Shown: one piece after another, positions 1 through 64,000 of the stretch
Numbering within the stretch: position 1 is the first letter of the stretch
How the letters are laid out: every line of letters begins with the position of its first letter
NCBI GenBank assembly: GCA_033239005.1
Contig: BSQZ01000098.1
Location: 370,001-434,000 of the forward strand
Direction: 5' to 3'
Source of the DNA: Lamellibrachia satsuma
Lineage: Eukaryota; Annelida; Polychaeta; Sabellida; Siboglinidae
DNA: 64,000 nucleotides
Translations under genes and position numbers: made by a program
The notes under the pieces: generated by a model
Seen by the model: the letters and a program-made list of their open reading frames with translations, nothing else
The model's database searches: none
What the model was told of the DNA's origin: nothing

Positions 1-370
1 CCCCACCAGGAAGTCATTGACCCCACCAGGAAGTCACTGACCCCACCAGGAAGTCACCGACCCCACCAGGACGTCACAGACCCCACCAGGAAGTCACTGA
101 CCCCACCAGGAAGTCACTGACCCCACCAGGAAGTCACTAATCCCACCAGGAAGTAACTGACCCCACCAGGAAGTCACCGACCCCAACAGGACGTCACTGA
201 CCCCACCAGGAAGTCACTGACCCCACCAGGAAGTCATTGACCCCACCAGGAAGTAACTGACCCCACCAGGAAGTCACCGACCCCCCCAGGACGTCACCGA
301 CCCCACCAGGACGTCACCGACCCCACCAGGAATTCACTGACCCCACCAGTAAGTCACTGACCCCACCAGG
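1..370. repeat. 20-bp minisatellite
   Basis: About 18 tandem copies of a 20-bp unit, CCCCACCAGGAAGTCACTGA, with scattered substitutions. The array is cut by the window edge, so its full length is unknown. No gene is visible in it. Confidence 0.95.
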
Positions 371-373
371 AAG

Positions 374-1738
374 TCCGAATGATGAGGTTACCATAGACAA
401 TAGGGCAATGATATTCCCACAGCCAATAGGGCAATGATATTACCATAGCCAGTAGGGTAATGATATTCTCACAGCCAATACGGCAATGATATTACCATAG
501 TCAATAGGGCAATGCTATTCCCACAGCCAATAGAGCAATGATATTACCATAGCCAGTAGTGCAATGATATTCCCACAGCCAATAGGACAATTATGCTCCC
601 ACAGCCAATAAGGCAATGATGTTACCATAGCCAATAGGGCAATGATGTTATCATACCCAGTAGGGTAATGATGTTATCGTAGCCAGTAGGGCAATGATAT
701 TCCCACAGCCAATAGGGCAGTGGTATTACCATAGCCAGTAGGGCAATGATATTCCCACAGCCAATAGGGCAATGGTATGACAATAACCAGTAGGGCAATG
801 ATATTCGCACAGCCAATAGGGCAATGATATTCCCACAGCCAATAGGGCAATGATGTTACCACAGCCAATAGGGCAATGATGTTCCCACAACCAGTAGGGC
901 AATGATATTCCTATAGCCAATAGGGCAATGATGTTCCCACAGCCAGTAGGGCAATGCTGTTATCATAACCAGTAGGGTAATGATGTTCCCATAGCCAGTA
1001 GGGCAATGATATCCCCATAGCCAACAGGGCAATGATGTTACCATAGCCAATAGGGCAATGATGTTATCATAGCCAGTAGGGCAATGATATTATCATAGCC
1101 AGTAGGGCAATGATGTTATCATAGCCAGTAGGGCAATGATGTTATCATAGCCAGTAGGGCAATGATGTTATCATAGCCAGTAGGGCAATGATTTATCATA
1201 GCCAGTAGGGCAATGATGTTCACACAGTCAGTAGGGCAACGATGTTCCCACAACCAGTAGGGCAATGATTTATCATAGCCAGTAGGGCAATGATGTTCAC
1301 ACAGTCAGTAGGGCAACGATGTTCCCACAACCAGTAGGGCAATGATGCTACCATAGCCAGTAGGGCAATGATATTCCCATAGCCAATAGGGCAATGATGT
1401 TACCACAGCCAATAGGACAATGATGTTACCAGAGTCAATAGGGCAATGATGTTATCATAGCCAATAGGGCAACGATGTTACCAGAGCCAATAGGGCAATG
1501 ATGTTCCCACAGTCAATAGGGCAATGATGTTACCACGGCCAATAGGGCAATGATGTTACCAGAGCCAATAGGGCAATGATGTTCCCACAACCAGTAAGGC
1601 AAAGGTGTTATCATAGCCAGTAGGGCAATGATATTCCCATAGCCAATAGGGCAATGATGTTACCACAGCCAATAGGGCAATGATGTTACCACAGCCAACA
1701 GGGCAACGATGTTCCCACAGCCAGTAGGGCAATGATGT
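374..1738. repeat. 26-bp minisatellite
   Basis: About 52 copies of a 26-bp unit containing GCCAATAGGGCAATGATGTT, in two main variants (CCAATAGGG and CCAGTAGGG). Because 26 is not a multiple of 3, short open frames arise on the minus strand. They are repeat by-products, not genes. Confidence 0.95.
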
Positions 1739-1742
1739 TATG

Positions 1743-1922
<180 letters not shown>

Positions 1923-2223
1923 TTCTGTATAACATAATCTATTACTATTTATTGCTAGTTCTGAACTAACAGAATACAGAATATATATTTCAATAATATT
2001 TGTATTTATCATGTTTTTTGACTATGTAAATAACAGTATTCTATTCCTTATAAAAGTAGGCATTTGGATCGTATGTGATTCAGTGTTTTCTAATTGTACA
2101 ATTGTACTTCTAAGTATTCCATTGTTATTAAATGTGCCGCTATGAAGGGGACACATTATCTACAAGTTTTGTTTAACTACTTTTATATTCATTATAAACG
2201 CCTCTGTATGTCATCGAAGAAAT

Positions 2224-2332
2224 GCTAATGCAGCCATTACTATGTTTGAATAAGTCATGTCAAGGCTAATGCAGCCATTACTATGTTTGAATAAATCATG
2301 TCAAGGCTAATACAGCCATTACTATGTTTGAA
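2224..2332. repeat. Short ~41-bp tandem triplication
   Basis: Three near-identical copies of a unit containing GCAGCCATTACTATGTTTGA. The AT-rich sequence around it, 1,920-2,424, shows no gene. Confidence 0.85.
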
Positions 2333-2424
2333 TAACATTTTTTTGTTTGTTTATTATATTTGTGATTTATTAGTAAGAAGCACCTCGCTATTTACCAGAC
2401 AGTTGTTTTAATTTTTAACGTCCG

Positions 2425-2544
2425 ATACATACGAATATAGCACAAAGAAAAGGTATATTGCTACACATATCTCAGCATTAGTTATACATACGAATATAAC
2501 ACAAAGAAAAGGTGTATTGCTACACGCATCTCAACATTAGTCAT
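2425..2544. repeat. 59-bp minisatellite, left part, split by a LINE
   Basis: Two copies of a 59-bp unit containing CGAATATAACACAAAGAAAA. The same array resumes in register at 6,407, so the two parts were once contiguous. The last nine bases, ATTAGTCAT (2,536-2,544), recur at 6,407-6,415 and are read as the target-site duplication of the inserted LINE. Confidence 0.9.
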
Positions 2545-5500
2545 CATCATGCTGTCAGTCGCTATGCGACAAAGACTGCTTTCATTTCTTGACCGCCGCA
2601 CTCCATTTAATTCTCTGCTGTGAGAGTGATGTCCATGAGTCGGTCTTTATGTCTCTCAGCTTGATGTTTCTCTTGATGGTATCCTTGAACCGGAGACGAG
2701 GGCGTCCTCTCTGTCTGTGATCAGAAGACAATTGAGAGTAGAGGATCTGCTTTGGTAGCCTGTCTGATGACATCCTCATGAGGTGTCCAGTTCACAGGAG
2801 ATTCTTTTTGATCAGAAGATCTTCCATAGAGGGCAGCCCTATCCGACCGAGTATTTCCTTGTTTGTCACTTTGTCCTTCCAGGTTAGCCTCATGATCGAA
2901 CGCAGATGTCGCATCATGAAGGCATGCAGCTTTTTTACCTGTCGTCTGTACACTGTCCAGGCCTCGGCTCCGTATAGTAAGGTGGATAGCACAACTGCGC
3001 GATAGATCTTGCCTTTGACCCGCGTGGACACATGGTGGTTGTTCCAGAGTCTCTGGCGTAATCGGCCGAAAGATGCACTAGCCTTGGCCATCCTCCTCTG
3101 TATTTCAGCATCAATGCGTCCATCACTTGATATAGTGCTTCCGAGGTAGGTGAATTCCGGAACAGAGTTCAGCTTGTTTCCATCAACCATGATATCCTCC
3201 TGTCAGGTTCTTGTAGAGTTGGGTTGGTACAGCACTTCCGACTTCTTGATGTTAATCTTCAGGCCGAACGTCTTTGATGCATCGGAGAAAGCATCCACTA
3301 TTCTCTGGATCTCTTCAGCAGAGTGGGCAACCAGTGCACTGTCATCTGCGTATAGCAGCTCTCTCACAAGTATCTGGGTAGTCTTGGTCTTCGCTCTGAA
3401 GTGTGCGACGTTGAATAGGTCAGCGCTCTGTCTAGACTGTATATAGACGCCATCTCCCATGCCTCGGAAAGCCTCGACAAGCATTGCTGATAGGAAGATG
3501 GAGAAGAGCGTGGGGGCCAGTACACAGCCTTGTTTGACACCATTGGTAACACCGAACGTTTCCCAGACTTCCCCTCCAACATTCACATTCGCCATCATTC
3601 CCGTATGTAGAGCCTCGATCATGGTTGTGAATTTCTCTGGGCATCCATATTTCCTCAGTAGCTGCCATAGCCCGGTCCTTCCGACTGTATCAAACGCCTT
3701 CGTGAAGTCGACAAATACCATGTATAGTGGTCGGTCCTGCTCAATGCACTTTTCTTGTAGTTGTCGGAGACAAAATATCATATCCACTCTGCTCCGGTTG
3801 GATCTGAAGCCACACTGTGTCTCCGGAACTACTTCTGGTGTTATGTAAATATATAGTCTGTTGAGCAGGATCCTGGCGAAGATCTTGCCTGCTATGGAAA
3901 GAAGAGAGATTCCTCTGTAGTTCCCACAGTCTGTTCGATCTCCTTTCTTGTGGTTACAATGCTGGCATCCTTCCATGCTTGTGGTACAGAACCCTCCTCC
4001 CAGGCTTTGGTGATTAATTGGTGCAGTCTGTTGGACAGATTGTCTCCTCCGTGCTTCCATACTTCAGCAGGAATTCCATCACCCCCAGGTGCTTTGCCAT
4101 CTTTCAGGCCGGCGATTGCTTTAGCCATCTCATCCGTGTTTGGAATCTCATCAAGGCATGTGTTGGTAATGCGCTGCTGGATGTTGACAAGAGCTTCATG
4201 TTCTATGTCGCCAGGGACGTTGAGTAGTTTTTGGAAGTGTTCACTCCATCTTGCCACAACTCTCTTGCTGTCGGAGAAGGTCTCCATTCCATCTGTTGAC
4301 TTCATGTGAACAGGTCCCTTTTTCGCGGGTCCCGACACTTCCTTCAGTCCATTGTAGAAGCCCTTCATGTCGTTTCTGTCTGCAGATCTCTGCAGCTCCT
4401 CTGCCTTCATTTCCCACCATTCTGACTTCAGGGCACGTGTGCGTTTTTGTAGCAGTCTGCAGGCATCTTTGTACGCTGCAATGGTGGATCTAGTACTCCT
4501 GGTCTGCAACACTCTCTGGTGGGATTGGTCTCTTCTGCTCATAAGATTTTGTAGCTCCTGGTCGTTGGGGTCGAACCAGTCCTGGTGTTTTCTGTCTGGC
4601 TTGCCGAGAAATGTTTTAGCTGTGTTGTATACTACCTGTTGCAGAGCTGCCCATTCCTCATCTGGTGTTGAGCTTTCCTTCTCCTCCCATTGGGCGAGAG
4701 CGCTGTCCATCTCCTGCTCGAAGCTCTCCCTATGACTGATGGTACGTAGTTTTGCTGTGTTTAGCTTAGTCGGTTTTCTTACCCCTTGCCTGTTGTGCTT
4801 TTGTCGTACTCTAAATGCCACTTTTGACCTCAGCATATGGTGATCGGTCCAGCAGTTAGCTCCACGCATGGCTCGAGTACTGTGGATGTCCATCTTATCC
4901 CGACACCTCGTGATGATGAAGTCGATCATATGCCAGTGTCCGGAACGAGGATGCATCCAGGTGGTCTTGCGTTCATCCTTCTGCTTGAACATGGTGTTCG
5001 TCACTATCAGTTCGAACTCAGAGCACAAAGCCAGTAGAAGCTCGCCATTGGATTTGCCTTTCCCGATCCCATATTTGCCCATGACCATGGTCCATTTGTC
5101 ATTGTCTCTTCCTATCCTTACATTGAAGTCTCCTATCAGCAGTAGCTTATCGGTACGAGGGATGTCTCTAATCGTACTTGACAGCTGGTTGTAGAAAGCC
5201 TCCTTGTTATCGTCCGGGTTTGTCATTGTTGGAGCGTAAAAACTGATAATTGTAGCATAGTTGTCCTTGCTCAGAGGTAGTCTCATCATCATGGCCGTGG
5301 CATTTCTGTCAGTTTTGTCACGATGTCCTTCTTGATAGCAAAGCCCACTCCAGCCTCCCTTCTCTCTCCTTTGGGTCTGCCACTCCAGAAGAAAGAGTAT
5401 TCCAAGTCATTAAGACTACCAGATTCTGAGAACCTTGTTTCGCACAGGGCGGCAATGTCTATATTGTACTTGGCGAGTTCCATAGTGCAGTACGTCTTTC

Positions 5501-6406
5501 CGGTCGGTCGGCTGCTTCTCGGTCGAGGAGAGTCCTGACGTTCCATTGAGCAATTGATAGTTGTTCCTAGCTGATTTTTCACTGTTGACGGAAGATGAGG
5601 TCGAGCAGCGCGGTCCTTGGTAACGACGACCGGTCCGGTATGGTAATTCGTGCGGTTGTGCATTTCATGAGAGCTGCTTGCAAAAAGTGTTGAAGTGCTG
5701 CTGGCTTTTGCAAGTTACTAGCGGCACTCTCTCGGGGAGCAAACAGAGGTATCACACCGGCAAGAACACGTCAAGACAGGCGCGAGCTATTTGTCCCTGC
5801 AGTGGCTGGTCGGGAGATGTTGGGAGTTCCATTCATCAACCACCCTTGATGCTGTCACAATGACATGGTTTTCTGTTAGGGTTTGCTCCCTTAGCCTTCG
5901 GTTCTGTCGAGAACCTGTATCACAAGGCAGTGATTTTCAACTCTGCAATGCAGGGGCGTCAAACTCCCTGAGGTATTGTAGTACCAGAGGTAATGTTATA
6001 CTTGCATACCGCCAGTACCAGATACAAACATCGCTACTGCCCGACACTGACTATTTACCCATAGTTGGGGGATTGGAATGGTGACTGTCGGGACGCATCC
6101 ACTCGCCGGTGGGCCCAGCACACGACACTTATGGGGCTCCAATCTACTCCGAGATCTCTAGCACATTTGCCTGGGGCCGCAGGGTACCCAGTATCCGCAG
6201 TGTACCACGAGGAGGTTGTGCTAGAGTCTTGTCTATGGAGAGGCTATGTACCAGCAGGGGAGACTTACGCACTCGGCTCCCTTTACACTCCAAGGAGCTA
6301 TCTGGCGGCTGTAGCTGAAAGCGAGAGTATGAAGCAAGAGCTACACACTACACACTACACTACAGCACTAGGCGCATCACAAAGACCTGTGTTGACACAA
6401 CACACC
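2545..6406 (-). mobile_element. Non-LTR retrotransposon (LINE A), broken
   Basis: A 3.86-kb minus-strand insertion bounded by the 9-bp direct repeat ATTAGTCAT, lying inside a 59-bp minisatellite. The 3' end on the element strand finishes in a short GATGATGA-type run at about 2,545-2,552. About 740 bp upstream of the coding part (5,664-6,406) would be the 5' untranslated region. The coding part has an AP-type endonuclease followed by a reverse transcriptase. The encoded protein resembles elements common in mollusc and fish genomes, but I cannot assign a clade with confidence. Confidence 0.9.
2582..5663 (-). pseudogene. LINE A endonuclease/reverse transcriptase, disabled
   Basis: The coding region reads from about 5,663 down to 2,582 across several frames. 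In order it shows an AP-endonuclease (IAALCETRFSESGSL near 5,450; LLIGDFNVRIGRDNDKW near 5,120; CWTDHHMLRSKVAF near 4,830) and a reverse transcriptase (GNYRGISLLSIAGKIFARIL near 3,900; FVDFTKAFDTV near 3,700; GVKQGCVLAPTLFS near 3,530; ELLYADDSALV near 3,350). The C-terminal region has EFTYLGSTISSDGRID and AEAWTVYRRQVKKL. Two frame changes (near 5,290 and near 3,945) and at least two in-frame stops (near 3,203 and 2,792) break it. It cannot make full-length protein and would be immobile without a helper copy. Confidence 0.9.
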
Positions 6407-6655
6407 ATTAGTCATACGTACGAATATAACACAAAGAAAAGGTGTATTGCTACTCATATCTCAACATTAGTCATACGTACGAATATAACACAAAGAAAAG
6501 GTGTATTGCTACACATATCTCAACATTAGTCATACGTACGAATATAACACAAAGAAAAGGTGTATTGCTACACATATCTCAACATTAGTCATACGTACGA
6601 ATATAACACAAAGAAAAGGTGTATTGCTACACGCACCTCAACATTAGTCATGTGT
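6407..6655. repeat. 59-bp minisatellite, right part
   Basis: About 4.2 copies of the same 59-bp unit found at 2,425-2,544. The repeat register continues straight after the ATTAGTCAT duplication, which shows that the array predates the LINE insertion. Confidence 0.93.
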
Positions 6656-7109
6656 TTTCTAGCACTAAATAATAAAATCCTTCGAGTTTAACTGTTCTTT
6701 GTCACTTTGAATGTGACATTTTTTTTTATTAAACTTAAATGATTTTTAATCATTATTTTACTCGAATTTACAACCGATAAAACAAATGAATTGATGTTGG
6801 TTTGTTATGTATGCACCATTTGAGGCTGTATCATTTAAACACGTGGCGCAAAGCAAGACAACAAACATATGGACAATGGTTTGCATGTTCAAAGTATTCC
6901 CGACCATGAGCTCACTTTGAAAACCCTATAAATAGAGTTATTACCTATACATATTTAACACAGGGCATCAGTAGGTTTAGCTGAAGCCCCGATATTGGTA
7001 GGTGGAAATCACACTTCCACATTCAGGTTTTTCAGGAATTCTATTAACATATTAATTAAATGAACAAAACAAAATCAGACTAAGGAGTACATTGAACCGC
7101 TTCAAGTGT
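6656..7109. other. AT-rich intergenic stretch, nothing recognised
   Basis: No coding similarity, RNA gene or repeat was recognised on either strand. Confidence 0.6.
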
Positions 7110-7373
7110 TAGTGTAGTGTACGTATATGTATGGTTAGTGTAGTGTACGTATATGTATGGTTAGTGTAGTGTACGTGTATGTATGGTTAGTGTAGTGTAC
7201 GTGTATGTATGGTTAGTGTAGTGTACGCGTATGTATGGTTAGTGTAGTGTACGTGTATGTATGGTTAGTGTAGTGTACGTGTATGTATGGTTAGTGTCGT
7301 GTACGTATATGTATGGTTAGTGTAGTGTACGTATATGTATGGTCAATGTAGTGTACGTATATGTATGGTTAGT
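7110..7373. repeat. 26-bp minisatellite
   Basis: About ten copies of a unit containing GTAGTGTACGTATATGTATG, alternating between CGTATATG and CGTGTATG variants. It lies just beyond the 3' end of the hAT transposase remnant (minus strand) and is not coding. Confidence 0.93.
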
Positions 7374-7520
7374 GTACATCAGTCAGTAGCAGTTCAATGA
7401 GCCCTGAGAGGATTAATGAAAAGCATTACTTTTTCGGGTGCTTCCTGTTGTTCCTGTCAACAATTGTTTGGGTGTCGAGTTTGTTGTCCTTGTGTATATG
7501 AAGTGGCACCGACGCATTGA

Positions 7521-7800
7521 GGCGATGCTGGTGCTCGGTGCTGGTGCTGGTGCTCGGTGCTGGTGCTGGTGCTCGGTGTTCGGTGGTGGTGCTCGGTGCT
7601 CGGTGCTCGGTGCTCGGTGCTGGTGCTCGGTGCTGGTGCTCGGTGCTCGGTGCTTGGTGCTGGTGCTCGGTGCTCGGTGCTCGGTGCTGGTGCTCGGTGC
7701 TGGTGCTCGGTGCTCGGTGCTGGTGCTTGGTGCTGGTGCTCGGTGATGGTGCTCGGTGCTGGTGCTCGGTGCTGGTGCTCGGTGCTGGTGCTCGGTGCTC
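7521..7800. repeat. 6/12-bp minisatellite inside hAT transposase
   Basis: A compound array of GCTCGGTGCTGGT-type hexamers and dodecamers. On the transposase strand it encodes TEHQHRAPS-like repeats. It separates AHSALKLMKT from the C-terminal LHIHKDNKLDTQ segment, where an intact hAT protein would be continuous. Confidence 0.9.
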
Positions 7801-7944
7801 CGCTGTAGTTTTCATCAGTTTTAGTGCAGAATGAGCTCACTCAACTCAAGCACTTGTGACCGATATCAGCGTCACAAGTGTATATGGCTACAACCGAACA
7901 AGGAAACATGGAGCTGCATGTTCCATTGATTGTTTCATGCAGAT

Positions 7945-9884
7945 TATGGGGCTTTGGGGGTGGCAGGTCACGGCTGTAGCTGACATGGACGCTGGGGATG
8001 GCAGGTCACGGTTGTAGCTGACACGGACGCTGGGGAGGACAGGTCACGGCTGTAGCTGACATGGACGCTGGGGAGGACAGGTCACGGCTGTAGCTGACAC
8101 GGACGCTGGGGATGGCAGGTCACGGCTGTAGCTGACATGGACGCTGGGGATAGCAGGTCACGGCTGTAGCTGACATGGACGCTGGGGAGGACAGGTCACG
8201 GCTGTAGCTGACATGGACGCTGGGGAGGACAGGTCACGGCTGTAGCTTACATGGACGCTGGGGATGGCAGGTCACGGCTGTAGCTTACATGGACGCTGGG
8301 GATGGCAGGTCACGGCTGTAGCTGACACGGACGCTGGGGATGGCAGGTCACGGCTGTAGCTGACATGGACGCTGGGGATGGCAGGTCACGGCTGTAGCTG
8401 ACATGGACGCTGGGGATGGCAGGTCACGGCTGTAGCTGACATGGACGCTGGGGATGGCAGGTCACGGCAGTAGCTGACATGGACGCTGGGGATGGCAGGT
8501 CACGGCAGTAGCTGACACGGACGCTGGGGATGGCAGGTCACGGCTGTAGCTGACATGGACGCTGGGGATGGCAGATCACGGCAGTAGCTGACATGGACGC
8601 TGGGGATGGCAGGTCACGGCTGTAGCTGACATGGACGCTGGGGGTGGCAGGTTACTGCTGTAGCTGACATGGACGCTGGGGATGGCAGGTCACGGCAGTA
8701 GCTGACATGGACGCTGGGGGTGGCAGGTCACGGCTGTAGCTGACATGGACGCTGGGGGTGGCAGGTCACGGCTGTAGCTGACATGGACGCTGGGGATGGC
8801 AGGTCACGGCAGTAGCTGACATGGACGCTGGGGGTGGCAGGTCACGGCTGTAGCTGACATGGACGCTGGGGATGACAGGTCACGGCAGTAGCTGACACGG
8901 ACGCTGGGGATGGCAGGTCACGGCAGTAGCTGACATGGACGCTGGGGATGGCAGGTCACGGCAGTAGCTGACACGGACGCTGGGGATGGCAGGTCACGGC
9001 TGTAGCTGACACGGACGCTGGGGATGGCAGGTCACGGCAGTAGCTGACACGGACGCTGGGGATGACAGATCACGGCTGTAGCTGACATGGACGCTGGGGA
9101 TGGCAGGTCACGGCTGTAGCTGACACGGACGCTGGGGATGGCAGGTCACGGCAGTAGCTGACATGGACGCTGGAGATGGCAGGTCGCGGCAATAGCTGAC
9201 ACGGACGCTGGGGATGACAGGTCACTACTGTAGCTGACATGGACGCTGGGGATGGCAGGTCACGGCTGTAGCTGACACGGACGCTGGGGATGGCAGGTCA
9301 CAGCAGTAGCTGACATGGACGCTGGGGATGGCAGGTCGCGGCAGTAGCTGACCTGGGCGCTGGGGATGGCATGTCACGGCTGTAGCTGACATGGACGCTG
9401 GGGATGGCAGGTCACGGCAGTAGCTGACATGGACGCTGGGGATGGCAGGTCACGGCAGTAGCTGACATGGACGCTGGGGATGGCATGTCACGGCAGTAGC
9501 TGACATGGACGCTGGGGATTGCATGTCGTGGCAGTAGCTGACATGGACGCTGGGGATGGCATGTCACGGCTGTAGCTGACATGGACGCTGGGGATGGCAG
9601 GTCACGGCAGTAGCTGACATGGACGCTGGGGATGGCATGTCACAGCTGTAGCTTACATGGACGCTGGGGATGGCAGGTCACGGCAGTAGCTGACATGGAC
9701 GCTGGGGATGGCAGGTCACGGCAGTAGCTGACATGGACGCTGGGGATGGCAGGTCACGGCAGTAGCTGACATGGACGCTGGGGATGGCAGGTCACGGCAG
9801 TAGCTGACATGGACGCTGGGGATGGCAGGTCACGGCTGTAGCTGACATGGACGCTGGGGATGGCAGGTCACGGCTGTAGCATTC
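7945..9884. repeat. 38-bp minisatellite derived from transposase coding sequence
   Basis: About 51 copies of a 38-bp unit containing GGACGCTGGGGATGGCAGGT. On the minus strand each unit reads YSRDLPSPASMS, matching the single-copy transposase segment that enters the array at its upstream (high-coordinate) edge. The array therefore arose from coding sequence of the hAT element. Because 38 is 2 mod 3, the peptide appears in a different frame in successive units. Confidence 0.93.
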
Positions 9885-10061
9885 TTGGAGGTCGGCTATG
9901 TTAGCGTATGTCAGCTTTGCCAACGTTATTGCGTAGGAACTTCAGGCCGAGCGTGGCTTTCCTTGTTATCGCAGTGAGTCTCGTGTCAAATTCCTGGAGA
10001 AGGTGGTCTAGAAATGGTAGGAATACAAAGTGTAGCCAGCATATTTCTGGGGTGTCTGCAT

Positions 10062-11012
10062 CCACGTTGTTTGTCATGGTCTGCCTCCACGTTGTTTGTC
10101 ATGGTCTGCCTCCACGTTGTTTGTCATGGTCTGCCTCCACGCTGTTTGTCATGGTCTGCCTCCACGTTGTTTGTCATGGTCTGCCTCCACGTTGTTTGTC
10201 ATGGTCTGCCTCCACGCTGTTTGTCATGGTCTGCCTCCACGTTGTTTGTCATGGTCTGCCTCCACGTTGTTTGTCATGGTCTGCCTCCACGCTGTTTGTC
10301 ATGGTCTGCCTCCACGCTGTTTGTCATGGTCTGCCTCCACGTTGTTTGTCATGGTCTGCCTCCACGTTGTTTGTCATGGTCTGCCTCCACGCTGTTTGTC
10401 ATGGTCTGCCTCCACGTTGTTTGTCATGTTCTGCCTCCACGTTGTTTGTCATGGTCTGCCTCCACGCTGTTTGTCATGGTCTGCCTCCACGTTGTTTGTC
10501 ATGGTCTGCCTCCACGCTGTTTGTCATGGTCTGCCTCCACGTTGTTTGTCATGGTCTGCCTCCACGTTGTTTGTCATGGTCTGCCTCCACGTTGTTTGTC
10601 ATGGTCTGCCTCCACGTTGTTTGTCATGGTCTGCCTCCACGCTGTTTGTCATGGTCTGCCTCCACGTTGTTTGTCATGTTCTGCCTCCACGTTGTTTGTC
10701 ATGGTCTGCCTCCACGCTGTTTGTCATGGTCTGCCTCCACGTTGTTTGTCATGGTCTGCCTCCACGTTGTTTGTCATGGTCTGCCTCCACGTTGTTTGTC
10801 ATGGTCTGCCTCCACGTTGTTTGTCATGGTCTGCCTCCACGTTGTTTGTCATGGTCTGCCTCCACGTTGTTTGTCATGGTCTGCCTCCACGTTGTTTGTC
10901 ATGGTCTGCCTCCACGTTGTTTGTCATGGTCTGCCTCCACGTTGTTTGTCATGGTCTGCCTCCACGTTGTTTGTCATGGTCTGCCTCCACGCTGTTTGTC
11001 ATGGTCTGCCTC
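10062..11012. repeat. 25-bp minisatellite derived from transposase coding sequence
   Basis: About 38 copies of a 25-bp unit containing CTGCCTCCACGTTGTTTGTC. The minus strand reads RQTMTNNVEAD, the hAT segment that normally links the upstream AGTETAIS segment to DTPE..VFLPFLDHL. The two flanks are exactly these segments. The unit length of 25 keeps all three plus-strand frames open, which gives spurious frames of 321-440 codons. Confidence 0.93.
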
Positions 11013-11163
11013 ACACAGTGCCCTTGTATCGAGATCGCTGTCTCTGTCCCAGCCATGTTGACCATCTCGGCAGTCGTCTCGTAGATCTCACTGTACTCCG
11101 CATGTACAATTTGTCTGATGTCGATAACGATGTCCTTTACCTGAGTGACTTCTTCGTAGGCCT

Positions 11164-11500
11164 GGAGAACATCCTGCGTAGAACCCTGGAGCAGCTTGCT
11201 GAGGTCTATGATGGAGAACATCCTGCGTAGAACCCTGGAGCAGCTTGCTGAGGTCTATGGTGGAGAACATCCTGCGTAAAACCCTGGAGCAGCTTGCTGA
11301 CGTCTATGATGGAGAACATCCTGCGTAGAACCCTGGAGCAGCTTGCTGACGTCTATGATGGAGAACATCCTGCGTAGAACCCTGGAGCAGCTTGCTGACG
11401 TCTATGATGGAGAACATCCTGCGTAGAACCCTGGAGCAGCTTGCTGAGGTCTATGGTGGAGAACATCCTGCGTAGAACCCTGGAGCAGCTTGCTGAGGTC
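11164..11500. repeat. 49-bp minisatellite derived from transposase coding sequence
   Basis: About seven copies of a 49-bp unit containing GGAGAACATCCTGCGTAGAA. On the minus strand it encodes DLSKLLQGSTQDVL, the hAT segment lying between SSFIVAFQVNLCMF and QAYEEVTQVKDIV. Confidence 0.92.
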
Positions 11501-11598
11501 AAACATGCATAGATTCACTTGGAATGCAACTATGAATGAAGAGCGTGAGATCGCTCAATGTAGGCCGTAAACATCTGTCATTGTTTCTGAACTCCATT

Positions 11599-12338
11599 CA
11601 GGGCGTTTTTTAACATACAAAGTGGGGGGCAATGCCCCCAGCCCTTTCATTTGCCCCCTCAGTCAAACCAACTTGCCCCCTAATGCGTTCCCCCATTCTC
11701 CTTAACCAACCCCTTGTATTAATGTAGGTCATAATTTGTATTCTTTTTGTTAGTGTGATTTAGAGTCCACACTCTATGCAGACCGAAAGGATCGTGAGCC
11801 ACCACAACTTCGTTGTCGACAATCACCGCACCAGCATGGGTGAGGACACGAGAAACGCATGGTGGCACTGAATGGTGTGGGCACCGCCTACTTTGACCCT
11901 CGACCCGCTGTCGTAAAATTCTTGGAGAAGACCAGAAGATTGGGATATCTACAGGCAGCGTGAATTCGTTAGGAAATTCACACGCGAAACGGGGCTCGTC
12001 TAGTAAAATTGAGACGACTGTCAAACGTACTGACTTGCAAGTTGCTAGAGACGTGTCATGTTTCTCTAATTACTGCATGCGTTTGTAATAACAAATTCTG
12101 GGATATAAGTGTAACATTAATTTTATACCGAGATGCAGTCGTCAGTGTGCAACCATATGGATAAAAAGATACTGACGCACGCACGCACGCACGCACACAT
12201 AAATATATAATAAAGGTTTCATACATTCCTAAGGATTATGTAAATAAGCATTAATAATGGGTAAGGTGCCCTTTTTAACCATTTGGAGTGCCCTTTTAGG
12301 ACATTGCCCCCCCAGTGAAAATTCAATAAAAAACGCCG
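11599..12338. mobile_element. hAT-like non-autonomous element, 740 bp
   Basis: Bounded by the 8-bp direct repeat ACTCCATT (11,591-11,598 and 12,339-12,346), the target-site size typical of hAT elements. The left end is CAGGGCGTTTTTTA. The right end on the opposite strand reads CGGCGTTTTTTA, followed on both sides by a diverged TGGGGGGCAATG block, giving imperfect inverted repeats of about 35 bp. The two transposase segments on either side (NNKWS and SETMTDVYG) are contiguous in the family once the insert is removed. No transposase is encoded inside. Confidence 0.82.
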
Positions 12339-12530
12339 ACTCCATTTGTTGTTCGAAGTTACAGTCAGACAATCAAGGATGGCGTCATTCATTTCACGAA
12401 ACTCCTCCAGTGTAGCATGTCGGTCCACCCGCCTTGTTCCACAGTAGTTTCACCTTTCCGACACCCATTTCTTCAAACCTTCACGCTTCCTCGGGATGTT
12501 GACCTCTTCGGTAGATTGTTCTAGACGTTG

Positions 12531-13275
12531 TTGCCTCTTTGGTGAGTATTTGAAGAATATAGCAGTGGTCTGGAGGGTAGACATGTTTTGTACACCAGAA
12601 CCATTGTACACCAGGACCATTGCCTACCTTAGGTAGTGCCACATTTAGGTTGTGGCTGTACACAACAATACTAATGTGCTCTCAGCTTAATTAAAGTTAA
12701 TTATCAAATAAGAGTAAATCCCAAAAACATGTTTCCATCAAAACGGGGGGTGCACCCCCACGCACTCCTCTGGATCTGCGTCTGCCTATCTAGACTGTTT
12801 TTCTGAGGTTCATTATTTGTTATTTTGAAATTTACTTGCATTCGTAATCTAAATCTGTAGTATCACGGTACCTGTACAAGTATTGTAATTAGTAATCTAG
12901 TTTGTAGGGGGAGTACACATAATTGTAAACTCTCTCCGTTTCTGAAACAATTAATTACGATTATGATAGTTTGGCACAGCATTGTACATGAATTCATGAC
13001 CTTTTGTTTAATGACATAATGTCATTACAAATATACTGACTGTATGTGTTGTTTTGATTGATTGATTTAATTATTGATTGAATGGCACATAAAAAACCAA
13101 TGGCACATAAAAAAATGAATAAACGTTAAATAAATGACGACAGTTGGGGGAGGTGTTTCCCGCGTCTCGTGAGCATTTCCCCACTTTTTGTGAACAGTTT
13201 CCCGCTTTTCCACGAGCAGATCTATGTTCACTCCTATGTTGATTCCTATGTTCTGTATAGTTACTTTTTTTTTAG
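12531..13275. other. Intergenic, no confirmed gene
   Basis: The upstream edge of the hAT remnant fades out here. A perfect 14-bp palindrome GGGGGTGCACCCCC lies at 12,746-12,759, possibly part of a transposon end. Positions 13,083-13,120 hold a short repeat of GGCACATAAAAAA. Nothing else was recognised. Confidence 0.5.
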
Positions 13276-13409
13276 AAAATGTGGAACTGTTTCAAAAAGA
13301 AGGAGATTATTTGGAAAAGAAGAAGAATCAGGAGATGTTACAACAATGGCAAACAGGAAATCTTCTTCCATTGGCAGGAGATTTGGCGCCTCTGCTAGAT
13401 ATGTTCTAA
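13276..13409 (+). CDS. Possible 3'-terminal exon of an unidentified gene
   Basis: A strong T-rich tract ending in TTTTTTTTTAG (to 13,275) precedes an open frame that reads NVELFQKEGDYLEKKKNQEM, continues with LLPLAGDLAPLLDMF and stops at TAA. The composition looks protein-like (charged helix, then hydrophobic tail), unlike the surrounding AT-rich DNA. If real it is the last coding exon of a plus-strand gene converging on NUP88. I do not recognise the protein. I found no canonical AATAAA just downstream and no matching upstream exon, so chance or a retrocopy remains possible. Confidence 0.3.
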
Positions 13410-14199
13410 GTTGACACACGGCCGGTCCGGGCCGACATGATGCTAGCTTCTGTTTTGCAGCGCGGGTTTAACGACATTGTGAAACTTGGCCCACAAGGGA
13501 GATGTTATAGACACTATTTTAGTCATAATTCTTTTTTAATTAATTATTTTATATTGTTTCAAAATTTGACTGTCTTCGCGGGTTCGAGTTATTTGTTCCG
13601 CCTCGTCTGAGTTGCAAGCATTATTGCAAATGGTATCTCGGTGTCGCCATCTGTAGGATAATTATGTCGCTGTTGCGCCAACCTGTGTCTCCGTCTATGG
13701 GATACATTAGACGATTGTAATCATCGCTGTAGTTTCACCTAACCTAGACAACCACATCCAACAGTGTCCACCAATTTGCAATGTTATCTAAAGAGAGAAG
13801 GAGGCGGCGATCGCTGCCTAATCGTGAGGCAGAGACTGCCACCTTTGACCGCGAGGTTACAAATGTTTTACACTAATTAGCACAATTCAGATAAAGAACA
13901 TACAGTAAACCATATGTAAACATTCTTATGAACGTCGTGAGTATAGATCAGTTTAAGGTTAAAATCCCAAAATATAATTTTCAAATAAGTAGTTGTACAA
14001 AGATAATCTGTGCGTGTGTAAGTTTGCAGGTTAACGCGGTATGGAGCAAAAATTATTGGGTAACACTGTTTTTAAATAACCAATTTTGTTAGTAACTAAA
14101 AATTTTACAACAAATCCAGAGATCAATCAATGTCAGCAGTTGGTCACCAACCAAAGTCAATCAGAAACACACAACAGAATCATAGGAAACAATGAAGTG
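13410..14199. other. Intergenic, nothing recognised
   Basis: Between the candidate plus-strand exon and the NUP88 poly(A) signal. No coding or repeat structure is evident. Confidence 0.5.
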
Positions 14200-14205
14200 T
14201 TTATT
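14200..14205 (-). promoter_or_regulatory. NUP88: Candidate NUP88 poly(A) signal AATAAA
   Basis: AATAAA on the minus strand about 400 bp after the NUP88 stop codon, followed by a GT-rich stretch (GTTGTGTGTTT). It would give a 3' untranslated region of about 400 nt. This is inferred from motif and position only. Confidence 0.5.
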
Positions 14206-14605
14206 CAATGTCAACGTGTACACATGTCATTCTTCTTGTCTGCAGTCGCTGCACTTAGCCGTCCACAGAACAAAGCCAGAGAACATTTCTGTCACATCTG
14301 TTGGAGTCATCTGGAGAGTCAGAAGTCTCAATAACTTGCTCAGCTTCAGTTGATCCGGTTTGCTTTCAGCCACAGCCCGAAAGAAACATCACTTGCCATG
14401 AAAATAACCGACAGACACCTTACACAAGATTGAACAACACAAACAAGATGCAAATGTCACTTCGTGTCATCGACACATAAATCATATATTAGCTACAGTC
14501 CTTCCATGATCTGATGGTCCTTGACACAGTCAGCATGGGGTCATCCATCGTAACTACTCCATCCCAGCAGAATTGCCAAGTACTACCACCAGGTGTCACC
14601 TTGGC

Positions 14606-14669
14606 TCACCTGCCGAGCGTTTGACGAAGGTTGTTGACCATTTTGACCAAATCAGATATGTCATCACCT
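14606..14669 (-). CDS. NUP88: NUP88 exon 15 (stop)
   Basis: Acceptor TTATTTCAG|A; encodes [18 protein letters not shown] and ends LGR-TGA. It aligns with the human C-terminus EGEHIREMVKQINDIRN. The stop overlaps a potential donor (CAG|GTGAGC), so an extra downstream exon is not excluded. Confidence 0.85.
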
Positions 14670-17600
14670 CTGAAATAAATGTCAGTGTTGTCGTGATTAT
14701 ATTATTCAAATCAAAACAGAAATTAGTGGATTATTTTTGGGCATTTGGTAGATGGTGAGAAGATAGGTGACTGAAGGGTAGCTGAGGGTGGCTGAGGGTG
14801 ACTGAAGGGTGGCTGAAGGGTGATTGAAGTGTGGCTGAAGGGTGGCTGAAGGTTGGCTGAAGGGTGGTGAACGTGAAAGGTTCTACTGGCACTGGCAGAC
14901 CCCAAGCAACACAGCCAATGTTGCTAAATAACGATGTAACATCACTGTGTCAGAGAGCAGAGTATTTATGATCTCAAACAAAGCGAGTAGAGCAACTGAT
15001 GTGGCCTGTTAGGGCAGGACACATTCCAAGACTACATCTGTAAAAACGTCACAAAAGTGCTTTAATCAATCAATTTCAATGTTACGTGGTTTCACAACTC
15101 TTGCTGACAATGGCTGCACCAGTGAATTACTGCAGTAGTTTATGTCCAAGTAGATCAATGTTTCTGACCTCTTGAACTGTTGCAAGTATTAGAAAGTGGG
15201 TATACCTAAAGTGAAATTAACATAATGTAACTTTTCCACATCAATTTCTGAACTGACGGTTTGAGTGTACCATGCTGGTGTTTCAAAACTCTAGCAGTTT
15301 TGTTTTTATAACTATAACAATAACTATATAATATAATTATAAATACAACTATAACTACATAATGTAATTATAACTATAACAATAATTACATGATACAATT
15401 ATAACTATAACAATAACTACAGAATATAATTATAACTATTAGACAATCACATACTCCTTCTTCAGCATTGTCTTCAGTTGTTTGCTCTGGGCCTGGTCGA
15501 AGCCGGAGCCGACAACCACCTGCGCTCTCTGGTGTTCAGCGATCTGCTTCTCCTGATAATCCTTCTTCTGGCGCAGCTAAAACAGGTATGGATATAAAAT
15601 TGTAATATCACATAGCTAGGATGTTTAAATGTTGATGACACAAAATTATTAACAGATGCAATATCCCATAAAACAGCTGGAGAAGACGGCGATTAATGCT
15701 ATTAGAATTTCTGTTTTAAATAATTTGTGATGGTAAATATTTTACTGGAATAAAGATAAAACCAAAAAGTATAACATTCACCTTGATATACACATTACCA
15801 TTAATAAAAAATCCAAATGTTAGATTTTTATTTGACTGTTCTTCTAATTCCTTTAAATTCATCGAAACATTAAAATAAAACAAAGTAGGGTAACAAACTA
15901 TTGCATTCGGATGTTTCAACAAGTGACCACACAGAAATTGTACTTTGGATTAGGGATAGTTGACAAATTGTCAATGGTGATTTATTGTCTGCCACTAATG
16001 TAACAAAACTTACTTATTTCATTTCATCATCAAATCATGTATTTTCACAAATAATAGAAAATAAAAGATGACAATAGTAACATGTATTGAATGGATATTT
16101 TTAACCAAACAAGATGTTATAAATACTGATAAATTTAAAACAGTCAGGAAGACCTGTGATTTATACTAGTTTTTTTAATGTTTGTTTTGTACAACTTCTG
16201 ACAGTATATATACTGCAGCACCAAAGGTCGTATAATATTATTGATTTAGATTCACTTTGAAAATCGGAAAGTTCATAGAATGCAGATATACGAAAACCCC
16301 CAACTAGCTCTGTTTCAATTAACCAATAAAAACTGTTGAGTGACACCTTAAAAAAACACCTGACCCAGTCAGACCCACGGTAGGTAAAGTTCACCTGTTC
16401 GATCATCTGCTTCATGCGTCGAATGTTGTCCTCAATGGTGGTCAACTCCAGCTTCATGTTTGTCTCAGCATCAGACAGGTGAGGCAGTTTCGACTGAAGC
16501 TTGCGAAGAATACTCTCCAGTCTGTCACAACATTTACGAAGACAAGGATACTCTCCAGTCTATCACAACACGTAGGAAGACAAGAATACTCTCCAGTCTG
16601 TCACAACATTTAAGAAGACAAGGATACTCTCCAGTCTATCACAACACGTAGGAAGACAAGAAAACTCTCCAGTCTGTCACAACACGTAGGAAGACAAGAA
16701 TACTCTCCAGTCTGTCACAACACGTAGGAAGACAAGAATACTCTCCAGTCTGTCACAACACGTACGAAGACAAGAATACTCTCCAGTCTGTCACAACACG
16801 TACGAAGACAAGAATACTCTCCAGTCTGTCACAACACGTAGGAAGACAAGAATACTCTCCAGTCTGTTACAACATTTAAGAAGACAAGGATACTCTCCAG
16901 TCTATCACAACACGTAGGAAGACAAGAAAACTCTCCAGTCTGTCACAACACGTAGGAAGACAAGAATACTCTCCAGTCTGTCACAACACGTACGAAGACA
17001 AGAATACTCTCCAGTCTGTCACAACACGTACGAAGACAAGAATACTCTCCAGTCTGTCACAACACGTAGGAAGACAAGAATACTCTCCAGTCTGTCACAA
17101 CCCGTAGGAAGACAAGAATACTCTCCAGTCTGTCACAACACGTAGGAAGACAATAATACTCTCCCGTCTGTCACAACACGTAGGAAGACAAGAATACTCT
17201 CCAGTCTGTCACAACACGTAGGAAGACAAGAATACTCTCCAGTCTGTCACAACACGTAGGAAGACAATAATACTCTCCAGTCTGTCACAACACGTAGGAA
17301 GACAAGAATACTCTCCAGTCTGTCACAACACGTAGGAAGACAAGAATACTCTCCAGTCTGTCACAACACTTAGGAAGACAAGAATACTCTCCAGTCTGTC
17401 ACAACACTTAGGAAGACAAGAATACTCTCCAGTCTGTCACAACACGTAGGAAGACAATAATACTCTCCAGTCTGTCACAACACTTAGGAAGACAAGAATA
17501 CTCTCCAGTCTGTCACAACAGTTAGGAAGACAAGAATACTCTCCAGTCTGTCACAACACTTAGGAAGACAATAATACTCTCCAGTCTGTCACAACACTTA

Positions 17601-20600
17601 GGAAGACAAGAATACTCTCCAGTCTGTCACAACACTTAGGAAGACAAGAATACTCTCCAGTCTGTCACAACACTTAGGAAGACAAGAATACTCTCCAGTC
17701 TGTCACAACACTTAGGAAGACAAGAATACTCTCCAGTCTGTCACAACACTTAGGAAGACAAGAATACTCTCCAGTCTGTCACAAGACAAGGGTCAACATG
17801 TATATCCCTGATACTCATACATATTATTAGACAAATAAATGCTGGTTTACATAAGTGATTTGTTCTTCAACTGGCCGGGTGACACTATGTTGTTTGACAA
17901 TGTGGAGCTAAATTATGTGTGCATTTAAATGAGCGACTGATCTAGACACAGTGACCTAGATATTGACTTGCGCCACTGATTTGAGCATCGATAGCCATGA
18001 CGGGTGCAGCTTCTGTTGATTGCTGATTGGCTGCTGCTTGAGGTGAAATTGTGGAAAGGAGTCTTTAATTGCCTATGCTCCACTAGGGGGTTAAAAGGCT
18101 CTTGTCACAGAAATAGTCATCCTGGGAAATGTTCTCACACGTGATAATTTATCTCAAAGATTGACAGAGTGAGTGTAAAGTCTCAAACAAATCTCAAAAC
18201 AGATAACCCCTTCACCTATCATTGAGGGCGTCCTGCCGCTCATTTGCCTCCTCGTACTTTTCTGCGAGGGCATGTGCCCAGTTCACCAGTTGACCCTTGG
18301 TCTGCTGAATCTGCTGCAGGTCACTCATCTGTTGGGTCTTGATGTCTCGCAGCAGTCGAATCCTACAGAACACCAGCACTGAGGGACCAACTCAAAACAC
18401 CAGCACTGAGGGACTAACTCAAAACACCAGCACTGAGGGACCAACTCAAAACAGGGCTGCAGCAACATTTGTATTTATGCAGAATAACAAAGCAAGTCCA
18501 GCATAGAGTGAAATCGACCAAATTAATGATAGTCAATCTACCAATTAACGTACCAGCAACTACGCCAGCGTTCATCATCAATATGACAAACATTAACACA
18601 GCAAGCAGCTGGCCCCCAGTGGTATTTAGTACTATTTACTCATAACACCTACAATACCCAGATACATTACCACCGTCTAACAAACACTGATGATATTATT
18701 TCATTGTTTCCGGCAGCCATCTGCTACAAGTACTACCTATATCAATGGCTAGCATTTACAATTCACACTCAGGGGGTCACTCTGCCTTCAAACCGTATTG
18801 GTGGGGATCACTCTGCCTTCAAACCGTATTGGTGGGGGTGACTCAGCATTCAAACCGTATTGGTGGGGGTCACTCTGCCTTCAAACCGTATTGGTGGGGG
18901 TCACTCTGCCTTCAAACCGTATTGGTGGGGGTCACTCTGCCTTCAAACCGTATTGGTGGGGGTGACTCAGCATTCAAACCGTATTGGTGGGGGTCGCTCT
19001 GCCTTCAAACCGTATTGGTGGGGGTGACTCTGCCTTCAAACCGTATTGGTGGGGGTGATTCTGCCTTCAAACCGTATTGGTGGGGGTCACTCAGCATTCA
19101 AACCGTATTGGTGGGGTGACTCAGCATTCAAACCATATTGGTGGGGGTGACTCAGCATTCAAACCGTATTGGTGGGGGTGACTCTGCATTCAAACCATAT
19201 TGGTGGGGGTGACTCTGCATTCAAACCATATTGGTGGGGGTGACTCTGCCTTCAAACAGTATTGGTGGGGGTGACTCTGCATTCAAACCATATTGGTGGG
19301 GGTGACTCTGCCTTTAAACCATATTGGTTGGGGTTACACTGCATTCAAACCGTATTGGTGGGGGTGACTCTGCATTCAAACCGTATTGGTGGGGGTGACT
19401 CTGCCTTTAAACCATATTGGTGGGGGTGACTCTGCATTCAAACCATATCAGTGGGGGTGACTCTGCCTTCAAACTGTATCGGTGGGGGTCACTCCGCCTT
19501 CAAACTGTATCGGTGGGGGTCACTCCGCCTTCAAACTGTATCAGTGGGGGTCACTCTGTCCACTACCATAGAACTGACTGCTTCAGCGGTATGTCAAAGG
19601 AAGGAGGGCGAGGGCAAAGAATTCACATGAACGGATTGATTAAAAAGTGAGATCAAATTGAACACTGCTCTTGCTTATATAGCGGCCAAACTTTGCGCTG
19701 ATTGGTTGGAATAATTAAGTGCAACGATGTATCTCGCTGTGCAGGAGAAGTTCGGATGTGCTCTCACAACTGTCACAATGTTTACATCTGTATTTTTGCA
19801 CTTGGATAATATGTTAACATTTCAATGAGCGTATAACCTAATCAGTATTTTAACAAGGCATTATATTGCTGGTGCAGGTGGCATTTGAACACCACTGAGT
19901 GTTTGGTGATGTATACTTTCATGTCACTGTTGAGGGGAGACATGGTGCATCTTAGGTGAGGAAGAAATATCTACATCAGCCTCACCTTTTCAGTATCTCT
20001 GCCCGAGCCAAGTCCAACTTTTGCATATGCTCCTCACGGAATACTTGCGTCACTCGACTGAGCAGTTGGAAACACTCCTTCATACTAACTTCTGTGTCCT
20101 TGGATGACCTTGAAAATACAGCAATGGACACCAGTAAAAAAACAGTTCAACCAACAGCTTAAAGCTACAAGATTCCTACTATATGTAAATTGAGCTAATT
20201 CAAGCTGGGGCGTGTGCATGGAGGAGAGTGGAAGGGGTGACGGGAGATAGACATATATCTCGGAAGTTAAAAGGAAAGGTGCTTACCTCGCGCATAACAT
20301 ACGTCTAGAGACTATGGCAATGATGGAAAAACAACAAGAGAAACTGCAAGTTTGCGAGAATTACTGGGTGAGAAGAATTGCGGTACTGAAAAGAATAGAC
20401 AAGCGAAGAATGGAGGAGCTGAGGGAGGAAGTTGGTGCGAGAGAGAGTCTCACGAGGAAGGTGAGGAGATGGTGAGGAGATGGGCTGGACATGTGGAAAG
20501 AATGAAAGGGGAACGGTTGACGAAGAGAGTGGATGTGCTTAGAGTGGAGGGAAGAAGGAGATGGGCTGGACATGTGGAAAGAATGAAAGGGGAACGGTTG

Positions 20601-23600
20601 ACGAAGAGAGTGGATGTGCTTAGAGTGGAGGGAAGAAGGAGATGGTGAGGAGATGGGCTGGACATTTGGAAAGAATGAAAGGGGAACGGTTGACGTACGC
20701 AAACGCGGTAGTCACAAATAAATGAATTGCAACATTAGTGTCAAAAAAAGTAAACGATTTCTGCCTGTGTATCAGTAAGAAGCGAAATAACAATATAATA
20801 ACAAATATGTTTCCCTGAATCATTATAAAATTAATTCAGTTGAATCGCCAGTGCAAAGTTTGGACTAAGTGCGATGTTTGCTTTAGCGTTCATTTGGACA
20901 CTGACCTGCACCCATTCACCAATTAATGTTCATGTAAGCTGCACATTTGCTTCCGTGAGTGGAGCCAAGTGGTTTATTTATTTAAATGATCATTGTTTAT
21001 TTCAAACACTGATTAAAAACTAAAATTAACCTGTTTTAGTTTTCTTTCAGCTGTTTAACTGACCCAGATTTCTTCCTGATAGCGAGCAGCAGTGAGGTGT
21101 AGCGAGATGCTGCGAACTAGTCGTAATTTTCTGGAGGCATTTTGTGAGTCAGCAAATTATGTTAATGAAAACTTTTTTTGTTTTTTTGTGTGTGGTTTAA
21201 ACAAATTAAACAACAGTTAAAATATGCATGAGAACAGCTATGGAAATCATGTGGCATCGCCGATAGTGCCGCAGCCAGCACGGTTGTGATATAAGTGAAA
21301 CTCTACCGAGTGAAATTGACATTTGTACTGTCACTTGTCATGTCATGTCATGTCATGTCATGTCATGTCATGTCATCGTCAAAGAAGAACATAGTAGCAG
21401 AAATTATTCGAAATGGTGGTGGCCCACCAGGCCAGCAAAATATGAAAACTTGTGGCCTGAACTGGCCCGATGGCCTTAAAAAGGTCTCCAGGCTACCCAT
21501 CAGTGCAACATCATATTGATGATATAGATACAGGAGCATACTTGATGAGGAGGTTGGAGGGTGTAAGAGAGGGCGACAGAGACAGGGGCGTAGTTGATGA
21601 GGGGGTTGGAGGGTGTAAGAGAGGGCGACAGACACAGGTGCATAGTTGATGAGGGGGTTGGAGGGTGTAAGAGAGGGTGACAGAGACAGGGGCATAGTTG
21701 ATGAGGGGGTTGGAGGGTGTAAGGGTGAGCGACAGAGACAGGGGCATAGTTGATGAGGCGGTTGAAGGGTGTAAGAGAGAGCGACAGAGACAGGTGCATA
21801 GTAGATGAGGGGGTTGGAGGGTGTAAGAGAGGGCAACAGAGACAGGGGCATAGTTGATGAGGGGGTTGGAGGGTGTAAGAGAGGGCGACAGAGACAGGTG
21901 CATAGTTGATGAGGGGGTTGGAGGGTGTAAGGGTGAGCGACAGAGAGAGAGGCATAGTTGATGAGGGGGTTGGAGGGTGTAAGAGAGGGCGACCGAGACA
22001 GGTGCATAGTTGATGAGGGGGTTGGAGGGTGTAAGAGAGGGCGACAGAGACAGGGGCATAGTTGATGAGGGGGTTGGAGGGTGTAAGAGTGGGCGACAGA
22101 GACAGGATCATAGTTGATGAGGGGGTTGGAGGGTGTAAGGGTGAGCGACAGAGACAGGGGCATACTTGATGAGGGGGTTGGAGGGTGTAAGGGTGAACGA
22201 CAGAGACAGGGGCATAGTTGATGAGGGGGTTGGAGGGTGTAAGAGAGGGCGACAGAGACAGGTGCATAGTTGATGAGGGGGATGGAGGGTGTAAGGGAGG
22301 TTGACAGAGACAGAGGCATACTTGATGAGGGGTTGGAGGGTGTAAGAGAGCGAGGTAGTGACAGAGGCACACTTGATGATGGGTTGGAGGGTGTGAGAGG
22401 GCAACAGAAACGGGGCGTACTTGATGAGGGGGTTGGAGGAGCTTCGTTGCAGCAGGGAGCGGATGTGTTGATCAAATGGCTCTCGGTAGAGTTTCTTGAG
22501 TGGAGACGGGACCCTCGGGGCCGGCTTCTCTGACAGCAGTGGCAAGGGAGGTGTCCGATGGTGCTGGCTAAAAGAAGAATGATTCAGGTCGTACATACAA
22601 GAAAGCTGTCTGGTGGATGTACCATATGTATGTATTCAATTTTGTATAAAACTGTTAATTTTAGAACACAAAATTTTTTATTTTTAACCTATTAGATGAC
22701 AAGGTTATGCATACAAATCCTGTTCTAATCCTAGCTTTATTGGAAAATTCTCAGTGACACTGTGCTCAAAATTATGTAGCTAAAAGAATACAATATTTAT
22801 AATTACCAGTTGTTTTTTTTCCAGCAGAGGCCATTCTAGGATTGACTCCGGTGCATTAATTTGACTATTTTATAAGCTTAAACAAAAGTCCAATGGAGAG
22901 AGTGCCACTCAGACATTAGGAAGACATGTCCAATGGAGAGAGTTCCACTCAGACATTAGGGAGACATGTCCAATGGAGAGAGTTCCACTCAGACATTAGG
23001 GAGACATGTCCAATGGAGAGAGTTCCACTCAGACATTAGGAAGACATGTCCAATGGAGAGAGTGCCACTCAGACATTAGGAAGACATGTCCAATGGAGAG
23101 AGTTCCACTCCGACATTAGGAAGACATGTCCAATGAAGAGAGTGCCACTCAGACATTGGGGAGACATGTCCAATGGAGAGAGTTCCACTCAGACATTAGG
23201 AAGACATGTCCAATGGAGAGAGTTCCACTCAGACATTGGGAAGACATGTCCAATGGAGAGAGTTCCACTCAGACATTAGGAAGACATGTCCAATGGAGAG
23301 AGTGCCACTCAGACATTAGGGAGACATGTCCAATGGAGAGAGTTCCACTCAGACATTAGGAATACATGTCCAATGGAGAGAGTGCCACTCAGACATTAGG
23401 AAGACATGTCCAATGGAGAGAGTTCCACTCAGACATTAGGAATACATGTCCAATGGAGAGAGTTCCACTCAGACATTAGGGAGACATGTCCAATGGAGAG
23501 AGTTCCACTCAGACATTAGGAAGACATGTCCAATGAAGAGAGTTCCACTCAGACATTAGGAAGACATGTCCAATGGAGAGAGTTCCACTCAGACATTAGG

Positions 23601-26600
23601 AAGACATGTCCAATGGAGAGAGTGCCACTCAGACATTGGGGAGACATGTCCAATGGAGAGAGTTCCACTCAGACATTAGGAAGACATGTCCAATGGAGAG
23701 AGTTCCACTCAGACATTGGGAAGACATGTCCAATGGAGAGAGTTCCACTCAGACATTAGGAAGACATGTCCAATGGAGAGAGTTCCACTCAGACATTTGG
23801 AAGACATGTCCAATGGAGAGAGTTCCACTCAGACATTAGGAAGACATGTCCAATGGAGAGAGTTCCACTCAGACATTGGGAAGACATGTCCAATGGAGAG
23901 AGTTCCACTCAGACATTAGGAAGACATGTCCAATGGAGAGAGTTCCACTCAGACATTGGGAAGACATGTCCAATGGAGAGAGTTCCACTCAGACATTCGG
24001 AAGACATGTCCAATGGAGAGAGTTCCACTCAGACATTGGGAAGACATGTCCAATGGAGAGAGTTCCACTCAGACATTAGGAAGACATGTCCAATGGAGAG
24101 AGTTCCACTCAGACATTGGGAAGACATGTCCAATGGAGAGAGTTCCACTCAGACATTAGGAAGACATGTCCAATGGAGAGAGTTCCACTCAGACATTGGG
24201 AAGACATGTCCAATGGAGAGAGTTCCACTCAGACATTAGGAAGACATGTCCAATGGAGAGAGTGCCACTCAGACATTGGGAAGACATGTCCAATGGAGAG
24301 AGTTCCACTCAGACATTAGGAAGACATGTCCAATGGAGAGAGTGCCACTCAGACATTGGGAAGACTTGTCCAATGGAGAGAGTTCCACTCAGACATTGGG
24401 AAGACATGTCCAATGGAGAGAGTGCCACTCAGACATTGGGAAGACATGTCCAATGGAGAGAGTTCCACTCAGACATTGGGAAGACATGTCCAATGGAGAG
24501 AGTTCCACTCAGACATTAGGAAGACATGTCCAATGGAGAGAGTTCCACTCAGACATTGGGAAGACATGTCCAGTGGAGAGAGTTCCACTCAGACATTGGG
24601 AAGACATGTCCAATGGAGAGAGTTCCACTCAGACATTGGGAAGACATGTCCAATGGAGAGAGTTCCACTCAGACATTGGGAAGACATGTCCAATGGAGAG
24701 AGTTCCACTCAGACATTGGGAAGACATGTCCAATGGAGAGAGTTCCACTCAGACATTGGGAAGACATGTCCAATGGAGAGAGTTCCACCCAGACATTGGG
24801 GAGACATGTCCAATGGAGAGAGTTCCACTCAGACATTAGGAAGACATGTCCAATGGAGAGAGTTCCACTCAGACATTGGGGAGACATGTCCAATGGAGAG
24901 AGTTCCACTCAGACATTAGGAAGACATGTCCAATGGAGAGAGTTCCACTCAGACATTGGGGAGACATGTCCAATGGAGAGAGTTCCACTCAGACATTAGG
25001 AAGACATGTCCAATGGAGAGAGTTCCACTCAGACATTGGGAAGACATGTCCAATGGAGAGAGTTCCACTCAGACATTAGGAAGACATGTCCAATGGAGAG
25101 AGTTCCACTCAGACATTGGGAAGACATGTCCAATGGAGAGAGTTCCACTCAGACATTAGGAAGACATGTCCAATGGAGAGAGTGCCACTCAGACATTGGG
25201 AAGACATGTCCAATGGAGAGAGTTCCACTCAGACATTAGGAAGACATGTCCAATGGAGAGAGTGCCACTCAGACATTGGGAAGACATGTCCAATGGAGAG
25301 AGTTCCACTCAGACATTAGGAAGACATGTCCAATGGAGAGAGTTCCACTCAGACATTGGGAAGACATGTCCAATGGAGAAAGTTCCACTCAGACATTAGG
25401 AAGACATGTCCAATGGAGAGAGTTCCACTCAGACATTGGGAAGACATGTCCAATGGAGAGAGTTCCACTCAGACATTAGGGAGACATGTCCAATGGAGAG
25501 AGTTCCACTCAGACATTAGGAAGACATGTCCAATGGAGAGAGTTCCACTCAGACATTAGGAAGACATGTCCAATGGAGAGAGTTCCACTCAGACATTAGG
25601 AAGACATGTCCAATGGAGAGAGTTCCACTCAGACATTAGGGAGACATGTCCAATGGAGAGAGTTCCACTCAGACATTAGGAAGACATGTCCAATGGAGAG
25701 AGTTCCACTCAGACATTAGGAAGACATGTCCAATGGAGAGAGTTCCACTCAGACATTAGGAAGACATGTCCAATGGAGAGAGTTCCACTCAGACATTAGG
25801 AAGACATGTCCAATGGAGAGAGTTCCACTCAGACATTAGGAAGACATGTCCAATGGAGAGAGTTCCACTCAGACATTAGGGAGACATGTCCAATGGAGAG
25901 AGTTCCACTCAGACATTAGGAAGACATGTCCAATGGAGAGAGTTCCACTCAGACATTAGGGAGACATGTCCAATGGAGAGAGTTCCACTCAGACATTAGG
26001 AAGACATGTCCAATGGAGAGAGTTCCACTCAGACATTAGGGAGACATGTCCAATGGAGAGAGTTCCACTCAGACATTAGGAAGACATGTCCAATGGAGAG
26101 AGTTCCACTCAGACATTAGGGAGACATGTCCAATGGAGAGAGTTCCACTCAGACATTAGGAAGACATGTCCAATGGAGAGAGTTCCACTCAGACATTAGG
26201 GAGACATGTCCAATGGAGAGAGTTCCACTCAGACATTAGGAAGACATGTCCAATGGAGAGAGTTCCACTCAGACATTAGGGAGACATGTCCAATGGAGAG
26301 AGTTCCACTCAGACATTAGGAAGACATGTCCAATGGAGAGAGTTCCACTCAGACATTAGGGAGACATGTCCAATGGAGAGTTCCACTCAGACATTAGGAA
26401 GACATGTCCAATGGAGAGAGTTCCACTCAGACATTAGGGAGACATGTCCAATGGAGAGAGTTCCACTCAGACATTAGGAAGACATGTCCAATGGAGAGAG
26501 TTCCACTCAGACATTAGGGAGACATGTCCAATGGAGAGTTCCACTCAGACATTAGGGAGACATGTCCAATGGAGAGAGTTCCACTCAGACATTAGGGAGA

Positions 26601-29600
26601 CATGTCCAATGGAGAGAGTTCCACTCAGACATTAGGGAGACATGTCCAATGGAGAGAGTGCCACTCAGACATTAGGAAGACATGTCCAATGGAGAGAGTT
26701 CCACTCAGACATTAGGAAGACATGTCCAATGGAGAGAGTTCCACTCAGACATTAGGGAGACATGTCCAATGGAGAGAGTTCCACTCAGACATTAGGGAGA
26801 CATGTCCAATGAAGAGAGTGACACTCAGACATTAGGAAGACATGTCCAATGGATAGAGTGCCACTCAGACATTAGGGAGACATGACGACTTATATAAACG
26901 GAAGAACGATACATTTGCATGACATACAGGAGGGGTAGAACAATACACTCGCATGACTTACAGGAGTGGCAGAATGATACACTCAAGTGACTTACATGAG
27001 TGGCAGAATGACACATTTGCGTGACTTACAGGAGTGGCAGTATAATACACTCAAATGACTTACAGGAGTGGCAATACGATGCACTCGCAGAATGATAGAC
27101 TCGCATGACTTACAGTGGAGTGGCAGTAAGATACGCTCCCGTTACTTACAGGAGTGGCAGTATTATACACTCGTTGACTTACAGGAATGACAGAATGATA
27201 GACTTCCGTGACTTACAGGAGTGGCAGTATGATATACTCGTTGACTTACAGGAATGGCAGAATAACAGACTTGCGCGACTTACAGGAGTGGCAGTATGAT
27301 ACACTCGTGTGATGCCGTCAGACACAGCAGGGTTGATCCAAGCAGTGGGTCATCCGTCACGCTCATGCCACAAACTGGTGCAGGATTACTGGCAAACAAC
27401 AACACGGCATTTCATCACTGACATCAGCAACTTGTCATTTCATCACTTCTGTCAATCAAAACTGAAACCTGAAACTGTGACAGACAAAGAAAGAGCAGCA
27501 GATACACAAATATGGAGAAAGACGCATAACAAAGAGTTAAGTACATGTTACGTCTTAATTCAAGCATATCTGAATATCCTTAAAGAATGATTCATATCAT
27601 TTCAAAGTATTGTTTTTGTTTACATGAAAAAGAAAATGTAGGCTGTAGACTATGTATATTTTATTATTGATATTAAATTTATTACTTATGTATGAGGCTC
27701 TCACTCACAAAATGTATGAGGCTCTCACTCACAAAGTGTATGAGGCTCTCACTCACAAAATGTATGAGGCTTTCACTCACAAAGTGTATGAGGCTCTCAC
27801 TCACAAAATGTATGAGGTTCTCACTTACAAAGTGTATGAGGCTCTCACTCACAAAATGTATGAGGTTCTCACTCACAAAATGCGTTAAGCCTCAAAATCA
27901 CATAAAATCACTTAAATGGTGGTTTTGGGCTACCATCAACTTGATAGGGCGGAGGTAAACAATTTGTGTCATAATGTATACATCGCTTAACAAACACAAC
28001 CATGTTACATGGACTGTCCATACACAACCATGTTACTTGGACTGTCCAAACACAACCGTGTTACCTGGACTGTCCAAACACAACCATGTTACCTGGACTG
28101 TCCATACACAACCATGTTACCTGGACTGTCCATACACAACCATGTTACCTGGACTGTCCATACACAACCATGTTACCTGGACTGTCCATACACAACCATG
28201 TTACCTGGACTGTCCACACACAACCATGTTACCTGGACTGTCCAAACACAACCATGTTACCTGGACTGTCCATACACAACCATGTTACCTGGACTGTCCA
28301 CACACAACCATGTTACATGGACTGTCCAAACACAACCATGTTACCTGGACTGTCCATACACAACCATGTTACCTGGACTGTCCACACACAACCATGTTAC
28401 CTGGACTGTCCATACACAACAGTGTTACATGGACTGTCCACACACAACCTTGTTACCTGGACTGTCCACACACAACCATGTTACATGGACTGTCCATACA
28501 CAACCATGTTACCTGGACTGTCCACACACAACCGTGTTACCTGGACTGTCCATACACAACCATGTTACATGGACTGTCCACACACAACCATGTTACATGG
28601 ACTGTCCACACACAACCATGTTACCTGGACTGTCCACACACAACCATGTTACCTGGACTGTCCACACACAACCATGTTACATGGACTGTCCACACACAAC
28701 CATGTTACCTGGACTGTCCACACACAACCATGTTACCTGGACTGTCCACACACAACCATGTTACCTGGACTGTCCACACACAACCGTGTTACCTGGACTG
28801 TCTATACACAACCATGTTACCTGGACTGTCCACACACAACCATGTTACATGGACTGTTTAGACACAACCATGTTACCTGGACTGTCCATACACAACCATG
28901 TTACCTGGACTGTCTATACACGTGTTACCTGGACCGTCCACACACAACCATGTTACCTGGACTGTCCACACACAACCATGTTACCTGAACTGTCCACACA
29001 CAACCGTGTTACCTGGACTGTCCACACACAACCATGTTACCTGGACTGTTTAGACACAACCATGTTACCTGGACTGTTTAGACACAACCATGTTACCTGG
29101 ACTGTCCATACACAACCATGTTACCTGGACTGTCTATACACAACGTGTTACCTGGACCGTCCACACACAACCATGTTACCTGGACTGCAGTGGCTTGGTA
29201 CAGACCAGGTGCTCCACAATGGCCTGCTGATCCGGACCAACTTCCAAACACTCTGCTTTCTGCTGAGCTGCAAACACCAGATAACATTGGTCATTTCTGA
29301 CTACAGCATTGAGACAATCCTCAATACAGCCACACAAGGTAAATTTATTGAGACAATGCTCAATACAGCCACACAAGGTCAACTCATTGAGACAACGCTC
29401 AATACAGCCACACAAGGTCAACTCATTGAGACAACGCTCAATACAGCCACACAAGGTAAATTTATTGAGACAATGCTCAATACAGCCACACAAGGTCAAC
29501 TCATTGAGACAACGCTCAATACAGCCACACAAGGTCAACTCAATGAGACAATGCTCAATACAGCCACACAATGTCAACTCAATGAGACAATGCTCAATAC

Positions 29601-32600
29601 AGCCACACAAGGTCAACTCAATGAGACAACGCTCAATACAGCCACACAAAGTCAACTCAATGAGACAATGCTCAATACAGCAACACAAGGTCAACTCAAC
29701 GAGACAATGCTCAATACAGCCACACAAGGTCAACTCATTGAGACAATGCCCAATACAGCCACACATGGTCAACTCATTGAGACAATGCTCAATACAGCCA
29801 CACAAGGTCGACTCATTGAGACAACACTCAATACAGCCACACAAGGTCAACTCATTGAGACAATGTTCAATATAGCCACACAAGGTCAACTCAAATTTCC
29901 TGGCTCAATTTTATGCCAGTAATATTCTTCTCTTCCAAAATGTTTAGTTCAGTCTGTGCCTTGATAACAACTGTACGCTGTGAAATAACTCTTCGTTTTG
30001 CTAATTATAAAACTGATTATTACACATGTTTCACTGTAACATTAATTAACACACATTTTTCACTGTATAAACACCTATCTTCTTTACAGAACTGTTGGAA
30101 TGATTTTTTCTAAGGCAGTGGTAGAAACAACTACCTCCACTACAGAACTGTTGGAATGACTTTATAATGGGCAGTTGTAGAAACACCTATCTTCGTTACA
30201 GAACTATTGGAATGACTTTATCCACGACAGTAGTAGAAACACCTACCTTCACTACAGAACTGTTGGAATGATTTTATTCACTGCAGTAGTAGAAACACCT
30301 ATCTTCACTACAGAACTGTTGGAATGACTTTATCCATGGCAGTTGTAGAAACACCTACCTTCACTATAGAACTGTTGGAATGACTTTATTCACTGCATTA
30401 GTAGAAACACCTATCTTCATTACAGAACTGTTGGAATGATTTTATTCACTGCAGTAGTAGAAACACCTACCTTCACTACAGAACTGTTGGAATGACTTTA
30501 TCCATGGCAGTTGTGGAAACACCTACCTTCACTACAGAACTGTTGGAATGACTTTATCCACTACAGTTGTAGAAACACCTACCTTCACTACAGAACTGTT
30601 GGAATGACTTTATCCATGGCAGTTGTGGAAACACCTACCTTCACTACAGAACTGTTGGAATGACTTTATCCACTACAGTTGTAGAAACACCTACCTTCAC
30701 TACAGAACTGTTGGAATGACTTTATCCACGGCAGTACGACTGTATGTAGTCCAGCACCGTGAACGCAATAGTAGCGGTCACAGAACTGGGGATCTACAGC
30801 AGCAAACACAGGATCGATACAGATAACCTTAATGAAAGATAGACTTCAAAATTAAAAAAACATTAAAAATAATAAGATGTGTGGCATAACTACCAATCAT
30901 AGGGAAGCACACCAAGTAATTGTAAACTTCTTATGACTGGATGACTGGGCAATAATTAGACATAACTACCAATCATAGGGAAGCACACCAAGTAATTGTA
31001 AACTTCTTATGACTGGGCAATAATTAGACATAACTACCAATCATAGGGAAGCACACCAAGTAATTGTAAACTTCTTATGACTGGGCAATAATTAGACATA
31101 ACTACCAATCATAGGAAGCACACCAAGTAATTGTAAACTTCTTATGACTGAGCAATAATTAGACATAACTACCAATCATAGGAAGCACACCAAGTAATTG
31201 TAAACTTCTTATGACTGGGCAATAATTAGACATTTCTCAAGTTGTTCATATAAGCAATAAATATTTAGCAAATTAAAGTTAAATGCAAATATAACAGTTT
31301 CTTATTATTGGTACCCAAAAGCAGTGAGGTAAATTTGATTGTCCCCCCTCCCCCCCCCCCCGACACCTATGTTGCGCCAGAATTTCACACCTGCCATCTC
31401 AGCATGGAATTTAGGAGTCACCTTTGATAATAATTAAAATTTTAGACAGCATATTTCACAAACTTGTCGTTGCTGCTTTTATCACATTCATGATCTTCAT
31501 TGTATTTGTTGGTACATCTTTTGCTGTTGCCAAAACTATTGTAACTGTTCTTGCTAGCATCAGGCTTGGCTATTTTAATTCCATTTATCATAATATTGTT
31601 CTCAAGGATATCTTGAAACTTCAATGTGTGCACAATTATTTGGCAAGGGTAGTTACCCTGTCTCTTCGTTTCTCTCACTCAGTACCACTTCTTAAATCAT
31701 TGCATTGATATTACATTATTTTCAAGATCTGTACAATTACCTATCATGCACTTTCATCCAAGCAACCAGCATATTTACATTCACTGCTCACTCTGATGTA
31801 TAACAAAACCAATATACCTTTCTGCAGCCGAATCACACATGTATAATCGTCAAGGATTGGTTCATCCGTCTCCACGGAGATGGTTGTCAATGACAACTCC
31901 AACTCGAGATTCTCAAACACATAAAGTGTGCTTGTGGGCAGCGGGCGATATATGCCCCATGATGCACTGCTTGCCTCCCAGGGGGTCTCAGACTGAAATA
32001 CATGACACAATACAATAAATGATGAAACTGGTGTGTCTCTGTTCATGGCACATACACATACTCCTTGTGTAATATTATTATTATGGAATACTTCCCAGAG
32101 ACGTTGAGTTGGTGTTGGAGTGAACAGGTCACCACGGGGAGGGGGGGTGAAGTGAGGTGTAAAGTGTTCTGAACAGTCCTAAGGACTGGATACTGCACTA
32201 CAGGTATATAGAAACTTACCTGGATATGGCACTACAGGTATATAGAAACTTACCTTTACTTCCGACCTTTACTGTTACAAATTTATAAGGAAAAAAGCCC
32301 ACATATTACGCAGATAAATTGGTGAAGATAAACTGTTTGTTACAGTATTTTTTTGGTTCCCTTCCCTAAACAAATGTGCTTACAGAACTATTAGAAAATT
32401 ATGGTATTTTTGCATTCTATATATCAAATCTACCTAAATATTTAGTGAACTGTAAACAAGATGTGATCCAATAATAATGTATAAAATACTTCTGTTGCAC
32501 TAAAATCCTTGGTAGACCCAAGACCCAAGACCGGCACCAAAACAAAAGGGGTTAAGCAGTTCATAATCAATAAATAGTTCCAGTTGTAAACAGTTGGATT

Positions 32601-35600
32601 GGTACGCTGGGAAGCTGTAGAGGATAAGCAAGTTTAAACAGGTGGGTTTTTAGTTTATGGTGAAATGTTACAATATTTCCTACAGACTGAACACTAACGG
32701 GGAGTGAGTTCCACAGAGTCGGTGCAGCAACTGAACAGCTCTAGTTACGACATTTGTCTTAACACTGGGAGTAAAAAGTAGATTAGAATTAGATGATCGA
32801 AGCTGTGTGGGCTGTCTTGCAGGAATGAGCAGTGAATGTAAACATACTGGTTGATTGGATGAAAGAGCTTGATAGGTCTTGTACAGATCTTGAAAATGAT
32901 GCGATATCAGACAGGGAACCAATGCAATAATGCGATATCGGACAGGGAGCCAATGCAATAATGCGATATCGGACAGGGAGCCAACGCAATAATTTAAGAA
33001 GTGGTACCGAGTGAGAGAAGCAAGGAGACCGGGTAACTACCTTTACAAAACAATTTTGTACACGTTGAAGTTTCAAGATGTCCTTGAGAGGAATATTATG
33101 ATAACGGGAATTGTAATAATCAAGCCTACTACTAACAAGAGCAGTTGCAGTATTTTTGCCAATAGCAAGACATATATCGGCGAATACAACGAAGGTCACG
33201 AATATGATAAAAGCAGCAACAACAAGTTTGTGAAATATGCTCTCTAAAATTTGTATTATCACCAAAGGTGACTCGTAAATTCCTTCATTAAAATATCATA
33301 GGCATTTTGTACAGAAGCAACATAACTCTGCCATTCCCCACCACTCACACTGGATGAAGTGTTGAGGTCCCTCTCCTCACACAGCACGACACAGTGGTAT
33401 AATTTACCCTCACACGTTGCTATGGCAACTACAGGGGGAGTACTACTGAGACAGATAATGGCGCTAGCGTCAGTGCCGTAGTTGTCCTCAGCCGGTGGGA
33501 ACATCGTCAGGGGTCCTTGCAACACCGGGCGGTTCAGTCTGAAACATCAGGTGTTTCTGTTTGAATGGAATTGAACAAATCGACGTAAACTTTATGTAGT
33601 TGCTCATTTGTGACATTATATGATCAAATACTTTTTTGAAAATTATAGTATTAGCAAAATAACTTTGATGGTGGCATCATCAAAGTTCCCCAAATTGAAA
33701 TATGACATGAAATATTAACTAAAGCCACCCTCACTGTATGATAATTGATGTTACACAGAACAACCATTTCGGCCCTTCAATTTCCCGCTTAAGTCTATGA
33801 AATATGAATTTTGGTTGGATATTTCTGGGTTGTAATGGACAGTATCTTTAAATGCCTATTTTAAACTTGATGGTGTACAAATCACTATGTTCTTAAGTTC
33901 TCGGTTTTTGTAACTGATATATCCTCTTAGTATACATTTCATCATAAATGTAACATTTGTGAGGAAATTCAATATTTGCTTTTCTACAGAATGTAAAAAA
34001 ATTTGGCCAGCCAATATCTGGAAACTTTCCACAGTTCTCCATGAATTAAAGCAGTTAGCATCGTCTACAAACAGCCATGTGACCAGTGACTGTGTATAAT
34101 CACTATTACTGATGCTAACCCTTCTGTAGTGAGAGTTGAGATGAGGAGGTAGACATCTCCATTTCCCCACAGGATGTAGATTGGCCAGGCACTGTCTGTC
34201 TTTGCAGCTGCTGAGGCACTTTTCTGCACAAGGTCAACGGGAGGGCCAAAGTCAAAGGCGACTGCGACATCTCCAAGAACAACAGGGATTTGTAGCCGGG
34301 ACGGTGAGTCCACGTACGAGTCATCACCGACTGTATCACCCAGCGGACATGTCTGCTTTGCGTACTCGGGATTGGTGAGATCAAATATCCTGAAACATCA
34401 TTTTGTCACACATTTATATTCATGGGTTTTGTATAACATTTTGTTTCCATATATAGTACAATTTTTTTCAAATAAAAAATGATTAGACGATAATTAAGTT
34501 CCATTGTTTTGATCATTTGGGCTAGCAAGTATCAGTTGGCCACACGCCCGATAATCGTTTAACCTGAGTAGGATTTGATAATTCTAGGACAATGGTGTCT
34601 GTTTTTAAATATCCCATGACAAGAACTTTCTAGAATTATTAAGACGACAGAACTTCTGTAATAGGTTTAGTAAACGAATGGTGCCCTGTAGGGTTGTTGA
34701 AAAGTCACCAAACTTTCTTCAATACATCATCAAAATATGAACACTCCATGGGATATGAACACTCCATTGGATATGAACACTCCTTGGGATATGAACGCTC
34801 CTTGGGATATGAACACTCCTTGGGATATGAACGCTCCTTGGGATACGAACATTCCTTGGGATACAAATGCTCCTTGGGATATGAACACTCCTTGGGATAC
34901 AAACATTCCTTGGGATACAAATGCTCCTTGGGACATGAACATTCCTTGGGATACGAATGCTCCTTGGGATATGAACGCTCCTTGGGATATGAACATTCCT
35001 TGGGATATGAACACACCATTGGATATGAATGCTCTTTGGGATATGAACACTCCTTGGGATATGAAAGCTCCTTGGGATATGAACACTCCTTGGGATACGA
35101 ACATTCCTTGGGATACAAATGCTCCTTGGGATATGAACACTCCTTGGAATACAAACATTCCTTGGGATACAAATGCTCCTTGGGACATGAACATTCCTTG
35201 GGATACGAATGCTCCTTGGGATATGAACGCTCCTTGGGATATGAACACTACTTGGGATACGAATGCTCCTTGGGATATGAACACTCCTTAGGATACGAAC
35301 ATTCCTTGGGATACGAATGCTCCCTGGGATATGAACACTCCTAGGGATACAAATGCTCCATGGGATATGAACGTTCCTTGGGATATGAATGCTCCTTGGG
35401 ATACGAACACTCCTTGAGATATGAACACTCCTTGGGATATGAACACTTCTTGGGATATGAACACTTCTTGGGATATGAACACTCATTGGGATATAAACAT
35501 TCCTTGGGATATGAACGCTCCTTGGGATATGAACATTCCTTGGGATATGAACATTCCTTGGGATATGAACACTCATTGGGATATGAACATTCCTTGGGAT

Positions 35601-38600
35601 ATGAACACTCATTGGGATATGAACACTCATTGGGATATGAACATTCCTTGGGATATGAACATTCCTTGGGATATGAACACTCATTGGGATATAAACACTC
35701 CTTGGGATATGAACATTCCTTGGGATATGTATGCTCTTTGAATTACGAACCTCTTCAGAATAAGGTGGTTTGTTTACTTTGGAATCTAATCTAATCATAA
35801 CTAATCAAGGTATTTCCTGAATAGAAACCACCACAATTTTTTTTCTTCAAAATTCACTGATGTGAGAACTACTGGTAATTTCTGCAGTGGAATAGACACT
35901 GAAGATGAATGTTCTAGTATTTCTACCGTAAACAGTTCTGTGGCGTTGGAAATCTCCTAATGTGTTACCTGATGCAGTTGTCATTTGTGAGAAGTACAAT
36001 GTGCATGTCTGTGTTGCTGCCAGGGTGCCACTGGGCATGCAGTAACTGCACGCTCGCATTCAGGAATAGCCTCTCACCAATACATCTCGTCCTGCAACAA
36101 CATTTTGTGGAATAAAAATTAGAAGAGATGATTAAAATACTTATATATATATATATAACACATTACAATAAACAATATATCACAGATAATTAAAAACACA
36201 GGGAAAGTGACACATTCATTTTATTCCTCATATGTTGATTTAAAAACTCTATGTCGATTTTATTTGATAAATGTTTAAAGTATTTCTGATAGATTTACTT
36301 AAACAAATAATGACTAATGAGTACACACGTTCTAAAAAGTTGTTAAACAACATTTTTTTTAAACTTTCATTTACTTTCATTACACATTGTCCTACTTACT
36401 TTCATTACACATTGTTCCACTTACTTTCATTGCACATTGTTCCACTTACTTTCATTACACATTGTCCTACTTACTTTCATTACACATTGTCCTACTTACT
36501 TTCATTGCACATTGTCCTACTTACTTTCATTACACATTGTCCTACTTACTTTCATTGCACATTGTCCTACTTACTTTCATTACACATTGTCCTACTTACT
36601 TTCATTGCACATTGTCCTACTTACTTTCATTGCACATTGTCCTACTTACTTTCATTACACATTGTCCTACTTACTTTCATTGCACATTGTTCCACTTACT
36701 TTCATTACACATTGTTCCACTTACTTTCATTACACATTGTCCCACTTACTTTCATTACACATTGTCCCACTTACTTTCATTACACATTGTCCCACTTACT
36801 TTCATTACACATTGTTCCACTTACTTTCATTACACATTGTCCCACTTACTTTCATTGCACAATGTCCACTTACTTTCATTGCACATTGTTCCACTTACTT
36901 TCATTACACATTGTTCCACTTACTTTCATTACACATTGTCCCACTTACTTTCATTACACATTGTCCCACTTACTTTCATTACACATTGTCCCACTTACTT
37001 TCATTGCACAATGTCCACTTACTTTCATTGCACATTGTTCCACTTACTTTCATTACACATTGTCCCACTTACTTTCATTACACATTGTCCCACTTACTTT
37101 CATTGCACAATGTCCACTTACTTTCATTACACATTGTTCCACTTACTTTCATTACACATTGTTCCACTTACTTTCATTACACATTGTCCCACTTACTTTC
37201 ATTACACATTGTCCCACTTACTTTCATTACACATTGTCCCACTTACTTTCATTACACATTGTCCCACTTACTTTCATTGCACAATGTCCACTTACTTTCA
37301 TTGCACATTGTTCCACTTACTTTCATTACACATTGTTCCACTTACTTTCATTACACATTGTTCCACTTACTTTCATTACACATTGTCCCACTTACTTTCA
37401 TTACACATTGTCCCACTTACTTTCATTACACATTGTCCCACTTACTTTCATTACACATTGTCCCACTTACTTTCATTGCACAATGTTCACTTACTTTCAT
37501 TGCACATTGTTCCACTTACTTGCATAAGACTTTTGAATTTCCATCTTCGAACTGTGCATATTTACCCCACCTGTGGGGCAGCTCAACGACAGTTACCCCT
37601 TTACGACCAACTAGAGCCAGATATGTACCAGTTGTGTTGAATATGATGTTTTCGACGTCGTATGTAGGTGGACATGTGCACATGAACGTCTACATGAGGA
37701 GAAGAAGGAACACATCAGCAACAATGGATCAATGTATTACTTTCTGTATAATTCCTACAACTCTTGTTGTTGCACCTTACTTTCATTGCACCTTACTTTC
37801 ATTGCACCTTACTTTCATTGCGACCTTAAGTTGTACATTGCTGTTGTTGTATTTTAACAGTGACCTTAAGTTGTACATTGCTGTTGTTGTATTTTAATAG
37901 TGACCTTAAGTTGTACATTGCTGTTGTTATACTTTAATAGTGACCTTAAGTTGTACATTGCTGTTGTTATACTTTAATAGCGACCTTAAGTTGTACATTG
38001 CTGTTGTTGTATTTTAACAGTGACCTTAAGTTGTACATTGCTGTTGTTATACTTTAATAGTTACCTTAAGTTGAACATTGCTGTTGTTATACTTTAATAG
38101 CGACCTTAAGTTGTATAATGTTGTTGTTATACTTTAATAGCGACCTTAAGTTGTACATTGCTGTTGTTATACTTTAATAGCGACCTTAAGTTGTACACTG
38201 CTGTTGTTATACTTTAATAGTGACCTTAAGTTGTACATTGCTGTTGTTATACTTTAATAGCGACCTTAAGTTGTACATTGCTGTTGTTATACTTTAATAG
38301 CGACATTAAGTTGTACATTGCTGTTGTTATACTTTAATAGCGACCTTAAGTTGTACATTACTGTTGTTGTACTTTAACACTAACAGTGACCATAAGTTGC
38401 ACATCTTAACACTAACAGTGACCATTAGTTGCACATCTTAACACTAACAGTGACCATAAGTTGTACATATGTTATTGTACCTTAACAACAACCTTAAGTT
38501 GTACAATGACCTTAAGTTGACCATTGCCATGTGCCAATCAGCTAGAGCTATTGCACGTTAACATGTGACTTAATGAGTTTCACATGTTAACTGATGTAAA

Positions 38601-40294
38601 AGACCACAGCCACAGGAGCTGTGAGGCATCTCTAGTGAGTGACACCTACTGGCTTCAGTGCACATTTGACCCTTCCATACAGGTTTTTTATTCCTCTGGT
38701 ACAGCAGCAGGGGTAACTGCAGCAGGAAATTTATTTTACTACTTTATCTAAGGGACACATGTTTTAACCAAATAATAAATAAATGATGCAGAAAACTGTT
38801 CTGTCTAACTCTAAGTCATATTAAATCAGTGGATTATTTAAAGCTGAATAAAAGTCATGGTTTTGGGGCTTTGCACCAAAGAGAGATCTCAAGTCTCAAG
38901 TAGTTATACTCCAAACAGCCCAATCTTGAACTAAAGCAGGAGTTTGGACCAACAGCTTTTAGTGTCTCTTCCAAAAGACACAGGCAAAGTGGGGTAAACG
39001 AAATTGGCCAAGCTTCGAAATGACGGAGGTGGAATCGAACCACCGTCCTCTCAATTGACAGGCGGGTGCTCTAACCATTAGACCACCGCTCCCCACAATA
39101 ATAAAAACTAACCACGTGCAACAAAAATCAAGAATATCACATCACTGGTTTACTCAGAATATGTTCTAAAAGTTTGAGAATCTGGTCATTTCTCCAAATG
39201 ACCGAGTGATGTATTAAGGGAGGCCGGCATACACAGAACCAATGCAGTCTCCAACAAACGTGTTATTTTCTTCTTCGTCTACCGGATACGAGTCAAGGCT
39301 TATAGACTCGGTGTGTGTACACACGTGCTGTAAGAGAAAGTAATAAAATATTTGGAACAAAAAGGGAAAAGAAGTGTGCATGTAAAAATTGCAATTTAAG
39401 GAGAGGAAAAGTTGATAGCATGAAAGATGCAATGTGAATTAATGTTGCAAGCTGGAGATCCTGTCTGAAGATCTTCAAACTTGGTGCTGTAGTTCTGATG
39501 GTTGACAGGTTGTTCCAGTTGGCGATTGTAAGGGGTAAAGACCAAAATATGTTACATAAGCTGAGTCTGGACGCAAATAGCATGGCCATATACTATTGGC
39601 AAGAATAGGAATAGGTGTATACGAATATATTTTCATTTGGTAAGCAAATATTGCCAAAATACTGCACTTTTCCTAGTAATCCACTGGCGTGACATTCTTA
39701 ATTGTAGATACAAGTGGCTGTTTTAATAACGAGGCCTTTTAATAACTTTTATAAATATAGGTGCTGCGCATGCACACACACAACCACAAACTCCTGCGTT
39801 AGCCCAAGATTGGGCTGTTTGAAGTGTAACCACTTGAGACTTGAAGTTGAGGTGCATAGCCATATCCATAGCCATGGCATAGGCCATAGCCAGAAAACAT
39901 GTCCATCCATGATTTTTTTTCACTTTAAATAGATATAATAGTTTGATTAATATCCCAGAAATTACAATAAGTGCACTGAATTTTCTTGGCTACACACTTG
40001 ATTTATTTATCATTTATAGCCTAGAAATAACTTCAAGCATACTTGGTATCCGAGATTTGTTTTGGCCCCACTTTCGATTTCAGAATCGGTGCCGATTTTG
40101 TCGCGAGCAAGAGCCTTCAAATTTGTCGTTAAAATACAATAGTTATGTGCATCCCAAACAAACAGATCGCCGTCCTTGACAACTAGTATATTTTTGCTCT
40201 CCGTTGGCCAGTTCAATTGCTCTTGATTTTTGCGAAGAACTTCAAAAATCTCATGTTGACTGAGACGTTTACGCCAGGCACTGGAGGCTGCCAT
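14606..40294 (-). CDS. NUP88: Nucleoporin NUP88, complete 15-exon gene
   Basis: NUP88 sits on the cytoplasmic face of the nuclear pore with NUP214 and NUP62 and takes part in CRM1-linked export and mRNP remodelling. I joined 15 exons by GT-AG sites; every exon-exon phase matches and the CDS totals 2,202 nt (733 residues; human 741). Residues 1 to about 470 correspond to the beta-propeller, with recognisable [71 protein letters not shown] and [11 protein letters not shown]. Residues from about 540 to the end are the coiled-coil part ([40 protein letters not shown]). Start: 40,294 has A at -3 and G at +4. Several introns contain minisatellites built on the splice junctions. Exon ends are set by homology and phase, not by transcript data. 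Confidence 0.95.
14760..14876. repeat. Short degenerate repeat in NUP88 intron 14
   Basis: About ten imperfect copies of a GGCTGAAGGGT-type unit of 10-12 bp. Confidence 0.8.
15308..15437. repeat. AT-rich repeat in NUP88 intron 14
   Basis: Imperfect tandem copies built on ATAACTATAACAATAACTA, ending about 18 bp from the exon 14 donor. Confidence 0.8.
15455..15576 (-). CDS. NUP88: NUP88 exon 14
   Basis: Acceptor CTGTTTTAG|CTG; encodes [20 protein letters not shown] then [11 protein letters not shown]. The donor GGA|GTATGT, phase 2, gives the family C-terminus. Reading through it instead would add YVIV and stop after about four residues, a possible short isoform. Confidence 0.9.
16395..16521 (-). 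CDS. NUP88: NUP88 exon 13
   Basis: Acceptor TTGTGACAG|ACTGGAG; encodes [20 protein letters not shown] then [10 protein letters not shown]. The donor is GAACAG|GTGAAC, phase 0. The acceptor and first 16 coding bases are the exon-proximal copy of a 38-bp array running to 17,789. Confidence 0.93.
16511..17789 (-). repeat. 38-bp minisatellite carrying the exon 13 acceptor
   Basis: About 34 copies. On the transcript strand each unit contains TTGTGACAG|ACTGGAG, the acceptor, plus the first 16 coding bases of exon 13. The copy at 16,521 runs into the exon. Units differ mainly at ACGTAGG/ACTTAGG/ATTTAAG. Use of an intronic copy would add multiples of 38 nt and bring a stop within two units. Confidence 0.93.
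18216..18362 (-). CDS. NUP88: NUP88 exon 12
   Basis: Acceptor GTTCTGTAG|G; encodes [20 protein letters not shown] then [18 protein letters not shown], a predicted coiled coil. The donor is GATAG|GTGAAG, phase 2. Confidence 0.95.
18363..18449 (-). repeat. ~29-bp triplication beside exon 12 acceptor
   Basis: Three copies containing CAGCACTGAGGGACCAACTC directly upstream of the exon 12 acceptor on the transcript strand. The exon-proximal copy ends TTCTGTAG where the others have TTTTGAG, so only one retains a usable AG context. Confidence 0.75.
18766..19560. repeat. ~31-bp minisatellite in NUP88 intron 11
   Basis: About 26 copies containing TTCAAACCGTATTGGTGGGG. No relation to an exon edge was seen. 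Confidence 0.95.
19986..20108 (-). CDS. NUP88: NUP88 exon 11
   Basis: Acceptor ATTTTCAAG|G; encodes [20 protein letters not shown] then [12 protein letters not shown], start of the coiled-coil part. The donor is AAAAG|GTGAGG, phase 2. Confidence 0.95.
20330..20697 (+). mobile_element. LINE 3' coding fragment with internal duplication
   Basis: The plus strand encodes a LINE C-terminal motif, [20 protein letters not shown] then [20 protein letters not shown]. The WAGHVERM block is repeated with a unit of about 88 bp plus a partial third copy, so a LINE remnant has begun to expand as a tandem repeat. It lies antisense in NUP88 intron 10. Confidence 0.75.
21334..21376. repeat. (CATGT)n microsatellite
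   Basis: About eight copies of the pentamer CATGT in NUP88 intron 10. Confidence 0.95.
21537..22430 (-). repeat. 52-bp minisatellite carrying the exon 10 donor
   Basis: About 18 copies. Each unit contains exon-10-derived CCTCCAACCCCCTCATCAA followed by the donor position. The authentic junction (ATCAA|GTACGC) is at 22,421/22,420. Only about four other copies keep GT there; most read CAACTATG, with the donor G changed to C. Minus-strand open frames up to 370 codons here are repeat by-products. Confidence 0.92.
22421..22567 (-). CDS. NUP88: NUP88 exon 10
   Basis: Acceptor TTCTTTTAG|C; encodes [18 protein letters not shown] then [19 protein letters not shown], matching human DSFEKHIRSILQRSVANPA. 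The donor is ATCAA|GTACGC, phase 2. The intron preceding it in transcript order (intron 9, 22,568-27,283) is 4.7 kb. Confidence 0.93.
22891..26880. repeat. 40-bp minisatellite, ~100 copies, in NUP88 intron 9
   Basis: Four kilobases of a 40-bp unit containing GACATGTCCAATGGAGAGAG. Over long stretches neighbouring units alternate (ATTAGG/ATTGGG, or AAGACATG/GAGACATG), giving an 80-bp higher-order unit. Two copies near 26,380 and 26,535 share a 2-bp deletion. No exon sequence was found in the unit. Confidence 0.97.
26905..27290 (-). repeat. ~33-bp minisatellite carrying the exon 9 donor
   Basis: About 11-12 copies. The unit on the transcript strand contains ATACTGCCACTCCT|GTAAGT, the coding end ECIILPLL and its donor. 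The first copy is the real exon 9 junction at 27,284. Almost all copies keep GTAAGT. Confidence 0.92.
27284..27388 (-). CDS. NUP88: NUP88 exon 9
   Basis: Acceptor GTTTGCCAG|T; encodes [17 protein letters not shown] then [15 protein letters not shown], corresponding to human ICITSTYECLIWPLL. The donor is CTCCT|GTAAGT, phase 2. The [13 protein letters not shown] junction is repeated downstream. Confidence 0.92.
27687..27884. repeat. 24-bp minisatellite in NUP88 intron 8
   Basis: About eight copies containing TGTATGAGGCTCTCACTCAC. The unit length is a multiple of 3, so both strands stay open. Not coding. Confidence 0.93.
28000..29190 (-). repeat. 28-bp minisatellite carrying the exon 8 donor
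   Basis: About 42 copies with CAGTCCAG|GTAACATGG on the transcript strand, that is, the last eight coding bases of exon 8 and the donor. The exon-proximal copy is the real junction at 29,180/29,179. Variation is mostly at one or two positions per unit (for example CAGGTAACA/CATGTAACA). Plus-strand frames up to 637 codons are artefacts. Confidence 0.94.
29180..29267 (-). CDS. NUP88: NUP88 exon 8
   Basis: Acceptor GTGTTTGCAG|CTC; encodes [16 protein letters not shown] then [13 protein letters not shown], matching human FVEHILCTKPLPC. The donor CAGTCCAG|GTAACATGG, phase 2, is the first unit of a 28-bp array. Confidence 0.93.
29303..29892. repeat. 39-bp minisatellite in NUP88 intron 7
   Basis: About 15 copies containing CAATACAGCCACACAAGGTC. 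The unit is a multiple of 3, so frames persist on both strands. It ends about 35 bp from the exon 8 acceptor but does not contain it. Confidence 0.93.
30066..30735 (-). repeat. 56-bp minisatellite carrying exon 7 end and donor
   Basis: About 12 copies. Each unit holds about 40 nt of exon 7 coding sequence ([12 protein letters not shown]) and the donor GTGAAG|GTAGGT, plus 16 intronic nt. The first copy is the authentic exon 7 end. Use of a later donor would shift the frame, since 56 is 2 mod 3. Confidence 0.93.
30695..30793 (-). CDS. NUP88: NUP88 exon 7
   Basis: Acceptor GCTGCTGTAG|ATC; encodes [20 protein letters not shown] then [13 protein letters not shown]. The donor is GTGAAG|GTAGGT, phase 1. 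The last 40 coding bases and the donor are repeated about 12 times downstream. Confidence 0.92.
30886..31228. repeat. ~68-bp tandem repeat in NUP88 intron 6
   Basis: Five copies containing CATAACTACCAATCATAGGG; spacings are about 76, 68, 68 and 67 bp. Confidence 0.9.
31338..31362. repeat. Poly-C tract
   Basis: Homopolymeric C run with one T in NUP88 intron 6. It reads poly-G on the transcript strand. Confidence 0.9.
31420..31712 (+). mobile_element. L2-like LINE 3' fragment (plus strand)
   Basis: Encodes [15 protein letters not shown] and [20 protein letters not shown] then [12 protein letters not shown], the thumb/C-terminal region of an L2-type reverse transcriptase. It is antisense to NUP88 in intron 6. 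The nucleotide sequence closely matches the opposite-strand fragment at about 32,980-33,265. Confidence 0.8.
31818..31992 (-). CDS. NUP88: NUP88 exon 6
   Basis: Acceptor TGTATTTCAG|TCT; encodes [15 protein letters not shown], corresponding to human PSLYVFECVELELAL. The donor is AAAG|GTATAT, phase 1. An inverted pair of related LINE fragments flanks this exon (31,420-31,712 plus strand; 32,545-33,265 minus strand). Confidence 0.93.
32545..33265 (-). mobile_element. L2-like LINE 3' fragment (minus strand)
   Basis: Reads [53 protein letters not shown] and, after frame changes, [20 protein letters not shown]. This is the typical L2-like C-terminal region. A 31-bp block containing CAATAATGCGATATCGGACA is repeated about three times inside it (32,895-32,990). 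It lies in NUP88 intron 5. Confidence 0.82.
33349..33538 (-). CDS. NUP88: NUP88 exon 5
   Basis: Acceptor GATGTTTCAG|A; encodes [20 protein letters not shown] then [14 protein letters not shown]. The donor is CCAGT|GTGAGT, phase 0. Confidence 0.93.
34120..34389 (-). CDS. NUP88: NUP88 exon 4
   Basis: Acceptor ATGTTTCAG|G; encodes [14 protein letters not shown], the family signature [15 protein letters not shown] and [17 protein letters not shown]. The donor GAAGG|GTTAGC is weak (position +4 is G in place of the usual A) but gives the right phase (2). Confidence 0.92.
34735..35742. repeat. 18-bp minisatellite in NUP88 intron 3
   Basis: About 56 copies of an 18-bp unit, ATGAACACTCCTTGGGAT and variants. 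Because 18 is a multiple of 3, all frames without a stop in the unit remain open on both strands. None is a gene. No splice junction is included. Confidence 0.96.
35969..36091 (-). CDS. NUP88: NUP88 exon 3
   Basis: Acceptor TTGTTGCAG|G; encodes [20 protein letters not shown] then [11 protein letters not shown]. The donor is ATCAG|GTAACA, phase 2. Confidence 0.93.
36366..37520 (-). repeat. 25-bp minisatellite carrying the exon 2 donor
   Basis: About 46 copies. The transcript-strand unit is GTAAGTGGGACAATGTG followed by TAATGAAA. The real junction TGCAA|GTAAGTGGAACAATG at 37,520/37,519 is its exon-proximal copy, so nearly every unit holds a consensus donor. A subset of copies (e.g. near 36,865) is 24 bp. 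Confidence 0.94.
37520..37689 (-). CDS. NUP88: NUP88 exon 2
   Basis: Acceptor after CTCCTCATGTAG, then [16 protein letters not shown] and [20 protein letters not shown], a propeller segment. The donor is TGCAA|GTAAGT, phase 2. The donor is the first unit of a 25-bp array filling the intron. Confidence 0.93.
37795..38395. repeat. 40-bp minisatellite in NUP88 intron 1
   Basis: About 14 copies containing GACCTTAAGTTGTACATTGC, followed by degenerate shorter copies to about 38,510. No exon sequence is included. Confidence 0.95.
38863..39094 (-). mobile_element. tRNA-derived SINE
   Basis: The minus-strand 5' end at 39,094 has a tRNA-like head with A box TGGTCTAATGG (39,075-39,085) and B box GGTTCGATTCC (39,031-39,041), the internal RNA polymerase III promoter. 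The acceptor stem does not pair, so it is not a working tRNA. A body of about 150 bp follows, containing CAAGATTGGGCTGTTTGGAG. A second, partial copy of the body lies at 39,785-39,852. Confidence 0.8.
39425..39655 (-). mobile_element. Possible LINE 3' coding fragment
   Basis: The minus strand reads TYFGLYPL and [13 protein letters not shown] then [17 protein letters not shown], resembling the WNxLP...APSLxxFKxxL tail of LINE reverse transcriptases. Short and frame-broken. Confidence 0.5.
39785..39852 (+). mobile_element. Partial SINE copy
   Basis: CAAGATTGGGCTGTTTGAAG and the following ACCACTTGAGACTTGAAG match the body of the SINE at 38,863-39,094 in the opposite orientation. The tRNA head is missing. 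Confidence 0.7.
40043..40294 (-). CDS. NUP88: NUP88 exon 1 (start)
   Basis: Residues 1-84, from [19 protein letters not shown] to TNLGYQ. The donor is CAA|GTATGC, phase 0. The ATG has a strong context (A at -3, G at +4). The LGYQ end joins to TFMCTCPP as in human YQRLLCINPP. Confidence 0.93.
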
Positions 40295-40573
40295 TATAAC
40301 GGTGTTCTCGTGAAGTCTCGTTTTTTCGCGTGTACTGGCTACCGCGCTGGCTTCAAAACAAACCAGCGTGACTGTAGTAAAATGTCAATATTGTTGACGT
40401 TCACGCTAGAAACAGAAATCGATTGACCAGTTGCATGTTATGCTTATAATATATATTCAAGTTGTAAGTGATTTGGTTAAAAATGGCTTGGATATGACTC
40501 CTCAACTGCGATTCGACAGGTTTCGATCTCGTCAGGTCATGTGATCGATCGATTAGCTTCAATCCTGGTCAAG
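40295..40573. promoter_or_regulatory. Bidirectional NUP88/CUX1 promoter region
   Basis: Only 279 bp separate the start codons of the divergent NUP88 and CUX1-like genes, so both 5' untranslated regions and promoters must lie here or in the first exons. It contains an AT-rich TATAATATATATT (about 40,444-40,456) and an E-box-type TCATGTGATC near 40,536. Transcription starts cannot be placed from sequence. Confidence 0.7.
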
Positions 40574-40636
40574 ATGGCTGCGAATTTGCAGTCGATGTGT
40601 CAGTATTGGAAAAACTTTGATTTACAAGAGCTACAG
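40574..40636 (+). CDS. CUX1: CUX1/CASP-like first coding exon
   Basis: 21 codons, MAANLQSM then CQYWKNFDLQELQ, ending at a consensus donor CTACAG|GTAAGT, phase 0. The vertebrate CUX1/CASP N-terminus begins [20 protein letters not shown], so 15 of the first 20 residues agree, including the QYWK.FDLQ.L core. The start has A at -3 and G at +4. The family encodes either a cut-homeodomain transcription factor (CUX) or the Golgi coiled-coil protein CASP by alternative splicing from this same first exon. I found no second exon before 64,000, so the gene is only started here. Confidence 0.85.
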
Positions 40637-42714
40637 GTAAGTCAGATTCCGCAGAATTGTTAGTGTTGATAGTATCAACATAGTAGATGCCTTATGTTGT
40701 GAAACACTGTCAATTCAGTGTGTTCTGTTTCTTGTCTCTCCGCTGAAAAGCAGCTATGTTATTGATAGGATATCTGTAAAAATCAATATGGCGATTCGTT
40801 GCTCGCATCTCCGTCTATCTGCGCCCTGTTGATGCAGGCGCAACTGCCTCGCTGTCAGCGTTCGCTTTTGTTACAAACGCAGCCGCATGATTCGTGCCGT
40901 TTGTTTTCTGCTTTAGCGCGGTTTAAAGGCGAAAAGTTGACGAAGTTTTTAGTTGTGTAATACCCAGCGACTGCAGCAGTGACACATGCAGTGGGGCTAG
41001 CGCGCGGTGACACCGTCAGTGTCAGGCAGGAAACCGTTTTCACTGCGGCATTGGAGGCGAATTTTACCCACGGTCTGTTAGCACATGGAAGTCCTTACTG
41101 TTATGTAGTGTTTTAGTTGAAACCATTGCATCTTTTTATTGTGTGCTTTGTGAATGTTTGTTGTGAATTACAGTTGTGTGTTTTTTGTGTAACAACAATT
41201 GTTGTTACTTGCCAGTGACAGTTTAAATTTTTTAACTTTAAATATATATAGTAAATTCGCATAATCATGTTATATATTATTTAAGTTTACTACTTTTTTC
41301 CATTTTAAGAATATTAATGAATGTCAAATGTAGGAAAATGTGCGTTTTCAGAAATAAAAACACCCTACTGATTTGGTAGCGATTAGAAAGAAAGAATTAC
41401 GTTATATAAAAAACTATGTAAATAAATATGCATGCATCTACTGAATAGTCAGCGTATTGACAGATGCATTTCACATTACAGGCCTGTTACAGTACTTTTG
41501 ATAAAATATGCACTGACAGTTACATTTGCACCATGGCAACCTGCTTTTATTATATTTTATGCTTCAATTTGTTAACCCTTTAAGCAGACTCTGTGGTTTT
41601 GGGAAGCTTACAAAATTCCCAGATGTGCTATTGAAAATCATTATTATGTGTGTGTGTAGTGAAGTCAGCATTGCAGGCATATTGATTATCAGTTGAAGAT
41701 TGAGTCTGCTCAACCACATGTATAATCAATACTTGATGTAGCATAATTTCATATTGATTTTTAGTGGCTATCTTTCACGAATAAATACATCCATCGGCAT
41801 GAAGCTTGTGAAATCATTGGTGCATTTGCATGTTGAGCTGTTTTTATTGATTTTTAATTCTAGCAGCTTGTTGGGCTTAAATGCCATGTGTGGAAGGTTT
41901 TTTGATTCAGCTGTTTTTGCCTTTAAAGACACATTCAGAAATATATTAAATCCACTTCCATGGTATTCTAAATACTGTTGTTCACCAGGCGTAGTATGGT
42001 TAATATGTTTTTATCATACTGATAAAGACACAAAAAGAGATGACTGCTTTTTCAAGTTTTTTCTATGTGAGGACATAATTGCTTGCATTTATCATAGCTG
42101 TGGTGAAATGTGAGTAGACTTATAACAATTTTATTACACATACAAAAATTAAGCTTCACTTGTTTAGATTCAAGTGTTCATTTGATGCAGTGTCTAAAAC
42201 CCTTCACAGTTGTCAGTGGAATTTAGTTATTTCTAACTGATGAATAGTTGCTCATTAATATTTTAACCAGTACGTTACTTCAGGTTGTGATATCGCCTGA
42301 GTTTGAGTTGTGCTGTTGTAACTGAACTGGCTTATAATGGACTGACACATTTGAAGATGTCATTTTAATAATAATAACAAGTATAATAATAATATATTTT
42401 ATTTCATATGTTATTAGTGGTGCATCGCATCTTATTCATTCTTAATAATATGGTCTAGAATTACAAAATAAGCAAATATATTAAAATTAATTAACTAAAA
42501 ATACTACTACTACTAAGATATTTTTATAATGCAGTAAAATAACAAATAAATACATATATAAATGCTTGTATATATATCATCTGGTCAATTGAGATTGTTC
42601 TCAGGCGCTTTACATATCTGGCACCTGGTAATTATGACTTAAATTATATTAAAAACCATACAAAGGTAGTACATCAATGTAATTTTTTACTCCCAAAATA
42701 TTTACTGCACTTTT
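40637..42714 (+). other. Likely CUX1 intron 1, first part
   Basis: AT-rich, with short ATA/TAA-rich runs around 42,370-42,560. A 119-codon plus-strand frame at 41,754-42,113 has no recognisable family. No splice-supported exon was seen. Confidence 0.6.
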
Positions 42715-42862
42715 GTTTCAAGGAATAGGTGAGGAACAGCGAACCTTCTGGCATTCCTAATGTTCTTATGTGTCAGCCTTTTACTTTTGTTTCAAGGAAT
42801 AGGTGAGGAACAGCGAACCTTCTGGCATTCCTAACGTTCTTATGTGTCAGCCTTTTACATAT
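42715..42862. repeat. ~72-bp tandem duplication
   Basis: Two near-identical copies containing AGGAATAGGTGAGGAACAGC followed by GAACCTTCTGGCATTCCTAA. Confidence 0.92.
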
Positions 42863-45819
42863 GATTTCCTTTATGGCACGATTAACAGCAGTTTTGTCAT
42901 GTAGCTTCCCAGTCGCACATATTTTTGGTCGATTTTTGGTCATTACTAGTGCTGTTCTGATTAATCAATTTTGTTGATGTTTGATTGGTGCGTCCTTTCA
43001 CTCAATTAATCAATTACAATCTTGTGTTCTCAATAATCATTTCTGATTATATAAATAAATTTCAGGCTGAATTTCATTCCCATTATGAGTTATCTGGGTA
43101 GTTTATTCTACGATTGGCTATTCTGCGACTTCCCTATTCGCCAATATGACCGTACACAAACTGAATATCTATGAACTTTTGTCTGAATTGATCATTGATC
43201 GGTTTGTCCAAAAAAAAATTATCAATTATGGGGGAAAATTATTTCAAACACTAAGTTATTACTGTACATAAATTGGTTATGTTTGTTGTTGAACCAACAA
43301 GTCTTGTTGGTGGAGGTATCTTTGGTAGCCGCCACTTATCAGCATGAGCTGATATGTGCAGTGCATGGTAGACAATAGTGATTTCTGTGTAGACCAGACA
43401 CGACGTATCATGGAGCCATCAGGTGATTTCTGCTGCTGCTGCCACTGTATTGATTATCTGAGGCCACCAGCATGGTTCCTGCTGTAGCGGATCACAGAGG
43501 TAGCACATTGAGTTCCTTTGTGTCAGTGTCAGTACTAGGTGTCATATGCCATCAGTGTCATGTCGTAGTCGGTGTCGTTGTCATGCAACGATCACGGTCG
43601 CGATCAATGTAATCAACAGAGTGATTACTAGCACAGACAGACACCGCAACAGAGCACGTTCAGTGTCGCGATTGATCTATCGGCACCACCATCGACTGCA
43701 CCAGCTGTTGCTAATCTCTCCCGCACTCTTAGGATTCTCACCAATGATGCTACTAGATCCAGGGTCTTAGATCTAGGTTTCTTCCAGACATTGACGAGTC
43801 GGATCAATATCACTCACTACAGCAGGGTTTGTACAGCGTTCATGCCGGTAACACTTCTAAAAATAATTCTCAGCCAACTTGCTCTTTTGCAAGAACGGGT
43901 ATTTCTAAGAATGGTGGCTGGGCCAATCGTGATGCATGGTGTGAGAGAACATTGGATTTACAGCTATAATTATACAAATGCTACACTGCATTCTGTGCCA
44001 TTGGATGAAGTAAGCGTGGGTGCGTGCATGTGAGAACACGCTGGACATCTTGTTTAAACCTCTGCCTTCTGGTGACCATGCATGACATTACCATCATCAC
44101 AAAAGTAAATGCCACTTAGTAATAAATGCCATTTAGTCATAAATGGGGACAATTTCAACCACTTTCATATAATTATATACTATGAAAGGAAATTTCTAAG
44201 TCATGTTTTCATCAGGTGTAGCGTAGAAGAAATCTTTTATTTGACCATTTCCTTTCTAATTATGAATAATAAGTATTGTGTAGTAATTTTATAAACCTTT
44301 GTAACTTTGGTTGTCAATGCTATATACAGGCCTGTATATGAAATTGTGTTGTGCTTAAAAATAACAAAAGTGTCATCATGTTGATCATTCCAAACGCTGC
44401 AAGTATGCTGTTTTATTTTTTATTATTACCCCTTGATTGTGAAACAACCCTTGTTGGAAAAGGCCACAAAAAACTGTAGATATGTCTGATGTATTCAGGA
44501 TGTATGACTGGGAAGATTTACAGCCGAGACAATGCTAGAATTATTTCATAAAAGGCAAACACAGACTTTTAAGAAGATAAAAATAAACACACACAGTAGA
44601 CAATGGTAGAATGAGTCTAATACATATTTGGTGTAATGAGTAAGCGAAATGTTGATTGAAGCGGTGTTTTTTCTATTATACCGAGATGTGTTTTAGCAAC
44701 TGTCTACTGACTGGTGCATTATTGCAATCAGCCCATTTACCTGTTCAATGTTCATATTTGTGTTGTTGTTTGATGTGGCTGTGATGTATATACCTTGGCT
44801 TTAGCATGAAATAAAAGTCTTCTGTTGCGAACATTTGCATTGTACTTTGGTCCAGTTGTTGTTGGTGTATTTGTACTTTGGCCCAGTTATCGATCGGCAC
44901 ACTGTATTTGAAGGCACTTATAAAGCATGTTGATCTGTTAATTTTATGGCGTGATTAACACGTTTTTGATGGATGCTCAGATGACAGATGGGCACTTCCA
45001 GGTTCAGGTAAACCAACATGGCATTTTTAGAAACTGGTTCAAATGAGGCAAGTGTGGTGTCATTTGAAAGGTAATATTCCATAGTTTCAGATGTCACATT
45101 AATCCATTTTCAACGGATGTTATATAATCATTTATAATGCAACCACTGACATGACAATGATAACAAAAATATTTTATGAAAAATTCCATTAAAACATTTT
45201 TCACTATATCTACTTTAATTTATAAGTAATTTAATTAATTTACATGATATAAAAATGTTTGGTGTATTTTTTTATTATTTTTTATTAAATTAGTAATGAG
45301 TATGTTACTTATGTATGTCCAACACAAAAAGTGGCATTTTTTAACCTCCACTGATGTTGGATGGTTGCAAGATTTTACTAACTGAGATATAATGTTAATT
45401 TTATTTGTTTGAACAAACAAATTCAAAATTTTTATTGATTATGCAATAATTAACCAGCAATTGTGGTGTCGGATATACATAAAAAATGTACTTCCGACAC
45501 CTCATACGTCCGACACCATACACCATGCAGATTGGATTCATTTTTAAACAAAATATAAGTGTTTGTAATTTCTGTGTGATGTTAATAAATGTTATCAATG
45601 CCATAGCCATTCTTAATCCATATAATTGGATTAGCACAACATTGGAACTAATTACAACGACTAAACCAAAATTCTATTGGGGCACAACAAAAACCATTGA
45701 ACTAGACATTAAAAACCCAGTGCAGTATGAAAATGGGCTTGAAGTAGCAATAACCAATCTAAACTTTATAATATCACTAGTCTTTGCTCTCTGACATTAT
45801 TTCCTGTAATCTGGCGGGC
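42863..45819 (+). other. CUX1 intron 1, no gene recognised
   Basis: The segment near 42,948-43,250 is rich in ATTAATCAAT and may be an old miniature transposon, but clear ends were not found. A 103-codon frame at 45,486-45,794 has no recognisable family. Confidence 0.5.
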
Positions 45820-46170
45820 AGTGGCCATCGTTCTTTTGCCATGTGTGGATTGTTAAATTACGCCCAAGCCACACTCTATACTGCCTATGCATGGACAAAT
45901 AGTGGAATCACCGAGGCTGACAGCTATGCCATTGTCTCGGGTGAGTTACAGTACACCAAGCTTAAAGTGTTCGTGGATACACTCTTCATGCATTTGAAGG
46001 CTAAGTATCCAAATTTATATTAAGACCATGATTTCTGTATTCTCCGATGGAGTTCTTAAACAGAGATTCCTATTCTCAAATGTGCACTTGTGGGAAGGAG
46101 AGAATGACATGATATTGAGCTGGAATTGTTCAGCAACATGGAATGGTCATGTGATCAGTTTAGTGTTAAG
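45820..46170 (+). pseudogene. Possible DDE-transposase-like fragment
   Basis: The plus strand reads YAIVSGELQYTKLKVFVDTL then HLKAKYPNLY. After a frame change it reads MISVFSDGVLKQRFLFSN and ILSWNCSATWNGH. The order FSDG..KQRF..WN..AT..GH resembles the FSDG..SQYKN..WHFFATSHGKG block of uncharacterised transposase-like proteins common in invertebrate genomes. The similarity is pattern-level only, and the frame is broken. Confidence 0.35.
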
Positions 46171-46794
46171 TTAGAAGTGGAAAAGTCAGTGCAACTACAA
46201 CAGTAGCCTCTCTGGACTACAAAATCCAGGAGTGAATGTCAAATTTGTCTCCCAGTAGTGAACACTCACCAGTTGTACTGTATATAAGCAAGAGGCAATA
46301 AGCATTTGCTGGTTGCTGATACATCTGATTCACTGGACTTAACAGAAGTAACAATTAGTGACGACTCTTTGGATGATAGTACTGATACCATTACTTCAGA
46401 AATTTTTTATGCACGACATAAGTGCATCATGAAATAAATGTCTTCCAAAAAGTGTAGAATCTTATAATACCATGTCACATTTTAATTATACCATGTATGT
46501 GGGTGATTGAATAATTTCACTGGTATAAAAGATGGTTATCAATTCAATAAATAAAGTTTTTAATTAAATTAATTGCCTTTGAAGTAGAGAATTGGTGGTG
46601 GAAACAGGACTCGTCCTGTTTACTTGATTGAGTTGATTCACTTCGCTGTTGCACTTTGATACAAGCTGTTTGTGTGACAACAGTTGCCATGGCAATCTGT
46701 TTTTGCGAAATGAGTATCTGCTATGATATGGTAGTTCATCAGTACAAATTTGTTATTTAGTTTTGGTGAAATCATCGAACAAATTATAAAATAA

Positions 46795-46962
46795 TAATTT
46801 AAGACAGTTCACACATTCGCAAGGTTGTAATATAAGACAGTTCACACATTCGCAAGGTTGTAATATAAGACAGTTCACACATTCGCAAGGTTGTAATATA
46901 AGACAGTTCACATTTTCACAAGGCTGTGATAAGACAATTCACACTTTCACAAGTTACACCAT
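46795..46962. repeat. ~33-bp tandem repeat
   Basis: Five decaying copies containing ACAGTTCACACATTCGCAAG, the last two shortened. Confidence 0.9.
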
Positions 46963-48235
46963 CTAGTGATTAAAGTTGATTCAATCTATGATTTTAACAA
47001 AAGTATGCAATTGAAATTGAACATCAGTGAACCTGATTCGTGATGGGCTAAAACAGTCAAGTAATTCTCTGTGAATGGAATCCTGGTGTGAACATTTGTC
47101 CATATTGCCAATGTGAACATTTGTCCATATTGCCAGTGTAAATATTAAGTTGTTCTGCGTGACCACTGCCAGACACCTACACATCAGACGTGTTCTTTGG
47201 TAATTTACATATTTCAGCTGTAAAATGGTATAGTGACGCATCTGTTCAAGATTCGCAAGTCAGTAAAGCGTTGGTGATAGAATGTACACTGTCCCTGGTG
47301 ACATCTTACCAGAAACTGTTTCATATATTTACATACAGTTATTTTGACAGCAGATATCACTACATGATGTTTGAAATAATTGAAAGAAATGATTTTGATT
47401 GTAAGACGAGACAACTTGCAAAAGGATATTTTGCCACAGGAAGTACTCACAAAATTAGTTTGAAACGATATGTGCAGAAAAATGTAATCATTATTTTGGT
47501 AAATTGAACTGAAAGATACTGAACCTTTCACGATAAATATAAAAGCACATTTCCAGTGTTCCAGTTTTACCGTTGTTTCAAAATCCAAAAGACAGATCAA
47601 AACTAGACTTAGAAGGATCACATTTTTAGGGCTCAGGCTTCTTGAACTAAATCTTGGGTGCCAGTGAGATTTTTGGGTTCAAACTTTGTGAGTTAAATCT
47701 TGGGTGTCAATGAGATTGTTGGGCTCATACTTCTTGAACTAATTCTTGGGTGTCAGTAAGATTTTAGGGCTCAGATTTCTTGAGCTAAATCTTCAATGTC
47801 ATTTAGATATTATGATCCATAACTCTCCCCTTTGCCTTGGTTGTGTGTTAGACCTGATCAGATTACTAGGAGACACAGCGTATAGATGTTGGGGGTTGGG
47901 CAGACAGATACACCTCTCTTTGATGTACAGGCAGCATGCAGCATAACATTTACATTTTAAGCCACTGGTGGTTGCCAGGCGTTATCTCCAGTGCTCAGCT
48001 GTCCTGTCCTGTAGTCAGTGCCATGTATTGATTACAGGGCAATCAAAAAACTCCCGGCTGCTAAGCATCTGTACATAAAGTCAGCTGTCATTATCAATTC
48101 GTACTGGTCCGTGCGCCTACTGCTACAGCAGGATCAAATTGATGACTTCCCTCTCACTTATGACACATCGTCTTCCCATTTGCCGCTCACGCAAACTTTT
48201 ATTGACAGCCACTCCCAAGGTGGCAAAGTACAACT
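46963..48235 (+). other. CUX1 intron 1, no gene recognised
   Basis: Includes a degenerate ~50-bp repeat at 47,630-47,790 (built on CTTGAACTAAATCTTGGGTG). Frames of 66-135 codons on both strands show no family signature. Confidence 0.55.
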
Positions 48236-49900
48236 ACCACCTGTCTTGAACTAGAGCAGTGACAGTGGGGCGTGTTTTAATGGTTTACATCCCATTTACA
48301 CTGTTACACCTGTCTTGAACTAGAGCGGTGACAGTGGGGCATGTTGTAATGGTTTACATCCCATTTACACCGTTACACCTGTCTTGAACTAGAGCAGTGA
48401 CAGTGGGACATGTTGTAATGGTTTGCATCCCATTTACACCGTTACACCTGTCTTGAACTAGAGCGGTGACAGTGGGGCATGTTGTAATGGTTTACATCCC
48501 ATTTACACCGTTACACCTGTCTTGAACTAGAGCAGTGACAGTGGGGCATGTTGTAATGGTTTGCATCCCATTTACACCGTTACACCTGTCTTGAACTAGA
48601 GCAGTGACAGTGGGGCATGTTGTAATGGTTTGCATCCCATTTACTCCGTTACACCTGTCTTGAACTAGAGCAGTGACAGTGGGGCATGTTGTAATGGTTT
48701 ACATACCATTTACACCGTTACACCTGTCTTGAACTAGAGCAGTGACAGTGGGGCATGTTGTAATGGTTTGCATCCCATTTACTCCGTTACACCTGTCTTG
48801 AACTAGAGCAGTGACAGTGGGGCATGTTGTAATGGTTTACATACCATTTACACCGTTACACCTGTCTTGAACTAGAGCAGTGACAGTGGGGCATGTTGTA
48901 ATGGTTTGCATCCCATTTACACCGTTACACCCGTCTTGAACTAGAGCAGCGACAGTGGGGCATGTTGTAATGGTTTGCATCCCATTTACACCGTTACACC
49001 CGTCTTGAACTAGAGCAGCGACAGTGGGGCATGTTGTAATGGTTTGCATCCCATTTACACCGTTACACCCGTCTTGAACTAGAGCAGCGACAGTGGGGCA
49101 TGTTGTAATGGTTTGCATCCCATTTACACCGTTACACCCGTCTTGAACTAGAGCAGCGACAGTGGGGCATGTTGTAATGGTTTGCATCCCATTTACACCG
49201 TTACACCCGTCTTGAACTAGAGCAGCGACAGTGGGGCATGTTGTAATGGTTTGCATCCCATTTACACCGTTACACCCGTCTTGAACTAGAGCAGCGACAG
49301 TGGGGCATGTTGTAATGGTTTGCATCCCATTTACACCGTTACACCCGTCTTGAACTAGAGCAGCGACAGTGGGGCATGTTGTAATGGTTTGCATCCCATT
49401 TACACCGTTACACCCGTCTTGAACTAGAGCAGCGACAGTGGGGCATGTTGTAATGGTTTGCATCCCATTTACACCGTTACACCCATCTTGAACTAGAGCA
49501 GCGACAGTGGGGCATGTTGTAATGGTTTGCATCCCATTTACACCGTTACACCCATCTTGAACTAGAGCAGCGACAGTGGGGCATGTTGTAATGGTTTGCA
49601 TCCAATTTACACCGTTACACCCGTCTTGAACTAGAGCAGCGACAGTGGGGCATGTTGTAATGGTTTGCATCCCATTTACACCGTTACACCCGTCTTGAAC
49701 TAGAGCAGCGACAGTGGGGCATGTTGTAATGGTTTGCATCCCATTTACACCGTTACACCCGTCTTGAACTAGAGCAGCGACAGTGGGGCATGTTGTAATG
49801 GTTTGCATCCCATTTACACCGTTACACCCGTCTTGAACTAGAGCAGTGACAGTGGGGCATGTTGTAATGGTTTACATCCCATTTACACCATTACATGTAT
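48236..49900. repeat. 69-bp minisatellite
   Basis: About 24 copies containing GTTGTAATGGTTTGCATCCC. Units from about 48,900 to 49,860 are almost identical, while those to the left vary more (TGTCTTG/CGTCTTG, GCAGTGA/GCAGCGA), so the right part was homogenised recently. As 69 is 23 codons, a 323-codon minus-strand frame of 23-residue repeats stays open; it is an artefact. Confidence 0.96.
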
Positions 49901-51960
49901 GTCTTTCTAACAGGCACATTTACCACATCGTGAACTAGGCATTTTCAGGCATGGTTTAAGAGTTTATATACTGAGTTTTCTGCTCATGAATTTGTCTTAT
50001 TTTCTTTTGATGTTCTCAATATGTTGAGGAGGAATAATATCTAGAATGCAGCAAGGAGTATTTGATAGAGGAGCTGTGGGAATCCTGAGGATAGATGGGT
50101 ATCTTATCTTCCCATGCCCAGTCTCTGCTAATCATATTTTGAAAAAGCCATTTATTAGGTCAGAACCCCAAAGTGGTACATGTTAGAAGTCGATCAAGCA
50201 GATTGTTTTATGACCCCTGATGATTGGGCGTGTACCCTCCATCCTCTGTACCTTTCTGTGAGTGCAGCAGACTGTAGTGTCATCATTCTGGTGACAGGTG
50301 ACATTGTGACATGTTGTCTTTGAAGTGACGTGTTGCGACCAGCTATCAGTGACAAAATTGTACTTGAAAAGACGTTTTAAGTTTTGATGTTTGAGGGATT
50401 GCATAAGCATTGGGTCTTCGTTTAAAGTTCCATTATATGTGATCTACACTGCTGGGTGAATAATGACAGGGTGCTCGGTCGTTCTAAGGTTCTTACAAGG
50501 GTGAAGCATTGTAAAGGTTGCATTGGTAAAAGATAGTTTTTCGTTGAAGGGGGTCTGTCTTCTAAAGTCACGCTACTTTTAATATAGAATCCTGTGATTT
50601 TAGTCCCATTGTTTTGCCCATGATCGAGGATTTGATTGCTACACTATTTTTAACATGTTTGTCACGTTCTCTAGACTGGGCGTTTTCCAATGAAAGTTGT
50701 TAATGAGAAGGGTGGGTCTCTCTTTGCATACCCTTGCGTTGACACTGCGCTGACCTTGCATGTCTGTTATATGTTTGGTATTGTGACGATGCGCCCGTTC
50801 GACACATCTGCTGTTGACGCTGCCAAACGATTGCTTTGTAAATCGCCAGTAATGATGATGGCTTCAACATCCGTCTGGTTGCATTGTATAGCAGCGTAAC
50901 ATAATTGTAAATTTTTTCCTCTGAATGTCCTGGTGTCTCTCATCTTCAGTCTATACTTGGTCGGTGTCATGATGTATTGCTGTGCTATTAATCGAGAAAA
51001 AATTGCTCGCTGCCATACATAAGCAGGATTGCGTGAAACGCAGGCGTGTTGATGATAACGATCACATATCATCGGCAGCGAATGGCGCCAAAAAAACTGA
51101 TGACAAATTGGTTTGCGAAGACAAGTATGTCCGGCTGGTCGACCAGCTGATTTAGTGGCAGCATCAGATCACAGGTGTGAAACCTGTGAGGGGTGACGGT
51201 GGGGTGAGGTGGGGGTTACAACAGGGGGTGAAGTGAGGGCAGGGAACATTTTGTTCAGTATCTCGTCGTGAATCGTGATACAAGTTACGCAGATCGCTAC
51301 GTAGTACTAAAAACGCATCGCGTAAAATCGCGAACCATATTTGGTGGTAATAAAATATCCGTGTGCTAGTTTGTACCTAATCACATATAGGTATTAACTA
51401 CCAAACGAAACCTTCATCTCGTCATTACGGCATGCAAAGTTACGTCAAGTTTAATAGCAGTCGTCACCTTTATCTGCGTGGTGTCACAACAATCGCACAC
51501 AAAACGATGTCATCAAGGTTGTGGTTCGTTTATGGAAAATTAAATGGCGGCAACTAACGACTTCGTGTCTAGTAAAGTTCTAGTTTCCAAATTGATTATC
51601 AATTGTTGCTAATAAAAATTTTCAAAATGTTCCCTGGAGGGTGCCAGAAGGGGTGAGGTGGAGGATGACACTAAGGGGTGAAGTGGGTGTGACAGTAGGG
51701 GGTGTGGATGGGGTGACAGTAAAGGTTGAGGTGTGAGGTCACAAGGGGTGAGCTGGGGGGGTCCCAGTAAGGGGTGAGATCCCCAGTGTGGCACATGGGC
51801 CAGTGCGGCACATGGGCCAGTGCTATAAAAGTCCATTAAACTGGACCAATAAATAAGCCACTGCTGTTGCTGTTGGTCCTAATGGCCTGTAATAGGCAGA
51901 ACCACTTTGTCCTGTCCTCAGGCTATGTATGGGGGGGTACCAAGATCTGTGATGTCATCT
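49901..51960 (+). other. CUX1 intron 1, no gene recognised
   Basis: No coding signature. G-rich GGGTGAGGTGGGGG-type stretches occur at 51,185-51,245 and 51,630-51,790 and could form G-rich secondary structure. Otherwise unremarkable. Confidence 0.5.
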
Positions 51961-52521
51961 GTATGTTTACCTGTCCAGCCAGTCCAGTCATCAATGCCAT
52001 CTCAGTCCTAGGTTTCTGATGTTTGCCTGTCCAGCCAGTCCAGTCATCAATGCCATCTCAGTCCTAGGTTTCTGATGTTTGCCTGTCCAGCCAGTCCAGT
52101 CATCAATGCCATCTCAGTCCTAGGTTTCTGATGTTTGCCTGTCCAGCCAGTCCAGTCATCAATGCCATCTCAGTCCTAGGTTTCTGATGTTTGCCTGCCC
52201 AGCCAGTCCAGTCATCAATGCCATCTCAGTCCTAGGTTTCTGATGTTTGCCTGCCCAGCCAGTCCAGTCATCAATGCCATCTCAGTCCTAGGTTTCTGAT
52301 GTTTGCCTGTCCAGCCAGTCCAGTCATCAATGCCATCTCAGTCCTAGGTTTCTGATGTTTGCCTGCCCAGCCAGTCCAGTCATCAATGCCATCTCAGTCC
52401 TAGGTTTCTGATGTTTGCCTGTCCAGCCAGTCCAGTCATCAATGCCATCTCAGTCCTAGGTTTCTGATGTTTGCCTGCCCAGCCAGTCCAGTCATCAATG
52501 CCATCTCAGTCCTAGGTTTCT
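51961..52521. repeat. 56-bp minisatellite
   Basis: Ten near-identical copies containing CAGTCCAGTCATCAATGCCA. The only common variant is CCTGTCC versus CCTGCCC. Confidence 0.96.
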
Positions 52522-52632
52522 GTGTCTAACACTTCCTCTTTCTCAACATGATTAAACAGCAGATATTGTTTCCCGATTAGTCATTCAGTTATGTATCATC
52601 ACAAGACCAACTGATGTCAGCGGGGAGGGCTG

Positions 52633-52728
52633 CACAAGTATGTCCTGTATGTGATCCACAAGTATGTCCTGTATGTGATCCACAAGTATGTCCTGTATGT
52701 GATCCACAAGTATGTCCTGTATATGATC
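52633..52728. repeat. 24-bp tandem repeat
   Basis: Four copies containing CACAAGTATGTCCTGTATGT. Confidence 0.95.
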
Positions 52729-53456
52729 CAGATACATGAAGGATCTAGTCTCGTTAGAACCAATCTATTATATGTTTCATTGTCCTCTCTGGGCTCTGTG
52801 ATCAAAGCCTGCATTGTATGTGTGAAGAAACTATCAGTCTGAAGTTTTTACCACGCTTTTAGCAATGTCCACTCTGTGCATTGCGCTAATGATTGTATGA
52901 ACACACCAAGTGACACGTCAGTGTCATAGCAAGCTCCCCAGGCTCGTAGAGTTGTGTAATCAATGCCTGTAGACACAGAAGAAACTATCAGTGTTTGACC
53001 TGTGTCAGTCCACTCCTCCATGTGATTGACTGTATGAACACACCTAGTTACTTACACATCAGAGTGATAGAGCGTGTCAGTGCTTGCAGGCACTACAATA
53101 GTCTACTTGTTTTCATATTGCATTTTGTCATGGTTGAATAATACACAAAAGGCAGCTAATAACTGTAAACTGGTACAAAACTTAAAAAACATAGTTTTTA
53201 AAAAGTAGGTTGATAAAAACATCAAACTTGCAAGGTTAAAATAAATTAATTGTGCATTTATAAAAAAAGCTGCAGCGACTGATCTGATGTTAGTGTGAGG
53301 AAGACTCAGGAAGTTGATTTCTCTTGTAGATTACCCAGAAAACAAATTTAGTTTCTATAATCTAAATTTGTAAATGGCTATGAGTAATTGAACTGTAAGA
53401 AATCATTGATAATCTGTTGTATTCACCAGATTAACTACTCTTTTTGTTGTCCTAGA
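52729..53456 (+). other. CUX1 intron 1, no gene recognised
   Basis: AT-rich. Positions 52,890-53,070 contain two diverged copies of a ~130-bp segment (GTATGAACACACCAAGT / GTATGAACACACCTAGT). No coding signature. Confidence 0.5.
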
Positions 53457-53752
53457 GTCGTTTACCCCTGACCCCACTGTTGAGTTGTTTACCCCTGACC
53501 CCACTGTTGAGTTGTTTACCCCTGACCCCACTGTTGAGTTGTTTACCCCTGACCCCACTGTTGAGTTGTTTACCCCGACCCCACTGTTGAGTTGTTTACC
53601 CCTGACCCCACTGTTGAGTTGTTTACCCCTGACCCCACTGTTGAGTTGTTTACCCCGACCCCACTGTTGAGTTGTTTACCCCGACCCCACTGTTGAGATG
53701 TTTACCCCTGACCCCACTGTTGAGGTGTTTACCCCTGACCCCACTATTGAGT
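53457..53752. repeat. 26/27-bp minisatellite
   Basis: Eleven copies containing CCTGACCCCACTGTTGAGTT. Some copies lack CT (ACCCCGACC), so lengths alternate and the reading frame drifts. Confidence 0.95.
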
Positions 53753-54138
53753 CGCAGAGCAAGTTGTACAATTAATGAATTACATCAACAGTGTCATTGT
53801 GTGTCTTGTGTGTCGTGTCATTGTGTGTCTTGTGTGTCGTGTCAAACTGTTACTTCCTGTGTCAGTCGTCAGTTTGATGCTATTCAGCGTTGATGGCGTT
53901 TTGCTCACGACAATGCCCTGTCGAATGCCACGTCAGTGTCGTTAGCGTCAGGACATCCGCTGACTGCCTGTCACCTGCAGGCTGTAAATAACTTCATTTC
54001 TACATTCCAAGCTTGCATGCATAAAACAATAATAAAATATTGGTGTCATCAAATGTTGCGGAGATAGCATGTGGACGCAGTGACACTGACGGAAGCACAA
54101 ATACAGATCAGTTCGCTGACTGTAGTTTGTCAAGGTGA

Positions 54139-54520
54139 TGTTATCAACAGAGACCAACATAGATGTATGCCATCTTGAAATGTTATCAACAGAGACCAAC
54201 ATAGATGTATACCATCTTGAAATGTTATCAACAGAGACCAACATAGATGTATACCATCTTGAAATGTTATCAACAGAGACAAACATAGATGTATACCATC
54301 TTGAAATGTTATCAACAGAGACCAACATAGATGTATACCATCTTGAAATGTTATCAACAGAGACAAACATAGATGTATACCATCTTGAAATGTTATCAAC
54401 AGAGACCAACATAGATGTATACCATCTTGAAATGTTATCAACAGAGACCAACATAGATGTATACCATCTTGAAATGTTATCAACAGAGACCAACATAGAT
54501 GTATACCATCTTGAAATGCT
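54139..54520. repeat. 42-bp minisatellite
   Basis: Nine copies containing TCAACAGAGACCAACATAGA. The unit is 14 codons long, so frames remain open on both strands. Not coding. Confidence 0.95.
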
Positions 54521-54989
54521 AGAAAATAGAGCAGAAAGAGGAGAACAAAATTTTATTTTATAAATTGTATAGATTCTAAATTTACCAGGTATTACTATAT
54601 AATGTGTATAGAATTTAGTCTACAGGAATAAATCTAAACGAACTACCCCATAAGTGCAAAATTCACAGCACTTGAAGCTTTACAAGAACATTTATGCAAT
54701 CCCCCCAAATTTTTTTTACAGTTGTCTTTTTTTTTAAGCAATCACCAGAAATTCTAAATTTTTTATGTTTAAAAAATGAGTAGGGCAGTTGTACACTTGT
54801 GTGTAATCTTTGGTGGCTTAGAGAAATGTGAACATTATAATTAATGTAGCTAAGTTTTGTCTAACAGTGCAATATAAGAATGTAATAAACAGCCTGGACA
54901 TTTACCATCATCTCTAATCGATGCTGCTTGGTCAACCCTCAGGAATGTAAGCCTAGAATCAGGGGGACAGGAGTACCATTTTAGAAGCC

Positions 54990-55480
54990 ATGGTTTCCGT
55001 GATTTGCATGGAGGTGATTAGTTGCATACTTAGCATCACCTGGCAGGAAACACACCAAGCAAAGAGGTCCTTGCGCGTGCTGATATCCCCAGCATATACA
55101 CCCTGCTAAGTCAGCTATGCCTGCATTCACTTGGCCATGTATGCTGCTTAGAGGATGGACATATTCAAAGGATGGACTCTATGGTGAGCTTACCTCTGGT
55201 GCAAGGTGTGTCGGCCGTCCAGCTCAGTGGTTCAGAGATGATTGCAAACGAGATATCAAATCTGCTCAGACCAGGATCAAATGTTGGGAATCTGCTGCAG
55301 CGGACCACAACAACTGGTGATTGGCTGTGCGGAGTGCGACGAGGAATGAAGAAGAAACGAACAGTGGACGGAGAACAGAGGAGGAGAAAAGAAAGGCCAT
55401 AGACTACCACGCCTCTACATCAAACTGTCTACACCTGTACCATCTGTAGCAGAGACTGACACTCAAAAATGTGACTTTCA
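54990..55480 (+). mobile_element. LINE 3' coding fragment ending in a zinc finger
   Basis: The plus strand shows, across frames, HSLGHVCCLEDGHIQRM, LYGELTSGARCVGRPAQWFR, CKRDIKSAQTRIKCWESAA and, after more frame changes, YTCTICSRD. This is the C-terminal region and terminal C2H2-type finger of a LINE reverse-transcriptase protein. Stops and shifts disable it. It is in the same orientation as the CUX1-like gene. Confidence 0.8.
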
Positions 55481-56399
55481 GTAGCAGCAGATGCTGTGCA
55501 GAACACTGATGTCACCTATAGCGCAGCTCCAGTATCTCTCACGTAGACGGATGCCAATGAATGATTAGTTGCCCATAGAAAGAAGTATAATCATGTGCAC
55601 AGAGTGTGGGTTTAGCAACATTTCTCTTCCATGTTAGCCATGCTAGTGAAGTTTGTCCCGGTTATGACATGAAGTTTGGCCCAGTTACCACATGATCTTT
55701 GACCCAGTTACTACATGAACTTACACATTAACAAGTGGCAGATCTAACATCTTATTGTGAAATTGCTTTAAAACAATATCTTGACACTATAAGTACATAT
55801 ATACTTAGGTGAAAGGTAGTTGATTTTATTAGTATGAATTGACAAATGTCAAACATTGTTTAGGATATAAAAGTTTGATTTTAGAAATCTGATTACATGA
55901 TGTCACTATGTCTACCGGTAATTTGTTTATGGAGGAAACATATTGGAAATAAGTGAGCAGTTTTCCAGTGCAGTAGTTTCTTGATTTCAGCAGCAGCCAT
56001 TTTGTTCATGGATAAATGAAATGTTTGTTTTTATTCTGGGTCTTTATTACTTTTAGACTTTGAGATGACATAACTGATTTACTGCCTTGTGGTGTTCCCG
56101 TGAAGTTGGTTCTTGTTCTGTGAAAACTATCGTGAATTCTGGATGATTTCAGGAACAAACTAGTGTTCTACACAGTTTCTCAAATTGGCACTGTAAATTT
56201 GTAGTCATTTTTAAATAAACAGATCTTTCATTGACATGTAGTAATAATAATAATCTTTTATATTCCAGTTAGTTTGATATGTTACTACATGAAGCACTTA
56301 GTGAGGCAGAGGAACCAGCTCATGTCAGCTCAGTTCCCACATGACCACTTAGGCAATGAAGGAATAATTATTTAAGAACTTCACATGGGAAGAAAGTTA
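55481..56399 (+). other. CUX1 intron 1, no gene recognised
   Basis: AT-rich, with no coding signature or clear repeat. Confidence 0.55.
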
Positions 56400-56507
56400 A
56401 GGAATAATTTAACAAGATTTAACAAGATTTGCCATCCAAGCCAAAGGCCCAGATGGCAAGTGGACAAGGAAGCCATTGGCTTATCGAGAGTCCAACAATG
56501 TTCACCT

Positions 56508-59377
56508 ACTTATAACCCGCCCTCCTGATATATGTGTCAACCTTGTTTTTAAACATATTCACGCTGCTAGCAGTTACACTATCTGCAGACAGTTTGTTCC
56601 ATTCATTTATTGTCCTCTGTGAGAACGAGTGCTTCCTGATGTCCAATCTACATTGATCCTTTACTAATTTTACCTCATGTCCTCTAGTTCTGCTATCCTT
56701 CTTGAGTTAGAAAAACATATTTCTATCAATATTTTCATACCCATTCAATATCTTAAAAACTTCAATCTGATCTCCTCTTAACCTCCTTGTCTCTAGAGTT
56801 GTTAAACCACATTCTTTCAGACGTTCTTCATAACTAAGGTCTATAAGTTCTGGAATCATTTTAGTTGCTCTCCTCTGTATGCGTTCAAGCGTATCTATAT
56901 CCTTCTTACGATATGGTCTCCATGCTTGTATACAGTATTCTAAATGAGGTCTAACTATTGCTTTATAAAGAGGTATAATTAACTTTTTTCCCTTGTATGT
57001 TATGTTTCTTCTAATCAATCCAAGAATTTGATTACCCTTTGAAGCTGCAATACCACACTGCTCTGAAACTTTCATATCAGCGCTTATTGTAACTCCTAAG
57101 TCCTTTTCTTTTACAGTAGTACCCAGAACAGTATCTCCCATTTTATAGTTTACATTCAAGTTCCCATGTCCTGTATGTAGGCATTTACATTTCCCAAAAT
57201 TGAACAGCATCTGCCATTTCTCAGACCATTTCACTAATCTGTCTAGATCGTTTTGTAAATGTTGTTTATCACCATCAGTATTAACCTTTCTAAACAGTTT
57301 TGTGTCATCCGCAAATTTCAGTACGTTACTTGTTATACTCTCGTCCAAGTCATTGATATAAATTAAGAATAATATAGGTCCTAATACTGATCCTTGAGGT
57401 ACCCCACTCAAAACCAGTTTCCAATTTGAAACTTCTCCATCTACTACAACTCGTTGTCTTCTGTCAGTCAGCCATTGTTCTATCCAGTCAGTTATGCTAT
57501 CCCCGATACCATGGGCTTTTAATTTAAGTAGCAATCTTTGATGTGGCACTTTGTCAAAAGCTTTCTGAAAATCTAAGTAGATAATATCTACTGGCGATCC
57601 CACGTCTATCCACTTAGTGATTTCTTCCAAAAAACATAACATATTTGTTAAGCATGACCTCGCTTTAAGGAATCCATGTTGAGATGAATTTAATAATTTA
57701 TGCTTAACGAGGAAGTCCACCATATGGTCTTTAATTAACCTTTCTAATAATTTACAAATCACTGACGTTAAACTCACTGGTCTGTAATTCTCTGACTTAT
57801 TTCTCGAACCCTTTTTAAATAATGGTATGATATTTGCTTCTTTCCATTCAAACGGAACAACTCCCTCTTTTAATGACAAGTTGAATACTCTTGCAAGTGG
57901 TATACTGATTTGATCTACTGTTTCCATTAGTAATTTTGGAGGAATCCCATCCACTCCTGGTGATTTGTTATCCTTCATTGCCTTTATTTTCCTAGCTACC
58001 AATTCTGGAGTTACAACTAACGTTCCTAAATAGTCAGATTTAGCCCCCTGAAATTTAGCATCAGCAACTGGTAATGAACTAATATCTTCTTTTGTAAACA
58101 CTGAACTGAAGTAACCATTTAGGTCTTCCACCATTAAAAACCCCTGTGATATTATATTTCCAGCACTGTCTTATAGAGGTCCAACCTTGTCTTGTACGTT
58201 TTGTTTACTCCTGACATATGCATAAAAACTCTTGCTGTCAGTTTTTATGTTACATGCCAGTTTTTGCTCATAGCTTCTTTTAGATTGTCTGATTTCAGTT
58301 GTAGCTGCATTAAGTGCCTCTTTGTATTTTGCATAGTCTTCTTCCTTTCTGGTACGCCTATAAACCCTCCACATAGTTTGTTTTAGCATTATTTTTCTAA
58401 TTGCCTCTTTTGACAAGTGTTTCTTTCTACACTGTTTTCCTTGTTTTCGGAAGGGAACAAATTTATCAATGATACTCTCAATTTCATATTTTAGAATATT
58501 CCAACATTCAATTGCAGTCTTATTCATCAGCATGTTATTCCAATCTAGCTGTGCTAAGTATTTTCTCATATCTTTGTAGTTACCTTTGTGGAAGTTTCTC
58601 TTGTACGTTTTCTTATTTTTACTTTCTGATTTTACATTGATGTCAAAATGTATTTGATTATGGTCACTATTACCCAATGGTTCAAATATTTTTACATTGT
58701 CCACTAATTCTTTTTGTGATAACAAAACTATATCTAATACATTTTCTCCCCTGGTTGGTTCTAGTACGTGCTGAGTAAGAAAGCTATCCTGGATTAAACA
58801 TAGAAATTGTTGATCCTCAATCCCTGTGCTCTCTAGAGAATTCCATTGTATGTGTCCATGGTTAAAATCTCCCATTATGATACATTCCCCTTTACTAACT
58901 TCCTTTATAGCGTTTTTTATTTTTGTGTTGTCCTCTTCGTTTATGTTTGGACTTGTAAACTAATCCAATAGTTAATTTTGAATTTCCTGAAACAATTTTG
59001 CACCAAACAGCTTCATCGCAATCTGCTTCCCTTTCTAGTTTTATTTCATAAGCCTGAATAGATTCTTTAACATATAAAATAACTCCCCCGCCCCTTCTTC
59101 CTATTCGATCTTTCCTAAACATTACCTATCCTGTCAGTCCTAATTCAGCATCTGTTATATCTATGTTGGCCCATGATTCAGTTATACCAATTATGTAAGG
59201 GTCAATATCTTCTACCATAATGTTTAATTCGTTTTTCTTATTTACTATGCTCCTTGCATTTAAACATACGCATCTATAACCTTTTTCAGAGATGTTTTTC
59301 GGATGATTTGATATTGGTTTATCTGTGCTAGTGGCCTCTTGTTCTGCTTGAGACACCTCTAGGTACCCCCCCTGCAC
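56508..59377 (-). pseudogene. LINE B ORF2 endonuclease/reverse transcriptase, broken
   Basis: Endonuclease: CVCLNARSIVNKKNELNIM, IIGITESWANIDI, then GRRGGGVILYVKESI, MGDFNHGHIQWNSLES and LGNSDHNQIHFDI. Reverse transcriptase (58,134 down): SPGVDGIPPKLL, NYRPVSLTSVICKLLERLI, IIYLDFQKAFDKVPHQRLL, GVPQGSVLGPILFLIYINDL, NVLKFADDTKLF (catalytic ADD) and the tail INEWNKLSADSVTASSVNMF. In-frame stops lie at about 59,123, 58,171 and 56,707. One frameshift lies near 58,945, where KSKHKRRGQHKNK replaces the expected family reading. Confidence 0.9.
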
Positions 59378-59379
59378 TT

Positions 59380-60699
59380 CTAGTTTAAAGAATGTTTACT
59401 TCCAAAAATATTTGTCATTGTACCCAAGTCGCTATCTACTGTTGCTGAAAGTTTGTCCGCGAATACTGCCGCCCCCTTTCCACTTAAATGAAGCCCATCC
59501 TTCATGTACATATCAGCCCTCCCAACAAAACTTCTCCATAAATCCACAAATCCAACTTCCTCTTCCCTACACAGCCTCTGGACTAACATGTTGATTACCA
59601 TCCCCCGACAATTTCAATATTTATGACCCCTGCTGCCCATTACAGGTAAAATCCCTGACAGTATTACCTGCTCAACCCGCGTCTGTTTTAGTGTTCTGAC
59701 CAACTGCCTATATTTCCTAACTATGGCAGTTGTACCCTCCCTCTCTACGTTATTTGTCCCTACGTGTACTAAAACAGATCCACCCTTACCCGAGCCTACG
59801 ATGTTGTTTACCCTCTCAGTTATCGCCTCTATTTTGGCTCCAGGCAAGCAGACCACCACATCATCTCCCTTGTTTAAGACTCTGTCGGTCTTCCTAACTA
59901 TCGAATCCCCCACAAACACCCTCGCTCTCTTCCTCACCCCCTCTATCACTGCTGCAGAATAACTCTTCCTTTCGATCCCCTCCATCACATTCTGTCCTGA
60001 CCCCTTCCCTTCTGTCTCCCCCACTCCCTTCTCCTTCCCTCCTGTCTCCCCTACTCCCCTCTCCTTCACTCCGGTTGTTTTCCCTCCTGTCTCCCCCACT
60101 CCCTTCTCCTTCCCTCCTGCCTCCGCTACTCCCCTCTCCTTCACTCCGGTTGTCTTCCCTCCCGTCTCCCCCACTCCCTTCTCCTTCCCTCCTGTCTCCG
60201 CTACTCCCCTCTCCTTCACCCCGGTTGTCTTCCCTCCCGTCTCCCCCACTCCCTTCTCCTTCCCTCCTGTCTCCCCTATTCCCCTCTCCTTCACCCCGGT
60301 TGTCTTCCCTCCCGTTCCTTTCCTTCCCGTCTCCTTACATCCTGTCTCCCTATGACCTGTCACCTTCCCTCCTCTCAGCTTCCTCCCAGGCTGAGGTGAG
60401 CTCTCCCTAGCATCTCTTGTGTCTTTCCCCACTTTATCGTCTACTGTTCCCTCACCGGAACTACTGGCACAACTCCCCTGTTCCCTTCCCACCATTGCCA
60501 CAAGCAGCCTCAGCTCTTCCAACTCCACCTCTAGTTGCTTCATCCTTGCGCATCCCCTACACTCAAAACTAAAACTATCTGCCTGGACCTCAGCCCAGGA
60601 CTTCTCGCACCCAGACTTGACGAAATCTACCCAGTTACTACAACTGCCACAAATTAAGTGTCTTGTGGCCTTTAACTGCCGTTTGCACGGTGCCATCAT
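59380..60699 (-). pseudogene. LINE B ORF1 with SGNH esterase domain, one stop
   Basis: Starts MMAPCKRQLKATRHLICGSC. A Cys-rich zinc-binding stretch (CGSC..C..CRGC, residues about 17-57) is followed by a K/G/E-rich repeat region (GGKTTGVKERGV blocks, about 60,390-60,010) and a GDSL/SGNH hydrolase: VFVGDSIVRK (catalytic Ser block), LVHVGTNNVEREG and, downstream, KDGLHLSGKGAAVFAD (Asp-His block). One in-frame TGA at about 59,614 separates the last block from the rest; frame is otherwise kept. ORF1 esterases are known in CR1-type LINEs and are thought to help in membrane or RNP association. Confidence 0.88.
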
Positions 60700-60740
60700 A
60701 CAATTTAGTTTTAATTAGTTTGCTACGTTAGCCTTGAATA

Positions 60741-61365
60741 AGGCTGTTTTTGTGATCAAAAGAACACTTTAGGCTAAAAATCCTGCCACCTACCGAATAC
60801 GGAGAACACTGTGTAACAAAACAACGAAGTCAGTGTGTACTAATTTATGCTAAAATCCTGCTGTTAATTCCTTTTTACCGAAAACGTTGACTACCACTAT
60901 GTCAGATATTACCTTATGTATGTAATTTAAGTAAATAAATCACTTTATCTTATATATATATATTAGCTAATGTAAACGATAGCTCGATGCACGGGTTGAA
61001 TGACCTGTAAACAAACTCCCTTTTATCACTCGTTGAGTTTGAATCCAGGAAAAAAAATACTACCTCTGTTAACAACAACGGTTTCTTAATATATGTCTAC
61101 AAGAAGTTGGTGAACAATATATGTATAATGCTTATACTTATTCTAACCAATATTCACTGTTACTGACTATTCACTGTTATCTAAATTTTCGAATTGTAAA
61201 CACCCCTATTAACGCTCGCTGAATTCCCTGACAGAATCCGAAACTAACTTACTCTAAAATACTCCCTCTGACTAATAATTAACAAAACCTGTTTCCTAAT
61301 ATATGTCTACAATACGTTTGTGTATAATATATATGCAATAGTAATACTTATTCTATTTGATATTC
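60741..61365 (-). other. Probable LINE B 5' untranslated region with repeated modules
   Basis: AT-rich. Two diverged modules about 210 bp apart share AATATATGTCTACAA, TATAATG/TATGCAA and CTTATTCTA (about 61,010-61,160 and 61,220-61,365). Tandem 5' modules are common in LINE promoters, but assignment here rests on position only. Confidence 0.45.
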
Positions 61366-61539
61366 CACGTATTTCTGTAAATGATCTACACCAAATTCAA
61401 GTCGCTGCACCAAGTCCAAGTAGCCGGAAGTCAAGTTTAGGATGGTATGTGGGAAAACAGGGAGAAAGGCAAACACAGGTAGATGTGATAATTGTCTTGA
61501 TACATTTTTGTGACACCAACTTTTCAGCAAAATCACTTA

Positions 61540-61700
61540 GGTCTGTCCAGCAATCTCTCGGTGACACAGAGGTGGCCTTATGTCCGTCCAGCAATCACTC
61601 GTTGACACAGAGGTGGCCTTATGTCCGTCCAGCAATCACTCGGTGACACAGAGGTGGCCTTACGTCCATCCAGCAATCTCTCGGTGACATAGAGGTGATC
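61540..61700. repeat. 42-bp tandem repeat
   Basis: Four copies containing GTCCAGCAATCACTCGGTGA. Confidence 0.92.
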
Positions 61701-63063
61701 TTCATAGACGTGACAGGTGTGGTGCACACTTGGCGAATTTTTACAGGGTGGACATGTTTTCCTCCTGATGCCTCATATTCCCAAAGGCTGACTCTGCTAG
61801 TGATGACCTGGTTGTATGTGGATTGTTCAATGTCTAAATAAAATCTGAGTCACAATAATTGTCTTGGTGTCAGTTGACAGGCCTACGCGAGACTTATTTT
61901 GGGACTTACAAACCAGCATGAATTCAAATGTGTTTTTTGTAGCATGTGTAGTTTTTGACAAGTTGTACAGGTGGTGATTGTATTTTATTTGCAATAAACA
62001 CAATAAAAAAGACAACCTGACGCAATTCTTCCTTGTTGAAATTCTAGAATGATGTTGCAGTATCCTGGGTGTCAACATCCAAGCCAAGGGGTTTGTGTAA
62101 ACAGGATTCAATTTATGGCTACTTTATGTTACGTTTATAATGTGGATGTATGTTGACGGCTGGCGGCAAACCATCTCTACTTCGTCCCTCCCTTAGCACA
62201 TGGGGTGAATCTGGGGAGCACCAATATTTGTACTTGAAGCTATAACATACGTATGTTGACTTTTCAGAAAGATCATTACGCTGTCTGTGTAATGTCTTTC
62301 GACAATACTCTGTGATTGTGTATGTTCTATGTCAAGGGTTTGGGGTCAGTTTCACTAATATTATCTTGGGCCCATAAACTGTCACATCTGTCATAAACCC
62401 TGTTTCATGCAAAAAAATATTAATTGTCTTTATTTGGACAATACTTTATCTATTTTATAATGAATATTTGTCTTGCATTGTAATAGCGTTTTTCACAATA
62501 AGCTTATTACTGTACAATAACATTATTAGTAAATTAGTAACAATATAAAAATAGTGACTCAATAACAACCAGTTTTGTGCAACAGACATGCTCAAAAGAA
62601 CGAGTTCAAGTGTTGAATTTATTTATATTCTCAGACAAATAAAATTTTTTCGAAACAAGAATGTTTGTCAAATTTATCATAAAACTCTAATAAAAAGACA
62701 ACCGCCACTAAAATTTGTGAGATGATTGGAGATGATAGCACCCACTACGTCACGAATGTGGGTGGAGTGTCCTGGAAATAGGGCATGATGCAGCTGTCTT
62801 GAAATAGCCTCCTTGGATCACTAAGTACTGGGTGTGTTGATCAAGTCTTTATAGTGGTTTCCAATGTAAAGAATCTCTAGTGCGTTGTTTAGCTTCAGCA
62901 CCTGAGATCAGACGCAGGTAAATTGACAGCGAGTCATCAAAAATATGACTACTTCTAAGAAATGACTGCCAAGTCTCTGTAGCCACAACCACTCTTTGGA
63001 ATAATTTGTCAGATTTGTTTGGGACTACCAAGACCTTGCTGCATTCTGACAATATTTGCTATT
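61701..63063 (+). other. CUX1 intron 1, no gene recognised
   Basis: AT-rich, with no coding signature or long repeat seen. Confidence 0.55.
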
Positions 63064-63360
63064 TGAGTCTGACACATTGTTCATGTGGATGGAGTCTTAC
63101 ACGTTGTTCATGTGGATGGAGTCTGACACATTGTTCATGTGGATGGAGTCTGACACGTTGTTCATGTAGATAGATGAAGTCTGATAAGTTGTTCATGTAG
63201 ATAGATGGAGTCTGACAAGTTGTTCATGTAGATGGATGGAGTCTGACACATTGTTCATGTGGATGGAGTCTGACAAATTGTTCATGTGGGTGGATGGAGT
63301 ATGACACATCATTCATGTAGATGGATGGAGTATGACACGTTCATGTAGATGGATGGAGTC
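63064..63360. repeat. ~27-33-bp degenerate minisatellite
   Basis: About ten copies containing GTTCATGTGGATGGAGTCTG, with a 4-6-bp length variant (GTAGATAGATG). Confidence 0.92.
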
Positions 63361-63457
63361 TTTAGGAGTCAATTTGTCACATTTAAGGGTCACTCCTCAA
63401 TTTGATTTTTTGCCTGTTTCATTCCAGAGTCATTTTAGGAAAACATTTACATGCTAG

Positions 63458-63822
63458 GTCTAGCATCCACAATGACAGGCTAGCTCTTGCACCCACAATG
63501 ACAGGCTAGCTCTAGCACCCACAATGAAAGGCTAGCTCTAACACACACAATGACAGGCTAGCTCTGGCACCCACAATGACAGGCTAGCTCTGGCACCCAC
63601 AATGACAGGCTAGCTCTGGCACCCACAATGACAGGCTAGCTCTGGCACCCACAATGACAGGCTAGCTCTGACACCCACAATGACAGGCTAGCTCTGGCAC
63701 CCACAATGACAGGCTAGCTCTGGTACCCACAATGACAGGTTAGCTGTGGCACCCACAATGACAGGCTAGCTCTGGCACTCACAATGACAGGCTAGCTCTG
63801 GCACTCACAATGACAGGCTAGC
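63458..63822. repeat. 26-bp minisatellite
   Basis: About 14 copies containing CCCACAATGACAGGCTAGCT. Confidence 0.95.
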
Positions 63823-63832
63823 TATAGTAGAA

Positions 63833-64000
63833 GCAAGTCATATGGCTGTGTATACTATGACATAAGTAATGTGGTTGTGTATACTATGACATAAGTAATA
63901 TGGTTGTGTACACTATGACGTAAGTAATATGGTTGTGTACACTATGACATCAGTAATATGGCTGTGTATACTATGACATAAGTAATATGGTTGTGTAGTG
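63833..64000. repeat. ~29-bp minisatellite, cut by window end
   Basis: Five or more copies containing CTATGACATAAGTAATATGG, continuing past the window. Confidence 0.93.

Follow-up and report, generated by a model that had tools for sequence, protein, structure and literature searches.

NUP88 and the tandem arrays of the window

The window, i.e. the whole 64-kb stretch of DNA that we analyzed, carries a complete NUP88 coding region of 15 exons on its minus strand. It runs from 40294 to 14606, with start and stop codon at the outer coordinates that the earlier note had given. Joined together the exons comprise 2202 nt including the stop (733 codons) with 0 internal stops. Exon edges were set by reading frame, homology and GT-AG dinucleotides jointly; since GT-AG was used in setting them, its presence at all 14 introns is no independent support for the model. 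In the PDB, a Nup88 chain from a nuclear pore structure aligns to residues 1–729 of the 733 (E 4e-152). Identity to metazoan NUP88 proteins reaches at most 46% across the full length (Branchiostoma 45%, Owenia 45%, Lineus 46%). In a tree of 25 named homologues, picked by hand from 81 proteins with unnamed ones excluded, the protein groups weakly with Paralvinella (93/76) and Capitella (81/95). It thus appears to sit, if weakly, near annelids and not with amphioxus, and the lineage is likely to be lophotrochozoan, probably annelid. A candidate affinity to amphioxus was ruled out: the Branchiostoma protein shows no higher identity than those of Owenia and Lineus, and the tree weakly places the gene beside annelids.

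The window is rich in tandem repeats. We found 54 non-redundant TRF arrays, and those spanning more than 100 bp make up 37.9% of the sequence. Twenty-two arrays lie within NUP88 (exon 9 array merged), where they account for 13,872 of 25,689 bp. Intron 9 is mostly filled by a single array of 100 copies of a 40-bp unit (22888–26884, nearly 4 kb, 96% matches), which adjoins the exon 9 donor array. Outside NUP88 three long arrays lie in series at 7955–11500 (38 bp x 51, 25 bp x 38 and 49 bp x 7), and no gene was recognised near them among the best 70 of 544 open frames ranked by codon usage. The same 70 frames contained no second multi-exon gene; apart from NUP88 exons, high scores went to a LINE-like element and to one ORF bearing repeats. 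The LINE-like retroelement comprises several open frames at 2585–5714 on the minus strand, with a reverse transcriptase domain (PF00078, E 2.5e-31) and an endonuclease-like match under the Pfam cut-off (PF14529, E 4.6e-05). A 366-codon open frame at 59617–60714, also on the minus strand, had no Pfam match; within it lies a repeat of 75 bp (25 codons) in which G, K, E and T are abundant.

In six NUP88 introns the minisatellite unit crosses the exon edge, namely at the donors of exons 2, 7, 8, 9 and 10 and at the acceptor of exon 13 (Table 1). Arrays were called by TRF on a single haplotype, with a second run at slightly different settings, and for exon 9 several TRF rows were merged by hand. 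The exonic overlap covers 2–41 nt and is slightest at exon 2 (2–6 nt) and exon 8. The exon model and the TRF overlaps uphold the six junction-spanning arrays that the earlier note had described, and its observation that they extend only into the intron holds in six of six. Its assignment of the authentic splice site to the exon-proximal copy likewise agrees with frame and homology at all six junctions: if the exon-proximal sites are used, the intact 733-codon frame results. Mean column identity of the extra copies is 0.93–0.97 in five arrays and 0.85 at exon 9, where only four copies are in register. None of the six unit lengths is a multiple of 3. This was considered as a sign of selection and dropped, the probability of such an outcome by chance being about 0.09 as calculated from the periods.

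Table 1. Positions of the NUP88 exons and of the arrays at or close to splice junctions (positions within the window; unit lengths, copy numbers and exonic reach from TRF).
Feature	Position	Strand	Remarks
NUP88 exons 1–5	40294–40043, 37689–37520, 36091–35969, 34389–34120, 33538–33349	(-)	frame, GT-AG, homology
NUP88 exons 6–10	31992–31818, 30793–30695, 29267–29180, 27388–27284, 22567–22421	(-)	frame, GT-AG, homology
NUP88 exons 11–15	20108–19986, 18362–18216, 16521–16395, 15576–15455, 14669–14606	(-)	frame, GT-AG, homology
Exon 2 donor array	36371–37525	(-)	25-bp unit, ~46 copies; 6 nt exonic (2 nt in second TRF run)
Exon 7 donor array	30064–30735	(-)	56-bp unit, ~12 copies; 41 coding nt exonic (13 residues)
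Exon 8 donor array	27994–29187	(-)	28-bp unit, ~43 copies; 8 nt exonic
Exon 9 donor array	26903–27308	(-)	34-bp unit, ~12 copies; 25 nt exonic (HECIILPLL)
Exon 10 donor array	21526–22439	(-)	52-bp unit, ~18 copies; 19 nt exonic (SNPLIK)
Exon 13 acceptor array	16506–17784	(-)	38-bp unit, ~34 copies; 16 nt exonic (RLESIL)
Short array before exon 12 acceptor	18369–18453	(-)	27 bp x 3.1; ends 6 nt from acceptor; not scored junction-spanning
Array after exon 14 donor	15306–15439	(-)	31 bp x 4.3; begins 15 nt past donor; not scored junction-spanning

Exon edges and their copies in the arrays

An overlap between exon and repeat may reflect exon ends borrowed from pre-existing intronic repeats, the splice sites having shifted into the first copy. 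For exons 2 and 8 the overlap is too short to tell whether exon or repeat came first, and chance resemblance or a site shift could account for it. At the remaining four junctions, however, the overlapped ends encode peptide that is homologous across phyla. The residues encoded by the overlapped 16–25 nt of exons 9, 10 and 13 are aligned in all 16 NUP88 homologues, from several phyla, that we compared, and those of exon 7 in 15 of 16, being partial in Tubulanus and facing a gap in Capitella. Mean identity of the overlapped ends of exons 10 (0.65) and 9 (0.56) is above the whole-protein mean of 0.416, and that of exons 13 (0.44) and 7 (0.41) is about equal to it. At exons 7, 9, 10 and 13 the exon is therefore older than the repeats, and as judged by homology the comparison shows the exon edge to be the source, or template, of the repeat in these four arrays. 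We regard borrowed exon ends as an extremely unlikely explanation for the arrays.

We then consider how far the extra copies retain the splice site, with donors scored by a donor matrix. At exons 2 and 8 the GT is present in every extra copy (46/46 and 42/42), and at exon 13 an AG stands at the acceptor position in all 33. The exon 2 array offers 45 sites AAA/GTAAGT scoring 8.1, compared with 8.7 for the authentic donor, and at exon 8 there are 33 sites CAG/GTAACA with the same score as the authentic one. Nine donor-like GT sites of the exon 9 array score at least 4, and eight of these match or exceed the authentic donor. In the exon 7 array seven sites score at least 4, six of which equal the authentic donor, and in the exon 10 array four do so, one of which beats the weak authentic donor. 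The proposal that the splicing machinery has to choose among dozens of near-identical sites thus holds for exons 2, 8 and 13, but not for exon 10, where GT is found in only 4 of 17 extra copies and CT in 13, nor for exon 7, where 7 of 11 have GT and 4 have AT. Without the two least similar copies, both with GT, the count at exon 10 falls to 2 of 15. The consensus of the exon 10 unit has CT, and the donor GT is found in the exon-proximal copies. Arrays can evidently persist without splice competence, since copies without GT occur at both exons 10 and 7.

As a control, donor-like sites were also counted in the other arrays. A unit-consensus donor scoring at least 6.5 in gene sense occurs in four of the five donor arrays vs 3 of 44 other arrays (period at least 10), and on the opposite strand in 1 of 44. 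Counted by TRF rows, the same contrast gives 5 of 7 junction rows, with exon 9 as two rows, exon 10 without a donor and exon 13 as an acceptor array. With laxer thresholds the difference becomes smaller: of the 44 other arrays, 7 have a donor-like site when the cut is lowered to 5 and 13 when it is lowered to 4, the junction rows remaining at 5 of 7 throughout.

We also computed the consequence of using a decoy, defined as a scored donor of at least 4 or an upstream copy of the exon 13 acceptor (two-motif match, found in 32 of 33 copies). Decoy use would lead to a premature stop of the type subject to nonsense-mediated decay (NMD) in all cases at exons 2 (45/45), 7 (7/7), 8 (33/33), 9 (9/9) and 13 (32/32), and at exon 10 in one of four only. 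Read in gene sense, the exon 10 array (21526–22439, minus strand) is almost free of stops, with 0, 1 and 0 per frame in 895 nt. The combination of few stops and the loss of most donors at exon 10 hints that harmful decoys are selected against, though in a single case.

The opposite idea is that selection keeps the decoy sites, e.g. as a platform for U1 binding or as a means of tuning the NUP88 level through wasteful splicing. It would fit the complete retention of the core dinucleotide at exons 2, 8 and 13 and the premature stops that mostly follow decoy use, and it has a parallel in human ABCA7, where the length of an array alters splicing and expression (PMC5954066). The splice motif, however, does not regularly stand out as the most conserved segment of the unit, so that selection for decoys is not indicated. 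Among all rotations of the unit its conservation ranks 6/25 at exon 2, 6/28 at exon 8, 15/38 at exon 13, 29/56 at exon 7, 31/52 at exon 10 and 3/34 at exon 9; the last rank is based on 4 of 11 copies, as copies are out of register past the sixth. Selection on splice motifs within the copies was rejected because the motif windows are not uniquely conserved. Together with the CT and AT copies at exons 10 and 7, this makes maintenance of the decoys by selection very unlikely in our view.

Frequency of junction arrays and their likely origin

The earlier note regarded six junctions in one gene as far beyond random placement. This is true when the arrays are shuffled as rigid blocks within introns: 0.08 exon-touching arrays are expected vs 6 observed, and 3.09 arrays within 40 nt of a junction are expected vs 9 observed (P 0.0003). 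Such a null is too easily beaten, because a founder straddling an edge cannot arise under it. We therefore reduced every array of the gene to one copy and drew a random position for each unit, barring wholly exonic placements (founder null). Under these conditions 1.86 junction-spanning arrays are expected among the 21 with a period of at least 10, compared with the 6 observed (P 0.008), and 1.75 among the 18 with a period of at least 20 (P 0.005). Requiring at least 6 exonic nt lowers the expectation to 1.52 (P 0.003). With at least 8 exonic nt 5 arrays are observed vs 1.43 expected (P 0.011), and with at least 16 nt 4 vs 1.06 (P 0.017). All of these P values are optimistic because NUP88 itself was chosen as striking. 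Against the founder null, then, only a roughly 3- to 4-fold excess is left of the earlier claim. The excess is modest, not extreme, and post hoc; it is likely to be real.

These numbers bear on whether duplications are directed to splice junctions, e.g. by transcription-linked breaks, R-loops or a feature of the AG/GT itself, so that junction arrays would be over-produced genome-wide. Seeding by pure chance is strained, as 1.1–1.9 arrays are expected where 4–6 are seen. Among arrays with at least 10 copies 6 of 11 lie at junctions vs 0.96 expected (P 0.0001, the cut having been chosen after seeing the data), and none of the 11 arrays with fewer copies does so (Fisher P 0.012, same post hoc cut). 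Directed seeding is further favoured by two more arrays close to junctions, at distances of 6 and 15 nt, and by the fact that donors and an acceptor are both hit. The comparison, however, concerns one gene that was picked as striking, with P values of only 0.003–0.017 under the fairer null, 16 of the 22 NUP88 arrays do not overlap an exon, and no causal feature was found. We consider junction-directed seeding unlikely. The wider proposition is that minisatellites in this genome would arise preferentially at splice junctions, short segments across exon edges being duplicated again and again by a process coupled to transcription or splicing, with stepwise intron growth and arrays of dozens of equivalent splice sites in many genes; we hold it to be doubtful to the same degree. 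Nor is the dedicated mechanism or selection invoked by the earlier note established.

The reading that we favour, and think probable, is that the NUP88 arrays are ordinary junction-spanning minisatellites, mostly a by-product of a very high birth rate of minisatellites with at most a modest bias towards junctions. An array would begin when a local tandem duplication of 25–56 bp happens to cover an existing exon-intron edge. Slippage or unequal exchange may then have enlarged and partially homogenised it, as the high identity of the copies suggests. Growth on the intron side would be tolerated, since added copies remain intronic and spare the mRNA provided that splicing keeps to the exon-proximal site, and this may be why growth is seen on the intron side only. 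The exon-proximal site probably wins through exon definition, and transcripts spliced at a wrong site would be removed by NMD.

NUP88 can be regarded as a natural experiment in splice-site choice, in which a site's sequence is repeated up to 46 times and the exon-proximal copy is apparently used. If a genome-wide excess at junctions were true, it would suggest that tandem duplications at exon edges have a source not yet known, and intron growth and gain by junction duplication could be tested directly.

Comparison with known junction repeats

The earlier note knew of no described case of this kind. This is contradicted by the ‘mirages’ of amphioxus and by the VNTRs of human ABCA7 and CBS, and the NUP88 arrays are of a kind already described. 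Mirages are reported for amphioxus Adh3, the globins BflGb6 and BflGb9 and TnC, with similar repeats in PGBD5 (PMC3087553, PMC3902484). The Adh3 units measure 10–72 bp, concerted evolution spares the cluster edges, RT-PCR indicates regular splicing, and intron growth and gain via junction duplication has been proposed from the globins (PMC3087553, PMC3902484). The six NUP88 arrays resemble mirages in that the unit spans the exon-intron boundary, that its size of 25–56 bp falls within the Adh3 range and that many, not all, copies carry AG/GT signals. In the cited papers every case so named has a cephalochordate host, whereas the present NUP88 falls, weakly, near annelids; this difference is taxonomic, not structural. 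Copy numbers are low in the amphioxus globin mirages described there, the two BflGb6 haplotypes having 6 and 3 units, whereas NUP88 has six arrays of about 12–46 copies in one gene. Among annelids, the paper on earthworm metallothionein reports intronic minisatellites, none described there as junction-spanning (PMC12783039); annelid or genome-wide cases of junction-spanning minisatellites were not recognised among the matches listed from the open-licence literature.

In the VNTR in intron 18 of human ABCA7 the exon 18 donor forms the first two bases of the 25-bp unit, and the array extends into the intron with 12 to 427 copies (PMC5954066). As in ABCA7, the donor lies inside the unit and the array runs intron-ward at exons 2, 7, 8 and 9 by consensus, and at exon 10 by the exon-proximal copies only. 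The ABCA7 unit, however, begins at the donor without exonic reach and concerns a single junction known to be polymorphic, whereas the NUP88 units enter the exon at six junctions. Frameshifting ABCA7 isoforms arise from a cryptic exon 18 acceptor and from retention of one unit, averaging 14% and 2%, presumably in this order, with single-unit retention as the minor isoform (PMC5954066). With longer arrays exon 19 is skipped more often and expression is lower, and there is an association with Alzheimer risk (PMC5954066). By analogy with this relation of array length to exon 19 skipping and expression, arrays such as those in NUP88 need not be harmless.

In human CBS a 31-bp VNTR of 16–21 copies, c.1444_1467+7(16_21), is assigned to exon 13-intron 13 and by its name comprises 24 coding and 7 intronic bases (PMC2630376, PMC1395315). 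Its unit crosses the junction as do those of NUP88, but it affects a single junction and is a known population polymorphism. Set beside the single examples known from amphioxus and humans, six junction arrays in one gene are unusual. They suggest that dense arrays of the mirage type also occur outside the cephalochordates, and a gene with six of them may reveal how junction repeats begin.
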